Of a DNA stretch of 64,000 bases, positions 1-64,000 are shown in pieces (within the stretch, counting starts at the first letter, position 1; each line of letters starts with the position of its first letter). Source of the DNA: Pyropia yezoensis (Eukaryota; Rhodophyta; Bangiophyceae; Bangiales; Bangiaceae); assembly GCA_009829735.1 (NCBI GenBank), contig CM020618.1, positions 33,332,894 through 33,396,893 on the forward strand, written 5' to 3'. The position numbers were made by a program, and so were the translations under genes. The notes beneath the pieces are model-generated. The model ran no database searches and had not been told where the DNA came from. It saw only the letters and a program-made list of their open reading frames with translations.

Positions 1-1940
1 CGCACTTGCATCGACATCCAGTTTCACTTCACGTCCGGCCTTTGGTACGGCTAAGATGGGAGGGTGCACCAGGGCGTCACGGAGGTCTTCGAAGGCGGCC
101 TGCTCCTCAGCTGAGGGTAGCGCCAAGTCCGGTGGGACTTCCTTTTTTGTCAACGCGTTGAGCGGTCGTGCTCGCTTAGTGAAGTCGACTACAAATCGTC
201 GGTAGACGTTGCACATGCCGAGGAAACGCTTGAGTTGGGTCTTGGTCTTCGGGAATGTCGCGTGACGCAGCGCTTCCGTGTTATTGTTTAGAACGAGGAT
301 TTTGCCAGGTGTTATGCTGTGGCCGAGGTACTCCACCTCGTTGGAGAACCACTTGCACTTCTCCAGATTGAGAGTAACGCCCGCTTCCCTATGTCGGGTG
401 AGGATGGTGTCTACCTCATGGATGTGTTGTTTGGCGGTTGCCGAGAATATGATAACGTCGTCGAAGTAGACAAGGCAAACTTGCCACTTGAGTCCGGACA
501 GGATAATATCCAGGGCTCGTTGGAAGCTGCCGGCGCGTTGGTCAAGCCGAATGGCATTGTTGTCCAGTCGAAGATGCCGTAGTGCGTCGTGAAGGCCGTC
601 TTTTATCGGTCCTCCTTTCGCAGGGGTACTTGCCAATACCTTGCAGTGTAGTCGAGAGACGTGAAGACCTTGGCGTCTGCGAGGGAGTCGAGGCAGTCCT
701 CCATACGAGGAAGTGGGTACGCATTTTTCTTGGTGACGCTGTTCAATCGTCGATAATCGACGCAGAACCAGGCCTTCCCGTTTTTCTTCGGGACAATGAC
801 GACGGGACTGGCCCAGTCACTGTGGCTTGGTTTGATTACCTTGAGCTTCAACATCTTGTTGATCTGGTCGACAATGATCGCCCGTTTGATCGCACCGGCT
901 CGGTATGGTTGAGCTCGTATGGGGGCGATCCCTGGTGGGGTGACGATGGCATGCTCAGTAGCGTGTATGACTCCGAGAGTCCCGTCCCACATCTTGCCGT
1001 GTTTGGCTAGCATCGTCTTGATTTGCGCACGCAAATACTCTGGCGCATCTTGAAAGTCGATGTCGTCGAGTGACGGTTTTGTTTGCTCGTCCTTCGGCGC
1101 CGCCGGGGCGACTTTATCCGTTGGAGCCGTGAGTACTTGATCAAGGTGTTGTTCGGCGAACGCCACGATGCTGCCCTTGCGGATGATGGTCATGTCTGGC
1201 CCAAAGTTGCACACCTTTACCAGGAATGGTTCGTTCGGGTTGAGTGTTGCAACTCCTCGGGAAATTGCCATTGACTTGTGTCTGCAAAGACGTGCGTTTG
1301 GCTGCGGCGTAACCAGGCCGGGGTCTTCACATCTGACCATGATCCATTGTTCGGTCTTGCCGTTGATTCGTGTTTGCTTACACGCGCGGACCTTGGATGA
1401 TCCTTCGGGCCATTATGGTTCCATAACATTGTTGTACCGGATGCCCAAGATGGGAGAGTGAGCCGTCGAACGATTGTTCGAGGCTTGCCAAACGATACGT
1501 TTGAGTCGGGGCCAGATTGCCTCCACGTGCTTGTCCAAAAACTCGGTGCCGAGGATGCATTTGACCGACAGGTTCGGGGTAACGTAGAACCGTTCAAATG
1601 CTTGAACCCCCCCGGTGTCGATGAACAGGTAGATGCCTTGTGGCGCGTTGATCGTTTGCCCACTGGCACCAACCATGTGCGGGGCATTGTGTAGAGTTGT
1701 CGCGTGGTCACGCCAATGTGGCCGCAAGACATCCGGTCGGATGAGGTTGACACCTTCCCCGGTGTCAAGTACGGGCCTTAAGCTTGGCGTATTTGCAAGC
1801 TCAGTGCCGATACAGGCTGAGATCTCATAGTGCCGATGGGCTTTGCTTAGGATCTTGGTGATCTTACGTCTTGCGGGTCGTTTGGGCAAGGGTGCGTCGG
1901 GGACACTGCCCGCCGGTCCTCGACTTACTTGTTTTTTGAG
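1..1940 (-). pseudogene. pol: pol of element I: aspartic protease and reverse transcriptase, 3' end outside window
   Basis: The protease part (about 1930-1416) has the catalytic motif VLDTGEG and a later ILGTEFLD segment typical of retropepsin-like domains. An in-frame TAA at 1415-1413 separates it from RT in the same register. RT shows the VDYRRLN, YPLPR and TSLDYTARYW (first catalytic Asp) motifs, then a TAA at about 605-603. A one-base deletion near 529 shifts the frame. From there to base 1 the frame is open and contains the active-site box VYFDDV (YFDD at 457-468) and the thumb/connection motif FLGMCNVYRRF. RT copies element RNA into cDNA. The three lesions make it non-functional. Confidence 0.85.
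1931..1937 (-). promoter_or_regulatory. -1 ribosomal frameshift slippery heptamer between gag and pol
   Basis: In the nucleocapsid frame the minus strand reads GAC TCA AAA AAC AAG TAA. The heptamer A AAA AAC is the canonical X XXY YYZ slippery site, placed one codon before the gag stop. Protease lies in exactly the -1 frame (AAA AAA CAA GTA AGT) and is open from here onwards. Heptamer, stop and target frame all agree, so this is probably the native Gag-Pol fusion mechanism. I did not model a downstream pseudoknot. Confidence 0.75.
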
Positions 1941-2089
1941 TCAGCCTTGCCGTCACCAACGTCATCGCTCTCGTCCTCGTCCGAGTCTGGGAGGACTTCG
2001 TTCTCGACGATAGCGTTGATTTGGTTGCGGACCGAGTCGTCAATGAGTGCCATCACTCTTGCTTGGCGTCGTTCACGACGGGGCTTTGG

Positions 2090-2131
2090 GCACTGAGATG
2101 CAAAGTGCCCAGGCTTGTTACAGTTGTAGCA
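2090..2131 (-). other. CCHC zinc knuckle of element I nucleocapsid
   Basis: The minus-strand translation reads CYNCNKPGHFASQC, an exact C-x2-C-x4-H-x4-C knuckle, the RNA-binding signature of retroelement nucleocapsids. It is preceded by a basic Arg/Pro/Thr stretch and followed by a basic Arg-rich segment and an acidic tail. Confidence 0.92.
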
Positions 2132-3675
2132 AATGTCAGTAGCTCGCGGCCTCGGGGTGTCCGTTCGAGCAGCCTTAATAGGCGCATAAGGTCGGTCGAC
2201 CGTCCGAGGTTGGGGGGGGTGTTGCAGGGCTCGAATCGATTTGACTAACCTTGATGAAGGGCGGGCGACTGGCCTTGATTGACTGACGCAGTCGGTTCGC
2301 GCCCTCCCAGAACCCTTGGGTCAACCGCAACCGTGTCTGCCATGGGGCGATGTGGGAACTGGCTGTCCTGAAAACGGACGTTCGGCTTGATCAGGTCAGA
2401 GAGACCGTTGATGAAAACATCTTTCACATCTTGAGCGGAGAAGAGGCCACAGAGGTGGTCGCATGACGCTTCCACGCGGGTGCCGAACGCGCGTGAGACC
2501 TCCGTGTCCAGTCGGGTCATCGTAATGATGTCATGGTACGCCGTTGCCAATGCGGCATGAGTTGCGTATTTCTTGAGAAGCCAGTTGACTCCTTCACCAT
2601 ATGTGGTAAGTTCGTAGTGCTTGCCACGAACAATCGTGATGACCGCGCCAGCGAATGAGCGCTTAGCGGCTCCCGCCAGCCGGAAGGCAATGAGTGGGAA
2701 CGCCCCACCGTGGGTCAGCCCTGCGGCATCACAGGCTCTGCGGAACGTCGTGATGAAAGTGGAGACACCAAAGGGGTCTCCACCGTTGTAGTTCTCTTGT
2801 CCTTGGAACGCGCCGTCGAGACGCTTGTTCACCTTGCTTGCATCTCTCACCATAGATGGTGTATACTTAGTGCTCCGTCGGAGAAGGAAGTAGGTCCGGT
2901 AGTCCAAGAGTGACTGAAAGTGGCTGTTGCCGGGTCAAGTAACCATCTAGCGATCGCCCAACTCCGTGGGTCCAGAGTGGGGCGTGGGTCGGCGCCGGTG
3001 CCTGCACACACGTCCACGGTGTGCGTCCGAGCTATCCGTAGTGGGCTCCGTGCCTGACGAGCTCGGGCATGACGGTGGAGTTGGGTCCCGGCTACCGTCA
3101 TCAGTTTCGTCCGAAGACGAGGAAGACGAGGATGATGACTTGTCGGATGGCAGCCCACCATCAGCGGATGATGCGTCTCCCTCCCGTGCGTCAGGATGCT
3201 TAGTCGTGGCCTTTGCATTAAGGTCCTCGACCTGGTGCTGAAGCGCGCGGATCCGACGATTCTTCGACTGAAGATTGCCGATGGGCAGACTTGCCTGAGA
3301 GGCCGCTTGGGTCTTCGGCTTCAGGTCAATCTTCCCCATCAGCTGTCGGTTCGACGTCGTCCGTTGACGAGACGTCTCATTTCAGGGTGGCTTTCTCAGC
3401 TCCTCAAGAGTAGTTGCCAGTCTGGTTTTAGACTCCTCCAACGCCTTTTTGGTAACTTCTTTGGCCTCAAGACGGTCGCGAAGTGCCTCCACCACCGCCT
3501 TCAAGCTCTCCAACTTGGAGGTAGTGACATCCTCCGAGTCGGTGTTGGGGGGGGTAGCTTCAGGAGCCGGAGGGCAGCTTGTTCCGCTCCCCCCGCCTGG
3601 TGGCGTGTAACCCGAAGGCAGGGCGATCGTCTTACCCTTCTAGCGCCGAGCACCATCAGGAGCTCTCGAAGCCAT

Positions 3676-4175
3676 ATCGCAGCCCGGCGTAACGTGTGTC
3701 GGCGCGCCCCGCGTCACCGACCAAAAGGTCCTCGTGGCACAACGCCCCGCGTCGTCCAGCCTTCACCAATCGGTGTAGTCGCCCAGGAACACCCGATCGA
3801 GAGGTCGTCTACGCGCTGCCACAAGGCACGAAGGAACACGACCGAGCGTACGGCAGCACCGCACACGAGCAGTAATCCCCTGCTGCTCCACCAATGTGGA
3901 ATAAGTGTTGATCAATAAAAGGATATGGGACCGACCGACGCCCGGAAGGCAAAGAGACAGCTATTACCGTAAAGGCAAAGAAGAAAATCATTTAGCTCTC
4001 AGACAATCGATGGGGAGCATGCCGGCGGAACGTCGGCGGCGAGCCCCCACGTCGCAGATTGGGGCGAAATATCATGCTGGTCGAGCGACCGAGCGGAGTC
4101 CAGGCGGCCGATCGCTACGAGCATGGCAATCAACATAAAATATCCGTCCAAGGCAAGGACAGATAAACAGAACAA
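3676..4175. other. unassigned 500 bp between element I gag and the LTR-like repeat
   Basis: This should contain the 5' leader and LTR of element I (minus strand), but I find no convincing TG...CA boundary or tRNA-complementary site. No protein family is recognisable in any frame. Confidence 0.4.
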
Positions 4176-5057
4176 AACAAAAGTAGTCCCCCAAAGGGCG
4201 AGCCACAAGTGGGCCCATACCGACAAGGTTGGGGCCACCTGTCAGGGGGGCTACTAGCCAGACTATACCGGAATTCGGTGCGAAGGGCGGATATGTTACA
4301 AACACGGATCAATTCGTTGTATTGTGGGGCATGACGCGGTGTACCTTCCAGACTCAAGATGAGTCAGCCACTGTCTCACAGTGTCTGCTGGCCGCACGAC
4401 AGTAGCCATCGACAGCCCATAATGGCCTGTCGAATGGCGCCACCGGCAGCACCCATGACGAGCCACATCTGCCACAGCTGGCGAGTCCGTTAGAATGTCC
4501 TCGCTGCAGCATTGCGGCGATGTGACTGGCTAGCCGGCTGGCCGATTCGGTCGACTCGATGGAACCGTGCTTACACGCGTCTCGGACCTTCGGACAGACT
4601 GGCGTCTGGGGCCGGCTGGGACGGCGCACTAGGCGCCGAACGCCGGACCCATTTGTTTGGGGCCAACTGGGGCTGGACTTCTTTAGTGCGCACGCCCGCC
4701 CATGCTTTGTTCTGAGAGCCATGCTTTGTTTTAGGGCCGTTTTGTGCCTATCGGCGGCGCGAAGGGGATACGCATGCTTTGGGGCACCTCGGGTGCCCCG
4801 ACGCGAGTATATGGTGCGCGGGTGTCGGCGCCACCGGGGGAGACCGGACGGGCAACAACAGACACAGACTAAAGACGACCTTAACCCTTTGAACCCCCCT
4901 CGATCACCACCGACGTCGCGCCCTCTTCTTCCCAAGACCCACCACCGTCACCATCTCCATCCCCTTCCCCGCACCCTGTCGCCCAATGGGCTGGCATAGG
5001 TTGCTGACATCATCACGAGTACGGTGAGGGCTGCCTAAGTGTGGGTAGTTCCTCACA
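4176..5057 (+). repeat. LTR-like direct repeat, copy 1
   Basis: It aligns without gaps to 15687-16568, with about ten mismatches counted by eye over about 882 bp. Both copies end in CTCACA, then two bases, then TGG, which resembles an LTR 3' end (CA) followed by a primer-binding site. The left edge (AACAAAAGTAG) is not a TG terminus, so this copy looks 5'-truncated relative to copy 2, which has a plausible TG start at 15530. Minus-strand open frames inside it are identical in both copies but look like chance frames in GC-rich DNA. Confidence 0.7.
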
Positions 5058-5880
5058 TGTGGTAGCTTCAGATCGTTCGACTTTCTACCTGGCGGTGACT
5101 TGCGGTTTCCTTCTTGATTTGGCTCTCCTTGCGATTGTGCAGTCGTGTTGCCTTCTGCGTTCGGCTTGCCACGGGCATTGTAATACGAACGTAGCGGGTT
5201 CCGCGAATCACACCAAACGAACAATTTCCTGACACAACCCTTGTTTGTTTTTTCACGGAATTGTTCTCTTGGTCAACCGATTGTTGAATCCCAGTGAGAT
5301 TCACACCAGATTCGGAATACTCTTCCTCAGCACTGGCGGCCGGCCCGACATCCTCAGCGGCCTCGGCGCGCGACACGTGGTCCACGTCACGTGGCACCCT
5401 TCCTGTGCGCACACCCTCGACGACCCGCGCACACCCGACAGCCCGTGCACCCCCGACGGTCCGCGCACCCCCAACGGCCCGTGGCGCTTTCCCGGCCCAC
5501 GGTCCGTCGGCACGCGGCCCCCCGCCGGCACGCGGCACGCCGTCGGCGCGCGCCCCCCCGCAGGCAAACGCCCGCCCGAGGGCTCACACCCCCACGGCGG
5601 GGCGCCTCCTCCATTCCTACCCCAGCGGTATTAGTCCGCCTCCCCTGGGCGGGCCGCACCCAAGCCCCCCCTCTCGGGCAAGGGCAAGGGCGCAGCCACC
5701 AAGGACACGGCAACCCGGGTGAACCGTCGCCTGTTATTGCCGCCCCATGAACCGAGGCGCCGCTACACCGCCCCGCCGCCACCTGTGATTGGTCACGTTA
5801 AGCCAACCACCGCGCGCGCGGTTGAGCAACATGAACAAAGCCGAATTGCCGAGAGCCACCGTGGGGCGCAAGGGAAATTC
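5058..5880 (+). other. possible leader DNA with Pro/Arg-rich low-complexity tract
   Basis: Following the LTR-like end, this stretch contains at about 5395-5570 a short imperfect tandem repeat built on CGCGCACCCCCGACGGCCCG-like words. Several frames are open through it because of composition, none with a recognisable domain. I see no gene here. Confidence 0.4.
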
Positions 5881-6060
5881 CTCTGCACACCGTGCGGTGT
5901 GCGGTGCAACAGCCTCACTGTGCGACGTGATCACTGCGGATCCCGTCGCCACCGTTACACAATTACCCTCCCGGATACCCATCCCCATTGCGAACCCTGA
6001 GGTCGCGATTTAAGTCCGTGGAACATTTCGAGCGGCACATGCGTGGCAAGGACCATCACC
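5881..6060 (+). pseudogene. tandem U1/matrin-like C2H2 zinc-finger remnant
   Basis: One frame encodes Cys at 5884 and 5893 and His at 5932 and 5950, an exact C-x2-C-x12-H-x5-H spacing around CTPCGVRCNSL. A second finger follows. Its Cys (in HCEP, 5989) is in the same frame, but its second half (FKSVEHFERHMRGKDH, with His at 6036 and 6054, again H-x5-H) is in another frame, so a small indel near 5995 separates the halves. U1/matrin-type fingers bind double-stranded or structured RNA, or DNA. The fragment lies inside the LTR-flanked region upstream of gag II and could be captured host sequence or part of a transposon. Two independent matches to the same spacing make chance less likely. Confidence 0.5.
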
Positions 6061-6430
6061 GCACGCTGGCACGCCGCACCGATTGGCACCTGCTGACACA
6101 CCCCTTGATCTGGCCTAGGAGTCCGATTTTGCCCCATTAATCCCCTTGCTTGGAAATCCGACACGGCCCGACTCGGGCCCGTGAACGGACTCTTCTGAAT
6201 GACCGTTTGCGTGATTTCAACCGAACTTCTTGTGCTTCTCGAAGTAGTGCTGTACATCTTTCGGAAAGTTGTAGCAACTATCGCAGCACTTATTCGATCG
6301 TGTTCACCACTACTGCTGCAGACAAACTCCTATCCCACATCTCCGAGATCTTTCTTGGGGTCCTCCCGAAGCAAGCCTTGTGGAATCTGTGTCACAAGTT
6401 TGCTTGCATTGGACTTGAACCCAAGACACC
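6061..6430. other. leader before gag II, no gene seen
   Basis: About 370 bp with no recognisable domain on either strand. It probably serves as the 5' untranslated part of element II. I found no clear tRNA-complementary site next to the gag ATG. Confidence 0.4.
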
Positions 6431-7278
6431 ATGGATGCACCAATCCCAGGAGGTTTCAAGCTGGCCAATCCGGGCTCGGGCTCGAACGCACTGACCATGG
6501 AAGACTAGACCCAGCTAACAGCGATTGTGACGCAAATGAGCGAACAACTCGAGGCTCACAAGATGGAATTAGCGGACGCTAGGCAGCAACTGCCCGAAGC
6601 AAAGGCCAGGGTCACTACTAGTGGCATGAAATCGGCGAGGCCGAACAAATCCGTGGCTTTTTCCGGTACACCTTGGACGGTTGAAGCGTGGTGCTCGCGT
6701 AAGGATTTCTATGTACAACTGAGTGACCCCGACGATGGGTGCAGTATCGCTGGCACCTTCCTTGACGGTGAGGCGCTCGACTGATGGAAGGTCCACAGTC
6801 GTACTACAGCTGTGCCGAACTGCGAATATTTTCGTTCTGCGCTAATCCGACGCTTCAGTCCACTGAACAAGACACAAGCAGCACGAGACAAGCTGCACTC
6901 GTGGCGCCAAATCAAAGACGTCGGAACGTTCAACAGGACGATTCTGAGCGTCCTCTTAAACATCCATGACATCGCGGAAGCCGAGAAGATTGACCGCTAC
7001 ACCCGAGGCTTGAAGCGGGACATCTGGCAGGCTCTCTTGAGTGTCTCCTGACTGATGCTTTGCGCGTGGAGGCTGCCAAGGCTGGTGCCTCGACGCACCT
7101 CGGCGGGACATCTGCGAATCCGTCCACAACGGGCGTCATTCCCATGGATATTTCCAGCATGAAAGTGGAGAAACTCACGCCTGGAGAGCGTCAGCGCTGC
7201 CTGCGGAAAGGTCTCTGCCTCCGCTGCCGTGAGAAAGGACGTATGGCCAAGGACTATCCAAGCGGCCAGCGGAACTGA
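6431..7278 (+). pseudogene. gag: gag of element II with degenerate zinc knuckle
   Basis: It starts at ATG 6431 (MDAPIPGGFK) and stays in one frame to about 7051, with stops at 6506 (TAG) and 6782 (TGA, directly before WKVHSRT). The capsid-like core (RSALIRRFSPLNKTQAARDK, about 6835 on) is a common Ty3/gypsy Gag fold segment, ending in a KIDRYTRGLK motif near 6995. A frameshift at about 7050 moves the nucleocapsid to another frame, ending at 7278. There the CCHC box reads CLRCREKGRMAKDY, with its His and last Cys replaced by Arg and Tyr, so zinc binding is lost. Role when intact: the particle structural protein. Confidence 0.75.
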
Positions 7279-7301
7279 GGCAGCAGCCGTCATCAAACCC
7301 G

Positions 7302-8987
7302 GTGCCAAACGCTTCTTCGGTTCCTGAAAACACGTCGTCACCATTTGAAGGCCCGCGTCTCGGGCTTCTGCTTTCTACTGCCTCTGTCAATGGACATCTT
7401 GTTAGGGTGCTGTTTGACGACAGATCTTCTTTTAACGTCGCATCAAGGCGCCTCGTGAATACCATAAATGTGACCACAAAAGAAACGGACTTCGCGGCAA
7501 ACATGCCCGATGGCCGCGCCCACGTCCTCGAAGAGACCATTGAACACTTAAAGATTCACATCGGTCCATACCAAGAGCGCCTTCGGTTTTCTGTATGCGA
7601 CCTAAGTGCGTACGACATTATCCTCGGAAAGAAATGGCGTGCCGACAAGGACGTCAAAGTAAACAACGAGAAGAACAAGATCCCCATCAAGTTTAACCAC
7701 TAAAACATCTCCATCACTGCCTCCCTCAAGAGACTGCATGGCCTGATTAGGAGGTAACCCCTTGCCCAGGACCTTATCCACAAAGTTCCTGTCTTCGCCA
7801 TCTACCTGCAATCCGAAGATCCTTCCAGCACCTTTGACATCAATGCAATCAAAATGGGAACAGCTGAAGACAAGAATGACGTCCAAGCGATTCTTAATGA
7901 GTACGCCGACGTCTTCCCAGAAGATCTTCCGGATGGACTTCCTGCTGAACGCGGTCACAAGTTTAGCGTCAAGCTTACGGAGGATGCTCAACCACGTCGC
8001 GGTGGCATGTATCGCCTATCTGAGTGGGAACTCGATGATCTCAAGACACAACTTGCAACCCTCATGCGATAGGGGTTCGTCCAACCGAGCGCCTCACGGT
8101 GGGGCTCCTCTGTTCTCTTTGCAGTGAAGAAGGAAGGTGGCTGGCGAATGTGCATCGATTATCGAGTATTGAACAAGGCCACTATCAAAAACGCATATCC
8201 CTTACCACGAATTGACGACATCTCCGACCACCTGCGAAAGGCCAAGTACTTCACGAAGATCGACCTCCAATCAGGTTACCATAAGATCCGGCTTGACCCT
8301 GATACTACCCCGCTGACGGCGTTCCGACCAAAGTACGGGTTCTACGAGTTTACTGTGCTACCCTTTGTGCTAACAAATGCTCCCGCGGTCTTCATGAACC
8401 TAATGAATGACGTCTTCCGACCCTATCTCTACGATTTCATTTGTGTATACCTCGACGACATCCTAGTCTACAGTAGAACTTTCGAAGATCACTTTAAGCA
8501 CCTAAGGCAAGCCCTGGACCAGTTGCGAGAGAATAAGCTCTATGCCAAGCTCAGCGAATGCCAATCGGCTCGAACAACTGTGGACTACCTCGGCCACGTC
8601 ATTTCCAACAATGAATTTTCTATGGAGGACTACCAGGCCCAAGCCATTAGATCATGGGCAACTCCACAGAGCAAAAAGGATGTGCAATCCTTCCTCGGCT
8701 GGGTCAACTTCTATCGTCGATTTATCAAGGGAATAGCATCCATGGCTGCACAACTCATAAGGCTCACTGGAAACGTCGACTTTGAATGGAACTCTGACGC
8801 CCAGATAGCTTTTGAGCAACTACAAATCCTGACGATAAATGCACTAGTACTGAGGCCATTCGACATTAGGTACCCAATCTTTGTCTCCACGGATGCCAGC
8901 GGGTATGCTGTTGGCGCTTGTGGTATAAAACTCGATCCTGTCATACACGTGTCAATATCTTTCGGGGGAAAGGGACAGGTAACATAG
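7302..8987 (+). pseudogene. pol: pol of element II: protease, reverse transcriptase, start of RNase H
   Basis: One register (frame of 7302) runs the whole length, with stops at 7701 (TAA), 7756 (TAA) and 8070 (TAG). The protease active site, expected as D-S/T-G, reads VLFDDRSSF, so the catalytic motif is destroyed; LGKKWRADKD follows. RT begins near 7880 (ILNEYADVFPEDLPDGLP) and carries MCIDYRVLNK, FTKIDLQSGYHKIRL (first catalytic Asp), YLDD at 8448-8459, the DYLGHVIS connection and FLGWVNFYRRFI. RNase H starts with VSTDASGYAVGA at about 8885 and breaks off at 8987. The RT motifs themselves are intact. Confidence 0.88.
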
Positions 8988-9309
8988 AGAGGGGAACTAA
9001 GAGAGTATTATGCCTCTTGCCTCACGTGCCTGCTCGCAGAGCAAGCAGATACGCACGGTAGTGCACACGGGGAAGAGGAAAGCAAACGCGCAGTTGTGTT
9101 GTTCCTGAGGGTGCGGGCCAAGGGCGCCTCGCTGTCCCTCTTAACGTGCATCTGGGGGAGCCTCGGCACGTTGGCCAGGTAGCCCCTTCCTACCCCCGAG
9201 TGGCCCCGACCCGAGTCTAACCTCATCAGGTCGGGGGCCACTGTCACTACTAATTCTTTTCCCACTCACTGATCTCACACTCAAATTCTCTCAAATCAAG
9301 TCCCTCACA
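8988..9309 (+). other. possible LTR 3' end of element III
   Basis: No coding match. The stretch ends CTCACA (9304-9309) + AA + TGG, the same arrangement as at 5057 and 16568, suggesting an LTR end followed by a primer-binding site. I could not find the LTR start or a partner copy, so this is weak. Confidence 0.3.
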
Positions 9310-9533
9310 AATGGCGGGCGTGTTCTGGCACCTGGTGCCCCCTCGTCGCCATTCCGAGTCGGCGCCAAGCCATGGCAAGGGATGTTTCATAGCTCCCTCC
9401 CTAGTCCGGCACGTCCACGGGCCGGGCCAGGTGCCACCGTGCACAGCCTCGAGCACGTCCACACCGGTGCCGAGGTCGAGCGTCTTCACCCCGAACGTGA
9501 TCACCTTCTCCAGCCCTGCCCCCCTCCTTCACC

Positions 9534-11690
9534 TTGACTTCTCCGTTACCCCTGGTTCTGGACGACACTTCCAGCTCCGAGATCCTGGTTGGGCCCGTGG
9601 CTCCGGCAGCGAGTGTTGCGGAAGAGAACTCGGGTGGCCGTGCCCCTCTCCTGCCTCCAGTTCCTCAAGTGTCGTCGCCGGCGCCGGTCGTCACGGCGGA
9701 GATGGATCAAATACCTCCGGCTTCAGCGTCGCGCCGGGTCGAGACCCCCCCGGCGGGTCGCCCGGAAATGCTTCTTGGGCAGGATCCTCTGGCGGCCCGG
9801 CGCTACTCCACGGTGGTCAGCAACGCCAGCGCGGTCCAGTGCTAGCAAGATTGTATGTTCATCTGGCGCAAGAAACTCCAGCGCGGGGTCTTGACGAAGA
9901 TGGACAAGACGCGTCTCCACGCGGCGGACCAGATGCGCCTGGCTCAAGACCGCTCCCAGAGCTTTTCGGATTCCTCTTGGGTTACCCGTCTGGAGGATCT
10001 CCCCTTCGCGCTGGTACTCGATCTTCCCCTGACCGAGCGCCGCGTGTCTGCGTCCATTCTCCGGTGGCCGGAAAAGGAGGGTTACGTCCGCCGGGCGCTC
10101 AAGGTCTGGGACGAGGCGCTCAAGGGGTCGGGGAGCCTGACTTGCGATCCCCCTCCGAGCACGGTCGCTCTTGAGCCGCCTTTCTTGACCCGGAAGTACT
10201 CCATGCTGTCGCCGGCGCGGGAGCAAGAAGAGCGGTGTAGGCGCCAGCGGGACTACATCGTGAGCTGAAGCCATCAAGAGTTCTGGAAGCTGGTCAAGGC
10301 CAGCCGGGCAGCGTATTACCCCAAGGTCATCCCGCAGCAGCAGGAAGTCGAGATCCCGGTCGGGTTCGCTCCGTCCATCGTCCCCTTCACGTGGTACTTC
10401 CTTGACGCCGTGACCCAGGCGTCGATCAAGGGCTTCTTCCATTCCAGTCCGTACATGATGTACACCTCCGAGATGACGGTCTTGGCCGCCAACCACTGGC
10501 TCCACGAGGCCTTGGTGTCCAACCGGCTCTGGCTCAGACCCCATGATGGTCCGGATTGTTGACAAGCTGACTGTCGACATCATGTGTAGCCAGGACGAGG
10601 AATACTAGGGGCTCTTCCAGGCGATGATCGACTTCCGGCGTCAACTCCCGGTGCATGACCGGATCTCTTTGAACCTGATTGCAGACCAGAACAGCCCGCG
10701 TCGGGATGGCTCTGGTTGGGTGCAGGTGGTCTACCAGTCTTCTCCGGCCAAAGTGCAGCAGGCGACGCCGCTGCCGGCGTGGCCGCAGCTGGGAGGTCTT
10801 CCTGCGCCGGCTGCTCTGGATTTTTTGCCGACTGGGCCGCCGGTACAAGAGTCGACATGAGCCGCGGCAGTCCGTCGGGCGTCCGCAGCGGCTCAACTTT
10901 CTCCGGTGGCCCCTGTCCTACCGGTTGCTTCGCCTTCGCCATCGCCGGCGCGTGAGCGCCCAGCTCTGCCTGCACCGGTGCTCCAGGCTCCTTCGGCACC
11001 GCGCTTGTCTGCCACGTCTCTTGGCGTTGCTCCTGGCATCGTCATCCGGTCGCCGACTGCTCCGGCCGTTCCTCCTCGGGCGACTCCTTCGGCGGTGGAA
11101 GCTCGGTGCCCACCCTTGCGTTGGGAAGTCCTGTTTCCGGCGCCGCAGCAAGTCGTCCTGGTGTGGCATCCTCGGGTCGGTTTGAGATCCCGGCGCCGAC
11201 TCTGCGCCTTTCTCGCTTTTGGGTGCCCGACTGGTACCTGACCCAAGGTGGCCCGGCGTGCGACCAGTACGACGTCGGTATGATCGAGGGCCAGCTGGGC
11301 CGTCTTCCACTGCTGGTCGAGGGTGTCCGGTCTGCCTTTGTGCCGGGCACGTATGCCAGCGTCTTGAACGACGTGGTCGACCAGGTGTTTGCTTGCGTGG
11401 ATAGCGGCCAGATGTCGGACAGTCCGGTGGTTGGTGAGCTTCTGGCAACCTTGACCCGGAATGGCTTGGCCCAGCGTTTGTCGGGGACCTTCACTAGTTT
11501 CCAGGAGCGCCAGCAGGCGTTCCTGGAGGGGCGGGAGCGTCCGGCGGCTACTGGTGCTGCTCCCGTAGCGGAGTACGTCGAGGCGTCCCGGCCGCCTCGC
11601 AACGTCATCCCGTTGTCATTTGGGTCCCGTCGTGCTACGGAGGCGGCGCTGGAGGACGCTCCCGCGGCGCAGCGTCCGCGCCGGGAGTAG
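9534..11690 (+). pseudogene. unrecognised large gag-like reading frame III
   Basis: I do not recognise the family. The coding character is clear: one frame from about 9534 to 10559 (stops at 9843 and 10266), a shift at about 10540 into a second frame to about 11105 (stops near 10603 and 10858), then a third frame to the TAG at 11690. The middle contains hydrophobic and aromatic segments (FTWYFLDAVTQASIKGFF near 10390). A Pro/Ala/Ser-rich linker at 10880-11160 joins them to a helical C part (VPDWYLTQGGPACDQYDVGM near 11225). Position downstream of a possible LTR end and length of about 700 residues suggest a Gag-type structural ORF, with no zinc knuckle seen. It ends beside the 3' end of element IV on the other strand. 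Confidence 0.45.
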
Positions 11691-11825
11691 CACTTGAAGG
11701 CAAGGAGGGTGAGAGTCCATGGAGAAGGGAGGAGGGAAGAGGCGGAGAGAAGGGTTGCTCGAGCGGGTGCTTCCTTGTTATCTAGTAGGTCCATGCTTGT
11801 ATTGCTTGTTTTCCTTGATACACGC

Positions 11826-11836
11826 ATTCCCCTTTC
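11826..11836 (-). promoter_or_regulatory. polypurine tract and LTR start of element IV
   Basis: The minus strand reads GAAAGGGGAA directly after the pol stop, followed by TGCGTGTATC. A purine run abutting a TG dinucleotide is the expected plus-strand primer and U3 start. The far end of this LTR is not visible. Confidence 0.55.
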
Positions 11837-13790
11837 TTAATCTTCGTGTTCCGCGTCCGTTGCGGGCGAGCTCGACTCGTCCCGCAGGCCCTGATCAGCT
11901 TCTTCCTTCTCGTCATCCTCCGATTCCGACTCCAGGATCTTGCCAGCCCTGGCCACCGGGGTGCCTTCAATCCGGTTCCGCCGCGTGCAGGCGCAAACAC
12001 CAGCAGTGTGTAGCCCGTTGGAGGGTTCCTGGGTATCATCAGCCGGGTTGAAACCGAACCAGCGTACTCGCAGGTACAGGCGCCCGTCGCCTCAGGCATG
12101 GTCTACAAACTTGACGTAGACATATTCTCGGCCTTCTTCTTGGAAGAACCAGGGTACTGCGGCACGCTCGCGCCGGGTCAGGTCCCGTTTGCTTGGCGGT
12201 GGAGCTCGAAAGACGTGGTCGCTGCTCACCCGGTACGGGGAACCATCCACATCTAGAAGGAATGTCCAGCCGTCCGTACTCAGGATCTCATAGGGCCCGT
12301 CCGCTTCGGATTCCAGCTTACCCCGGGTCTTGCTGCAATTGTCCACGAAAACCCAGTCGCCACCACCCAGTTCCTTGTTCTTCTCCCGAACACCCTTGTC
12401 GTAGTCCCGCTTGTATCACTCCTGGGTCGTCGCGATTGACTCCTTGACTCGTGAGAGCAGGAGCTTCAGTTGTTCCAGACACTCGTCCTTTGCCTTGTTG
12501 CCGGACTTCAGGGCAGGCTGGAGACCGTCTGGCATTCTTTACAGGGAGAGGTCGGTCAGCCGCCATGGGGTGACTCAGTCTAGTGGAGCGTCCCCTGTTG
12601 TCCGGTGAACACCAAATTTGTAGGCTAGGGTAAGGACGGCCAGGAGCTCATCGCAGTCTCCTGGATGCTCCTCAACGTAGTTCCGAAGCATGTCTATCAG
12701 GGTCTGGTTGAATCGTTCTACCTGGCCGTTCGTTTGTGGGTGATACGTCGTAGTGAACAAGTCCTTGATACCCATCAGGTCACAGACTCCTTAGAAGAAC
12801 AGGGATGCAAACTGGGGGCCGTTGTCGGCTAAGACGTAGTCCGGAGGGCCATACGCAGCTATCCAGTACTCGCAGAAGGCCGACGTAACATCCAGGGCCG
12901 TGATGGTCCTCAGCGGGACTGCTCGGGTGAACTTGGAGAACCGGTCACAGATAATGAGCAGGTATATGTTGCCACTGGATGTTTCTGGTAGGGGCCCCAG
13001 GATGTCCATGCTCAAGCTTGCAAAAGGCTCCGCCGCATGGAACAGGCGTAGCTTAGAATTCTTCTTCCTCTGGGTCAACCGGTTCCTTGCACAGGAGACA
13101 CAAGCCTGTAAATGCTTGTGGACATCACTTGCCAGGGTTTTCCAGGAGTAGTGCCGCCGCATCGAGGCATACATCCGGTTGATGCCAGGGTGTCCGGCCT
13201 GGGGAGACGAGTGTTCCAGGCGGAGGATATCGGCTCGTAGACTTCGGGGTTCGTAGACTTGAGTTGCCCAATCGAAGGGTGACACCCGTACCAGGAGTCC
13301 ATCTGTAGACTCGGAGAAGCGATTATTCCGGTTCAGGTCCATCTGGTGGCAGAGCTCCAAGCAGTGAGGATCCGTGAGCTGTGCGCCCAACATCCGGTAA
13401 ATGGTCACCGCCTGGTGAGCTCCAGGTGACTCTTACAAGGGAGCATGCCAGCCGCGACCGACATTCGTGAGAATGCAACAGGGTTTTTTCTCCGGGATAG
13501 GGCCCGTATCGGCTGCAGGAGTCCCCAACCGGGACATGGTGTCGGCGCAGTGGCGCTCCCTCCCTGCTCTGGTGCACACCTTTCACTTGAATTCCTAGAG
13601 GCGTAGACGCCACCGGGCGACCGTTCCTTGGCTGCTGTGCATGCATAGCAGCCACCTTAGGCTGGCGTGGTCCGTCCGGATGAGAAACTCTTGTCCTTCT
13701 AGATAGGGGCGTAACAGGAAGCAATCCCAGACGACCGCCAAGCACTCGCGCTCCGTTGTGGAATAGTTCTTCTCGGTAGTGTGGCGTCCA
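11837..13790 (-). pseudogene. pol: pol of element IV: RNase H fragment, integrase, chromodomain-like tail
   Basis: One register with several stops (near 13593, 13572, 12791, 12575, 12418 and 12092). RNase H keeps HTTEKNYSTTERECLAVVWD and TDHASLRWLL. Integrase has the zinc-binding H-H-C-C region (ending ACVSCARNR), first Asp in SMDILGPLP, second Asp in VLADNGPQF, and Glu in YHPQTNGQVERFN, so the DDE triad is readable. A post-integrase segment (GPYEILSTDGWTFLLDVDGS, about 12290) is followed by VRWFGFNPADDT near 12040, a chromodomain-type aromatic cage motif, and then an acidic tail to the TAA at 11839-11837. Integrase inserts cDNA; the chromodomain would target chromatin. Confidence 0.85.
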
Positions 13791-15225
13791 TCTTGCCCAG
13801 CTCTCCAGACCACAGGTGCCGATATTCCTGGAGAAGCTTCTCCAGTTCCTCCCTCAGGTCGGGAGGAACATTTTCTTGGTTGACATTCGGCATCCTCGGT
13901 GGTGCTTGATCGGGTTCCGGGGTGACGCCACCAGCCTGAGCTTGTTCCAGAGGTACGTCGAGGGCGGTTAGGTTGGATGCCAGTTCTTGTTGCAGGTTCA
14001 CGAGGTCCTCCTTGCTCATGGCACGGGCAGACCCTCGATAAGGTTCGGCCGTTCCAACTCGAGTACCCTTGGCAAGAGTTACTGGCTTTCGGCTCACGTT
14101 GACGATTAGCACAGAGAATGGGGTGTGCCTCTCCACCTTCTTGTGATGCCCGTGGGCCAAGTATAGCCGGTGTTTCGCCGGAAGCTCCTCGCGTCCGTAG
14201 ATCAGGCATTGACCCGTAGTCCGGGTGGTCACTTGAACCTTGGTCTCCGAACGAGGAGGAAGGCGCACCGGTTTGAAGAATGTCAAAGTAGAGGGTGGGA
14301 TGCGGTCCTTCTTGTTCTTGACTACACGAACCTTGGCATCCAGATGCTCCAGCACCGGCGACACAAACCCATGGTTGAACTGCACCTTTCCTTCTCCGGG
14401 CAGGATACTCTTGACATGCTGCTTCTGGAAGTCTCAGCCTAGGATGAGGGGGACTGAGAGGGTCGTGACTACTAGAAAGGGAAAAAGCATTGGTTCATTG
14501 TTGACAAAGATGGCGACAGGAAGGCGGCCAAGCGGTCTTAAAGTTTGACACGAAGCGTCTACAATCCGGTTCTTGGTAGGGGCTCTCCAGGCATGTCGAC
14601 GCCAGCCCGGAGGTAACAGGTTCGCAGTGATGACGCTTGGTCCGGCTCCCGTGTCAAGCACCGGAGTAAAAGCTTGGGGGAGGCTATCCCCCACACGCAT
14701 ACGAGCATTAATCTTGAGGTTGTCCTTACGCAAGACGATCAAGGTCCCCTTGAACAAACAGGGTGTCCAGGCGGCAACCAGTTCAGCAGGTAACTGCCGT
14801 CCTTTTTGCGGCACGCAGGGGGAGAACAGGTAGAAGTACCCTGCCGTCGGAGATTCGGGAAGACACTTGGGGAGAGCGCCTGCCCTACTTGTTGCCCGAG
14901 TCCGAGGATTTCTTCGAGGTCTCGGTCTCCAGGTCAAAGTCCGTAGGAGCTTCATTGTCAGAGCTTCGGTGATGCTCTGCAAGGTTGCCACCCGGATCGC
15001 GTGTACCTGTGCATTGTCCGTCTTGTAAGGCGCTCGCCGATCAGTCCAGTTGACTGCCTTAGCAAACTCCAGTCCTTGACGCTTGAGCTTCTCCTGGGGA
15101 TCCTTGGGGATGGTCAGGCACTGGTAGGATATATGGTCCTCCTTCTGGCACAGCCAACAAGACCGGAAACGCTGGTTCTTGATCTGCTTAGGGGCGACCA
15201 AGGAAGGCTGCTTCTTCCTCAAGCA
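13783..15225 (-). pseudogene. nucleocapsid, protease and pre-RT linker of element IV
   Basis: A CCHC knuckle, CWLCQKEDHISYQC, lies at 15159-15118. The retropepsin-like active site VLDTGAG is at about 14660-14643. The frame meets TGA at 14436-14434 inside LG*DFQKQHVKS, probably a former Trp codon. It then continues in the same register through an acidic/Pro-rich linker (KLLQEYRHLWSGELGKMDA) to the deletion junction near 13785. Upstream gag is missing. Confidence 0.75.
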
Positions 15226-15519
15226 GTGCTTGATCGAAAGGTGCACAACGCCTTTCACGCCAGTCTACTGAAAACGTACAGCGCTGATCCGTATGGTAGA
15301 CTTCCTCCCGCTCCACCTCCGCCACCTCCGGTAGCATCTCCGGACGGTTCGCTTGAGTACGAAGTGGACTCCATTACACGGTCACGAAAACGCCGTGGAC
15401 GACTGCAGTACCTGGTCAAGTGGAAACGCTGCGATGTCAGTGAGAACACCTGGCTAACCAAGCAAGACTTCGATAACGCACCTGAGGTTCTCGACGCTTT
15501 CCTTCGACGCACGTCCTAA
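15225..15519 (+). pseudogene. C-terminal integrase tail and chromodomain of a plus-strand gypsy element
   Basis: From about 15225 the plus strand encodes DRKVHNAFHASLLKTY, the conserved end of gypsy integrases, a poly-Pro linker, and a chromodomain (LQYLVKWKRCDVSENTWLT, about 15400-15465) ending at TAA 15517-15519. The polypurine tract follows directly. No lesion is visible in this piece. It may be the 3' end of element II, whose 5' half lies at 6.4-9.0 kb on the same strand, or of a separate element. Sequence to its left belongs to element IV. Confidence 0.75.
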
Positions 15520-15529
15520 GGGGGGGAGG
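15518..15529 (+). promoter_or_regulatory. polypurine tract before LTR copy 2
   Basis: AAGGGGGGGAGG lies immediately before TGTAAGGATT, the standard plus-strand primer position at an LTR start. It overlaps the chromodomain stop codon. Confidence 0.7.
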
Positions 15530-16568
15530 TGTAAGGATTTCCCCCCTAATCCCATGCCTCATACCTCAGGGATAATATCTGGGACCTCTCCTTGCAGATC
15601 CTGCCGAACCAACTCCTGGCAACATGGATCAATTCCTTGTATTGTGGGGCATGACGCGGTGTACCTTCCAGACTCAAGATCACCTCAACAAAAGTAGTCC
15701 CCCAAAGGGCGAGCCACAAGTGGGCCCATACCGACAAGGTTGGGGCCACCTGTCAGGGGGGCTACTAGCCAGACAATACCGGAATTCGGTGCGAAGGGCG
15801 GATATGTTACAAACACGGATCAATTCGTTGTATTGTGGGGCATGACGCGGTGTACCTTCCAGACTCAAGATGAGTCAGCCACTGTCTCACAGTGTCTGCT
15901 GGCCGCACGACAGCAGCCATCGACAGCCCATAATGGCCTGTCGAATGGCGCCACCGGCAGCACCCATGACGAGCCACATCTGCCACAGCTGGCGAGTCCG
16001 TTAGAATGTCCTCGCTGCAGCATTGCAGCGATGTGACTGGCTAGCCGGCTGGCCGATTCGGTCGACTCGATGGAACCGTGCTTACACGCGTCTCGGACCT
16101 TCGGACAGACTGGCGTCTGGGGCCGGCTGGGACGGCGCACTAGGCGCCGAACGCCGGACCCATTTGTTTGGGGCCAACTGGGGCTGGACTTCTTTAGTGC
16201 GCACGCCCGCCCATGCTTTGTTCTGAGAGCCATGCTTTGTTTTAGGGCCGTTCTGTGCCTATCGGCGGCGCGAAGGGGATACGCATGCTTTGGGGCACCT
16301 CGGGTGCCCCGACGCGAGTATATGGTGCGCGGGTGTCGGCGCCACCGGGGGAGACCGGACGGGCAACAACAGACACAGACTAAAGACGACCTTAACCCTT
16401 TGAACCCCCCTCGATCACCACCGACGTCGCGCCCTCTTCTTCCCAAGACCCACCACCGTCACCATCTCCATCCTCTTCCCCGCACCCTGTCGCCCAATGG
16501 GCTGGCATAGGTTGCTGACATCATCACGAGTACGTTGAGGGCTGCCCAAGTGTGGGTGTTTTCTCACA
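15530..16568 (+). repeat. LTR, copy 2 (candidate 3' LTR)
   Basis: It begins TGTAAGGATT after the polypurine tract and ends ...CTCACA at 16568. The portion from 15687 matches 4176-5057 base for base with about ten differences. A 55-bp segment (15626-15680) is repeated at 15817-15871 with one difference, so this LTR contains an internal duplication with a 191-bp offset. The sequence after 16568 is AC then TGGTGAGACACAGG, which could itself act as a primer-binding site for the gag that follows. Confidence 0.65.
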
Positions 16569-16589
16569 ACTGGTGAGACACAGGTATGT

Positions 16590-18006
16590 GTACCTGGGGT
16601 CGCAGAGGGACTAGAGGTCCCTCAATCCAGCAGGAAGGGGAGTACGGACGGGCAAGCTGCCACCCCAACTCAGTTGGGAGCTCATCCGGGTGACACCCCC
16701 GAAGATGGTGACCCGAAATTTGCCCATCGAGTGGTGAGTCGTGTGGGGACGTCCGAAGATCAGGAGACTTCTTCAACGGGAACACCTCGGGTTAAAGCCA
16801 ACTTGGGCATGGAGCCATCGCCAACTAGGCTTTCGGAAGACGGCGGACCTTCGCCTGGTCGATGATGGGCTCGCGCCTTTGCCTTCAGTTGAGACCCCTG
16901 CGGATCATGGTCACCCCTCAGGTGGACTCCCGGAGGATGACCGAGACTCAACTGGAGTCGGACACCCTGTCCTGGCGGAAGCTGTCCTTCTGGAGGCGAC
17001 TGATGTGTTGCGGCAGGCTTTGCCGGAACTGGTGGTCACGCTGACTCGTACATTTTTAAATCAGATTGTGGCGAGTTTGCCAGATGGTCTCAATGTCCAG
17101 ACCGGAGTGGGGCTTTCAAGCCCGCAGACGCAGGGGACACTTCCCTCTACGCCTGAATCGGGGCGTCCCGAGCAGGGATCGACCCCTTTGACTCCCAACG
17201 TGGGAGCCACCTTCACGACTTCAGGACCAACGCCCTCTACAGGGGCGCTCCCCGCAGAAACGCCGGTGACCATACCTGGTCCCCCGGCGCAGACGGCAAA
17301 GTCTTTGGGTCGGTTTACCCCTCTGCCGCAGCGGCTTTTCCCTCAACGTGAGGGGCCGCCCAAGCTCCAGGTAGCCAACTCGGTCAACCAGGGGATCTAT
17401 GCCTGTGAGACGTACGCCCTCAACAACAAGTCGGTGGCGTATGGTCCTACCCAGGCCCGAGCTATGGGCCATGCCAAGACGAACGCAACTCACTCTTTTG
17501 GGCACAATGCGGAGTGGGATGGAACTCCCCCCCTCCGTGTCTTTGAGCTCCTACGTCGTTTCACAAAAGCCTGTGACGACAACGCAATAAGTGAAGGCAT
17601 GGCATTTTATATGCTACAGGAGTTCACCAAGGGGGACCTCCGGACGAAGATTAATTCCGTCATGCCCAGTTCCTCAAGTGGAGGAGCTGGTGAGGTGACG
17701 TCCTACTTGGAGCTCATCAACTGGTTGTTGAGGGCTATGGTTGACGAAGCCGCGTTGGCCTCTCAATTCGAGGAGTCTACGCAGGCTCTCCAGGAGGAGA
17801 ACGAGGACGAGTTGTCCACTGCAGAACGTGTCCTCAAGCTCAACAATCTTTGTGGCTTTCTTTATTCACAAGCCGAGGTAAAGAGTCGCTTTGTGGAATG
17901 TCTCCATTGGTCGGTCCGTATAGAGACCAGCGTGCATAATACCGTGGTAGCGTACTGCACTACTGCACAACCTCAAGCAGGGTCGAACACGAGAAACCAA
18001 GTGTGA
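16590..18006 (+). pseudogene. gag: gag remnant V (capsid region)
   Basis: The first part (about 16600-16860) is open in one frame, rich in Pro, Gly, Asp and Thr. After a one-base shift near 16860 a second frame runs to TGA 18004-18006. A hydrophobic segment (LPELVVTLTRTFLNQIVASL near 17025) and a Pro/Thr-rich linker precede a capsid-like core (FELLRRFTKACDDNAISEGM near 17540; LNNLCGFLYSQAEVKSRFVE near 17840). The layout resembles gag I (FRRACDAAGL, DHLCGLFSAQDVKDVFINGL), so the two are probably related families. No knuckle, protease or pol follows, so the element is truncated at about 18006. Confidence 0.65.
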
Positions 18007-18834
18007 CCGACGAGTGGCGCAACGAGCCACATTGACTAAAACGGTGTCGCTGAGAATGTTGATGGCGTTGGAAGCATGAGCAGAAGACCAGGAGCGCCTC
18101 GTGGAGGCCCTCGAAAGCTCCATAATTTGACAATCTCTTTGAGAGCACACCCTGACCAGGCTTGACCCTCCTGGTCGTCATGAACCACTTCAACAGACCA
18201 AGAGAGTGTACCGCATGACCCTCAGGGGAAAGCGCCACCCACTGACTCTTGGGGGGCATGCAGACACATACAACCGACCACCACGATGTCCGAAGGGGTG
18301 CGTACACACTGCATTGAACTGTGCTGTTTCGGACGCATGGGGGGGGGGAGGGGGGGGTGCCGGCGGCAGCCAATGGCGGGTCTCCTGGGAGGTGGGGGGA
18401 GGAGGTGGGCGAGGGGGGGGGGGAGAGGGGGGAATGGCAGGGTCGGATTCTCATTAGTAAGGGTCGGATTCTCATTAGTAAGGGTCGGATTCTTATTAGG
18501 GCAGGTAGGCGATGGTTAAGGGGTTCTGTCAGCATTCTGGCTCCTTGGCGGGCAGCACGTGGGCTGCTGCACGTGGCATGCACGTGCACGTTGCACGCAG
18601 GCCTTGATACCGCCGAGCGCCTCCGAGTGCCGCTGAGTGCCTGGGACCTCGGCTTCGCACGCACATGCCCCTGCGGATGCGCCCGTGGTGGCTGCCTACC
18701 CAAGACAAGCTGAGCTCCAATGATGAGCTTAACCTCCCATGGGCGGGCGCAAACTTTCAGCCCTAAATTTTTTTAATTTTAGTAGCCTCTGGTGGTGCTG
18801 CGCAACGTATGATGGGCGGCGTGGAGGTAGTGAG
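18007..18834. other. non-coding spacer with G-runs and short tandem repeat
   Basis: Contains long G-homopolymer clusters at 18339-18432, which could form G-quadruplexes on the plus strand, then the 21-bp repeat listed separately. I see no gene. Confidence 0.5.
18440..18502 (+). repeat. 21-bp tandem repeat, three copies
   Basis: The word GGGTCGGATTCTCATTAGTA(A) occurs twice exactly and a third time with small changes (TCTTATTAGG). Confidence 0.85.
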
Positions 18835-18866
18835 AGTGGGTGAGCCGTAGCGACGCCGCATAGCCA
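18835..18866 (-). repeat. split direct repeat B2
   Basis: A 32-bp word beginning agtgggtgagccgtagcgac, identical to 19376-19407. It lies 161 bp beyond A2 and marks the outer 3' side of the element. Confidence 0.8.
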
Positions 18867-19027
18867 AATGACAGTGTGTTTATTCTTTTGGGTTGTGGCA
18901 ACAAAGAAAAACAAAGAGAAGCAACTAAAGGATACAAACGCAGGTCCGTGGCACACACGGACTCTCCAACAGGCCCACCCGAAGACGACAGATGTGCTGA
19001 GCGTAGTCGCGCAGGGAGGGGGGCGGG

Positions 19028-19368
19028 AGGCGCGAAGACGACGGACGTGCCGGGCCGGCGGGGGAGAACGAGGAGCGGGGAGCGGCGATGGTGATATATC
19101 GGTGGCGGGCGCCCAGCCAGGGCGTCGCCGGCCGACCGCGTGCACCGCTCGGGCGGGCGCACCCAGGCTGGGTGCACCGCAGCCCGTGCCCGCTCTCGGG
19201 CTTGCAGCCCGCCCTCGTCTCGCCCAGCACCAGGCCCTGTCGCGGCAGTCGGTGTCAGTAGCTACCGCCGTCCGCCCATGTGTACAAAATATTGTACCCT
19301 GGGCGCCCGCCACCACGACTGGTAGGCTCGAATTTGGAGTAAGGCGAAGACAAGGCACAAGTAACAAT
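19028..19368 (-). repeat. split direct repeat A2
   Basis: 341 bp collinear with 24096-24436, with about five mismatches by eye. It contains a GTACAA-AATA-TTGTAC inverted repeat at 19282-19297. Confidence 0.88.
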
Positions 19369-19375
19369 TCATAAC

Positions 19376-19407
19376 AGTGGGTGAGCCGTAGCGACGCCGC
19401 ATAGCCA
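19376..19407 (-). repeat. split direct repeat B1
   Basis: Identical 32-bp copy of B2, lying 7 bp from A2 and 17 bp beyond the recombinase stop codon. Confidence 0.8.
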
Positions 19408-19424
19408 TCAGAGGGAGTAGGCCG

Positions 19425-20400
19425 TCAAGCGGGCAGAGGAAGTGCGCGCGGAAGAAGACGGCCAAAGAAGATGTGGGCCTCGAGGGTCGGCACCGCCAGG
19501 GCGTCATTGTAGCTGTTGGACAACGTTTCGATGGTCATGCCCGCCCATTGGGCAACTGCATCCAAACCCTTGCCAACGGTGCGCAGCGCAGTGCAGCCGC
19601 CGCTGCGGCACGAGTGGCTGGCGTAGATTGTGTCAACAGGCGCCGACACGTCCAGCATTTGGAGGCCGGCGCGGAGCCAGCCGGACAAACCGGTGCCGGG
19701 GTCGCGCGCCGGGGCAGGGAAGAGGCGATCACATGGCCGGCGAAGGAGGGCATGGTTGGCGAGGGCGCGGCGCAGCAGCAGCACTGGCAGGTCAGGAACA
19801 GAAGAAAAACCAGTGGGCGGGTAGGTATGCGCGATGCGCTCGCCACCGGGTCGCTTGGCGTCAGTCTTTGACCGAGTGATCTGGAAGGAGAGACCACCGT
19901 CCGCGGACAACCGCACGTCATCTGCTTTGAGGTTGAGCACGTCCTTGGCGCGTCGGCCCATCAAAAAGTGCGACACAACCGCCGTAAGGCGCAGGCGGAC
20001 GACGCGGTCTGGCGAGGCGTACGCCAGCTGTGCTAAACGCCAAGCGATGTCGGCCGGGAGTGCGACGCGCTTGGGCTTGGCCCCGTGCGCATCGAGCCAT
20101 GCGTTGGTGAAGCCGTCGAGGGCCTCAGCGACGAGGTCGGACGCACACGGGTTGGGATACCCTGCGGCGATGTGACGCTTGCGGATGGGCGAGAGGTAGG
20201 TGCGAGCACTGGAGGGCTGCACCGTGCCTTGCAGCCAGAGGTAGGCTACGTAGCGGCCTACGGTGGAGGAAGATGCGGGAAGGGCGCGGTAGCGGCCGCG
20301 CGCGCAGAAGGCGCAAAAGCGTAGCCAGCCGGCGCCATAACTGGCGGCGGTAGCGTCCCTCAGGGAGAAGTTGCGCAGGTTGGCGAGGGCAGCGGCGGCA
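19425..20400 (-). CDS. tyrosine recombinase of the DIRS-order element
   Basis: It catalyses strand exchange to insert circular cDNA. The catalytic residues are readable: Arg in LMGRRAKDVLNL (nt about 19955), H-x-x-R in ASHSCRSGGC (about 19616-19605), Trp in AQWAGM and the nucleophile Tyr in LSNSYND (19511-19509), giving R...HxxR...W...Y. An N-terminal SAM-like helical part (NFSLRDATAASYGAGWLRF) precedes the catalytic domain. The frame stays open further upstream to 21443, but that part overlaps RT/RNase H coding and reads as Arg/Pro-rich shadow, so I place the real start near 20400. No ATG exists at that point. The frame is -1 relative to pol, so fusion by frameshifting or overlap is likely. 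Confidence 0.85.
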
Positions 20401-22321
20401 AGCCCGCCATGGCCAGCGGCGTCGATGAGGACGGCGCGCTGGTCAGAGCGCCAGACGTCAGCGGCTGCTTGCCGCCGCGCAGGAAGCGGAAGACGGCCGC
20501 CCGCCAGTGCGGGTGGGGCAACGCCCGCTGGGCGCGGCCGGGCTCGAACAGGCCCGCGCTCCGTGGCAGCAGGAAAGACTCTTTGGCGCGCGCGATCGCC
20601 TCGGGCCACCAATCTTGGTCCTGCCAGACCGGCAGGATCAGGGTGACGGTTGCGGCGTCCGAGGCGATCTTGGCGAGCACGAGGGGAATCTTGGAGAAGG
20701 GCGGGTTGGCGTACAGGTTCCCGGCTGACCAATTCTGGCGGAAGGCGTCGATACCGTCGCAGCCCGGGGAGGCCGGGAAGGAGAAGAACCGGGGGCACAG
20801 AGCGTTCAAACTTGTCGCAAAAAGGTCGAGCTCGTGAGGACCGTAGCGCGCCACGAGGCGAGCGAAGAGGCGGGGACACAAGCGCCAGTCGGTTCGGTCG
20901 GGGTCCCTGCTCAATCGGTCTGCCCAGATGTTGGCGAGGGACGCCAGCCAGCTGGCCTTGAGGGTGAGCCCGAGGGTGCGGCAGACCGCGTAAAGGCGGC
21001 GCAGGGCGGCGTTCAGCGCGGGCGAGCGGGACGCGAAGGAGTTGATGCAGCTCATGGCTACCCGGCTGTCGATCGACAGGTCGATCAGCCCGTCGCGGAG
21101 GCCGTAGTGGTGATGGAACGCCAGGAGGGAGTGAGTGACGGCTTCCACTTCCTTGACGTTGATGTGGGATGGGAGGTGCGACGCGGAGAAGAAGCCGGAG
21201 GCGGGCACCGTCCCGTTCCAATGGGCGTTCCAGCCGTACGGGGACGCGTCCGTTGTCAGGATGCCCAAGCGCGAGGGCCACAGCGCTCGACCGACGTGCG
21301 GGGAAGAGGAAAGGTTGCGCCACCATGTCAGGTCGCGCAACGGACCATGTGTCAGCTTGACCGTGCGAGCGTGCAGGTGGCCGCGCTGGGCTGCGTACAA
21401 CCGCTGCAAAAAGAGGCGACCTGCGGGAACGGCGAGGCTGCACGAAACTGCCTTGCCGATGAATCGTTGGAGGTCCTTGATGGAGACCCGTCGGGAGGAG
21501 GCGCAGGCGGTCGACGACAGCGCCCGTGCGGCAGTTGTGAGGCTCGCCAACCGGGCGGGCGGCAAAAGGATGAGCTGTCGCTGCGTGTCTAGGATGTAGC
21601 CCAACAGTGGTAGCGCCGTCGTCCCGACGACGGCGCCTTTGGTCGGGTGTACAGTGATGCCAAGGCGGGAGAACAGGGCCAGCACCCAGCGCCGTGCGGC
21701 GGTGGCTTGAGCTTCCGTCGCCGGCCTGGAGCCAGGCGGGCGGGCCCCAAAGTCGTCCATGTATGCCATGACGATCAGACTGGCGCGGCGTAGAGCACCG
21801 ACGACCGGCCTGAGGACCTTGGTGAACACGAAGGGGGACAGCTTAATGCCGAAGGGTAGGGTGAGGGGGAAGAAGAAGCGGTCGCCGACACGGAAGCAGA
21901 GGCGGCGCTGGTCCGCGGGAGACAAAGGGACGTGGAGGAAGGCGTCGGAAATGTCCCAGCTCACGAGGTGGTCCCCCGGCAACAGCTGGGAGGAGAAGCG
22001 GGTGAGGTTGTCGTACGCAAAGGGGCGGTCCTCCATGTAGTCGTTCTTGGCTGAGAGGTCGATGACGAGGCGTTCCTTGGGGTGGTGCACCACAAAAGTT
22101 GGGCTCGCGTGCTTGACTTGCGCCGCGGCTGCGGGGTCCAGCTCGCGGACGAATCCCTGAGACACCCAGGAGTCGGCCGTCTTGTTGCCGAACTTGAGGT
22201 CGGCCGGCGGTTGGGGGTAGGCGCGGCGGCGGTGCTGCGGCGGCGCTTCGCGCCACGGGATGCGGTACCCGAACCGCAGGACGCGGAGCACCCATGGGGG
22301 TGCGCCGATGGAGAGCCACGC
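20360..22321 (-). CDS. DIRS-type reverse transcriptase, RNase H and methylase-like polyprotein
   Basis: Open from a TAA (22324-22322) to the stop at 20360. Counting from a GTG at 22291, RT has VSWDISDAFLHVPL (catalytic Asp 113), LPFGIKLSPF and AYMDD (177-180). RNase H has LTTDASPYGW (Asp 348), INVKEVEAV (Glu) and LSIDSRVA (Asp 408). The NIWADRLSRDPD tail is followed by ELDLFATSLN and YANPPFSK (about 527-534), the N-P-P-F box of the adenine-methylase-like region common in DIRS-order pol proteins. There is no good ATG near the start. The RT-typical AWLSIGAPPWVLRVLRFGY begins just after the TAA, so either that stop is a lesion or translation begins non-canonically. About 640 residues, consistent with the family. 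Confidence 0.88.
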   Translation of the reverse strand, partial: AWLSIGAPPWVLRVLRFGYRIPWREAPPQHRRRAYPQPPADLKFGNKTADSWVSQGFVRELDPAAAAQVKHASPTFVVHHPKERLVIDLSAKNDYMEDRPFAYDNLTRFSSQLLPGDHLVSWDISDAFLHVPLSPADQRRLCFRVGDRFFFPLTLPFGIKLSPFVFTKVLRPVVGALRRASLIVMAYMDDFGARPPGSRPATEAQATAARRWVLALFSRLGITVHPTKGAVVGTTALPLLGYILDTQRQLILLPPARLASLTTAARALSSTACASSRRVSIKDLQRFIGKAVSCSLAVPAGRLFLQRLYAAQRGHLHARTVKLTHGPLRDLTWWRNLSSSPHVGRALWPSRLGILTTDASPYGWNAHWNGTVPASGFFSASHLPSHINVKEVEAVTHSLLAFHHHYGLRDGLIDLSIDSRVAMSCINSFASRSPALNAALRRLYAVCRTLGLTLKASWLASLANIWADRLSRDPDRTDWRLCPRLFARLVARYGPHELDLFATSLNALCPRFFSFPASPGCDGIDAFRQNWSAGNLYANPPFSKIPLVLAKIASDAATVTLILPVWQDQDWWPEAIARAKESFLLPRSAGLFEPGRAQRALPHPHWRAAVFRFLRGGKQPLTSGALTSAPSSSTPLAMAGLPPLPSPTCATSP

Positions 22322-22538
22322 TTAGAGAGCGGCGCGGACGCGCGTCGCGTGGGCCGTGTGCAGGGTCTGGGCGGCCTCGGCCACCAGACGCCGCTGGGTC
22401 GCCTGCCGGGTCGCCTTGTCCGGCCGCCGGCGGCGTGTGCGTGCCTGGTTCGTTGCCGTCCCACCCGGCACGCGAGGTGGGGGGCCCGACCGCCGCCGCT
22501 GCGAAGGCGGGGGCGCGGCCGGTCGCCTGGGTGGCCTA

Positions 22539-23552
22539 TTACGCGGCGGCCGGGGGCGCCGCGGCGCCGCCGGCACTGCCGGCGGCTCCGCCGCCGCCGC
22601 CACCGCCTCCTGGGTGGCGGCGGTTACCGCCGCCGCCGCCGCCGTTGCCGCCGCCTCCGATGCCGCCGCCGGCGCCGCCGCCGCCGATGCCGGCGGCGCG
22701 GGGGTTGCCGCCTCGGCCGCCACCCTGGCCGTGAGCGCCGCCGCCGCTGCCTCCGCCGCCGCCATTGCCGCCGCCGCCCGGGTAACCCTGGGGCTGCCTG
22801 GGATTCGGCGCGAGCGGAGCCCCATTGCGACGCGCGCGCTGGCGACGGCGAGCAGAGGCAGAAGGGGCCGGGCTGCCGGGACTGGCGGCGGGCGCCAGGC
22901 GTCGAGGGCGAAGGCGGGCTTGCACCCGGTCCGCCTGCTCTCGAGAAACCGCAAACGTACGGTGTGCCAGCACCGACGATTGGAAGAAAGACATCGTGGG
23001 GCAGTAGATGCTCTCCGCGTCGTCGGGGGCGAGGAGTAAGTCTTGTAGGTTAGCAGCCAACGTCGGGTTGGTTGACTGCTCCGACAGCACTCTGTAGCGG
23101 GTGACGAGGATGAGGAAAAGCTGATGCAGGGAGGCGCGTGTGTAGATGACCTCGTTGAGCAGCTCGCGCGCCGTCAGCTCGCCGTCGAGACGGTTGAGTT
23201 CCGCGTCGAGCAGACGGTTGTGCACCGTCTGCACCCACGCGCAGGCGTTGTAAATTGTGCGTGCGTCCTCGACGACGGGCAGGGGGGAAGATGAAAACGC
23301 CTCGGACCAGCGGGAGTCGTTGTGCACTCGAAACGGGCGGAAGAAGCGGTCGCCGCGGTCCGTAGGGCGGATGGGCGGGAGGACGAAGCCCCAGATGGGG
23401 TCCCGGTGGTCTATCGCGCGCCGTTTGCCTGCACGGGAAAAGTAGTCGGGGGGCGACGGGCGGGAATGGCGACCGTAGCCGTCGTTCAGCACGCCCCGTG
23501 CTCGGTACGCGTCCGACGAGTAGTCGTCGTACGAGTCGGTGTCTGCGGGCAC
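22539..23552 (-). CDS. gag-like protein of the DIRS-order element, Gly-rich tail
   Basis: About 337 residues in this frame. The N part is acidic and Tyr-rich (DTDSYDDYSSDAY). The middle is helical (DARTIYNACAWVQTVHNRLL, TRASLHQLFLILVTRYRVLS) and resembles no family I can name. The last third is Arg-rich, then almost pure Gly with Asn/Ala, an RGG-like nucleic-acid-binding tail. No ATG lies between an upstream TGA (about 23600) and this part. Another frame upstream (to about 23830) is also acidic (AFDDDEDDDK), so the true N-terminus may be joined by a frameshift or splice near 23575. Position before pol supports a Gag role. Confidence 0.6.
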   Translation of the reverse strand: MPADTDSYDDYSSDAYRARGVLNDGYGRHSRPSPPDYFSRAGKRRAIDHRDPIWGFVLPPIRPTDRGDRFFRPFRVHNDSRWSEAFSSSPLPVVEDARTIYNACAWVQTVHNRLLDAELNRLDGELTARELLNEVIYTRASLHQLFLILVTRYRVLSEQSTNPTLAANLQDLLLAPDDAESIYCPTMSFFQSSVLAHRTFAVSREQADRVQARLRPRRLAPAASPGSPAPSASARRRQRARRNGAPLAPNPRQPQGYPGGGGNGGGGGSGGGAHGQGGGRGGNPRAAGIGGGGAGGGIGGGGNGGGGGGNRRHPGGGGGGGGAAGSAGGAAAPPAAA

Positions 23553-24095
23553 GTAATCTGAGCCGCCGCCGTCGTCTTCTTGTCGTCGTCCTCGTCGTCG
23601 TCAAAGGCGACGGGACGGGCGTCGCGGGGGGGGTTCCGTCGGGGGGGGCGTCCGCCGCCGTCTCCACCACCTGACGGCGGACGAGGGGGGGGAGGGCCGG
23701 GCACCGGCGGGTCGGCTCCGTTGCCGCCGTCTTCCGTGCCGCCGCCTCCGCCAGAGCCAGTACCGTCAGGGCCACCAGGCGGGAGAGGATGGATCTCGTC
23801 TCCCTCGTCAGCTGCCTCCAGGACGCCAGGAAGTCCGCCCGCAACCTGTTGCGACCCTGAAACCAGGGCCCAGGCGACCAGGGGACCGACCAGCGACCAA
23901 GAAACACCACACCACAAGGCTCAAAGTTGACCGATGCCCGCAAGGGCCGGCACGGGGCGGGAGGAAGACCAACCGCACCGTGGCCCCCCCGCGAAGGAGG
24001 GCGGCGTTGGCGCAAGCGCCAGCATAGGGCCGCAACCCACGTTCACCGCCAGTCCAGACCCGAGAGGCCAAGACGTCGTCTGAGTGCCTGCAAAC
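23553..24095 (-). other. leader region of DIRS-order element with possible gag N-terminus
   Basis: Lies between A1 and the gag frame. One minus frame encodes a Gly/Pro/Asp-rich stretch (GSGGGGGTEDGGNGADPPVP) that could be the gag N-terminus with the frame change noted there. Confidence 0.4.
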
Positions 24096-24436
24096 AGGCG
24101 CGAAGACGACGGACGTGCCGGGCCGGCGGGGGAGAACGAGGAGCGGGGAGCGGCGACGGTGATATATCGGTGGCGGGCGCCCAGCCAGGGCGTCGCCGGC
24201 CGACCGCGTGCACCGCTCGGGCGGGCGCACCCAGGCTGGGTGCACCGCAGCCCGTGCCCGCTCTCGGGCGTGCAGCCCGCCCTCGTCTCGCCCAGCACCA
24301 GGCCCTGTCGCGGCAGTCGGTGTCAGTAGCTACCGCCGTCCGCCCATGCGTACAAAATATTGTACCCTGGGCGCCCGCCACCACGACCGGTAGGCTCGAA
24401 TTTGGAGTTAGGCGAAGACAAGGCACAAGTAACAAT
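24096..24436 (-). repeat. split direct repeat A1 (5' end of DIRS-order element)
   Basis: 341 bp matching A2; homology stops sharply at both ends (AGGCGCGAAG on the left, AACAAT on the right in plus orientation). Inverted repeat GTACAA-AATA-TTGTAC at 24350-24365. Confidence 0.88.
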
Positions 24437-24469
24437 GCAGAAAGGTGGGTGATACGGTGGGCGTCGGAC

Positions 24470-25560
24470 CGCCACTACCTACGACGAAAAGGGCTCAAGC
24501 GTGGCCATGTACTCTGCTGTGCCAGCCGCCGCGGCGGTGGCGATAGCGGTCGTCGGCGCGGCGGTGGCGGTCGTGGCTGGGGCGGCGGCCGCCCAGGTGG
24601 TGGCGGCGGCGGCGGCAGCTGTGGCGGCCGCCGCCGCGGTGGCGGTGGTGGGCGCCTGCGCCCCGGCGTCAATTGTGGCGGGCGCCGCGGCGATGGTGAT
24701 GGCGGCGGAGATGTCGCCCCCTGCGGTGGCGGTGGAGCTGGTGGCCGAGGCGGTAGTGACTGTGACCTAAGAGGCGCCCATGGTGACGGCGGTGGATGTT
24801 TCCGCCGCGGCGGTGGCGATGGTGGCGGCCACCGCATCGGTGGTGGCCGTGACGGTTCTAGCGGACACGACGGCGATTGCGGCAGTGGCAGCCACGCGCC
24901 GGTGGCGGTAGTTCCGGCCGACTTGAGGGTGATGACAGCCGTCTCTGCCGCCGCGGCGGCGGCAGGGGTGACTTCCGCGGCCCCGGAGAAGGTGGTGGCT
25001 GCCGCCGCGGTGACGGTGCTTGTGATGACTGCAATGGTGGTGGCGGTGGTGGAAGCCGCGGCCACGGAGGCGTTCGTGGCTGCCGTCGCAGCGGCAGTAT
25101 TGGTGCCGGCCGCGCTCAATGGTGGCAGTTGCTCCTGCAGCCGTTGCGGCGGCGGTCGTCGCTGCCTCAGCGGCGGCGGTGGTGGGGACGGCCGCCGCGG
25201 TGGTGCTGGTGGCGGAAGCCGCCGCCACTGGCACGCGGCGGCCCACGCGGCAGCCGTGGTGGCCGCCGTCGTGACGGCGGTCGTGGTGACTGCCGCCACG
25301 GCTGCGGCGGTGGTGGCTGCCGCCGCGGCAGTGCCGGTGGTGGGGGCCGCCGCTGCGGCCGTGGTGGCTGCCGCCGTGGCGGCTGTCGTGGTGACTGCCG
25401 CCACGGCGGTGGTGGGGGGGGTTGCCGCCGCGGCGGTGCCCGTGGTGGCAGCCGCCGCGGCCAAGATTGTGGCTGCTGCTTGCGCGTCGTGCAGCTGCCC
25501 TTGCGCACAGCACGGAGGTGCATCTGGAGGGGAGGGGGAAGAGAATGCTGCTGCTCTTAT
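24470..25560. repeat. GGN/GCN triplet-rich low-complexity tract
   Basis: Dominated by GTGGTGGCTGCCGCCGCG-like words and variants. Several frames on both strands are open for hundreds of codons only because the words lack stops (poly-Gly, poly-Ala, poly-Ala/Thr). I cannot defend a gene. A Gly-rich protein exon remains possible, but no start, domain or flanking coding signal is visible. Confidence 0.6.
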
Positions 25561-26999
25561 GCGGTTGCTGTTGTGTCACGTGGGACGCGTGTGGACGGGG
25601 TGAACTTGTTGGATAGGACAGTGATGTGGCTCTCTATAGTGATTCCGGTGACATCAGCTCCCAGTGTAGCTCCTACGGGGGCGAGCCCCTTGAGGCAATA
25701 ACAGCAGGTGCACAGTGGAGACAGTCAGACGGCACGTGTGTCTTCGCAGCCCGGCTGGCGCACGTCGCTCCCCTCCTGCTGCTGACTGATAGCGGCCAAC
25801 GAAAACCTGGTGTGTATGCTGCAGGAGGCGCGGACTGGAGGTTGGCCAGCAGTTCAAGGCGCTCTTCACAACCATAGGGCCTATGGACAGCGCACAGCTA
25901 TCTGCAGCCTTTTGGTTTTCTGGTCGTCACCGACGCTCTTGTCCATGGACATCACTTGGTATCTTGGTGGGTTCAACTGTTTCCACTGGGATCGCTTTTG
26001 TGTGCCCACATACCACAAGGATATACGTCTGTTGCTGTTCCTCGGGGGCGGTCACTTCAAGAGCAATGCGAGCTACAGTCATCATCCATGAGAGCAGCGC
26101 CAAATCGGTCTCATGAGCGGCAGCGGAGTGCAGTCCGGCTGGCAGTTAGTGGTACGACATATGTAACCAACACAACGAGCCTGTCAGCGGTCAGCGCCAA
26201 CACACACCGAATTGGTTTGGAGGGCTTCAAGCAGCAAGTAGTCCGAAGGGAGTCGAGCAGTGGGAGTAAACACCCTGCCGCTCTTCTTTCCATGTACTTT
26301 GCGTACCTGAGGCACCCGCGAGCCTGTCGGAAGTTGCTTCTCGCTTGGCAGGTAGGGGCATGCAAGAAAGGGCACGGCGCTTTCGCATTGCAGTCATAGA
26401 GACCACCCGTGGTATATATGTTGAGCGCTTATAACCACCAGGCCAGTAAGGACGCTGCACCAGGCATGGAACCTCTCGCGATGTGTCCTTGGATGCGCAG
26501 TGGGGGTTTGTGCGGCTCTCGCGTTGTGGCACTCGGCCGACCACCTGTTCAAGGTCTCCCCTCCCCGCGCTGCCGCACATGTGCGATCACGTCTGGCACT
26601 GGCCACACCAGGAACCGTCGCCTGCTCCCCTCCGCTACACTTCCCGCCGGTCGACTCAGTACGACGCTCCAGGTCGTCGCAGGCGGCTGCGTTGGTGTAC
26701 CATTTGAGCGGTCATGACGACCACACGAGCCCTGAACAAAGCAGGCCGCTGAGACAGACTCCACAGGGAAGATCTCATCAAGCAGGCAGATGTACAAAAA
26801 AAAAAAAGGACTGGCACCAGGATGGCTCCATGGCCGTTGTTCAGCCTGTGGCCTGCGGACAGCTGTGGAGCTCGGCGCGGTGGCACGGTGATCAGGAAAG
26901 GCAATCGTTTTTAATCGTTTTTAATAGTCAAGCAAGAATTCCAAATCAGTATGACACCGCTCTTCCCATTGGCTGTCTAGCTAGTTCGGCTGCTCCGTC
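25561..26999. other. unassigned, mixed composition
   Basis: Lower GC than its surroundings, short broken frames, a 13-A run near 26790, and a duplicated CGTTTTTAAT word at about 26907-26925. No gene, RNA or element recognised. Confidence 0.5.
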
Positions 27000-28950
27000 C
27001 TCGTCATCACCGTTTGGGGGCGGCAGGAATATTTCGCGCCAGGTGGTTTTCAGGCACGATGCAGGCAGGCGCTGGCTTCGCCTCCGTGAGCAGTCTCCCG
27101 TGTTGGCTTCTGCCATTGCAGCAGCCGTCCACGCAGCGACGAGGGCGACGGCAGCAGGCAGTGGCGCGGCAGGGCGACCACGGAAAGCACAGATGCGCAG
27201 CGCCGGCAGGCCGTGCCGCCACTCCTGGCGGGGGCGGCGTGCTGCGGCGGGGGGTAGCGTGACCGACGGCATCGCCGGTGCGCCGCGGCCGTGATCCCCG
27301 GCGCGGCTGCGAGCAGGAGTGGTGGGCAGACGCGCGGCGGGCGCCACATCGGGAGCGCTCGCGGTGCCAGTGATCGCGGCGGATGTGCAGGGATGCTGCA
27401 GCGTCACTGCTCGTTGAGCCGGCGACCAACGGCGGCCAGCAGCGGCGGTGCTCTGAAAGTGGTCGGGAGGCGGCGGTGGGGCGACGAGGCGCCGCGACCA
27501 CCGGCACAGGCTGCGCGCAGGGGCGGTGGGCAGCGGCGCGGCGGTGGGCAGCGTGGGACAAAGGCTGCGCTGCGCCGTGACGGCGGGGAGGGTGGGAGGG
27601 CGGCGGCGAAGCGCCTAGACAGCCGGATGGGGCGGCGCGCGGGGCCGGTGGGACGGGACGCGGCGGCTCACCACGGCGATGCGGCCAGCAGCACCGAACG
27701 GGAGAGGCCGTCAGCAGCGCCGCGGCTGCGCGACCGCGCGCAGCGCCTGCGCGAAGGTGCCGAGGCCAGCGGCGCCGGAGCTCCTCTTGGCGGGAGCAGC
27801 GGGAGCGCCGGCGAGCACAGGCGGAGGCCAGCGGCGTGGGGGAGCGACCGCCGGCAGCGGCGGCCAGCAGGGGCGTGGCAGCGCGCCGCGGCGCGATCGC
27901 CAGCGGCGCAAGCAGGGAGTAGCGGTGAGCAACAGCACAGGGGAGCGACCGCCGGCAGCGCTGGTGCGCGGCGTCGCCCTGCAGCGGCGCGACGGAGGAC
28001 GTGGGCGGCGGCTAGCGGCGAGGCGACGCACCGCAGCGCGCTCGACAGCGGTTCAGGCAAGAAGAAGCGGTCGGCAGTGGCGCGGCAGGGCGACCACGGG
28101 AAGCGCCGGATCGGGGCGCCGGCCAAACGTGGCGTGGCGACGGCCGGGAGCGGCGGGCGGGTGCGGGGAAGGGCAACCGTCGGGAGAGGCGGTGCGCAGC
28201 GCCGGCCAGCGACGGTGCGGCCGCGGGCAGAGGCGGCAGTCGGCGGCAGTGTCGGTGCGCAGCGTCGGTGCGCAGGGTCGCCTAGCGGCGGTTAAGGAGG
28301 CCGACAAGGGCTGCGGGCGCAGGAAGCGCAGGTCCGCAGTGCTGGCCAGCGGGCGCGCTGCGGCGGCCAGGGGCGACAGCAGGGCAACGCGACCGCCGGA
28401 GGTTCCGGTGCGCTGCGCCGGCCAGCGACGGCGCGGCCGTGGGCGGGGGCGGGGCAGCGCGGCCGCCGGCAGTGCCCGTGGGCAGCGACAGCCAGCCGCG
28501 GCGCCGTGGCCGGCGGGGGTGGATGTCGGCGGCAGCCCCGGTGCACAACGCAGGCCAGCGGCGGCACGGCACATGCGAGCAGGGCGGAGGCGGGCCAGCG
28601 CGTCCGTCGGCAGCCCCGGTGGGCAGGGGCAGCCAGCCGCGGCGTCGCGGCCAGCGGGGGCGGCGGGCGGCGGCAGCGCCGGTGCGCAGTGCCGGCCAGC
28701 GACGGCGTGGAGGCGAGCAGGAGCGGCGGCCTGGGGCACGGCGGCGCGGCGCGACGCGATCGCTGGAGAGCTGACGCTCAGGGCGACGGTGGGCGTGGCA
28801 GTGGCGGGCGTGAGCGTAGCGGCGGGCGCGGGCGGGGCGGTGCCGAGTGCGGCGGCGGCCGCGGTCGCGACGGGGCGGGGACGGGGTGTGAAGCACACGT
28901 GGCGCTGCTATGGGCGTGTCCCGCATGCCACGGGTCGACTCTGCGGGCGA
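27000..28950. repeat. degenerate GC-rich minisatellite
   Basis: Words such as GTGCGCAGYGCCGGCCAGCG recur near 28195, 28412, 28540 and 28680. A word starting GGCAGTGGCGCGGCAGGGCG occurs at about 27158 and 28075. Spacing is irregular (roughly 125-235 bp), suggesting old, eroded tandem repeats. Frames are open by composition only. Confidence 0.55.
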
Positions 28951-29399
28951 CGTTGACTAAGAATACATACACGCTCGTCATTGGAGCTGCGCTTTGCTGA
29001 CATGATGGCATGCAACCAGGGAAGACCCGCTGCCCAAGATTGGTCGCGGCTAGGGGCCCCAGTCGGAGGGCCTCGCAGCTGCGCAGACGCCGCGGCCACG
29101 CTTCGCCGTTGAGTCGAACAGCACGGGGGTGAGAGCCCGGCACCCCTAAAAGGCGCCGCTGGTGAGGGGGACGGCTGAGGTGGTGGCGAGAAATGCGGCG
29201 GTGGCGGCAGCAGCGGTGACGCCGTGCGGCCAAACCACCCACACCAGCGGATGCGGTGCTGCGCGATGGCGCAAAGAGAAGCGGAGCAGCCGCCAGTATG
29301 CAGTGCATCCAGTGGGCGGGCAGGGACGGGTGTAACTGTCGAGTGGGTGGGGGCGGGAGCTCCCGTCGGGCTCCGGAGCTTAGAGGTAGTGGAGGCCAG
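28951..29399. other. unassigned spacer
   Basis: About 450 bp of ordinary composition between two repeat tracts; nothing recognised. Confidence 0.5.
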
Positions 29400-30461
29400 T
29401 CAGCGGCGGCGGTGACCTACAGCGGCGATCAGCCGGTGACTATAACGGTGGTAGCGGTGGCGGCGGCGCGGCGGACAGACGGCGGCTGCAGTGGAGGTGG
29501 CCAGGGGGCGGTATCAAGCCGAAAGCGGCGGCGGCAGCGGACGGGCAGCGGCCAGCTAGCGGCGGCGGCGGCGGCGGCAGCAGCAGCGGCGGTGGCGGCC
29601 GCGGGGGGGCAGCAAACAGCTAATGGCGGCTGCGGCGGCGGCGGCGGCGACGGTCGTGGTGGAGGTGAGGGGGGGGTACAGAGACCAGCCGGCGGCGGCG
29701 GCCGCGGCGGCGGCGGTGGTGCTGGCAGGGAAGGACAGAGACCAGCCGGCGGCGGAGGCCGCGGCGGCGGCTGCAGCGGCGGCGGAGGCCGCGGCGGCGG
29801 CTGCAGCGGCGGCGGCGGCGGGCGGGCAGCGGCCAGCCGGCGGTGGCGACGGCAGCAGTGACCGCGGCGGCCGCGTCAACGGACGTGCACCAGCCAGCTG
29901 GCCGAGGCGGCGGCGGCGGCGGCAGCAGCGGCGGCGGCGTCAGGGGCGGCGGCTACGGCGACGGCTACGGTGGCGGTGGCGGCGGCGACGTCATCGGCGG
30001 CAGTAGTAGTGGCAAAGGCGGCGGCGGCCGTGCGCGGAAAGCGGCCAGCTGTCGGGGCCGGCGGCGGCGGCGGGCGGGCTGCGGCCAGGCGACGGCAAGC
30101 CGGCGGTGGCGCTAACGGCGGGGGGTGAACAGGGACGAGCCGGCGGCGGCAGCCGCGGCGGTGGCGGCGGCGGCGCCGTCGCCGGGCCAACAGCGACTAG
30201 CCCGCGGCGGCGGTAGCGGCGGCGGCGGCGGCGGCAGCAGAGGCAGCGGCGGCTGCGGGGGGGTGGCGACCAGCTGGTGGCGGCGGTGGTCGCCGCAGCG
30301 GGGGCAGCGGTGGTGGTGGTGGGGGGGGACAGAGACCAGCGGGCGGCAGCAGCCGCGGCGGTGGCGGTAGCGGCGCCGGCACCGGGCGGGCAGCGGCCAG
30401 CCGGCGATCGCGACGGCGGCGGCCGCCGCGGTACCGGCCGCGGTACCGGCCGCGGCGGCGG

Positions 30462-30492
<31 letters not shown>

Positions 30493-30960
30493 CATCGGGC
30501 GGTGGCAGAAGCTTGGAGGCCGTGGCCAGCCGGCAGCAGCGGTGGCGGCGGCCGGCCTGGAGTGGTCGCGGCAGAGGGGTAGCGGCCAGCTGGCGGCGGC
30601 AGCGGCCGGTTGCCCGTCGCCAGCCGGCAGCGGCGGTGGCGGCGGCGGTGGCCAGCGGCGGCTAGCGTGTGGCGGCGGCGACAGCGACGGGGAGGCGGTG
30701 GCCAGCCGGCAGGGGCGGTGGCAGCGAGGGGCGACTGGCTGGTGGCGGTGGCGGCAGCGGCGGGGGGGTGGTGGCCAGCCAGCAGCGGCGGCGCCAGCCA
30801 TGAGCCAGCGACGGCTGTGGCGGTGGTGGCGGCGATGAGGCCGAAAGCCGGTAGTGGCGAAAGTATTCTGAAGAAGCGGCGGGAGGGGGTGGTGTTGGGG
30901 AGGCGCAGTCAGCTAACCGGCAAGCCGCCGGCAAGCCGGTGGCGACGGCGGCGGTAGGGT
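29400..30960. repeat. GGC/GCA trinucleotide-rich tract
   Basis: Long impure runs of GGCGGC, GGCAGC and GCGGCC words, with all frames giving Gly/Ala/Arg homopolymers. Some runs (near 29745-29825) repeat a GGCGGCGGAGGCCGCG word in tandem. No gene is supported. Confidence 0.65.
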
Positions 30961-33879
30961 GGCGGCGGCGCAGCGGCGGGCAGGCAGCGGCGGGCACGCG
31001 GGGAGCTCGGTGGGGAGGGTGGCAGGAGCGTCCTCAGGGGGGGGGGGCGTGTGACACGTTGATCTTCTTAGCGAGTAAGGGCGACGGAGGAGCCAATTAT
31101 TCGATGACGCGAAACCTACAATCCCAGGATTGTAGGCTTGCGATCCAGATTGTACCCTGCCTTCCTGTACGTTGCCATCCCACCGTTTCCGCCCTTCGGC
31201 GGAACACAGATGCTCCCCGCCCCCCCCCCCGCACCCTTGCTTCCCTCCAACCCCTCCCACCCCCTCCCACCCCCCCCTCGCGCCTCTCCCCCCATGCGCC
31301 CCCACAGCCATGCCCGGTCACGTGGCTCGACCGCGGCAGCTTTTTCACGCGCTGCTGCCCTCTGCTCCCGGTCTTTTTGTGCTCGCACCGATGCCCCTCT
31401 TTCACTCCTCCCCCTCCGCCCTCCCCCCCGGCCATCTCTGTCGATGGTGTTCCCTGGTGCTTGATGATCCGCGTTCGTATGGGCGGCGCGCTCTCCCTTT
31501 GTGCTCACCTCTCCTCTCCTCGTCTGTCCCACAGTGGCAGGCGCGATCGGGACTCTGCTGCCGCGTGCAGTCGCTGCCACGACGGCCTCCACCTGCTTGG
31601 GGACGCCAAGCAGGCGGCCGCGCTGGCCAAGCTGCTTGATGGCGCCCCGCGGCGAAGACGTCGCCGGCCGTGGCGCGCCCGAGCGGGTTCAAGGCAGGGG
31701 GGGGGGTACTATCCTCTTTACGGTGAGAGGGGGTCTTCGGCGGCGGCGGTGGTGGCCGGCGGTGCGGAGTCAGACAATCTTCCCGCCTCCGCCGTCTCCG
31801 TCGGCACCGCCTCCACCGCCACCACCCCCCCCAGCATTCCTCGTCCTGTCGCCGTCGGGGGGTTGTGCTGTCCCTACTGTTGCTGTTGCAACCGCAGCGG
31901 CTACGGCCGTCTTGTTTAGCATTGCCGTCGTCTGACGCGCGCGTTACTCTTCCACTTCCGCCGAGCACACCTGGGCGCCGCGGACGCCCTCCGATCGGCG
32001 CCGCTACCCACCAAGGCGCCGCCGACGCACTTTCCTTCAACGGTGCCGTTGCCGCTGCCGCCAACAACGCAGCTACACGCCTTGCTGGCGAGGCCTCTAC
32101 CGCGGCGGTCCGTTGGCGCCAGCGAGGTTGTCGGCCGGTGGCGCCGGCAAAGGGGCTGACAAGCGCCGTTTGCGCCGTCACGGCCGTGGCGGGATTCGCC
32201 GCCTACGCCTCTGTGCCGGCCGTGACTTTCGACGGGCCAGCAGCAGGCGCGGGCGGACGCGTACCACAGTGGTTGTGGCGGTGGCTTCTGCGGCCCCCCA
32301 CCGGCGTGACGGTGCACTGGCCGTGGCGCCGGCGGTGCGTGGCGTGGTGCCCGTTTGTGACGACGCGGCCCCGGGGATCGTCGGCATGGCGCCAGCACCT
32401 GGCGCGTCATCGAGCGAACGAGTGCGCTACCGCCGATGTCGTCACCACCGCCCCAGGCCGCCAGCAGTGGCGGCGCGTCGCTCGCCTTTTCGACCAGACC
32501 TCCCCACGTTGACCCTGGCGGTGGCGTCGGCGGATGCAGCGAGCACGACGAGCTTGGCCAATGCTCCAGCTGCGGTAGCGCTAAGACCGCCGCCCCCGTC
32601 CCCCGCTGCGCGCGCCGGCGACTCCGCTGAGGGCAGCGACGCTGCGCACCTCTTTCCGGTGGTCCCAGGTGTAGACCGTGGTGGCGTACTGGCTCTGCCG
32701 ATGGCGGACTGTGGAACGACGGGTTGATGACACCCACCGTCGACGCTGCAACGTCACTGGTGCGGCTGCGTTAGCGGGCGGCTGTGGAAGCGGCAGTGGT
32801 GCCTGCGGAGACAGGAGCGGCCGTGGCGGGGTCACCTGTCTCACCACTGCGTTCTCCTGGATGTCCTGCGCGACTGTTCACGCCTGTGCAGCGTCTCCCA
32901 TGGACACCTTCTCCGGCGGCGGGCATCGCTCCGCCCGACTTGGGATCGTGTCACCTCATTGCTCGCCTCTGGTGCTGGCCGACCTGTCGGTAGGCATCAT
33001 CCGTCTGTGTGTTGGCGCCAACACTTTTTCATTGTGGCGGCGGCTCGGGGAACGGACACGGCCGTTGACGAAGCATACGTACGAGATATGGAAGTTGTTG
33101 TTCATCGGGAGGAGATGCTCAATATGCGAGAATAGTCTCCCAGAAGACAACTCAACCGGAGACAAAGGGAGACATGAGAAGAGGGCCCTCAAGATAGCAA
33201 TGAATGGTTCAAAACATAGACCTATATACATGACGACATATATCGCATTCTCATTGCGAGTAGATGCTCGTGGTGCAATCACATTCCCGGACAGGTCATG
33301 TGAACGACAGATAAAATACCAGAGAGACAAAAGAACGGGCGTTTGATGGCACAGCGAGCACAACCTGTGATGGGCGGCACTTCGCTTCAGAGTGGACGCA
33401 TTGCGTTCAAAAAACCGCTCTGGACTAAAGACTTTAGACTAGCCCACGGCTTGTACCACCCACTTTTCCTGTAGTCGTCTGCGGAAGCGGTTGCCCAGGC
33501 ATGAGCCCCTGGGGCGGCTTCGGCGGCGGCGGAACCCCCGTGCCGATGGGGGCCGGGCCCGGAGGGCACGATGCAAGTAGAGAGCAAGCTCACAGTCGGG
33601 CAAGAACTGAACTCATCCCTCCCACTCGCGGCGGCGAGGAGCTCTATCCCACTCGCGACGGCGAGTAGCTCCATACATAAAAAAATAGAATACCAGGAAA
33701 AAAAAAACAGGGGCAAAAAAAAACACCAGTCAACTGCACTCATCCTGCCCATGCTCACAGGCTGGAGTTGCCGGGCAAGACGTCAATGTCCGGAGGTACG
33801 ACTCTGCCAGCTTGCACGCCACCCAGCTCCGTGCCGCCCAGCTGGCCGCCGCCCGTCCGCCCAGCCAGGATCAGGCAAC
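30961..33879. other. unassigned intergenic region left of the giant gene
   Basis: C-rich and pyrimidine-rich at 31200-31450, GC-rich to 32900, and AT-richer at 33050-33350. There are A-homopolymers at 33690-33722. Includes a perfect inverted repeat at 31116-31135 and a GTTGGCGCCAAC palindrome at 33011-33022. Frames are short or composition-driven, and no domain is recognised. The right-most part should hold the 3' UTR of the minus-strand gene. Confidence 0.5.
31116..31135. repeat. perfect 9-bp inverted repeat
   Basis: CTACAATCC-CA-GGATTGTAG: two perfect 9-base arms with a 2-base centre, in a locally AT-richer pocket. Function unknown; a related word, CAGATTGTA, lies just downstream. Confidence 0.7.
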
Positions 33880-36360
33880 TTACGGCTGCCCAGGCGCGGC
33901 CCCCGGCGGCACGCCGCCATCACCCGTCCAGCCAGCCGACGTCCAGGCAGGAGGCGCTGACCCTGGCGGTGCGCCACCTGCAACCGCCCAACCGGCTGAA
34001 GTCCAGCCGGTCGGTGCCGACCCAGCCGGCGTGCCGCCAACCACTGTCCACCCAGCCGGCGCCGAGGCGGTCGGGGTCGCACCCGGCGGCGTGCCGCCCA
34101 CCAGCACCCACCGTGCCGGCGTCGCGTCAGCGGGCGGCGCTCTTGACGGCGCGCCGCCTACTTGCACCCATTGAGCCGGCGTCGGAGCGATCGGCGCCGC
34201 CGCCGATGGCGGGCCGCCTACCTGCACCCACTGAGCCGGCGTGGGAGCGGTTGGCGCCGCCGCCGACGACGGGCCGCCAACCTGCACCCACTGAGCCGGC
34301 GTAGGAGCGGTCGGCCGCGCCGCCGACGGCGCCACGGCTGCTGCCATCCACCCTGGCGGCGGTGAGATAGACAGCGTCGCCCCAGCCGGTTCGCCGCCCA
34401 CAAGCATCCATCTGGCCGGTGCCGCGCCAGAAGGCGCAGCCCTCGAGGGCGGGCCACCTACCTGCACCCACTGAGCTGGCGTCAGAGAGGTCGGTATCGA
34501 CGCGGACGGCGGGCCGCCTGCTGCCGCCCACCCAGCCGGCGGTGCGTCGGTCGACGGCGCATCCGTCGCCGTACCACCAACCAGCATCCACCTTGCCGGT
34601 GACGAGTTGGTCGGTGCCGCCCCTGACACCGTGCCGCCCACCAGCATCCACCTTGCCGGCGTCGTGTCCGTGGGCGCCGCCCCCGACGACGCACCGCCCA
34701 CCTGCATCCACTGAGCCCGCGTCGACTCCGCCGATGCCGCTACGGACGGGGCACCCCCCACCTGCACCCACTGTCCCGGCGTCGGGGTGGCAGGCACGGC
34801 CCCTGACGATGGGCTGCCTACCATCATCCACCTCGCCGGCGGTGTATCCGTGGGCGCCGCCCCCGACGAGGCAACGTCTACTTGCATCCACTGAGCCCGT
34901 GTCGACTCCGCCGATGCTGCCACCGACGGCGCACCCCCCACCTGCATCCACTGAGTCTGTGTCGGGGCGGTCCGCGCTGGCCCAGACAACGCGCCCCCGA
35001 CCTGCATCCACTGAGCTTGCGAAGAGACGGCCTGCGCAGCCCCAGACGTTGCGCCGCCCACCATCATCCACCTCGCCGGCGCCGCGTCGGCAGGCCTCGC
35101 CTCCGACGACGCAACGCCCACCTCGGTCCAGTGAGCCAGCGTCGGAGCGCTCGGTGCCGCTCGCGAAGATGCGCCGCCCGCGACCGTCCACTCCAGCGGT
35201 GTGGCACCGATGGGCGACGCGCCCGACGTAGTGCCGCCCTCCAGCCTTGACCTGGTCGGCGCCGCAGCGGTGGGCGCCGAACAATCTGGTGGGCCGCTCC
35301 CGAGCCACCCGGTCGAAGCGGAGTCGGACGGTGCCGCCGCCGTTGGCACGCCCCCGACCGCTGTCCGCCGTTCTTGAGCCGACGGCGACCAAGGCGGCGC
35401 GCCGCCCATGGACGACCAGCCCGCTGAGGCAGGAGAGGTTGGCACCACCCCCGAGGACGCTGGACCCGCTTGAGTCCACCTTGCCAATGATGCATCGGTG
35501 GGCCCAGCCCCCGGCGGAGCGCCGCCGACAACCGACCATCCTTGAGGGATCGCGGCAGGGGGCGCTACCCCCGACGGGGCGCCGCCCAACTGCACCCATT
35601 GTGGTGGCAAGGGAGCAGCATAAGGCGGCGGGCCCCATGAGGCGCCACTCGCCTGCGTCCTTTGAGCCGGCGTCGATTCGGGTGACACAGACCCAGCCGG
35701 CGAACCGCGAACTGCCATTCGGCTGGCCGGCGCCGCTGAGGCCGAATCCAACCCAGCCGGAGCCCTGCTGTCGAGCCCCCACCCAGGCGGCGAAGAGTCG
35801 GACGGCGACGCACCCGACTCCGTGTTGCCAACCACTGACCACCCGGCCGTCGTCCAGTCGGTCCGCATCGCCCCAGACGGCGCGACGCCAGACACGGTCC
35901 ACCCGGCCGGCGTCGCGCCCGTCGGCGCCGCAACCGCAGGCTTGCCGCTGCCCACCATTTGCGTAAGCGGCGCGGGTGCGGACGACGCAGACACAGACGG
36001 CGCGCCACCCGCCACTGTCCACCCAGCCGACGACCAGTCGGCCTGCGTCACCCCGGACGGCAGGTCACCACCCCCTGTGAGGGTGGAAGACGTCCACTCC
36101 GTCCGCACCGACCCAGACAGCGCCTCCGACCAGGTGGCCTCCAACGAATCGCCAGCAAGCGACGCCTCGTTCGCCCTCGTCCCGTCGGACAGCACCACCC
36201 CAGCAGACTGCGTACCCCCGGCGAGGACGCCACTCTTCCGCTCCTCGATAGCCACCCAGCCCGCCGCACCGACGGCCACGGCACCAGCCGGTACGGACCC
36301 TGCATGCCGCGATGCTGTGCGCTGCAATCTGGCGAATACCGACCCTGCGGGGGTCACCCG
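33880..36360 (-). repeat. C-terminal tail of about 20-residue W-x-x-V-G-G repeats
   Basis: About 60-bp degenerate units encode variants of AQWVQVGGPPSAAAPTAPTP, with Trp, Val and Gly-Gly the most conserved positions and Ala/Pro/Ser/Thr linkers. Plus-strand frames across this part are repeatedly broken by TGA in CACTGAGCC words, while the minus frame is uninterrupted. That is the best evidence for the coding strand. The part nearest 36360 is a divergent relative of the second half of the 885-bp unit. Confidence 0.8.
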
Positions 36361-39300
36361 CACCGAGCCAGTCGGCTGCTGCGGGGTGGGCTGCTGCTGC
36401 GGCCCAGCCGGCTGCAGGGCGGGCCACTCGGCCGCGTCCAACTGCAACGTCACGCCCACAGATTCCACCACCGTCGCTGCCGTCGCTGCAACCGGATCCG
36501 TCGCGCCCACCACAGCAACCCCCGTCGGCGCACCGCCTACCACCGTCCACTCGGTCGACGTGGAGTTGACCGGCGCCGCCCCAGACGGCGCGCCACCCGC
36601 CGCTGTCCATCCGGCCGACGTCCACTCTGTCTGCGTTGCCCCCGACAGTGCGCCACCCACCACCGTCCACCCGGCCGGTGTCGTGCCAGTCGGCGCCGAC
36701 ACAGACAGCGTCTCCGACCAGGTACCTCCCACCAAGTTGCCCTCGTACGCAGGCTCAGTCGCCCCCGTCCCGTCGGGCCGCAACACCGCAGAAGCCTGTA
36801 CGCCGCCCACCGGTACGCCGCCCGCTTGGCCGCCGACCGCCACCCCGCCCGCCGCGCCCATTGTCACCTTGCTCGTCGGCTGCGACCCGTCAGGCTCCAT
36901 GCCGGCAGGCTGCTGCTCCACCGGCGCTGACCCAACGCCAGCCACCAGCGTCGCCGCTACCGTGGCGCCCATCAGCTGCCCGGCCACCTCCTGCGCCGAA
37001 GTGTTGTCCCCCGGCTGCATGCCGGTCGGCCGGCCCTCGCCCGCCAAGAGCGTCGCCGGCACCGTACTTTCTGCCGCCTGCTGCGACGCGTCCGGCAACT
37101 CCTTGGCAGGCAGCTTCTCGGCCGGTGCCGACCCAACGCCAGACACCGACGTCGTCGCCACCGTCACGTCCAATGGCTCCGCGGTTGGCCGCAGCGCTGC
37201 TATGTTGTCCACAGGCTGCATGCCTGTCAGCTGCTGCACAACCGGCACCGAGCCAGTCGGCTGCTGCGGGGTGGGCTGCTGCTGCTGCCCAGCCGGCTGC
37301 AGGGCGGGCCACTCGGCCGCGTCCAACTGCAACGTCACGCCCACAGATTCCACCACCGTCGCTGCCGTCGCTGCAACCGGATCCGTCGCGCCCACCACAG
37401 CAACCCCCGTCGGCGCACCGCCTACCACCGTCCACTCGGTCGACGTGGAGTTGACCGGCGCCGCCCCAGACGGCGCGCCACCCGCCGCTGTCCATCCGGC
37501 CGACGTCCACTCTGTCTGCGTTGCCCCCGACAGTGCGCCACCCACCACCGTCCACCCGGCCGGTGTCGTGCCAGTCGGCGCCGACACAGACAGCGTCTCC
37601 GACCAGGTACCTCCCACCAAGTTGCCCTCGTACGCAGGCTCAGTCGCCCCCGTCCCGTCGGGCCGCAACACCGCAGAAGCCTGTACGCCGCCCACCGGTA
37701 CGCCGCCCGCTTGGCCGCCGACCGCCACCCCGCCCGCCGCGCCCATTGTCACCTTGCTCGTCGGCTGCGACCCGTCAGGCTCCATGCCGGCAGGCTGCTG
37801 CTCCACCGGCGCTGACCCAACGCCAGCCACCAGCGTCGCCGCTACCGTGGCGCCCATCAGCTGCCCGGCCACCTCCTGCGCCGAAGTGTTGTCCCCCGGC
37901 TGCATGCCGGTCGGCCGGCCCTCGCCCGCCAAGAGCGTCGCCGGCACCGTACTTTCTGCCGCCTGCTGCGACGCGTCCGGCAACTCCTTGGCAGGCAGCT
38001 TCTCGGCCGGTGCCGACCCAACGCCAGACACCGACGTCGTCGCCACCGTCACGTCCAATGGCTCCGCGGTTGGCCGCAGCGCTGCTATGTTGTCCACAGG
38101 CTGCATGCCTGTCAGCTGCTGCACAACCGGCACCGAGCCAGTCGGCTGCTGCGGGGTGGGCTGCTGCTGCTGCCCAGCCGGCTGCAGGGCGGGCCACTCG
38201 GCCGCGTCCAACTGCAACGTCACGCCCACAGATTCCACCACCGTCGCTGCCGTCGCTGCAACCGGATCCGTCGCGCCCACCACAGCAACCCCCGTCGGCG
38301 CACCGCCTACCACCGTCCACTCGGTCGACGTGGAGTTGACCGGCGCCGCCCCAGACGGCGCGCCACCCGCCGCTGTCCATCCGGCCGACGTCCACTCTGT
38401 CTGCGTTGCCCCCGACAGTGCGCCACCCACCACCGTCCACCCGGCCGGTGTCGTGCCAGTCGGCGCCGACACAGACAGCGTCTCCGACCAGGTACCTCCC
38501 ACCAAGTTGCCCTCGTACGCAGGCTCAGTCGCCCCCGTCCCGTCGGGCCGCAACACCGCAGAAGCCTGTACGCCGCCCACCGGTACGCCGCCCGCTTGGC
38601 CGCCGACCGCCACCCCGCCCGCCGCGCCCATTGTCACCTTGCTCGTCGGCTGCGACCCGTCAGGCTCCATGCCGGCAGGCTGCTGCTCCACCGGCGCTGA
38701 CCCAACGCCAGCCACCAGCGTCGCCGCTACCGTGGCGCCCATCAGCTGCCCGGCCACCTCCTGCGCCGAAGTGTTGTCCCCCGGCTGCATGCCGGTCGGC
38801 CGGCCCTCGCCCGCCAAGAGCGTCGCCGGCACCGTACTTTCTGCCGCCTGCTGCGACGCGTCCGGCAACTCCTTGGCAGGCAGCTTCTCGGCCGGTGCCG
38901 ACCCAACGCCAGACACCGACGTCGTCGCCACCGTCACGTCCAATGGCTCCGCGGTTGGCCGCAGCGCTGCTATGTTGTCCACAGGCTGCATGCCTGTCAG
39001 CTGCTGCACAAACCGGCACCGAGCCAGTCGGCTGCTGCGGGGTGGGCTGCTGCTGCTGCCCAGCCGGCTGCAGGGCGGGCCACTCGGCCGCGTCCAACTG
39101 CAACGTCACGCCCACAGATTCCACCACCGTCGCTGCCGTCGCTGCAACCGGATCCGTCGCGCCCACCACAGCAACCCCCGTCGGCGCACCGCCTACCACC
39201 GTCCACTCGGTCGACGTGGAGTTGACCGGCGCCGCCCCAGACGGCGCGCCACCCGCCGCTGTCCATCCGGCCGACGTCCACTCTGTCTGCGTTGCCCCCG

Positions 39301-42300
39301 ACAGTGCGCCACCCACCACCGTCCACCCGGCCGGTGTCGTGCCAGTCGGCGCCGACACAGACAGCGTCTCCGACCAGGTACCTCCCACCAAGTTGCCCTC
39401 GTACGCAGGCTCAGTCGCCCCCGTCCCGTCGGGCCGCAACACCGCAGAAGCCTGTACGCCGCCCACCGGTACGCCGCCCGCTTGGCCGCCGACCGCCACC
39501 CCGCCCGCCGCGCCCATTGTCACCTTGCTCGTCGGCTGCGACCCGTCAGGCTCCATGCCGGCAGGCTGCTGCTCCACCGGCGCTGACCCAACGCCAGCCA
39601 CCAGCGTCGCCGCTACCGTGGCGCCCATCAGCTGCCCGGCCACCTCCTGCGCCGAAGTGTTGTCCCCCGGCTGCATGCCGGTCGGCCGGCCCTCGCCCGC
39701 CAAGAGCGTCGCCGGCACCGTACTTTCTGCCGCCTGCTGCGACGCGTCCGGCAACTCCTTGGCAGGCAGCTTCTCGGCCGGTGCCGACCCAACGCCAGAC
39801 ACCGACGTCGTCGCCACCGTCACGTCCAATGGCTCCGCGGTTGGCCGCAGCGCTGCTATGTTTTCCACAGGCTGCATGCCTGTCAGCTGCTGCACAACCG
39901 GCACCGAGCCAGTCGGCTGCTGCGGGATGGGCTGCTGCTGCTGCCCAGCCGGCTGCAGGGCGGGCCACTCGGCCGCGTCCAACTGCAACGTCACGCCCAC
40001 AGCCAGCTTGCGGCCGCCCGGCTTGGCCGGCTTGGCCGGCTTGCTGTCGGCCGGGACGCCCGTCGCCTCTGTCCACGACGGGGTGTTGGTCAACCCAGCC
40101 GCCGCCACCACCGTCGCGCCCGTCGCGTCCGTCGTGTCGGCCGCCTCCTCGGGCGACTCCTCCTTCACCTCCTCGGGCGACTCCTCCTCCGCCTCATCCG
40201 GCTCGGTCGAGCCCGACACCACCGCCGCGCCCACCGTACCAAACACCGCCGCCACGGCGCCCACCGCCCCCGCCAGTATCCCCGGCTGCGTGTCCACAGA
40301 CGTCGAGCCCGTCGGCGCCACCCCGGCTGCCGTCGACTCATCGTCCGCCACAGTGTCGTCCGCCGGCTCCATGCCGGCCGGCTGCTCCTCGGCGGCCTCG
40401 CCCCCAGCCGGCAGCAAGCCGGTCGGCAACAAGCCAGTCGGCTGCACGCCGGCCGGCTCCTGCTCCACCGGGTCGTCCGCCGGCTGCGAGCCGGTCGGCT
40501 GCTGCCCGGTGGGCGCAGACCCAAACCCACCCACCAGCGTCGCCGCCACCGTCTCGTCCACCGGCTGCCCGGTCGGCTGCAGCGCCGGCGTGTCGTCGGC
40601 CGGCTGCATGCCGGTGGGCTGCTGCCCGGCAGGCGCCGACCCAACGCCAGCCACCAACGTCGCCCCTACCGCGTCGTCCACCGGCTGCATGCCGGCCGGC
40701 CGCACCTCGCCCGCCCCCACCGTCACCGCCACAGTGTCGTCCGCCGGCTCCATGCCGGCCGGCTGCTCCTCGGCGGCCTCGTCCCCAGCCGGCAGCAAGC
40801 CGGTCGGCAACAAGCCAGTCGGCTGCACGCCGGCCGGCTCCTGCTCCACCGGGTCGTCCGCCGGCTGCGAGCCGGTCGGCTGCGAGCCGGCGGCCTGCTC
40901 CCCAGCCGGCACCGTGCCGGTCGCCACCAAGCCAGACGGCAGCAAGCCGGTCGGCTCGAAGCCAGGCGGCTGCGAGCCGCTCGGCTGCACGCCGCTCGGC
41001 TGCACCGCTGCCGGCTCGTCGGCCGACTGCATGCCGGTTGGCTGCACCCCGGCAGGTGCAGACCCAACACCAGCCGCCAGCGTCGCCGCCACCATGTCGC
41101 CCACCTGCTGCCCGGTCGGCTCCTGCGCCACGGGGTCCTCCGCCGGCTGCTCCCCGGTCGGCTGCTCCCCTGCGGCCTGCTGCCCAGCCGGCACCATGCC
41201 AGCCAGCACCGAGCCCACCGGCTGTACGCTGGTCGGCCCCTGCGCCGCCGAGTCGTCCGCCGGCTGCTCCCCGGTCGGCTGTGAGCCGGCGGGCTGCTCC
41301 CCAGCCGTCTCCATGCCAGCCAGCACCGAGCCCACCGGCTGTACGCTGGTCGGCTCCTGCGCCGCCTCGTCGTCCGCCGGCTGCTCCCCGGTCGGCTGTG
41401 AGCCGGCGGGCTGCTCCCCAGCCGGCTCCATGCCGGTCGGCTGCGCGCCCGCCGGCTCAAAGCCGGTCGGCTGCAAGCCCGACGGCTGCACGCCAGCCGT
41501 CACCCCCGTCGGCTCCGTCGCCCCCACCCCCTCCTCGTCCGACGCTGCCTCGGTCGTCGGCGTCACCCGCGACGGCTCGGTCGTCTCACCCGGCCGCGAC
41601 GGCTTGCGGCCGTCCGGCTTGGTGCCCGACGGCCGCGAGCCGCCCGCCACCGACGCCGCCAGCTCCGCGCGTGACGGCTTGCGGCCGCCCGGCTTGGCCG
41701 GCTTGGCCGGCTTGCTGTCGGCCGGGACGCCCGTCGCCTCTGTCCACGACGGGGTGTTGGTCAACCCAGCCGCCGCCACCACCGTCGCGCCCGTCGCGTC
41801 CGTCGTGTCGGCCGCCTCCTCGGGCGACTCCTCCTTCACCTCCTCGGGCGACTCCTCCTCCGCCTCATCCGGCTCGGTCGAGCCCGACACCACCGCCGCG
41901 CCCACCGTACCAAACACCGCCGCCACGGCGCCCACCGCCCCCGCCAGTATCCCCGGCTGCGTGTCCACAGACGTCGAGCCCGTCGGCGCCACCCCGGCTG
42001 CCGTCGACTCATCGTCCGCCACAGTGTCGTCCGCCGGCTCCATGCCGGCCGGCTGCTCCTCGGCGGCCTCGCCCCCAGCCGGCAGCAAGCCGGTCGGCAA
42101 CAAGCCAGTCGGCTGCACGCCGGCCGGCTCCTGCTCCACCGGGTCGTCCGCCGGCTGCGAGCCGGTCGGCTGCTGCCCGGTGGGCGCAGACCCAAACCCA
42201 CCCACCAGCGTCGCCGCCACCGTCTCGTCCACCGGCTGCCCGGTCGGCTGCAGCGCCGGCGTGTCGTCGGCCGGCTGCATGCCGGTGGGCTGCTGCCCGG

Positions 42301-45300
42301 CAGGCGCCGACCCAACGCCAGCCACCAACGTCGCCCCTACCGCGTCGTCCACCGGCTGCATGCCGGCCGGCCGCACCTCGCCCGCCCCCACCGTCACCGC
42401 CACAGTGTCGTCCGCCGGCTCCATGCCGGCCGGCTGCTCCTCGGCGGCCTCGTCCCCAGCCGGCAGCAAGCCGGTCGGCAACAAGCCAGTCGGCTGCACG
42501 CCGGCCGGCTCCTGCTCCACCGGGTCGTCCGCCGGCTGCGAGCCGGTCGGCTGCGAGCCGGCGGCCTGCTCCCCAGCCGGCACCGTGCCGGTCGCCACCA
42601 AGCCAGACGGCAGCAAGCCGGTCGGCTCGAAGCCAGGCGGCTGCGAGCCGCTCGGCTGCACGCCGCTCGGCTGCACCGCTGCCGGCTCGTCGGCCGACTG
42701 CATGCCGGTTGGCTGCACCCCGGCAGGTGCAGACCCAACACCAGCCGCCAGCGTCGCCGCCACCATGTCGCCCACCTGCTGCCCGGTCGGCTCCTGCGCC
42801 ACGGGGTCCTCCGCCGGCTGCTCCCCGGTCGGCTGCTCCCCTGCGGCCTGCTGCCCAGCCGGCACCATGCCAGCCAGCACCGAGCCCACCGGCTGTACGC
42901 TGGTCGGCTCCTGCGCCGCCGCGTCGTCCGCCGGCTGCTCCCCGGTCGGCTGTGAGCCGGCGGGCTGCTCCCCAGCCGGCTCCATGCCGGTCGGCTGCGC
43001 GCCCGCCGGCTCAAAGCCGGTCGGCTGCAAGCCCGACGGCTGCACGCCAGCCGTCACCCCCGTCGGCTCCGTCGCCCCCACCCCCTCCTCGTCCGACGCT
43101 GCCTCGGTCGTCGGCGTCACCCGCGACGGCTCGGTCGTCTCACCCGGCCGCGACGGCTTGCGGCCGTCCGGCTTGGTGCCCGACGGCCGCGAGCCGCCCG
43201 CCACCGACGCCGCCAGCTCCGCGCGTGACGGCTTGCGGCCGCCCGGCTTGGCCGGCTTGGCCGGCTTGCTGTCGGCCGGGACGCCCGTCGCCTCTGTCCA
43301 CGACGGGGTGTTGGTCAACCCAGCCGCCGCCACCACCGTCGCGCCCGTCGCGTCCGTCGTGTCGGCCGCCTCCTCGGGCGACTCCTCCTTCACCTCCTCG
43401 GGCGACTCCTCCTCCGCCTCATCCGGCTCGGTCGAGCCCGACACCACCGCCGCGCCCACCGTACCAAACACCGCCGCCACGGCGCCCACCGCCCCCGCCA
43501 GTATCCCCGGCTGCGTGTCCACAGACGTCGAGCCCGTCGGCGCCACCCCGGCTGCCGTCGACTCATCGTCCGCCACAGTGTCGTCCGCCGGCTCCATGCC
43601 GGCCGGCTGCTCCTCGGCGGCCTCGCCCCCAGCCGGCAGCAAGCCGGTCGGCAACAAGCCAGTCGGCTGCACGCCGGCCGGCTCCTGCTCCACCGGGTCG
43701 TCCGCCGGCTGCGAGCCGGTCGGCTGCTGCCCGGTGGGCGCAGACCCAAACCCACCCACCAGCGTCGCCGCCACCGTCTCGTCCACCGGCTGCCCGGTCG
43801 GCTGCAGCGCCGGCGTGTCGTCGGCCGGCTGCATGCCGGTGGGCTGCTGCCCGGCAGGCGCCGACCCAACGCCAGCCACCAACGTCGCCCCTACCGCGTC
43901 GTCCACCGGCTGCATGCCGGCCGGCCGCACCTCGCCCGCCCCCACCGTCACCGCCACAGTGTCGTCCGCCGGCTCCATGCCGGCCGGCTGCTCCTCGGCG
44001 GCCTCGTCCCCAGCCGGCAGCAAGCCGGTCGGCAACAAGCCAGTCGGCTGCACGCCGGCCGGCTCCTGCTCCACCGGGTCGTCCGCCGGCTGCGAGCCGG
44101 TCGGCTGCGAGCCGGCGGCCTGCTCCCCAGCCGGCACCGTGCCGGTCGCCACCAAGCCAGACGGCAGCAAGCCGGTCGGCTCGAAGCCAGGCGGCTGCGA
44201 GCCGCTCGGCTGCACGCCGCTCGGCTGCACCGCTGCCGGCTCGTCGGCCGACTGCATGCCGGTTGGCTGCACCCCGGCAGGTGCAGACCCAACACCAGCC
44301 GCCAGCGTCGCCGCCACCATGTCGCCCACCTGCTGCCCGGTCGGCTCCTGCGCCACGGGGTCCTCCGCCGGCTGCTCCCCGGTCGGCTGCTCCCCTGCGG
44401 CCTGCTGCCCAGCCGGCACCATGCCAGCCAGCACCGAGCCCACCGGCTGTACGCTGGTCGGCTCCTGCGCCGCCGCGTCGTCCGCCGGCTGCTCCCCGGT
44501 CGGCTGTGAGCCGGCGGGCTGCTCCCCAGCCGGCTCCATGCCGGTCGGCTGCGCGCCCGCCGGCTCAAAGCCGGTCGGCTGCAAGCCCGACGGCTGCACG
44601 CCAGCCGTCACCCCCGTCGGCTCCGTCGCCCCCACCCCCTCCTCGTCCGACGCTGCCTCGGTCGTCGGCGTCACCCGCGACGGCTCGGTCGTCTCACCCG
44701 GCCGCGACGGCTTGCGGCCGTCCGGCTTGGTGCCCGACGGCCGCGAGCCGCCCGCCACCGACGCCGCCAGCTCCGCGCGTGACGGCTTGCGGCCGCCCGG
44801 CTTGGCCGGCTTGGCCGGCTTGCTGTCGGCCGGGACGCCCGTCGCCTCTGTCCACGACGGGGTGTTGGTCAACCCAGCCGCCGCCACCACCGTCGCGCCC
44901 GTCGCGTCCGTCGTGTCGGCCACCTCCTCGGGCGACTCCTCCTTCACCTCCTCGGGCGACTCCTCCTCCGCCTCATCCGGCTCGGTCGAGCCCGACACCA
45001 CCGCCGCGCCCACCGTACCAAACACCGCCGCCACGGCGCCCACCGCCCCCGCCAGTATCCCCGGCTGCGTGTCCACAGACGTCGAGCCCGTCGGCGCCAC
45101 CCCGGCTGCCGTCGACTCATCGTCCGCCACAGTGTCGTCCGCCGGCTCCATGCCGGCCGGCTGCTCCTCGGCGGCCTCGCCCCCAGCCGGCAGCAAGCCG
45201 GTCGGCAACAAGCCAGTCGGCTGCACGCCGGCCGGCTCCTGCTCCACCGGGTCGTCCGCCGGCTGCGAGCCGGTCGGCTGCTGCCCGGTGGGCGCAGACC

Positions 45301-48300
45301 CAAACCCACCCACCAGCGTCGCCGCCACCGTCTCGTCCACCGGCTGCCCGGTCGGCTGCAGCGCCGGCGTGTCGTCGGCCGGCTGCATGCCGGTGGGCTG
45401 CTGCCCGGCAGGCGCCGACCCAACGCCAGCCACCAACGTCGCCCCTACCGCGTCGTCCACCGGCTGCATGCCGGCCGGCCGCACCTCGCCCGCCCCCACC
45501 GTCACCGCCACAGTGTCGTCCGCCGGCTCCATGCCGGCCGGCTGCTCCTCGGCGGCCTCGTCCCCAGCCGGCAGCAAGCCGGTCGGCAACAAGCCAGTCG
45601 GCTGCACGCCGGCCGGCTCCTGCTCCACCGGGTCGTCCGCCGGCTGCGAGCCGGTCGGCTGCGAGCCGGCGGCCTGCTCCCCAGCCGGCACCGTGCCGGT
45701 CGCCACCAAGCCAGACGGCAGCAAGCCGGTCGGCTCGAAGCCAGGCGGCTGCGAGCCGCTCGGCTGCACGCCGCTCGGCTGCACCGCTGCCGGCTCGTCG
45801 GCCGACTGCATGCCGGTTGGCTGCACCCCGGCAGGTGCAGACCCAACACCAGCCGCCAGCGTCGCCGCCACCATGTCGCCCACCTGCTGCCCGGTCGGCT
45901 CCTGCGCCACGGGGTCCTCCGCCGGCTGCTCCCCGGTCGGCTGCTCCCCTGCGGCCTGCTGCCCAGCCGGCACCATGCAGCCAGCACCGAGCCCACCGGC
46001 TGTACGCTGGTCGGCTCCTGCGCCGCCGCGTCGTCCGCCGGCTGCTCCCCGGTCGGCTGTGAGCCGGCGGGCTGCTCCCCAGCCGGCTCCATGCCGGTCG
46101 GCTGCGCGCCCGCCGGCTCCAAAGCCGGTCGGCTGCAAGCCCGACGGCTGCACGCCAGCCGTCACCCCCGTCGGCTCCGTCGCCCCCACCCCTCCTCGTC
46201 CGACGCTGCCTCGGTCGTCGGCGTCACCCGCGACGGCTCGGTCGTCTCACCCGGCCGCGACGGCTTGCGGCCGTCCGGCTTGGTGCCCGACGCCGCGAGC
46301 CGCCCGCCACCGACGCCGCCAGCTCCGCGCGTGACGGCTTGCGGCCGCCCGGCTTGGCCGGCTTGGCCGGCTTGCTGTCGGCCGGGACGCCGTCGCCTCT
46401 GTCCACGACGGGGGTGTTGGTCAACCCAGCCGCCGCCACCACCGTCGCGCCCGTCGCGTCCGTCGTGTCGGCCGCCTCCTCGGGCGACTCCTCCTTCACC
46501 TCCTCGGGCGACTCCTCCTCCGCCTCATCCGGCTCGGTCGAGCCCGACACCACCGCCGCGCCCACCGTACCAAACACCGCCGCCACGGCGCCCACCGCCC
46601 CCGCCAGTATCCCCGGCTGCGTGTCCACAGACGTCGAGCCCGTCGGCGCCACCCCGGCTGCCGTCGACTCATCGTCCGCCACAGTGTCGTCCGCCGGCTC
46701 CATGCCGGCCGGCTGCTCCTCGGCGGCCTCGCCCCCAGCCGGCAGCAAGCCGGTCGGCAACAAGCCAGTCGGCTGCACGCCGGCCGGCTCCTGCTCCACC
46801 GGGTCGTCCGCCGGCTGCGAGCCGGTCGGCTGCTGCCCGGTGGGCGCAGACCCAAACCCACCCACCAGCGTCGCCGCCACCGTCTCGTCCACCGGCTGCC
46901 CGGTCGGCTGCAGCGCCGGCGTGTCGTCGGCCGGCTGCATGCCGGTGGGCTGCTGCCCGGCAGGCGCCGACCCAACGCCAGCCACCAACGTCGCCCCTAC
47001 CGCGTCGTCCACCGGCTGCATGCCGGCCGGCCGCACCTCGCCCGCCCCCACCGTCACCGCCACAGTGTCGTCCGCCGGCTCCATGCCGGCCGGCTGCTCC
47101 TCGGCGGCCTCGTCCCCAGCCGGCAGCAAGCCGGTCGGCAACAAGCCAGTCGGCTGCACGCCGGCCGGCTCCTGCTCCACCGGGTCGTCCGCCGGCTGCG
47201 AGCCGGTCGGCTGCGAGCCGGCGGCCTGCTCCCCAGCCGGCACCGTGCCGGTCGCCACCAAGCCAGACGGCAGCAAGCCGGTCGGCTCGAAGCCAGGCGG
47301 GCTGCGAGCCGCTCGGCTGCACGCCGCTCGGCTGCACCGCTGCCGGCTCGTCGGCCGACTGCATGCCGGTTGGCTGCACCCCGGCAGGTGCAGACCCAAC
47401 ACCAGCCGCCAGCGTCGCCGCCACCATGTCGCCCACCTGCTGCCCGGTCGGCTCCTGCGCCACGGGGTCCTCCGCCGGCTGCTCCCCGGTCGGCTGCTCC
47501 CCTGCGGCCTGCTGCCCAGCCGGCACCATGCCAGCCAGCACCGAGCCCACCGGCTGTACGCTGGTCGGCTCCTGCGCCGCCGCGTCGTCCGCCGGCTGCT
47601 CCCCGGTCGGCTGTGAGCCGGCGGGCTGCTCCCCAGCCGGCTCCATGCCGGTCGGCTGCGCGCCCGCCGGCTCAAAGCCGGTCGGCTGCAAGCCCGACGG
47701 CTGCACGCCAGCCGTCACCCCCGTCGGCTCCGTCGCCCCCACCCCCTCCTCGTCCGACGCTGCCTCGGTCGTCGGCGTCACCCGCGACGGCTCGGTCGTC
47801 TCACCCGGCCGCGACGGCTTGCGGCCGTCCGGCTTGGTGCCCGACGGCCGCGAGCCGCCCGCCACCGACGCCGCCAGCTCCGCGCGTGACGGCTTGCGGC
47901 CGCCCGGCTTGGCCGGCTTGGCCGGCTTGCTGTCGGCCGGGACGCCCGTCGCCTCTGTCCACGACGGGGTGTTGGTCAACCCAGCCGCCGCCACCACCGT
48001 CGCGCCCGTCGCGTCCGTCGTGTCGGCCGCCTCCTCGGGCGACTCCTCCTTCACCTCCTCGGGCGACTCCTCCTCCGCCTCATCCGGCTCGGTCGAGCCC
48101 GACACCACCGCCGCGCCCACCGTACCAAACACCGCCGCCACGGCGCCCACCGCCCCCGCCAGTATCCCCGCCTGCGTGTCCACAGACGTCGAGCCCGTCG
48201 GCGCCACCCCCGGCTGCCGTCGACTCATCGTCCGCCACAGTGTCGTCCGCCGGCTCCATGCCGGCCGGCTGCTCCTCGGCGGCCTCGCCCCCAGCCGGCA

Positions 48301-51300
48301 GCAAGCCGGTCGGCAACAAGCCAGTCGGCTGCACGCCGGCCGGCTCCTGCTCCACCGGGTCGTCCGCCGGCTGCGAGCCGGTCGGCTGCTGCCCGGTGGG
48401 CCAGACCCAAACCCACCCACCAGCGTCGCCGCCACCGTCTCGTCCACCGGCTGCCCGGTCGGCTGCAGCGCCGGCGTGTCGTCGGCCGGCTGCATGCCGG
48501 TGGGCTGCTGCCCGGCAGGCGCCGACCCAACGCCAGCCACCAACGTCGCCCCTACCGCGTCGTCCACCGGCTGCATGCCGGCCGGCCGCACCTCGCCCGC
48601 CCCCACCGTCACCGCCACAGTGTCGTCCGCCGGCTCCATGCCGGCCGGCTGCTCCTCGGCGGCCTCGTCCCCAGCCGGCAGCAAGCCGGTCGGCAACAAG
48701 CCAGTCGGCTGCACGCCGGCCGGCTCCTGCTCCACCGGGTCGTCCGCCGGCTGCGAGCCGGTCGGCTGCGAGCCGGCGGCCTGCTCCCCAGCCGGCACCG
48801 TGCCGGTCGCCACCAAGCCAGACGGCAGCAAGCCGGTCGGCTCGAAGCCAGGCGGCTGCGAGCCGCTCGGCTGCACGCCGCTCGGCTGCACCGCTGCCGG
48901 CTCGTCGGCCGACTGCATGCCGGTTGGCTGCACCCCGGCAGGTGCAGACCCAACACCAGCCGCCAGCGTCGCCGCCACCATGTCGCCCACCTGCTGCCCG
49001 GTCGGCTCCTGCGCCACGGGGTCCTCCGCCGGCTGCTCCCCGGTCGGCTGCTCCCCTGCGGCCTGCTGCCCAGCCGCCACCATGCCAGCCAGCACCGAGC
49101 CCACCGGCTGTACGCTGGTCGGCTCCTGCGCCGCCGCGTCGTCCGCCGGCTGCTCCCCGGTCGGCTGTGAGCCGGCGGGCTGCTCCCCAGCCGGCTCCAT
49201 GCCGGTCGGCTGCGCGCCCGCCGGCTCAAAGCCGGTCGGCTGCAAGCCCGACGGCTGCACGCCAGCCGTCACCCCCGTCGGCTCCGTCGCCCCCACCCCC
49301 TCCTCGTCCGACGCTGCCTCGGTCGTCGGCGTCACCCGCGACGGCTCGGTCGTCTCACCCGGCCGCGACGGCTTGCGGCCGTCCGGCTTGGTGCCCGACG
49401 GCCGCGAGCCGCCCGCCACCGACGCCGCCAGCTCCGCGCGTGACGGCTTGCGGCCGCCCGGCTTGGCCGGCTTGGCCGGCTTGCTGTCGGCCGGGACGCC
49501 CGTCGCCTCTGTCCACGACGGGGTGTTGGTCAACCCAGCCGCCGCCACCACCGTCGCGCCCGTCGCGTCCGTCGTGTCGGCCGCCTCCTCGGGCGACTCC
49601 TCCTTCACCTCCTCGGGCGACTCCTCCTCCGCCTCATCCGGCTCGGTCGAGCCCGACACCACCGCCGCGCCCACCGTACCAAACACCGCCGCCACGGCGC
49701 CCACCGCCCCCGCCAGTATCCCCGGCTGCGTGTCCACAGACGTCGAGCCCGTCGGCGCCACCCCGGCTGCCGTCGACTCATCGTCCGCCACAGTGTCGTC
49801 CGCCGGCTCCATGCCGGCCGGCTGCTCCTCGGCGGCCTCGCCCCCAGCCGGCAGCAAGCCGGTCGGCAACAAGCCAGTCGGCTGCACGCCGGCCGGCTCC
49901 TGCTCCACCGGGTCGTCCGCCGGCTGCGAGCCGGTCGGCTGCTGCCCGGTGGGCGCAGACCCAAACCCACCCACCAGCGTCGCCGCCACCGTCTCGTCCA
50001 CCGGCTGCCCGGTCGGCTGCAGCGCCGGCGTGTCGTCGGCCGGCTGCATGCCGGTGGGCTGCTGCCCGGCAGGCGCCGACCCAACGCCAGCCACCAACGT
50101 CGCCCCTACCGCGTCGTCCACCGGCTGCATGCCGGCCGGCCGCACCTCGCCCGCCCCCACCGTCACCGCCACAGTGTCGTCCGCCGGCTCCATGCCGGCC
50201 GGCTGCTCCTCGGCGGCCTCGTCCCCAGCCGGCAGCAAGCCGGTCGGCAACAAGCCAGTCGGCTGCACGCCGGCCGGCTCCTGCTCCACCGGGTCGTCCG
50301 CCGGCTGCGAGCCGGTCGGCTGCGAGCCGGCGGCCTGCTCCCCAGCCGGCACCGTGCCGGTCGCCACCAAGCCAGACGGCAGCAAGCCGGTCGGCTCGAA
50401 GCCAGGCGGCTGCGAGCCGCTCGGCTGCACGCCGCTCGGCTGCACCGCTGCCGGCTCGTCGGCCGACTGCATGCCGGTTGGCTGCACCCCGGCAGGTGCA
50501 GACCCAACACCAGCCGCCAGCGTCGCCGCCACCATGTCGCCCACCTGCTGCCCGGTCGGCTCCTGCGCCACGGGGTCCTCCGCCGGCTGCTCCCCGGTCG
50601 GCTGCTCCCCTGCGGCCTGCTGCCCAGCCGCCACCATGCCAGCCAGCACCGAGCCCACCGGCTGTACGCTGGTCGGCTCCTGCGCCGCCGCGTCGTCCGC
50701 CGGCTGCTCCCCGGTCGGCTGTGAGCCGGCGGGCTGCTCCCCAGCCGGCTCCATGCCGGTCGGCTGCGCGCCCGCCGGCTCAAAGCCGGTCGGCTGCAAG
50801 CCCGACGGCTGCACGCCAGCCGTCACCCCCGTCGGCTCCGTCGCCCCCACCCCCTCCTCGTCCGACGCTGCCTCGGTCGTCGGCGTCACCCGCGACGGCT
50901 CGGTCGTCTCACCCGGCCGCGACGGCTTGCGGCCGTCCGGCTTGGTGCCCGACGGCCGCGAGCCGCCCGCCACCGACGCCGCCAGCTCCGCGCGTGACGG
51001 CTTGCGGCCGCCCGGCTTGGCCGGCTTGGCCGGCTTGCTGTCGGCCGGGACGCCCGTCGCCTCTGTCCACGACGGGGTGTTGGTCAACCCAGCCGCCGCC
51101 ACCACCGTCGCGCCCGTCGCGTCCGTCGTGTCGGCCGCCTCCTCGGGCGACTCCTCCTTCACCTCCTCGGGCGACTCCTCCTCCGCCTCATCCGGCTCGG
51201 TCGAGCCCGACACCACCGCCGCGCCCACCGTACCAAACACCGCCGCCACGGCGCCCACCGCCCCCGCCAGTATCCCCGGCTGCGTGTCCACAGACGTCGA

Positions 51301-54300
51301 GCCCGTCGGCGCCACCCCGGCTGCCGTCGACTCATCGTCCGCCACAGTGTCGTCCGCCGGCTCCATGCCGGCCGGCTGCTCCTCGGCGGCCTCGCCCCCA
51401 GCCGGCAGCAAGCCGGTCGGCAACAAGCCAGTCGGCTGCACGCCGGCCGGCTCCTGCTCCACCGGGTCGTCCGCCGGCTGCGAGCCGGTCGGCTGCTGCC
51501 CGGTGGGCACAGACCCAAACCCACCCACCAGCGTCGCCGCCACCGTCTCGTCCACCGGCTGCCCGGTCGGCTGCAGCGCCGGCGTGTCGTCGGCCGGCTG
51601 CATGCCGGTGGGCTGCTGCCCGGCAGGCGCCGACCCAACGCCAGCCACCAACGTCGCCCCTACCGCGTCGTCCACCGGCTGCATGCCGGCCGGCCGCACC
51701 TCGCCCGCCCCCACCGTCACCGCCACAGTGTCGTCCGCCGGCTCCATGCCGGCCGGCTGCTCCTCGGCGGCCTCGTCCCCAGCCGGCAGCAAGCCGGTCG
51801 GCAACAAGCCAGTCGGCTGCACGCCGGCCGGCTCCTGCTCCACCGGGTCGTCCGCCGGCTGCGAGCCGGTCGGCTGCGAGCCGGCGGCCTGCTCCCCAGC
51901 CGGCACCGTGCCGGTCGCCACCAAGCCAGACGGCAGCAAGCCGGTCGGCTCGAAGCCAGGCGGCTGCGAGCCGCTCGGCTGCACGCCGCTCGGCTGCACC
52001 GCTGCCGGCTCGTCGGCCGACTGCATGCCGGTTGGCTGCACCCCGGCAGGTGCAGACCCAACACCAGCCGCCAGCGTCGCCGCCACCATGTCGCCCACCT
52101 GCTGCCCGGTCGGCTCCTGCGCCACGGGGTCCTCCGCCGGCTGCTCCCCGGTCGGCTGCTCCCCTGCGGCCTGCTGCCCAGCCGGCACCATGCCAGCCAG
52201 CACCGAGCCCACCGGCTGTACGCTGGTCGGCTCCTGCGCCGCCGCGTCGTCCGCCGGCTGCTCCCCGGTCGGCTGTGAGCCGGCGGGCTGCTCCCCAGCC
52301 GGCTCCATGCCGGTCGGCTGCGCGCCCGCCGGCTCAAAGCCGGTCGGCTGCAAGCCCGACGGCTGCACGCCAGCCGTCACCCCCGTCGGCTCCGTCGCCC
52401 CCACCCCCTCCTCGTCCGACGCTGCCTCGGTCGTCGGCGTCACCCGCGACGGCTCGGTCGTCTCACCCGGCCGCGACGGCTTGCGGCCGTCCGGCTTGGT
52501 GCCCGACGGCCGCGAGCCGCCCGCCACCGACGCCGCCAGCTCCGCGCGTGACGGCTTGCGGCCGCCCGGCTTGGCCGGCTTGGCCGGCTTGCTGTCGGCC
52601 GGGACGCCCGTCGCCTCTGTCCACGACGGGGTGTTGGTCAACCCAGCCGCCGCCACCACCGTCGCGCCCGTCGCGTCCGTCGTGTCGGCCGCCTCCTCGG
52701 GCGACTCCTCCTTCACCTCCTCGGGCGACTCCTCCTCCGCCTCATCCGGCTCGGTCGAGCCCGACACCACCGCCGCGCCCACCGTACCAAACACCGCCGC
52801 CACGGCGCCCACCGCCCCCGCCAGTATCCCCGGCTGCGTGTCCACAGACGTCGAGCCCGTCGGCGCCACCCCGGCTGCCGTCGACTCATCGTCCGCCACA
52901 GTGTCGTCCGCCGGCTCCATGCCGGCCGGCTGCTCCTCGGCGGCCTCGCCCCCAGCCGGCAGCAAGCCGGTCGGCAACAAGCCAGTCGGCTGCACGCCGG
53001 CCGGCTCCTGCTCCACCGGGTCGTCCGCCGGCTGCGAGCCGGTCGGCTGCTGCCCGGTGGGCGCAGACCCAAACCCACCCACCAGCGTCGCCGCCACCGT
53101 CTCGTCCACCGGCTGCCCGGTCGGCTGCAGCGCCGGCGTGTCGTCGGCCGGCTGCATGCCGGTGGGCTGCTGCCCGGCAGGCGCCGACCCAACGCCAGCC
53201 ACCAACGTCGCCCCTACCGCGTCGTCCACCGGCTGCATGCCGGCCGGCCGCACCTCGCCCGCCCCCACCGTCACCGCCACAGTGTCGTCCGCCGGCTCCA
53301 TGCCGGCCGGCTGCTCCTCGGCGGCCTCGTCCCCAGCCGGCAGCAAGCCGGTCGGCAACAAGCCAGTCGGCTGCACGCCGGCCGGCTCCTGCTCCACCGG
53401 GTCGTCCGCCGGCTGCGAGCCGGTCGGCTGCGAGCCGGCGGCCTGCTCCCCAGCCGGCACCGTGCCGGTCGCCACCAAGCCAGACGGCAGCAAGCCGGTC
53501 GGCTCGAAGCCAGGCGGCTGCGAGCCGCTCGGCTGCACGCCGCTCGGCTGCACCGCTGCCGGCTCGTCGGCCGACTGCATGCCGGTTGGCTGCACCCCGG
53601 CAGGTGCAGACCCAACACCAGCCGCCAGCGTCGCCGCCACCATGTCGCCCACCTGCTGCCCGGTCGGCTCCTGCGCCACGGGGTCCTCCGCCGGCTGCTC
53701 CCCGGTCGGCTGCTCCCCTGCGGCCTGCTGCCCAGCCGCCACCATGCCAGCCAGCACCGAGCCCACCGGCTGTACGCTGGTCGGCTCCTGCGCCGCCGCG
53801 TCGTCCGCCGGCTGCTCCCCGGTCGGCTGTGAGCCGGCGGGCTGCTCCCCAGCCGGCTCCATGCCGGTCGGCTGCGCGCCCGCCGGCTCAAAGCCGGTCG
53901 GCTGCAAGCCCGACGGCTGCACGCCAGCCGTCACCCCCGTCGGCTCCGTCGCCCCCACCCCCTCCTCGTCCGACGCTGCCTCGGTCGTCGGCGTCACCCG
54001 CGACGGCTCGGTCGTCTCACCCGGCCGCGACGGCTTGCGGCCGTCCGGCTTGGTGCCCGACGGCCGCGAGCCGCCCGCCACCGACGCCGCCAGCTCCGCG
54101 CGTGACGGCTTGCGGCCGCCCGGCTTGGCCGGCTTGGCCGGCTTGCTGTCGGCCGGGACGCCCGTCGCCTCTGTCCACGACGGGGTGTTGGTCAACCCAG
54201 CCGCCGCCACCACCGTCGCGCCCGTCGCGTCCGTCGTGTCGGCCGCCTCCTCGGGCGACTCCTCCTTCACCTCCTCGGGCGACTCCTCCTCCGCCTCATC

Positions 54301-57300
54301 CGGCTCGGTCGAGCCCGACACCACCGCCGCGCCCACCGTACCAAACACCGCCGCCACGGCGCCCACCGCCCCCGCCAGTATCCCCGGCTGCGTGTCCACA
54401 GACGTCGAGCCCGTCGGCGCCACCCCGGCTGCCGTCGACTCATCGTCCGCCACAGTGTCGTCCGCCGGCTCCATGCCGGCCGGCTGCTCCTCGGCGGCCT
54501 CGCCCCCAGCCGGCAGCAAGCCGGTCGGCAACAAGCCAGTCGGCTGCACGCCGGCCGGCTCCTGCTCCACCGGGTCGTCCGCCGGCTGCGAGCCGGTCGG
54601 CTGCTGCCCGGTGGGCGCAGACCCAAACCCACCCACCAGCGTCGCCGCCACCGTCTCGTCCACCGGCTGCCCGGTCGGCTGCAGCGCCGGCGTGTCGTCG
54701 GCCGGCTGCATGCCGGTGGGCTGCTGCCCGGCAGGCGCCGACCCAACGCCAGCCACCAACGTCGCCCCTACCGCGTCGTCCACCGGCTGCATGCCGGCCG
54801 GCCGCACCTCGCCCGCCCCCACCGTCACCGCCACAGTGTCGTCCGCCGGCTCCATGCCGGCCGGCTGCTCCTCGGCGGCCTCGTCCCCAGCCGGCAGCAA
54901 GCCGGTCGGCAACAAGCCAGTCGGCTGCACGCCGGCCGGCTCCTGCTCCACCGGGTCGTCCGCCGGCTGCGAGCCGGTCGGCTGCGAGCCGGCGGCCTGC
55001 TCCCCAGCCGGCACCGTGCCGGTCGCCACCAAGCCAGACGGCAGCAAGCCGGTCGGCTCGAAGCCAGGCGGCTGCGAGCCGCTCGGCTGCACGCCGCTCG
55101 GCTGCACCGCTGCCGGCTCGTCGGCCGACTGCATGCCGGTTGGCTGCACCCCGGCAGGTGCAGACCCAACACCAGCCGCCAGCGTCGCCGCCACCATGTC
55201 GCCCACCTGCTGCCCGGTCGGCTCCTGCGCCACGGGGTCCTCCGCCGGCTGCTCCCCGGTCGGCTGCTCCCCTGCGGCCTGCTGCCCAGCCGCCACCATG
55301 CCAGCCAGCACCGAGCCCACCGGCTGTACGCTGGTCGGCTCCTGCGCCGCCGCGTCGTCCGCCGGCTGCTCCCCGGTCGGCTGTGAGCCGGCGGGCTGCT
55401 CCCCAGCCGGCTCCATGCCGGTCGGCTGCGCGCCCGCCGGCTCAAAGCCGGTCGGCTGCAAGCCCGACGGCTGCACGCCAGCCGTCACCCCCGTCGGCTC
55501 CGTCGCCCCCACCCCCTCCTCGTCCGACGCTGCCTCGGTCGTCGGCGTCACCCGCGACGGCTCGGTCGTCTCACCCGGCCGCGACGGCTTGCGGCCGTCC
55601 GGCTTGGTGCCCGACGGCCGCGAGCCGCCCGCCACCGACGCCGCCAGCTCCGCGCGTGACGGCTTGCGGCCGCCCGGCTTGGCCGGCTTGGCCGGCTTGC
55701 TGTCGGCCGGGACGCCCGTCGCCTCTGTCCACGACGGGGTGTTGGTCAACCCAGCCGCCGCCACCACCGTCGCGCCCGTCGCGTCCGTCGTGTCGGCCGC
55801 CTCCTCGGGCGACTCCTCCTTCACCTCCTCGGGCGACTCCTCCTCCGCCTCATCCGGCTCGGTCGAGCCCGACACCACCGCCGCGCCCACCGTACCAAAC
55901 ACCGCCGCCACGGCGCCCACCGCCCCCGCCAGTATCCCCGGCTGCGTGTCCACAGACGTCGAGCCCGTCGGCGCCACCCCGGCTGCCGTCGACTCATCGT
56001 CCGCCACAGTGTCGTCCGCCGGCTCCATGCCGGCCGGCTGCTCCTCGGCGGCCTCGCCCCCAGCCGGCAGCAAGCCGGTCGGCAACAAGCCAGTCGGCTG
56101 CACGCCGGCCGGCTCCTGCTCCACCGGGTCGTCCGCCGGCTGCGAGCCGGTCGGCTGCTGCCCGGTGGGCGCAGACCCAAACCCACCCACCAGCGTCGCC
56201 GCCACCGTCTCGTCCACCGGCTGCCCGGTCGGCTGCAGCGCCGGCGTGTCGTCGGCCGGCTGCATGCCGGTGGGCTGCTGCCCGGCAGGCGCCGACCCAA
56301 CGCCAGCCACCAACGTCGCCCCTACCGCGTCGTCCACCGGCTGCATGCCGGCCGGCCGCACCTCGCCCGCCCCCACCGTCACCGCCACAGTGTCGTCCGC
56401 CGGCTCCATGCCGGCCGGCTGCTCCTCGGCGGCCTCGTCCCCAGCCGGCAGCAAGCCGGTCGGCAACAAGCCAGTCGGCTGCACGCCGGCCGGCTCCTGC
56501 TCCACCGGGTCGTCCGCCGGCTGCGAGCCGGTCGGCTGCGAGCCGGCGGCCTGCTCCCCAGCCGGCACCGTGCCGGTCGCCACCAAGCCAGACGGCAGCA
56601 AGCCGGTCGGCTCGAAGCCAGGCGGCTGCGAGCCGCTCGGCTGCACGCCGCTCGGCTGCACCGCTGCCGGCTCGTCGGCCGACTGCATGCCGGTTGGCTG
56701 CACCCCGGCAGGTGCAGACCCAACACCAGCCGCCAGCGTCGCCGCCACCATGTCGCCCACCTGCTGCCCGGTCGGCTCCTGCGCCACGGGGTCCTCCGCC
56801 GGCTGCTCCCCGGTCGGCTGCTCCCCTGCGGCCTGCTGCCCAGCCGCCACCATGCCAGCCAGCACCGAGCCCACCGGCTGTACGCTGGTCGGCTCCTGCG
56901 CCGCCGCGTCGTCCGCCGGCTGCTCCCCGGTCGGCTGTGAGCCGGCGGGCTGCTCCCCAGCCGGCTCCATGCCGGTCGGCTGCGCGCCCGCCGGCTCAAA
57001 GCCGGTCGGCTGCAAGCCCGACGGCTGCACGCCAGCCGTCACCCCCGTCGGCTCCGTCGCCCCCACCCCCTCCTCGTCCGACGCTGCCTCGGTCGTCGGC
57101 GTCACCCGCGACGGCTCGGTCGTCTCACCCGGCCGCGACGGCTTGCGGCCGTCCGGCTTGGTGCCCGACGGCCGCGAGCCGCCCGCCACCGACGCCGCCA
57201 GCTCCGCGCGTGACGGCTTGCGGCCGCCCGGCTTGGCCGGCTTGGCCGGCTTGCTGTCGGCCGGGACGCCCGTCGCCTCTGTCCACGACGGGGTGTTGGT

Positions 57301-60300
57301 CAACCCAGCCGCCGCCACCACCGTCGCGCCCGTCGCGTCCGTCGTGTCGGCCGCCTCCTCGGGCGACTCCTCCTTCACCTCCTCGGGCGACTCCTCCTCC
57401 GCCTCATCCGGCTCGGTCGAGCCCGACACCACCGCCGCGCCCACCGTACCAAACACCGCCGCCACGGCGCCCACCGCCCCCGCCAGTATCCCCGGCTGCG
57501 TGTCCACAGACGTCGAGCCCGTCGGCGCCACCCCGGCTGCCGTCGACTCATCGTCCGCCACAGTGTCGTCCGCCGGCTCCATGCCGGCCGGCTGCTCCTC
57601 GGCGGCCTCGCCCCCAGCCGGCAGCAAGCCGGTCGGCAACAAGCCAGTCGGCTGCACGCCGGCCGGCTCCTGCTCCACCGGGTCGTCCGCCGGCTGCGAG
57701 CCGGTCGGCTGCTGCCCGGTGGGCGCAGACCCAAACCCACCCACCAGCGTCGCCGCCACCGTCTCGTCCACCGGCTGCCCGGTCGGCTGCAGCGCCGGCG
57801 TGTCGTCGGCCGGCTGCATGCCGGTGGGCTGCTGCCCGGCAGGCGCCGACCCAACGCCAGCCACCAACGTCGCCCCTACCGCGTCGTCCACCGGCTGCAT
57901 GCCGGCCGGCCGCACCTCGCCCGCCCCCACCGTCACCGCCACAGTGTCGTCCGCCGGCTCCATGCCGGCCGGCTGCTCCTCGGCGGCCTCGTCCCCAGCC
58001 GGCAGCAAGCCGGTCGGCAACAAGCCAGTCGGCTGCACGCCGGCCGGCTCCTGCTCCACCGGGTCGTCCGCCGGCTGCGAGCCGGTCGGCTGCGAGCCGG
58101 CGGCCTGCTCCCCAGCCGGCACCGTGCCGGTCGCCACCAAGCCAGACGGCAGCAAGCCGGTCGGCTCGAAGCCAGGCGGCTGCGAGCCGCTCGGCTGCAC
58201 GCCGCTCGGCTGCACCGCTGCCGGCTCGTCGGCCGACTGCATGCCGGTTGGCTGCACCCCGGCAGGTGCAGACCCAACACCAGCCGCCAGCGTCGCCGCC
58301 ACCATGTCGCCCACCTGCTGCCCGGTCGGCTCCTGCGCCACGGGGTCCTCCGCCGGCTGCTCCCCGGTCGGCTGCTCCCCTGCGGCCTGCTGCCCAGCCG
58401 CCACCATGCCAGCCAGCACCGAGCCCACCGGCTGTACGCTGGTCGGCTCCTGCGCCGCCGCGTCGTCCGCCGGCTGCTCCCCGGTCGGCTGTGAGCCGGC
58501 GGGCTGCTCCCCAGCCGGCTCCATGCCGGTCGGCTGCGCGCCCGCCGGCTCAAAGCCGGTCGGCTGCAAGCCCGACGGCTGCACGCCAGCCGTCACCCCC
58601 GTCGGCTCCGTCGCCCCCACCCCCTCCTCGTCCGACGCTGCCTCGGTCGTCGGCGTCACCCGCGACGGCTCGGTCGTCTCACCCGGCCGCGACGGCTTGC
58701 GGCCGTCCGGCTTGGTGCCCGACGGCCGCGAGCCGCCCGCCACCGACGCCGCCAGCTCTGCGCGTGACGGCTTGCGGCCGCCCGGCTTGGCCGGCTTGGC
58801 CGGCTTGCTGTCGGCCGGGACGCCCGTCGCCTCTGTCCACGACGGGGTGTTGGTCAACCCAGCCGCCGCCACCACCGTCGCGCCCGTCGCGTCCGTCGTG
58901 TCGGCCGCCTCCTCGGGCGACTCCTCCTTCACCTCCTCGGGCGACTCCTCCTCCGCCTCATCCGGCTCGGTCGAGCCCGACACCACCGCCGCGCCCACCG
59001 TACCAAACACCGCCGCCACGGCGCCCACCGCCCCCGCCAGTATCCCCGCCTGCGTGTCCACAGACGTCGAGCCCGTCGGCGCCACCCCGGCTGCCGTCGA
59101 CTCATCGTCCGCCACAGTGTCGTCCGCCGGCTCCATGCCGGCCGGCTGCTCCTCGGCGGCCTCGCCCCCAGCCGGCAGCAAGCCGGTCGGCAACAAGCCA
59201 GTCGGCTGCACGCCGGCCGGCTCCTGCTCCACCGGGTCGTCCGCCGGCTGCGAGCCGGTCGGCTGCTGCCCGGTGGGCGCAGACCCAAACCCACCCACCA
59301 GCGTCGCCGCCACCGTCTCGTCCACCGGCTGCCCGGTCGGCTGCAGCGCCGGCGTGTCGTCGGCCGGCTGCATGCCGGTGGGCTGCTGCCCGGCAGGCGC
59401 CGACCCAACGCCAGCCACCAACGTCGCCCCTACCGCGTCGTCCACCGGCTGCATGCCGGCCGGCCGCACCTCGCCCGCCCCCACCGTCACCGCCACAGTG
59501 TCGTCCGCCGGCTCCATGCCGGCCGGCTGCTCCTCGGCGGCCTCGTCCCCAGCCGGCAGCAAGCCGGTCGGCAACAAGCCAGTCGGCTGCACGCCGGCCG
59601 GCTCCTGCTCCACCGGGTCGTCCGCCGGCTGCGAGCCGGTCGGCTGCGAGCCGGCGGCCTGCTCCCCAGCCGGCACCGTGCCGGTCGCCACCAAGCCAGA
59701 CGGCAGCAAGCCGGTCGGCTCGAAGCCAGGCGGCTGCGAGCCGCTCGGCTGCACGCCGCTCGGCTGCACCGCTGCCGGCTCGTCGGCCGACTGCATGCCG
59801 GTTGGCTGCACCCCGGCAGGTGCAGACCCAACACCAGCCGCCAGCGTCGCCGCCACCATGTCGCCCACCTGCTGCCCGGTCGGCTCCTGCGCCACGGGGT
59901 CCTCCGCCGGCTGCTCCCCGGTCGGCTGCTCCCCTGCGGCCTGCTGCCCAGCCGCCACCATGCCAGCCAGCACCGAGCCCACCGGCTGTACGCTGGTCGG
60001 CTCCTGCGCCGCCGCGTCGTCCGCCGGCTGCTCCCCGGTCGGCTGTGAGCCGGCGGGCTGCTCCCCAGCCGGCTCCATGCCGGTCGGCTGCGCGCCCGCC
60101 GGCTCAAAGCCGGTCGGCTGCAAGCCCGACGGCTGCACGCCAGCCGTCACCCCCGTCGGCTCCGTCGCCCCCACCCCCTCCTCGTCCGACGCTGCCTCGG
60201 TCGTCGGCGTCACCCGCGACGGCTCGGTCGTCTCACCCGGCCGCGACGGCTTGCGGCCGTCCGGCTTGGTGCCCGACGGCCGCGAGCCGCCCGCCACCGA

Positions 60301-63300
60301 CGCCGCCAGCTCTGCGCGTGACGGCTTGCGGCCGCCCGGCTTGGCCGGCTTGGCCGGCTTGCTGTCGGCCGGGACGCCCGTCGCCTCTGTCCACGACGGG
60401 GTGTTGGTCAACCCAGCCGCCGCCACCACCGTCGCGCCCGTCGCGTCCGTCGTGTCGGCCGCCTCCTCGGGCGACTCCTCCTTCACCTCCTCGGGCGACT
60501 CCTCCTCCGCCTCATCCGGCTCGGTCGAGCCCGACACCACCGCCGCGCCCACCGTACCAAACACCGCCGCCACGGCGCCCACCGCCCCCGCCAGTATCCC
60601 CGCCTGCGTGTCCACAGACGTCGAGCCCGTCGGCGCCACCCCGGCTGCCGTCGACTCATCGTCCGCCACAGTGTCGTCCGCCGGCTCCATGCCGGCCGGC
60701 TGCTCCTCGGCGGCCTCGCCCCCAGCCGGCAGCAAGCCGGTCGGCAACAAGCCAGTCGGCTGCACGCCGGCCGGCTCCTGCTCCACCGGGTCGTCCGCCG
60801 GCTGCGAGCCGGTCGGCTGCTGCCCGGTGGGCGCAGACCCAAACCCACCCACCAGCGTCGCCGCCACCGTCTCGTCCACCGGCTGCCCGGTCGGCTGCAG
60901 CGCCGGCGTGTCGTCGGCCGGCTGCATGCCGGTGGGCTGCTGCCCGGCAGGCGCCGACCCAACGCCAGCCACCAACGTCGCCCCTACCGCGTCGTCCACC
61001 GGCTGCATGCCGGCCGGCCGCACCTCGCCCGCCCCCACCGTCACCGCCACAGTGTCGTCCGCCGGCTCCATGCCGGCCGGCTGCTCCTCGGCGGCCTCGT
61101 CCCCAGCCGGCAGCAAGCCGGTCGGCAACAAGCCAGTCGGCTGCACGCCGGCCGGCTCCTGCTCCACCGGGTCGTCCGCCGGCTGCGAGCCGGTCGGCTG
61201 CGAGCCGGCGGCCTGCTCCCCAGCCGGCACCGTGCCGGTCGCCACCAAGCCAGACGGCAGCAAGCCGGTCGGCTCGAAGCCAGGCGGCTGCGAGCCGCTC
61301 GGCTGCACGCCGCTCGGCTGCACCGCTGCCGGCTCGTCGGCCGACTGCATGCCGGTTGGCTGCACCCCGGCAGGTGCAGACCCAACACCAGCCGCCAGCG
61401 TCGCCGCCACCATGTCGCCCACCTGCTGCCCGGTCGGCTCCTGCGCCACGGGGTCCTCCGCCGGCTGCTCCCCGGTCGGCTGCTCCCCTGCGGCCTGCTG
61501 CCCAGCCGCCACCATGCCAGCCAGCACCGAGCCCACCGGCTGTACGCTGGTCGGCTCCTGCGCCGCCGCGTCGTCCGCCGGCTGCTCCCCGGTCGGCTGT
61601 GAGCCGGCGGGCTGCTCCCCAGCCGGCTCCATGCCGGTCGGCTGCGCGCCCGCCGGCTCAAAGCCGGTCGGCTGCAAGCCCGACGGCTGCACGCCAGCCG
61701 TCACCCCCGTCGGCTCCGTCGCCCCCACCCCCTCCTCGTCCGACGCTGCCTCGGTCGTCGGCGTCACCCGCGACGGCTCGGTCGTCTCACCCGGCCGCGA
61801 CGGCTTGCGGCCGTCCGGCTTGGTGCCCGACGGCCGCGAGCCGCCCGCCACCGACGCCGCCAGCTCTGCGCGTGACGGCTTGCGGCCGCCCGGCTTGGCC
61901 GGCTTGGCCGGCTTGCTGTCGGCCGGGACGCCCGTCGCCTCTGTCCACGACGGGGTGTTGGTCAACCCAGCCGCCGCCACCACCGTCGCGCCCGTCGCGT
62001 CCGTCGTGTCGGCCGCCTCCTCGGGCGACTCCTCCTTCACCTCCTCGGGCGACTCCTCCTCCGCCTCATCCGGCTCGGTCGAGCCCGACACCACCGCCGC
62101 GCCCACCGTACCAAACACCGCCGCCACGGCGCCCACCGCCCCCGCCAGTATCCCCGGCTGCGTGTCCACAGACGTCGAGCCCGTCGGCGCCACCCCGGCT
62201 GCCGTCGACTCATCGTCCGCCACAGTGTCGTCCGCCGGCTCCATGCCGGCCGGCTGCTCCTCGGCGGCCTCGCCCCCAGCCGGCAGCAAGCCGGTCGGCA
62301 ACAAGCCAGTCGGCTGCACGCCGGCCGGCTCCTGCTCCACCGGGTCGTCCGCCGGCTGCGAGCCGGTCGGCTGCTGCCCGGTGGGCGCAGACCCAAACCC
62401 ACCCACCAGCGTCGCCGCCACCGTCTCGTCCACCGGCTGCCCGGTCGGCTGCAGCGCCGGCGTGTCGTCGGCCGGCTGCATGCCGGTGGGCTGCTGCCCG
62501 GCAGGCGCCGACCCAACGCCAGCCACCAACGTCGCCCCTACCGCGTCGTCCACCGGCTGCATGCCGGCCGGCCGCACCTCGCCCGCCCCCACCGTCACCG
62601 CCACAGTGTCGTCCGCCGGCTCCATGCCGGCCGGCTGCTCCTCGGCGGCCTCGTCCCCAGCCGGCAGCAAGCCGGTCGGCAACAAGCCAGTCGGCTGCAC
62701 GCCGGCCGGCTCCTGCTCCACCGGGTCGTCCGCCGGCTGCGAGCCGGTCGGCTGCGAGCCGGCGGCCTGCTCCCCAGCCGGCACCGTGCCGGTCGCCACC
62801 AAGCCAGACGGCAGCAAGCCGGTCGGCTCGAAGCCAGGCGGCTGCGAGCCGCTCGGCTGCACGCCGCTCGGCTGCACCGCTGCCGGCTCGTCGGCCGACT
62901 GCATGCCAGTTGGCTGCACCCCGGCAGGTGCAGACCCAACACCAGCCGCCAGCGTCGCCGCCACCATGTCGCCCACCTGCTGCCCGGTCGGCTCCTGCGC
63001 CACGGGGTCCTCCGCCGGCTGCTCCCCGGTCGGCTGCTCCCCTGCGGCCTGCTGCCCAGCCGCCACCATGCCAGCCAGCACCGAGCCCACCGGCTGTACG
63101 CTGGTCGGCTCCTGCGCCGCCGCGTCGTCCGCCGGCTGCTCCCCGGTCGGCTGTGAGCCAGCGGGCTGCTCCCCAGCCGGCTCCATGCCGGTCGGCTGCG
63201 CGCCCGCCGGCTCAAAGCCGGTCGGCTGCAAGCCCGACGGCTGCACGCCAGCCGTCACCCCCGTCGGCTCCGTCGCCCCCACCCCCTCCTCGTCCGACGC

Positions 63301-64000
63301 TGCCTCGGTCGTCGGCGTCACCCGCGACGGCTCGGTCGTCTCACCCGGCCGCGACGGCTTGCGGCCGTCCGGCTTGGTGCCCGACGGCCGCGAGCCGCCC
63401 GCCACCGACGCCGCCAGCTCCGCGCGTGACGGCTTGCGGCCGCCCGGCTTGGCCGGCTTGGCCGGCTTGCTGTCGGCCGGGACGCCCGTCGCCTCTGTCC
63501 ACGACGGGGTGTTGGTCAACCCAGCCGCCGCCACCACCGTCGCGCCCGTCGCGTCCGTCGTGTCGGCCGCCTCCTCGGGCGACTCCTCCTTCACCTCCTC
63601 GGGCGACTCCTCCTCCGCCTCATCCGGCTCGGTCGAGCCCGACACCACCGCCGCGCCCACCGTACCAAACACCGCCGCCACGGCGCCCACCGCCCCCGCC
63701 AGTATCCCCGCCTGCGTGTCCACAGACGTCGAGCCCGTCGGCGCCACCCCGGCTGCCGTCGACTCATCGTCCGCCACAGTGTCGTCCGCCGGCTCCATGC
63801 CGGCCGGCTGCTCCTCGGCGGCCTCGCCCCCAGCCGGCAGCAAGCCGGTCGGCAACAAGCCAGTCGGCTGCACGCCGGCCGGCTCCTGCTCCACCGGGTC
63901 GTCCGCCGGCTGCGAGCCGGTCGGCTGCTGCCCGGTGGGCGCAGACCCAAACCCACCCACCAGCGTCGCCGCCACCGTCTCGTCCACCGGCTGCCCGGTC
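33880..64000 (-). CDS. giant tandem-repeat protein, N-terminus outside window
   Basis: About 10,000 codons in the window, stop TAA at 33882-33880, start beyond 64000. N to C: sixteen landmark copies of a 518-residue unit rich in Q-P-T-G / E-P-A-G pentapeptides; four copies of a 295-residue unit; about 40 degenerate W-x-x-V-G-G repeats. I recognise no family. The 518 unit has no Cys, His or Tyr in the copies read. It carries a 25-residue hydrophobic Gly/Ala/Val stretch, an acidic block (EAEEESPEEVKEESPEE) and a basic block (SKPAKPAKPGGRKPSRA). Coding is supported by unit lengths divisible by three (1554, 885, 117) and by the minus frame alone staying open through the diverged tail. Ten one-base indels (39009 and 45.97-48.41 kb) break the frame locally but sum to zero. 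A secreted or surface matrix protein is a guess from composition only. Confidence 0.7.
36361..40001 (-). repeat. 885-bp (295-residue) tandem repeat, four copies plus a fragment
   Basis: Unit starts (word CACCGAGCCAGTCGG) fall at 36361, 37246, 38131, 39017 and 39902. The third unit is 886 bp because of one extra A at about 39009. Copies are nearly identical (differences at 39863 and 39927, for example). Each unit encodes a Gln-rich segment (LQPAGQQQQPTPQQPTG), Q-L-T-G-M-Q-P and ATLVAGVGSAP motifs shared with the 518-residue unit, then W-x-x-V-G-G motifs shared with the tail. Confidence 0.92.
40002..64000 (-). repeat. 1554-bp (518-residue) tandem repeat, about 15.4 units, continuing past window
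   Basis: A landmark at the hydrophobic segment (word CCGCCAGTATCCCC) recurs sixteen times from about 40270 to 63705. Spacing is 1554 bp except 1671 (a 117-bp duplication) for the left-most pair, 1552 and 1555 where indels lie. Units are close to identical, with scattered single-base variants shared by subsets of copies. Inside each unit the motif AATL-x2-G-x-GSAP occurs three times and pentapeptide Q-P-T-G-x dominates, so the unit itself grew by smaller duplications. Confidence 0.95.
41196..41429 (-). repeat. 117-bp (39-residue) duplication inside one 1554-bp unit
   Basis: 41196-41312 and 41313-41429 are tandem near-copies starting ATGCCAGCCAGCACCGAGCC, with a few substitutions. Found only in the left-most unit. 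The length is a multiple of three, so the reading frame is kept. Confidence 0.9.

What the first reader, a model, noticed from the sequence alone, without database searches (positions are those of the whole stretch)
33880..64000. A gene of more than 10,000 codons built from three nested repeat classes
The sequence shows one minus-strand frame across 30 kb with sixteen near-identical 518-residue modules, four 295-residue modules and a tail of about 20-residue W-x-x-V-G-G repeats, with its start still outside. All unit lengths are multiples of three. I know of no described family with this plan. Its size, the near identity of its modules and the lack of Cys, His and Tyr in the main module suggest a fast-evolving structural, adhesive or matrix protein. 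That function is inference.
Basis: partly seen in the sequence, partly recalled or inferred. Interest (0 to 1): 0.92.

Follow-up and report, generated by a model that had tools for sequence, protein, structure and literature searches.

The report
Giant repeat-tailed membrane protein of nori
In the genome of the edible red seaweed nori, one gene appears to encode a membrane-anchored protein of more than 11,000 amino acids whose long repetitive tail probably lies inside the cell and grew recently by repeated copying of one large unit.

Summary
A 1554-bp (518-codon) unit fills 40006-66103 (16.8 unit lengths; the last 2.1 kb lie beyond the window). On the minus strand it is followed by four 885-bp-class units and a tail of 20-residue W-x-x-V-G-G repeats, with a stop at 33880. 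Scaffold lengths identify the genome as Pyropia yezoensis (nori). I found the start 3.9 kb beyond the window: signal peptide, a domain of about 170 residues shared with two other genes of this genome, an acidic linker, a strong transmembrane helix followed by RRRRR, then the repeats. This reads as a type I membrane protein with a giant acidic tail predicted to be cytosolic, not as a secreted adhesin or matrix protein. Corrections: the frame is broken in the assembly by ten 1-base indels in three repeat copies, which look like long-read consensus errors; the copy number is unreliable, since about ten more units lie between two 500-N gaps at the scaffold end; and open frames in such an array prove little (two plus-strand frames are open too). 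Evidence for coding is strong for the N-terminus, moderate for the W tail and indirect for the modules. Expression, sidedness and function are inferred.

The parts
33880..64000 (-). The part of the proposed gene that lies in the window. The whole gene runs from a start codon 3,857 bases beyond the right edge (67857 in continued coordinates, G000:C1:33400750) to the stop codon at 33880: 33,978 bp, 11,326 codon lengths with the stop; no intron needed, none tested. Outside the window lie (66104-67857) the signal-peptide-like segment, a domain of about 170 residues, an acidic linker, a transmembrane helix near residues 340-361 followed by RRRRR, and about 200 residues before the array
   Evidence: Frames and ends; ATG context AACCATG; hydropathy peaks 2.94 (helix) and 2.21 (signal segment); related genes
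40006..64000 (-). Array of the 1554-bp (518-codon) module as far as the window goes; it ends at 66103 in continued coordinates, 16.8 unit lengths in all
45340..48446 (-). Two adjacent module copies that hold nine 1-base indels; none of the other 13 full copies has one
40561..42231 (-). Longer copy of the module (1671 bp, 117 bp more than the unit); 117-bp tandem repeats lie here
36454..39994 (-). Four units of 885, 886, 885 and 885 bp (295 codons); the second carries one extra T
33880..36453 (-). C-terminal part with 20-residue W-x-x-V-G-G repeats, ending at the stop codon

Best explanation
A nuclear gene of Pyropia yezoensis encodes a type I membrane protein of about 11,325 residues as assembled. 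A signal peptide brings a small domain into the lumen or outside, one helix crosses the membrane, and about 10,950 residues follow on the cytosolic side, the last 10,740 or so being repeats. Most likely mechanism: the N-terminus fixes the chain to a membrane; the modules, each with a net charge of about -60 and rich in Ala, Gly, Pro and Thr, form a long flexible acidic brush or tether; and the Trp motifs at the far end bind a cytosolic partner many times over. The tail lengthens and shortens by unequal exchange and conversion between modules. Shown: repeats, start and stop, signal-helix anatomy by hydropathy, two genes sharing the N-terminal domain. Inferred: expression, cytosolic side, flexibility, brush or tether role, binding end. 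My odds: protein-coding gene 0.9; modules translated as part of it 0.85; tail cytosolic 0.75; brush or tether with a binding end 0.4.
For: Open frame from a signal-peptide-like start through domain, helix and RRRRR into the modules. Domain shared with a C3 gene (48% identity, E 1.1e-48) and more weakly a C2 gene (36%, E 6.1e-4); 43 positions identical in all three. Giant gene against C3 gene over 148 codons: differences 44/38/83 at codon positions 1/2/3, and 53 of 95 identical residues use another codon. Module G+C at codon positions 1/2/3 is .78/.61/.915, as in the two related frames.78/.67/.86 and .79/.71/.90. W tail: position 3 more variable than position 2 (p 0.0004), and the share of synonymous one-base codon differences.432, is the highest of six frames (next .401). 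Indels: 9 of 9 in the modules lie in two adjacent copies, 8 of them beside the same base; the tenth lengthens a T run. The assembly used PacBio RSII, HGAP3, PBJelly and Quiver (PMC7423979, passages).
Against: No transcript or peptide was seen. Module sub-repeats show no excess of third-position differences; position 1 often leads. The W tail against its copies elsewhere differs almost evenly over codon positions: 34/28/33 and 36/29/32 as aligned, 46/36/55 for the third copy; 8/9/14 with 10 synonymous and 20 non-synonymous codons after an out-of-register end is left out. W-tail position 3 is not above position 1 (p 0.16), the Friedman p in the gene's register is 0.07, and the two shifted registers give 0.013 and 0.026. 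G+C by position is atypical in the W tail (.68/.79/.74) and at 66105-67854 (.68/.61/.68). Charge-hydropathy does not call the tail disordered: all three repeat classes fall on the folded side of the line, the module barely (.457 against .455). Each module has a hydrophobic stretch (Kyte-Doolittle 2.02, but unfavourable on a second scale), so alternating topology is not excluded. A search with the C2 protein did not list the giant gene at E 0.1 or better.
Confidence: 0.55

Rival explanations
1. The frameshifts are real, and the locus makes a shorter product: the frame that holds the start ends at 46669 as assembled (7,067 open codons), or the gene is decaying; units 3' of the break are remnants.
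For: As assembled the frame from the start ends at 46669. Partial copies of the C-terminal half elsewhere are mostly broken by stops or gaps, and the tail shows little sign of constraint.
Against: 9 of 9 module indels lie in two adjacent copies and none in the other 13 full copies; decay would spread them. The W tail, 3' of the break, is still open to 33880 and keeps a moderate coding signal.
Confidence: 0.15
2. Extracellular adhesin or matrix protein: the repeats lie outside the cell.
For: A signal-peptide-like start and Pro/Thr/Gly/Ala-rich repeats; such composition is common in cell-wall proteins (recalled).
Against: The strong helix with RRRRR after it stands between the domain and the repeats, which puts the repeats in the cytosol by the positive-inside rule (recalled).
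Confidence: 0.15
3. The array is non-coding satellite DNA that happens to sit beside, or inside, a smaller gene.
For: Random units of this composition have an open frame in 345 of 1000 cases, plus-strand frames are open too, and sub-repeats show no third-position excess.
Against: The frame enters the array directly from the conserved N-terminal part without a stop; module G+C by codon position matches the related genes.
Confidence: 0.08
4. The array is largely an assembly artefact.
For: A repeat-only piece of about ten units lies between two 500-N gaps at C1:16698-32308; within it 3 intervals compared hold 7, 0 and 1 indels and a 4609-bp interval was not resolved. Usual RSII reads are shorter than the 26-kb array (recalled).
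Against: Copies carry seven variable sites in different combinations, so they are not one read repeated. The spare units suggest a longer array rather than a shorter one.
Confidence: 0.05

Closest known systems
Two genes of the same genome: G000:C3:20016998-20017993 (frame of 885 codons) and G000:C2:8222399-8222863 (frame of 589 codons)
   Same: The N-terminal domain; by eye also a hydrophobic helix after an acidic or Gly/Asp-rich linker
   Different: Short tails without the modules or the W repeats; they share a motif HDYxIxxGPVxxSxPPPPPG(F/Y) that I did not see in the giant gene (by eye). The C2 signal peptide is not in the same frame as its domain (by eye)
Giant repeat proteins such as titin and secreted mucins (recalled; titin papers seen only as listings)
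   Same: Very long chains built from repeated units that change number
   Different: No Pfam match above cut-off in the four parts tested; predicted membrane anchor at the N-terminus with the repeats on the cytosolic side
Tandem repeats that create disordered regions, as in archaeal Borg elements (PMC9879509, abstract start in a listing)
   Same: Nearly identical tandem repeats within coding sequence
   Different: Here a nuclear eukaryotic gene with 518-codon units; no relation claimed

Membership tests
Family of the N-terminal domain (C3 and C2 genes) | Sequence similarity of the domain | tested here: met
   E 1.1e-48 and 6.1e-4; 43 identical positions in three sequences. The reverse search with the C2 protein found the C3 gene but not the giant gene
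Family of the N-terminal domain (C3 and C2 genes) | Tail homologous to the other members' tails | tested here: not met
   C3 tail as query found only itself at E 0.01; W-repeat score model no better than shuffles in either tail (308 and 344 of 500 shuffles reached it)
Type I membrane protein | Signal peptide, luminal domain, one helix with positive charges on its C-terminal side | tested here: met
   Hydropathy and sequence only; no dedicated predictor and no experiment
Secreted adhesin or matrix protein | Repeats on the outer side | tested here: inconclusive
   Predicted cytosolic by helix and RRRRR; module hydrophobic stretch leaves doubt
Any Pfam family | Profile match above curated cut-off | tested here: not met
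   N-terminal 374 residues, module, 885-class stretch and W tail: none; best is Hemotin, E 0.15, 12.2 bits against a cut-off of 27. NCBIfam, PHROGs and PADLOC were not run
Intrinsically disordered protein | Charge-hydropathy below the boundary | tested here: not met
   Module .457 against .455, 885-class unit .503 against .434, W tail .490 against .413; disorder-promoting residues .69.62.71.
Satellite DNA | No conserved coding frame | tested here: inconclusive
   Coding signal in flanking parts and in module composition, none in sub-repeat differences

The most novel reading that the evidence does not exclude
A membrane-protein family of red algae in which one member carries a cytosolic tail of more than 10,000 residues: a membrane-anchored acidic polymer brush with a Trp-repeat binding end, whose length varies between individuals by unequal exchange of a 518-residue module.
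Probability: 0.3. Interest if true: 0.75.

Novelty: new variant of a known kind. Interest (0 to 1): 0.55.

Why it matters
Giant repeat proteins are mostly known as muscle springs, mucins or surface adhesins (recalled). A giant tail on the cytosolic side of a small single-pass membrane protein would be an unusual plan, and the two short-tailed genes in the same genome offer a comparison for how such a tail arises. The locus also warns that near-identical, GC-rich arrays in long-read assemblies acquire frame breaks and stray repeat-only pieces, which automatic annotation is likely to cut up.

Tried and rejected
W repeats as an expansion of a motif in the short tails: a 20-position score model did no better than shuffles (308 of 500 and 344 of 500 shuffles reached the best score in the C3 and C2 tails); rejected.

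Dispersed C-terminal copies as processed retrocopies, which would have proved transcription: the copies at C1:9.05M, C2:16.48M and C2:26.59M run on past the stop codon into downstream DNA, with pieces 95-100% identical down to about window 30836 for the longest. They look like segmental duplicates; rejected.

Apparent fast change of the W tail (95.8% identity against 99% in the flank): most of it comes from an out-of-register alignment at one end; in register the tail differs at 31 of 1770 sites and the flank at 7 of 811.

Relatives elsewhere: 228 pattern hits in prokaryote genomes and 48 in viral contigs, none confirmed; no solved structure at E 1. No eukaryotic collection was on hand, so restriction to red algae is untested. 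Ribosomal RNA searches to name the organism failed by machine error.

Papers: of PMC7423979 I saw passages. All others were seen as search listings only. None of the listed titles or abstract starts describes this gene; seven word searches cannot exclude that it is in print.

Full report
What is there. The window is G000:C1:33332894-33396893 of a genome of 107,475,971 bases in 11 contigs. Contigs C1, C2 and C3 measure 43,592,136, 34,331,705 and 29,385,039 bases. The published Pyropia yezoensis assembly has scaffolds of 43.6, 34.3 and 29.4 Mb (PMC7423979, passages), so I take the organism to be nori. That assembly used PacBio RSII reads, HGAP3, PBJelly and Quiver, then BioNano and Hi-C. Coordinates above 64000 below continue the window to the right.

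The array. A 1554-bp unit runs from 40006 to 66103, which is 16.8 unit lengths. Of 15 full-length copies, 13 have exactly 1554 bp and 0-3 substitutions from their consensus; seven sites vary among them, in different combinations. Four of the seven variants change the amino acid and three do not. This is the pattern that unequal exchange or conversion leaves (inference). On the minus strand follow four units of 885, 886, 885 and 885 bp and then the W repeats, 60 bp long, to the stop at 33880.

The frame. A single frame does not hold in the assembly. Nine 1-base indels lie in the two adjacent copies at 45340-48446, six in one and three in the other; eight of the nine stand beside the same base; the other 13 full copies have none. 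A tenth is an extra T in a T run of the second 885-class unit. I read them as uncorrected long-read errors (inference). The net shift is zero, so start and stop share a frame, 11,326 codon lengths apart; one case in three would do so by chance.

Copy number. A second array of about ten units, C1:16698-32308, has a 500-N gap on each side. In the 10.6 kb of it that I read, three intervals between anchors hold 7, 0 and 1 indels; a 4609-bp interval was not resolved. It is a repeat-only piece placed at the scaffold end, so the true number of modules is unknown and may be higher (inference).

The beginning. The open frame runs 3.9 kb past the window edge. Its first ATG is at 67857, in the context AACCATG. 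Then come a signal-peptide-like segment, a domain of about 170 residues, an acidic linker and a helix with a Kyte-Doolittle mean of 2.94 followed by RRRRR. The domain occurs in a C3 gene and, more weakly, in a C2 gene; 43 positions are identical in all three. A search with the C2 protein gave four places: itself, a short stretch on C2 (E 7e-10), the C3 gene (E 5e-8) and a weak one on C3 (E 0.01); the giant gene was not among them.

Is it coding? For the N-terminus, yes: differences from the C3 gene fall 44/38/83 on codon positions 1/2/3 over 148 codons. Against the C2 gene they fall 61/62/76 over 130 codons. For the W tail the signal is moderate: entropy over 27 blocks is 1.26/0.98/1.38 at positions 1/2/3; position 3 exceeds position 2 (p 0.0004) but not position 1 (p 0.16); the Friedman p is 0.07 in this register and lower in the two shifted ones; the synonymous share is the highest of six frames.432 with .401 next. 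For the modules it is indirect: G+C of .78/.61/.915 by position, as in the related genes, and a frame that enters from the N-terminus without a stop. Against it, sub-repeats in the module show no excess at position 3, and an open frame in such DNA is common: 345 of 1000 random units have one.

Copies elsewhere. Parts of the C-terminal half recur at C1:9.05M, C2:16.48M and C2:26.59M. Most frames there are broken, though one stretch of 821 codons on C1 is open. Differences from the gene are spread almost evenly over codon positions. The copies continue beyond the stop codon into downstream DNA. They are segmental duplicates and do not prove transcription. Shorter module fragments, 89-97% identical, lie at four other places.

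How it likely works. The anatomy predicts a type I membrane protein with its repeats in the cytosol. One module has a net charge of -60 and 69% disorder-promoting residues, and 25 matches to [QE]P[ASTP]G. Yet simple charge-hydropathy puts all three repeat classes on the folded side of the line, the module barely, and no fold could be computed. I still favour a flexible acidic brush or tether with a multivalent Trp-repeat binding end, at odds of 0.4.

Known or new. None of the four parts tested matched Pfam above cut-off; the N-terminal domain matched no solved structure and no prokaryote or viral contig. No eukaryotic collection was searched. Giant repeat proteins are a known kind; a giant cytosolic repeat tail on a small single-pass membrane protein is, to my recall, an unusual plan. 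I rate it a new variant of a known kind.

Noticed in passing
window 606-1412 (-), 8073-8984 (+), 12794-15264 (-): Pieces of LTR retrotransposons: reverse transcriptase, RNase H and integrase domains above Pfam cut-off in 3 of 10 frames scanned, weaker matches in 2 more. The first 3 kb of the window have 43 listed matches in the genome, itself included, a lower bound.
   Followed up: partly
G000:C1:16698-32308 (ends read in L036 and L037, part in L057): Repeat-only piece of about ten modules between two 500-N gaps at the scaffold end.
   Followed up: partly
window about 30836-40474, and C1:9.05M, C2:16.48M, C2:26.59M: Segment with the C-terminal half of the gene and its downstream flank, duplicated in three other places.
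   Followed up: partly
L017 and L018: A 38-bp tandem repeat adjoins the duplicated gene fragment in the C1:9.05M and C2:16.48M copies; not seen in the giant gene.
   Followed up: no
window 44780-64000 and 46332-64000, + strand: Two plus-strand frames open for 7165 and 6604 codons over the array (they run on past the window edge); taken as by-products of one open unit repeated.
   Followed up: partly
window 25000-29018: A 90% identical copy of about 4 kb at C1:19915991-19920009.
   Followed up: no
L026 and L027: The two short-tailed genes share a tail motif HDYxIxxGPVxxSxPPPPPG(F/Y), seen by eye.
   Followed up: no
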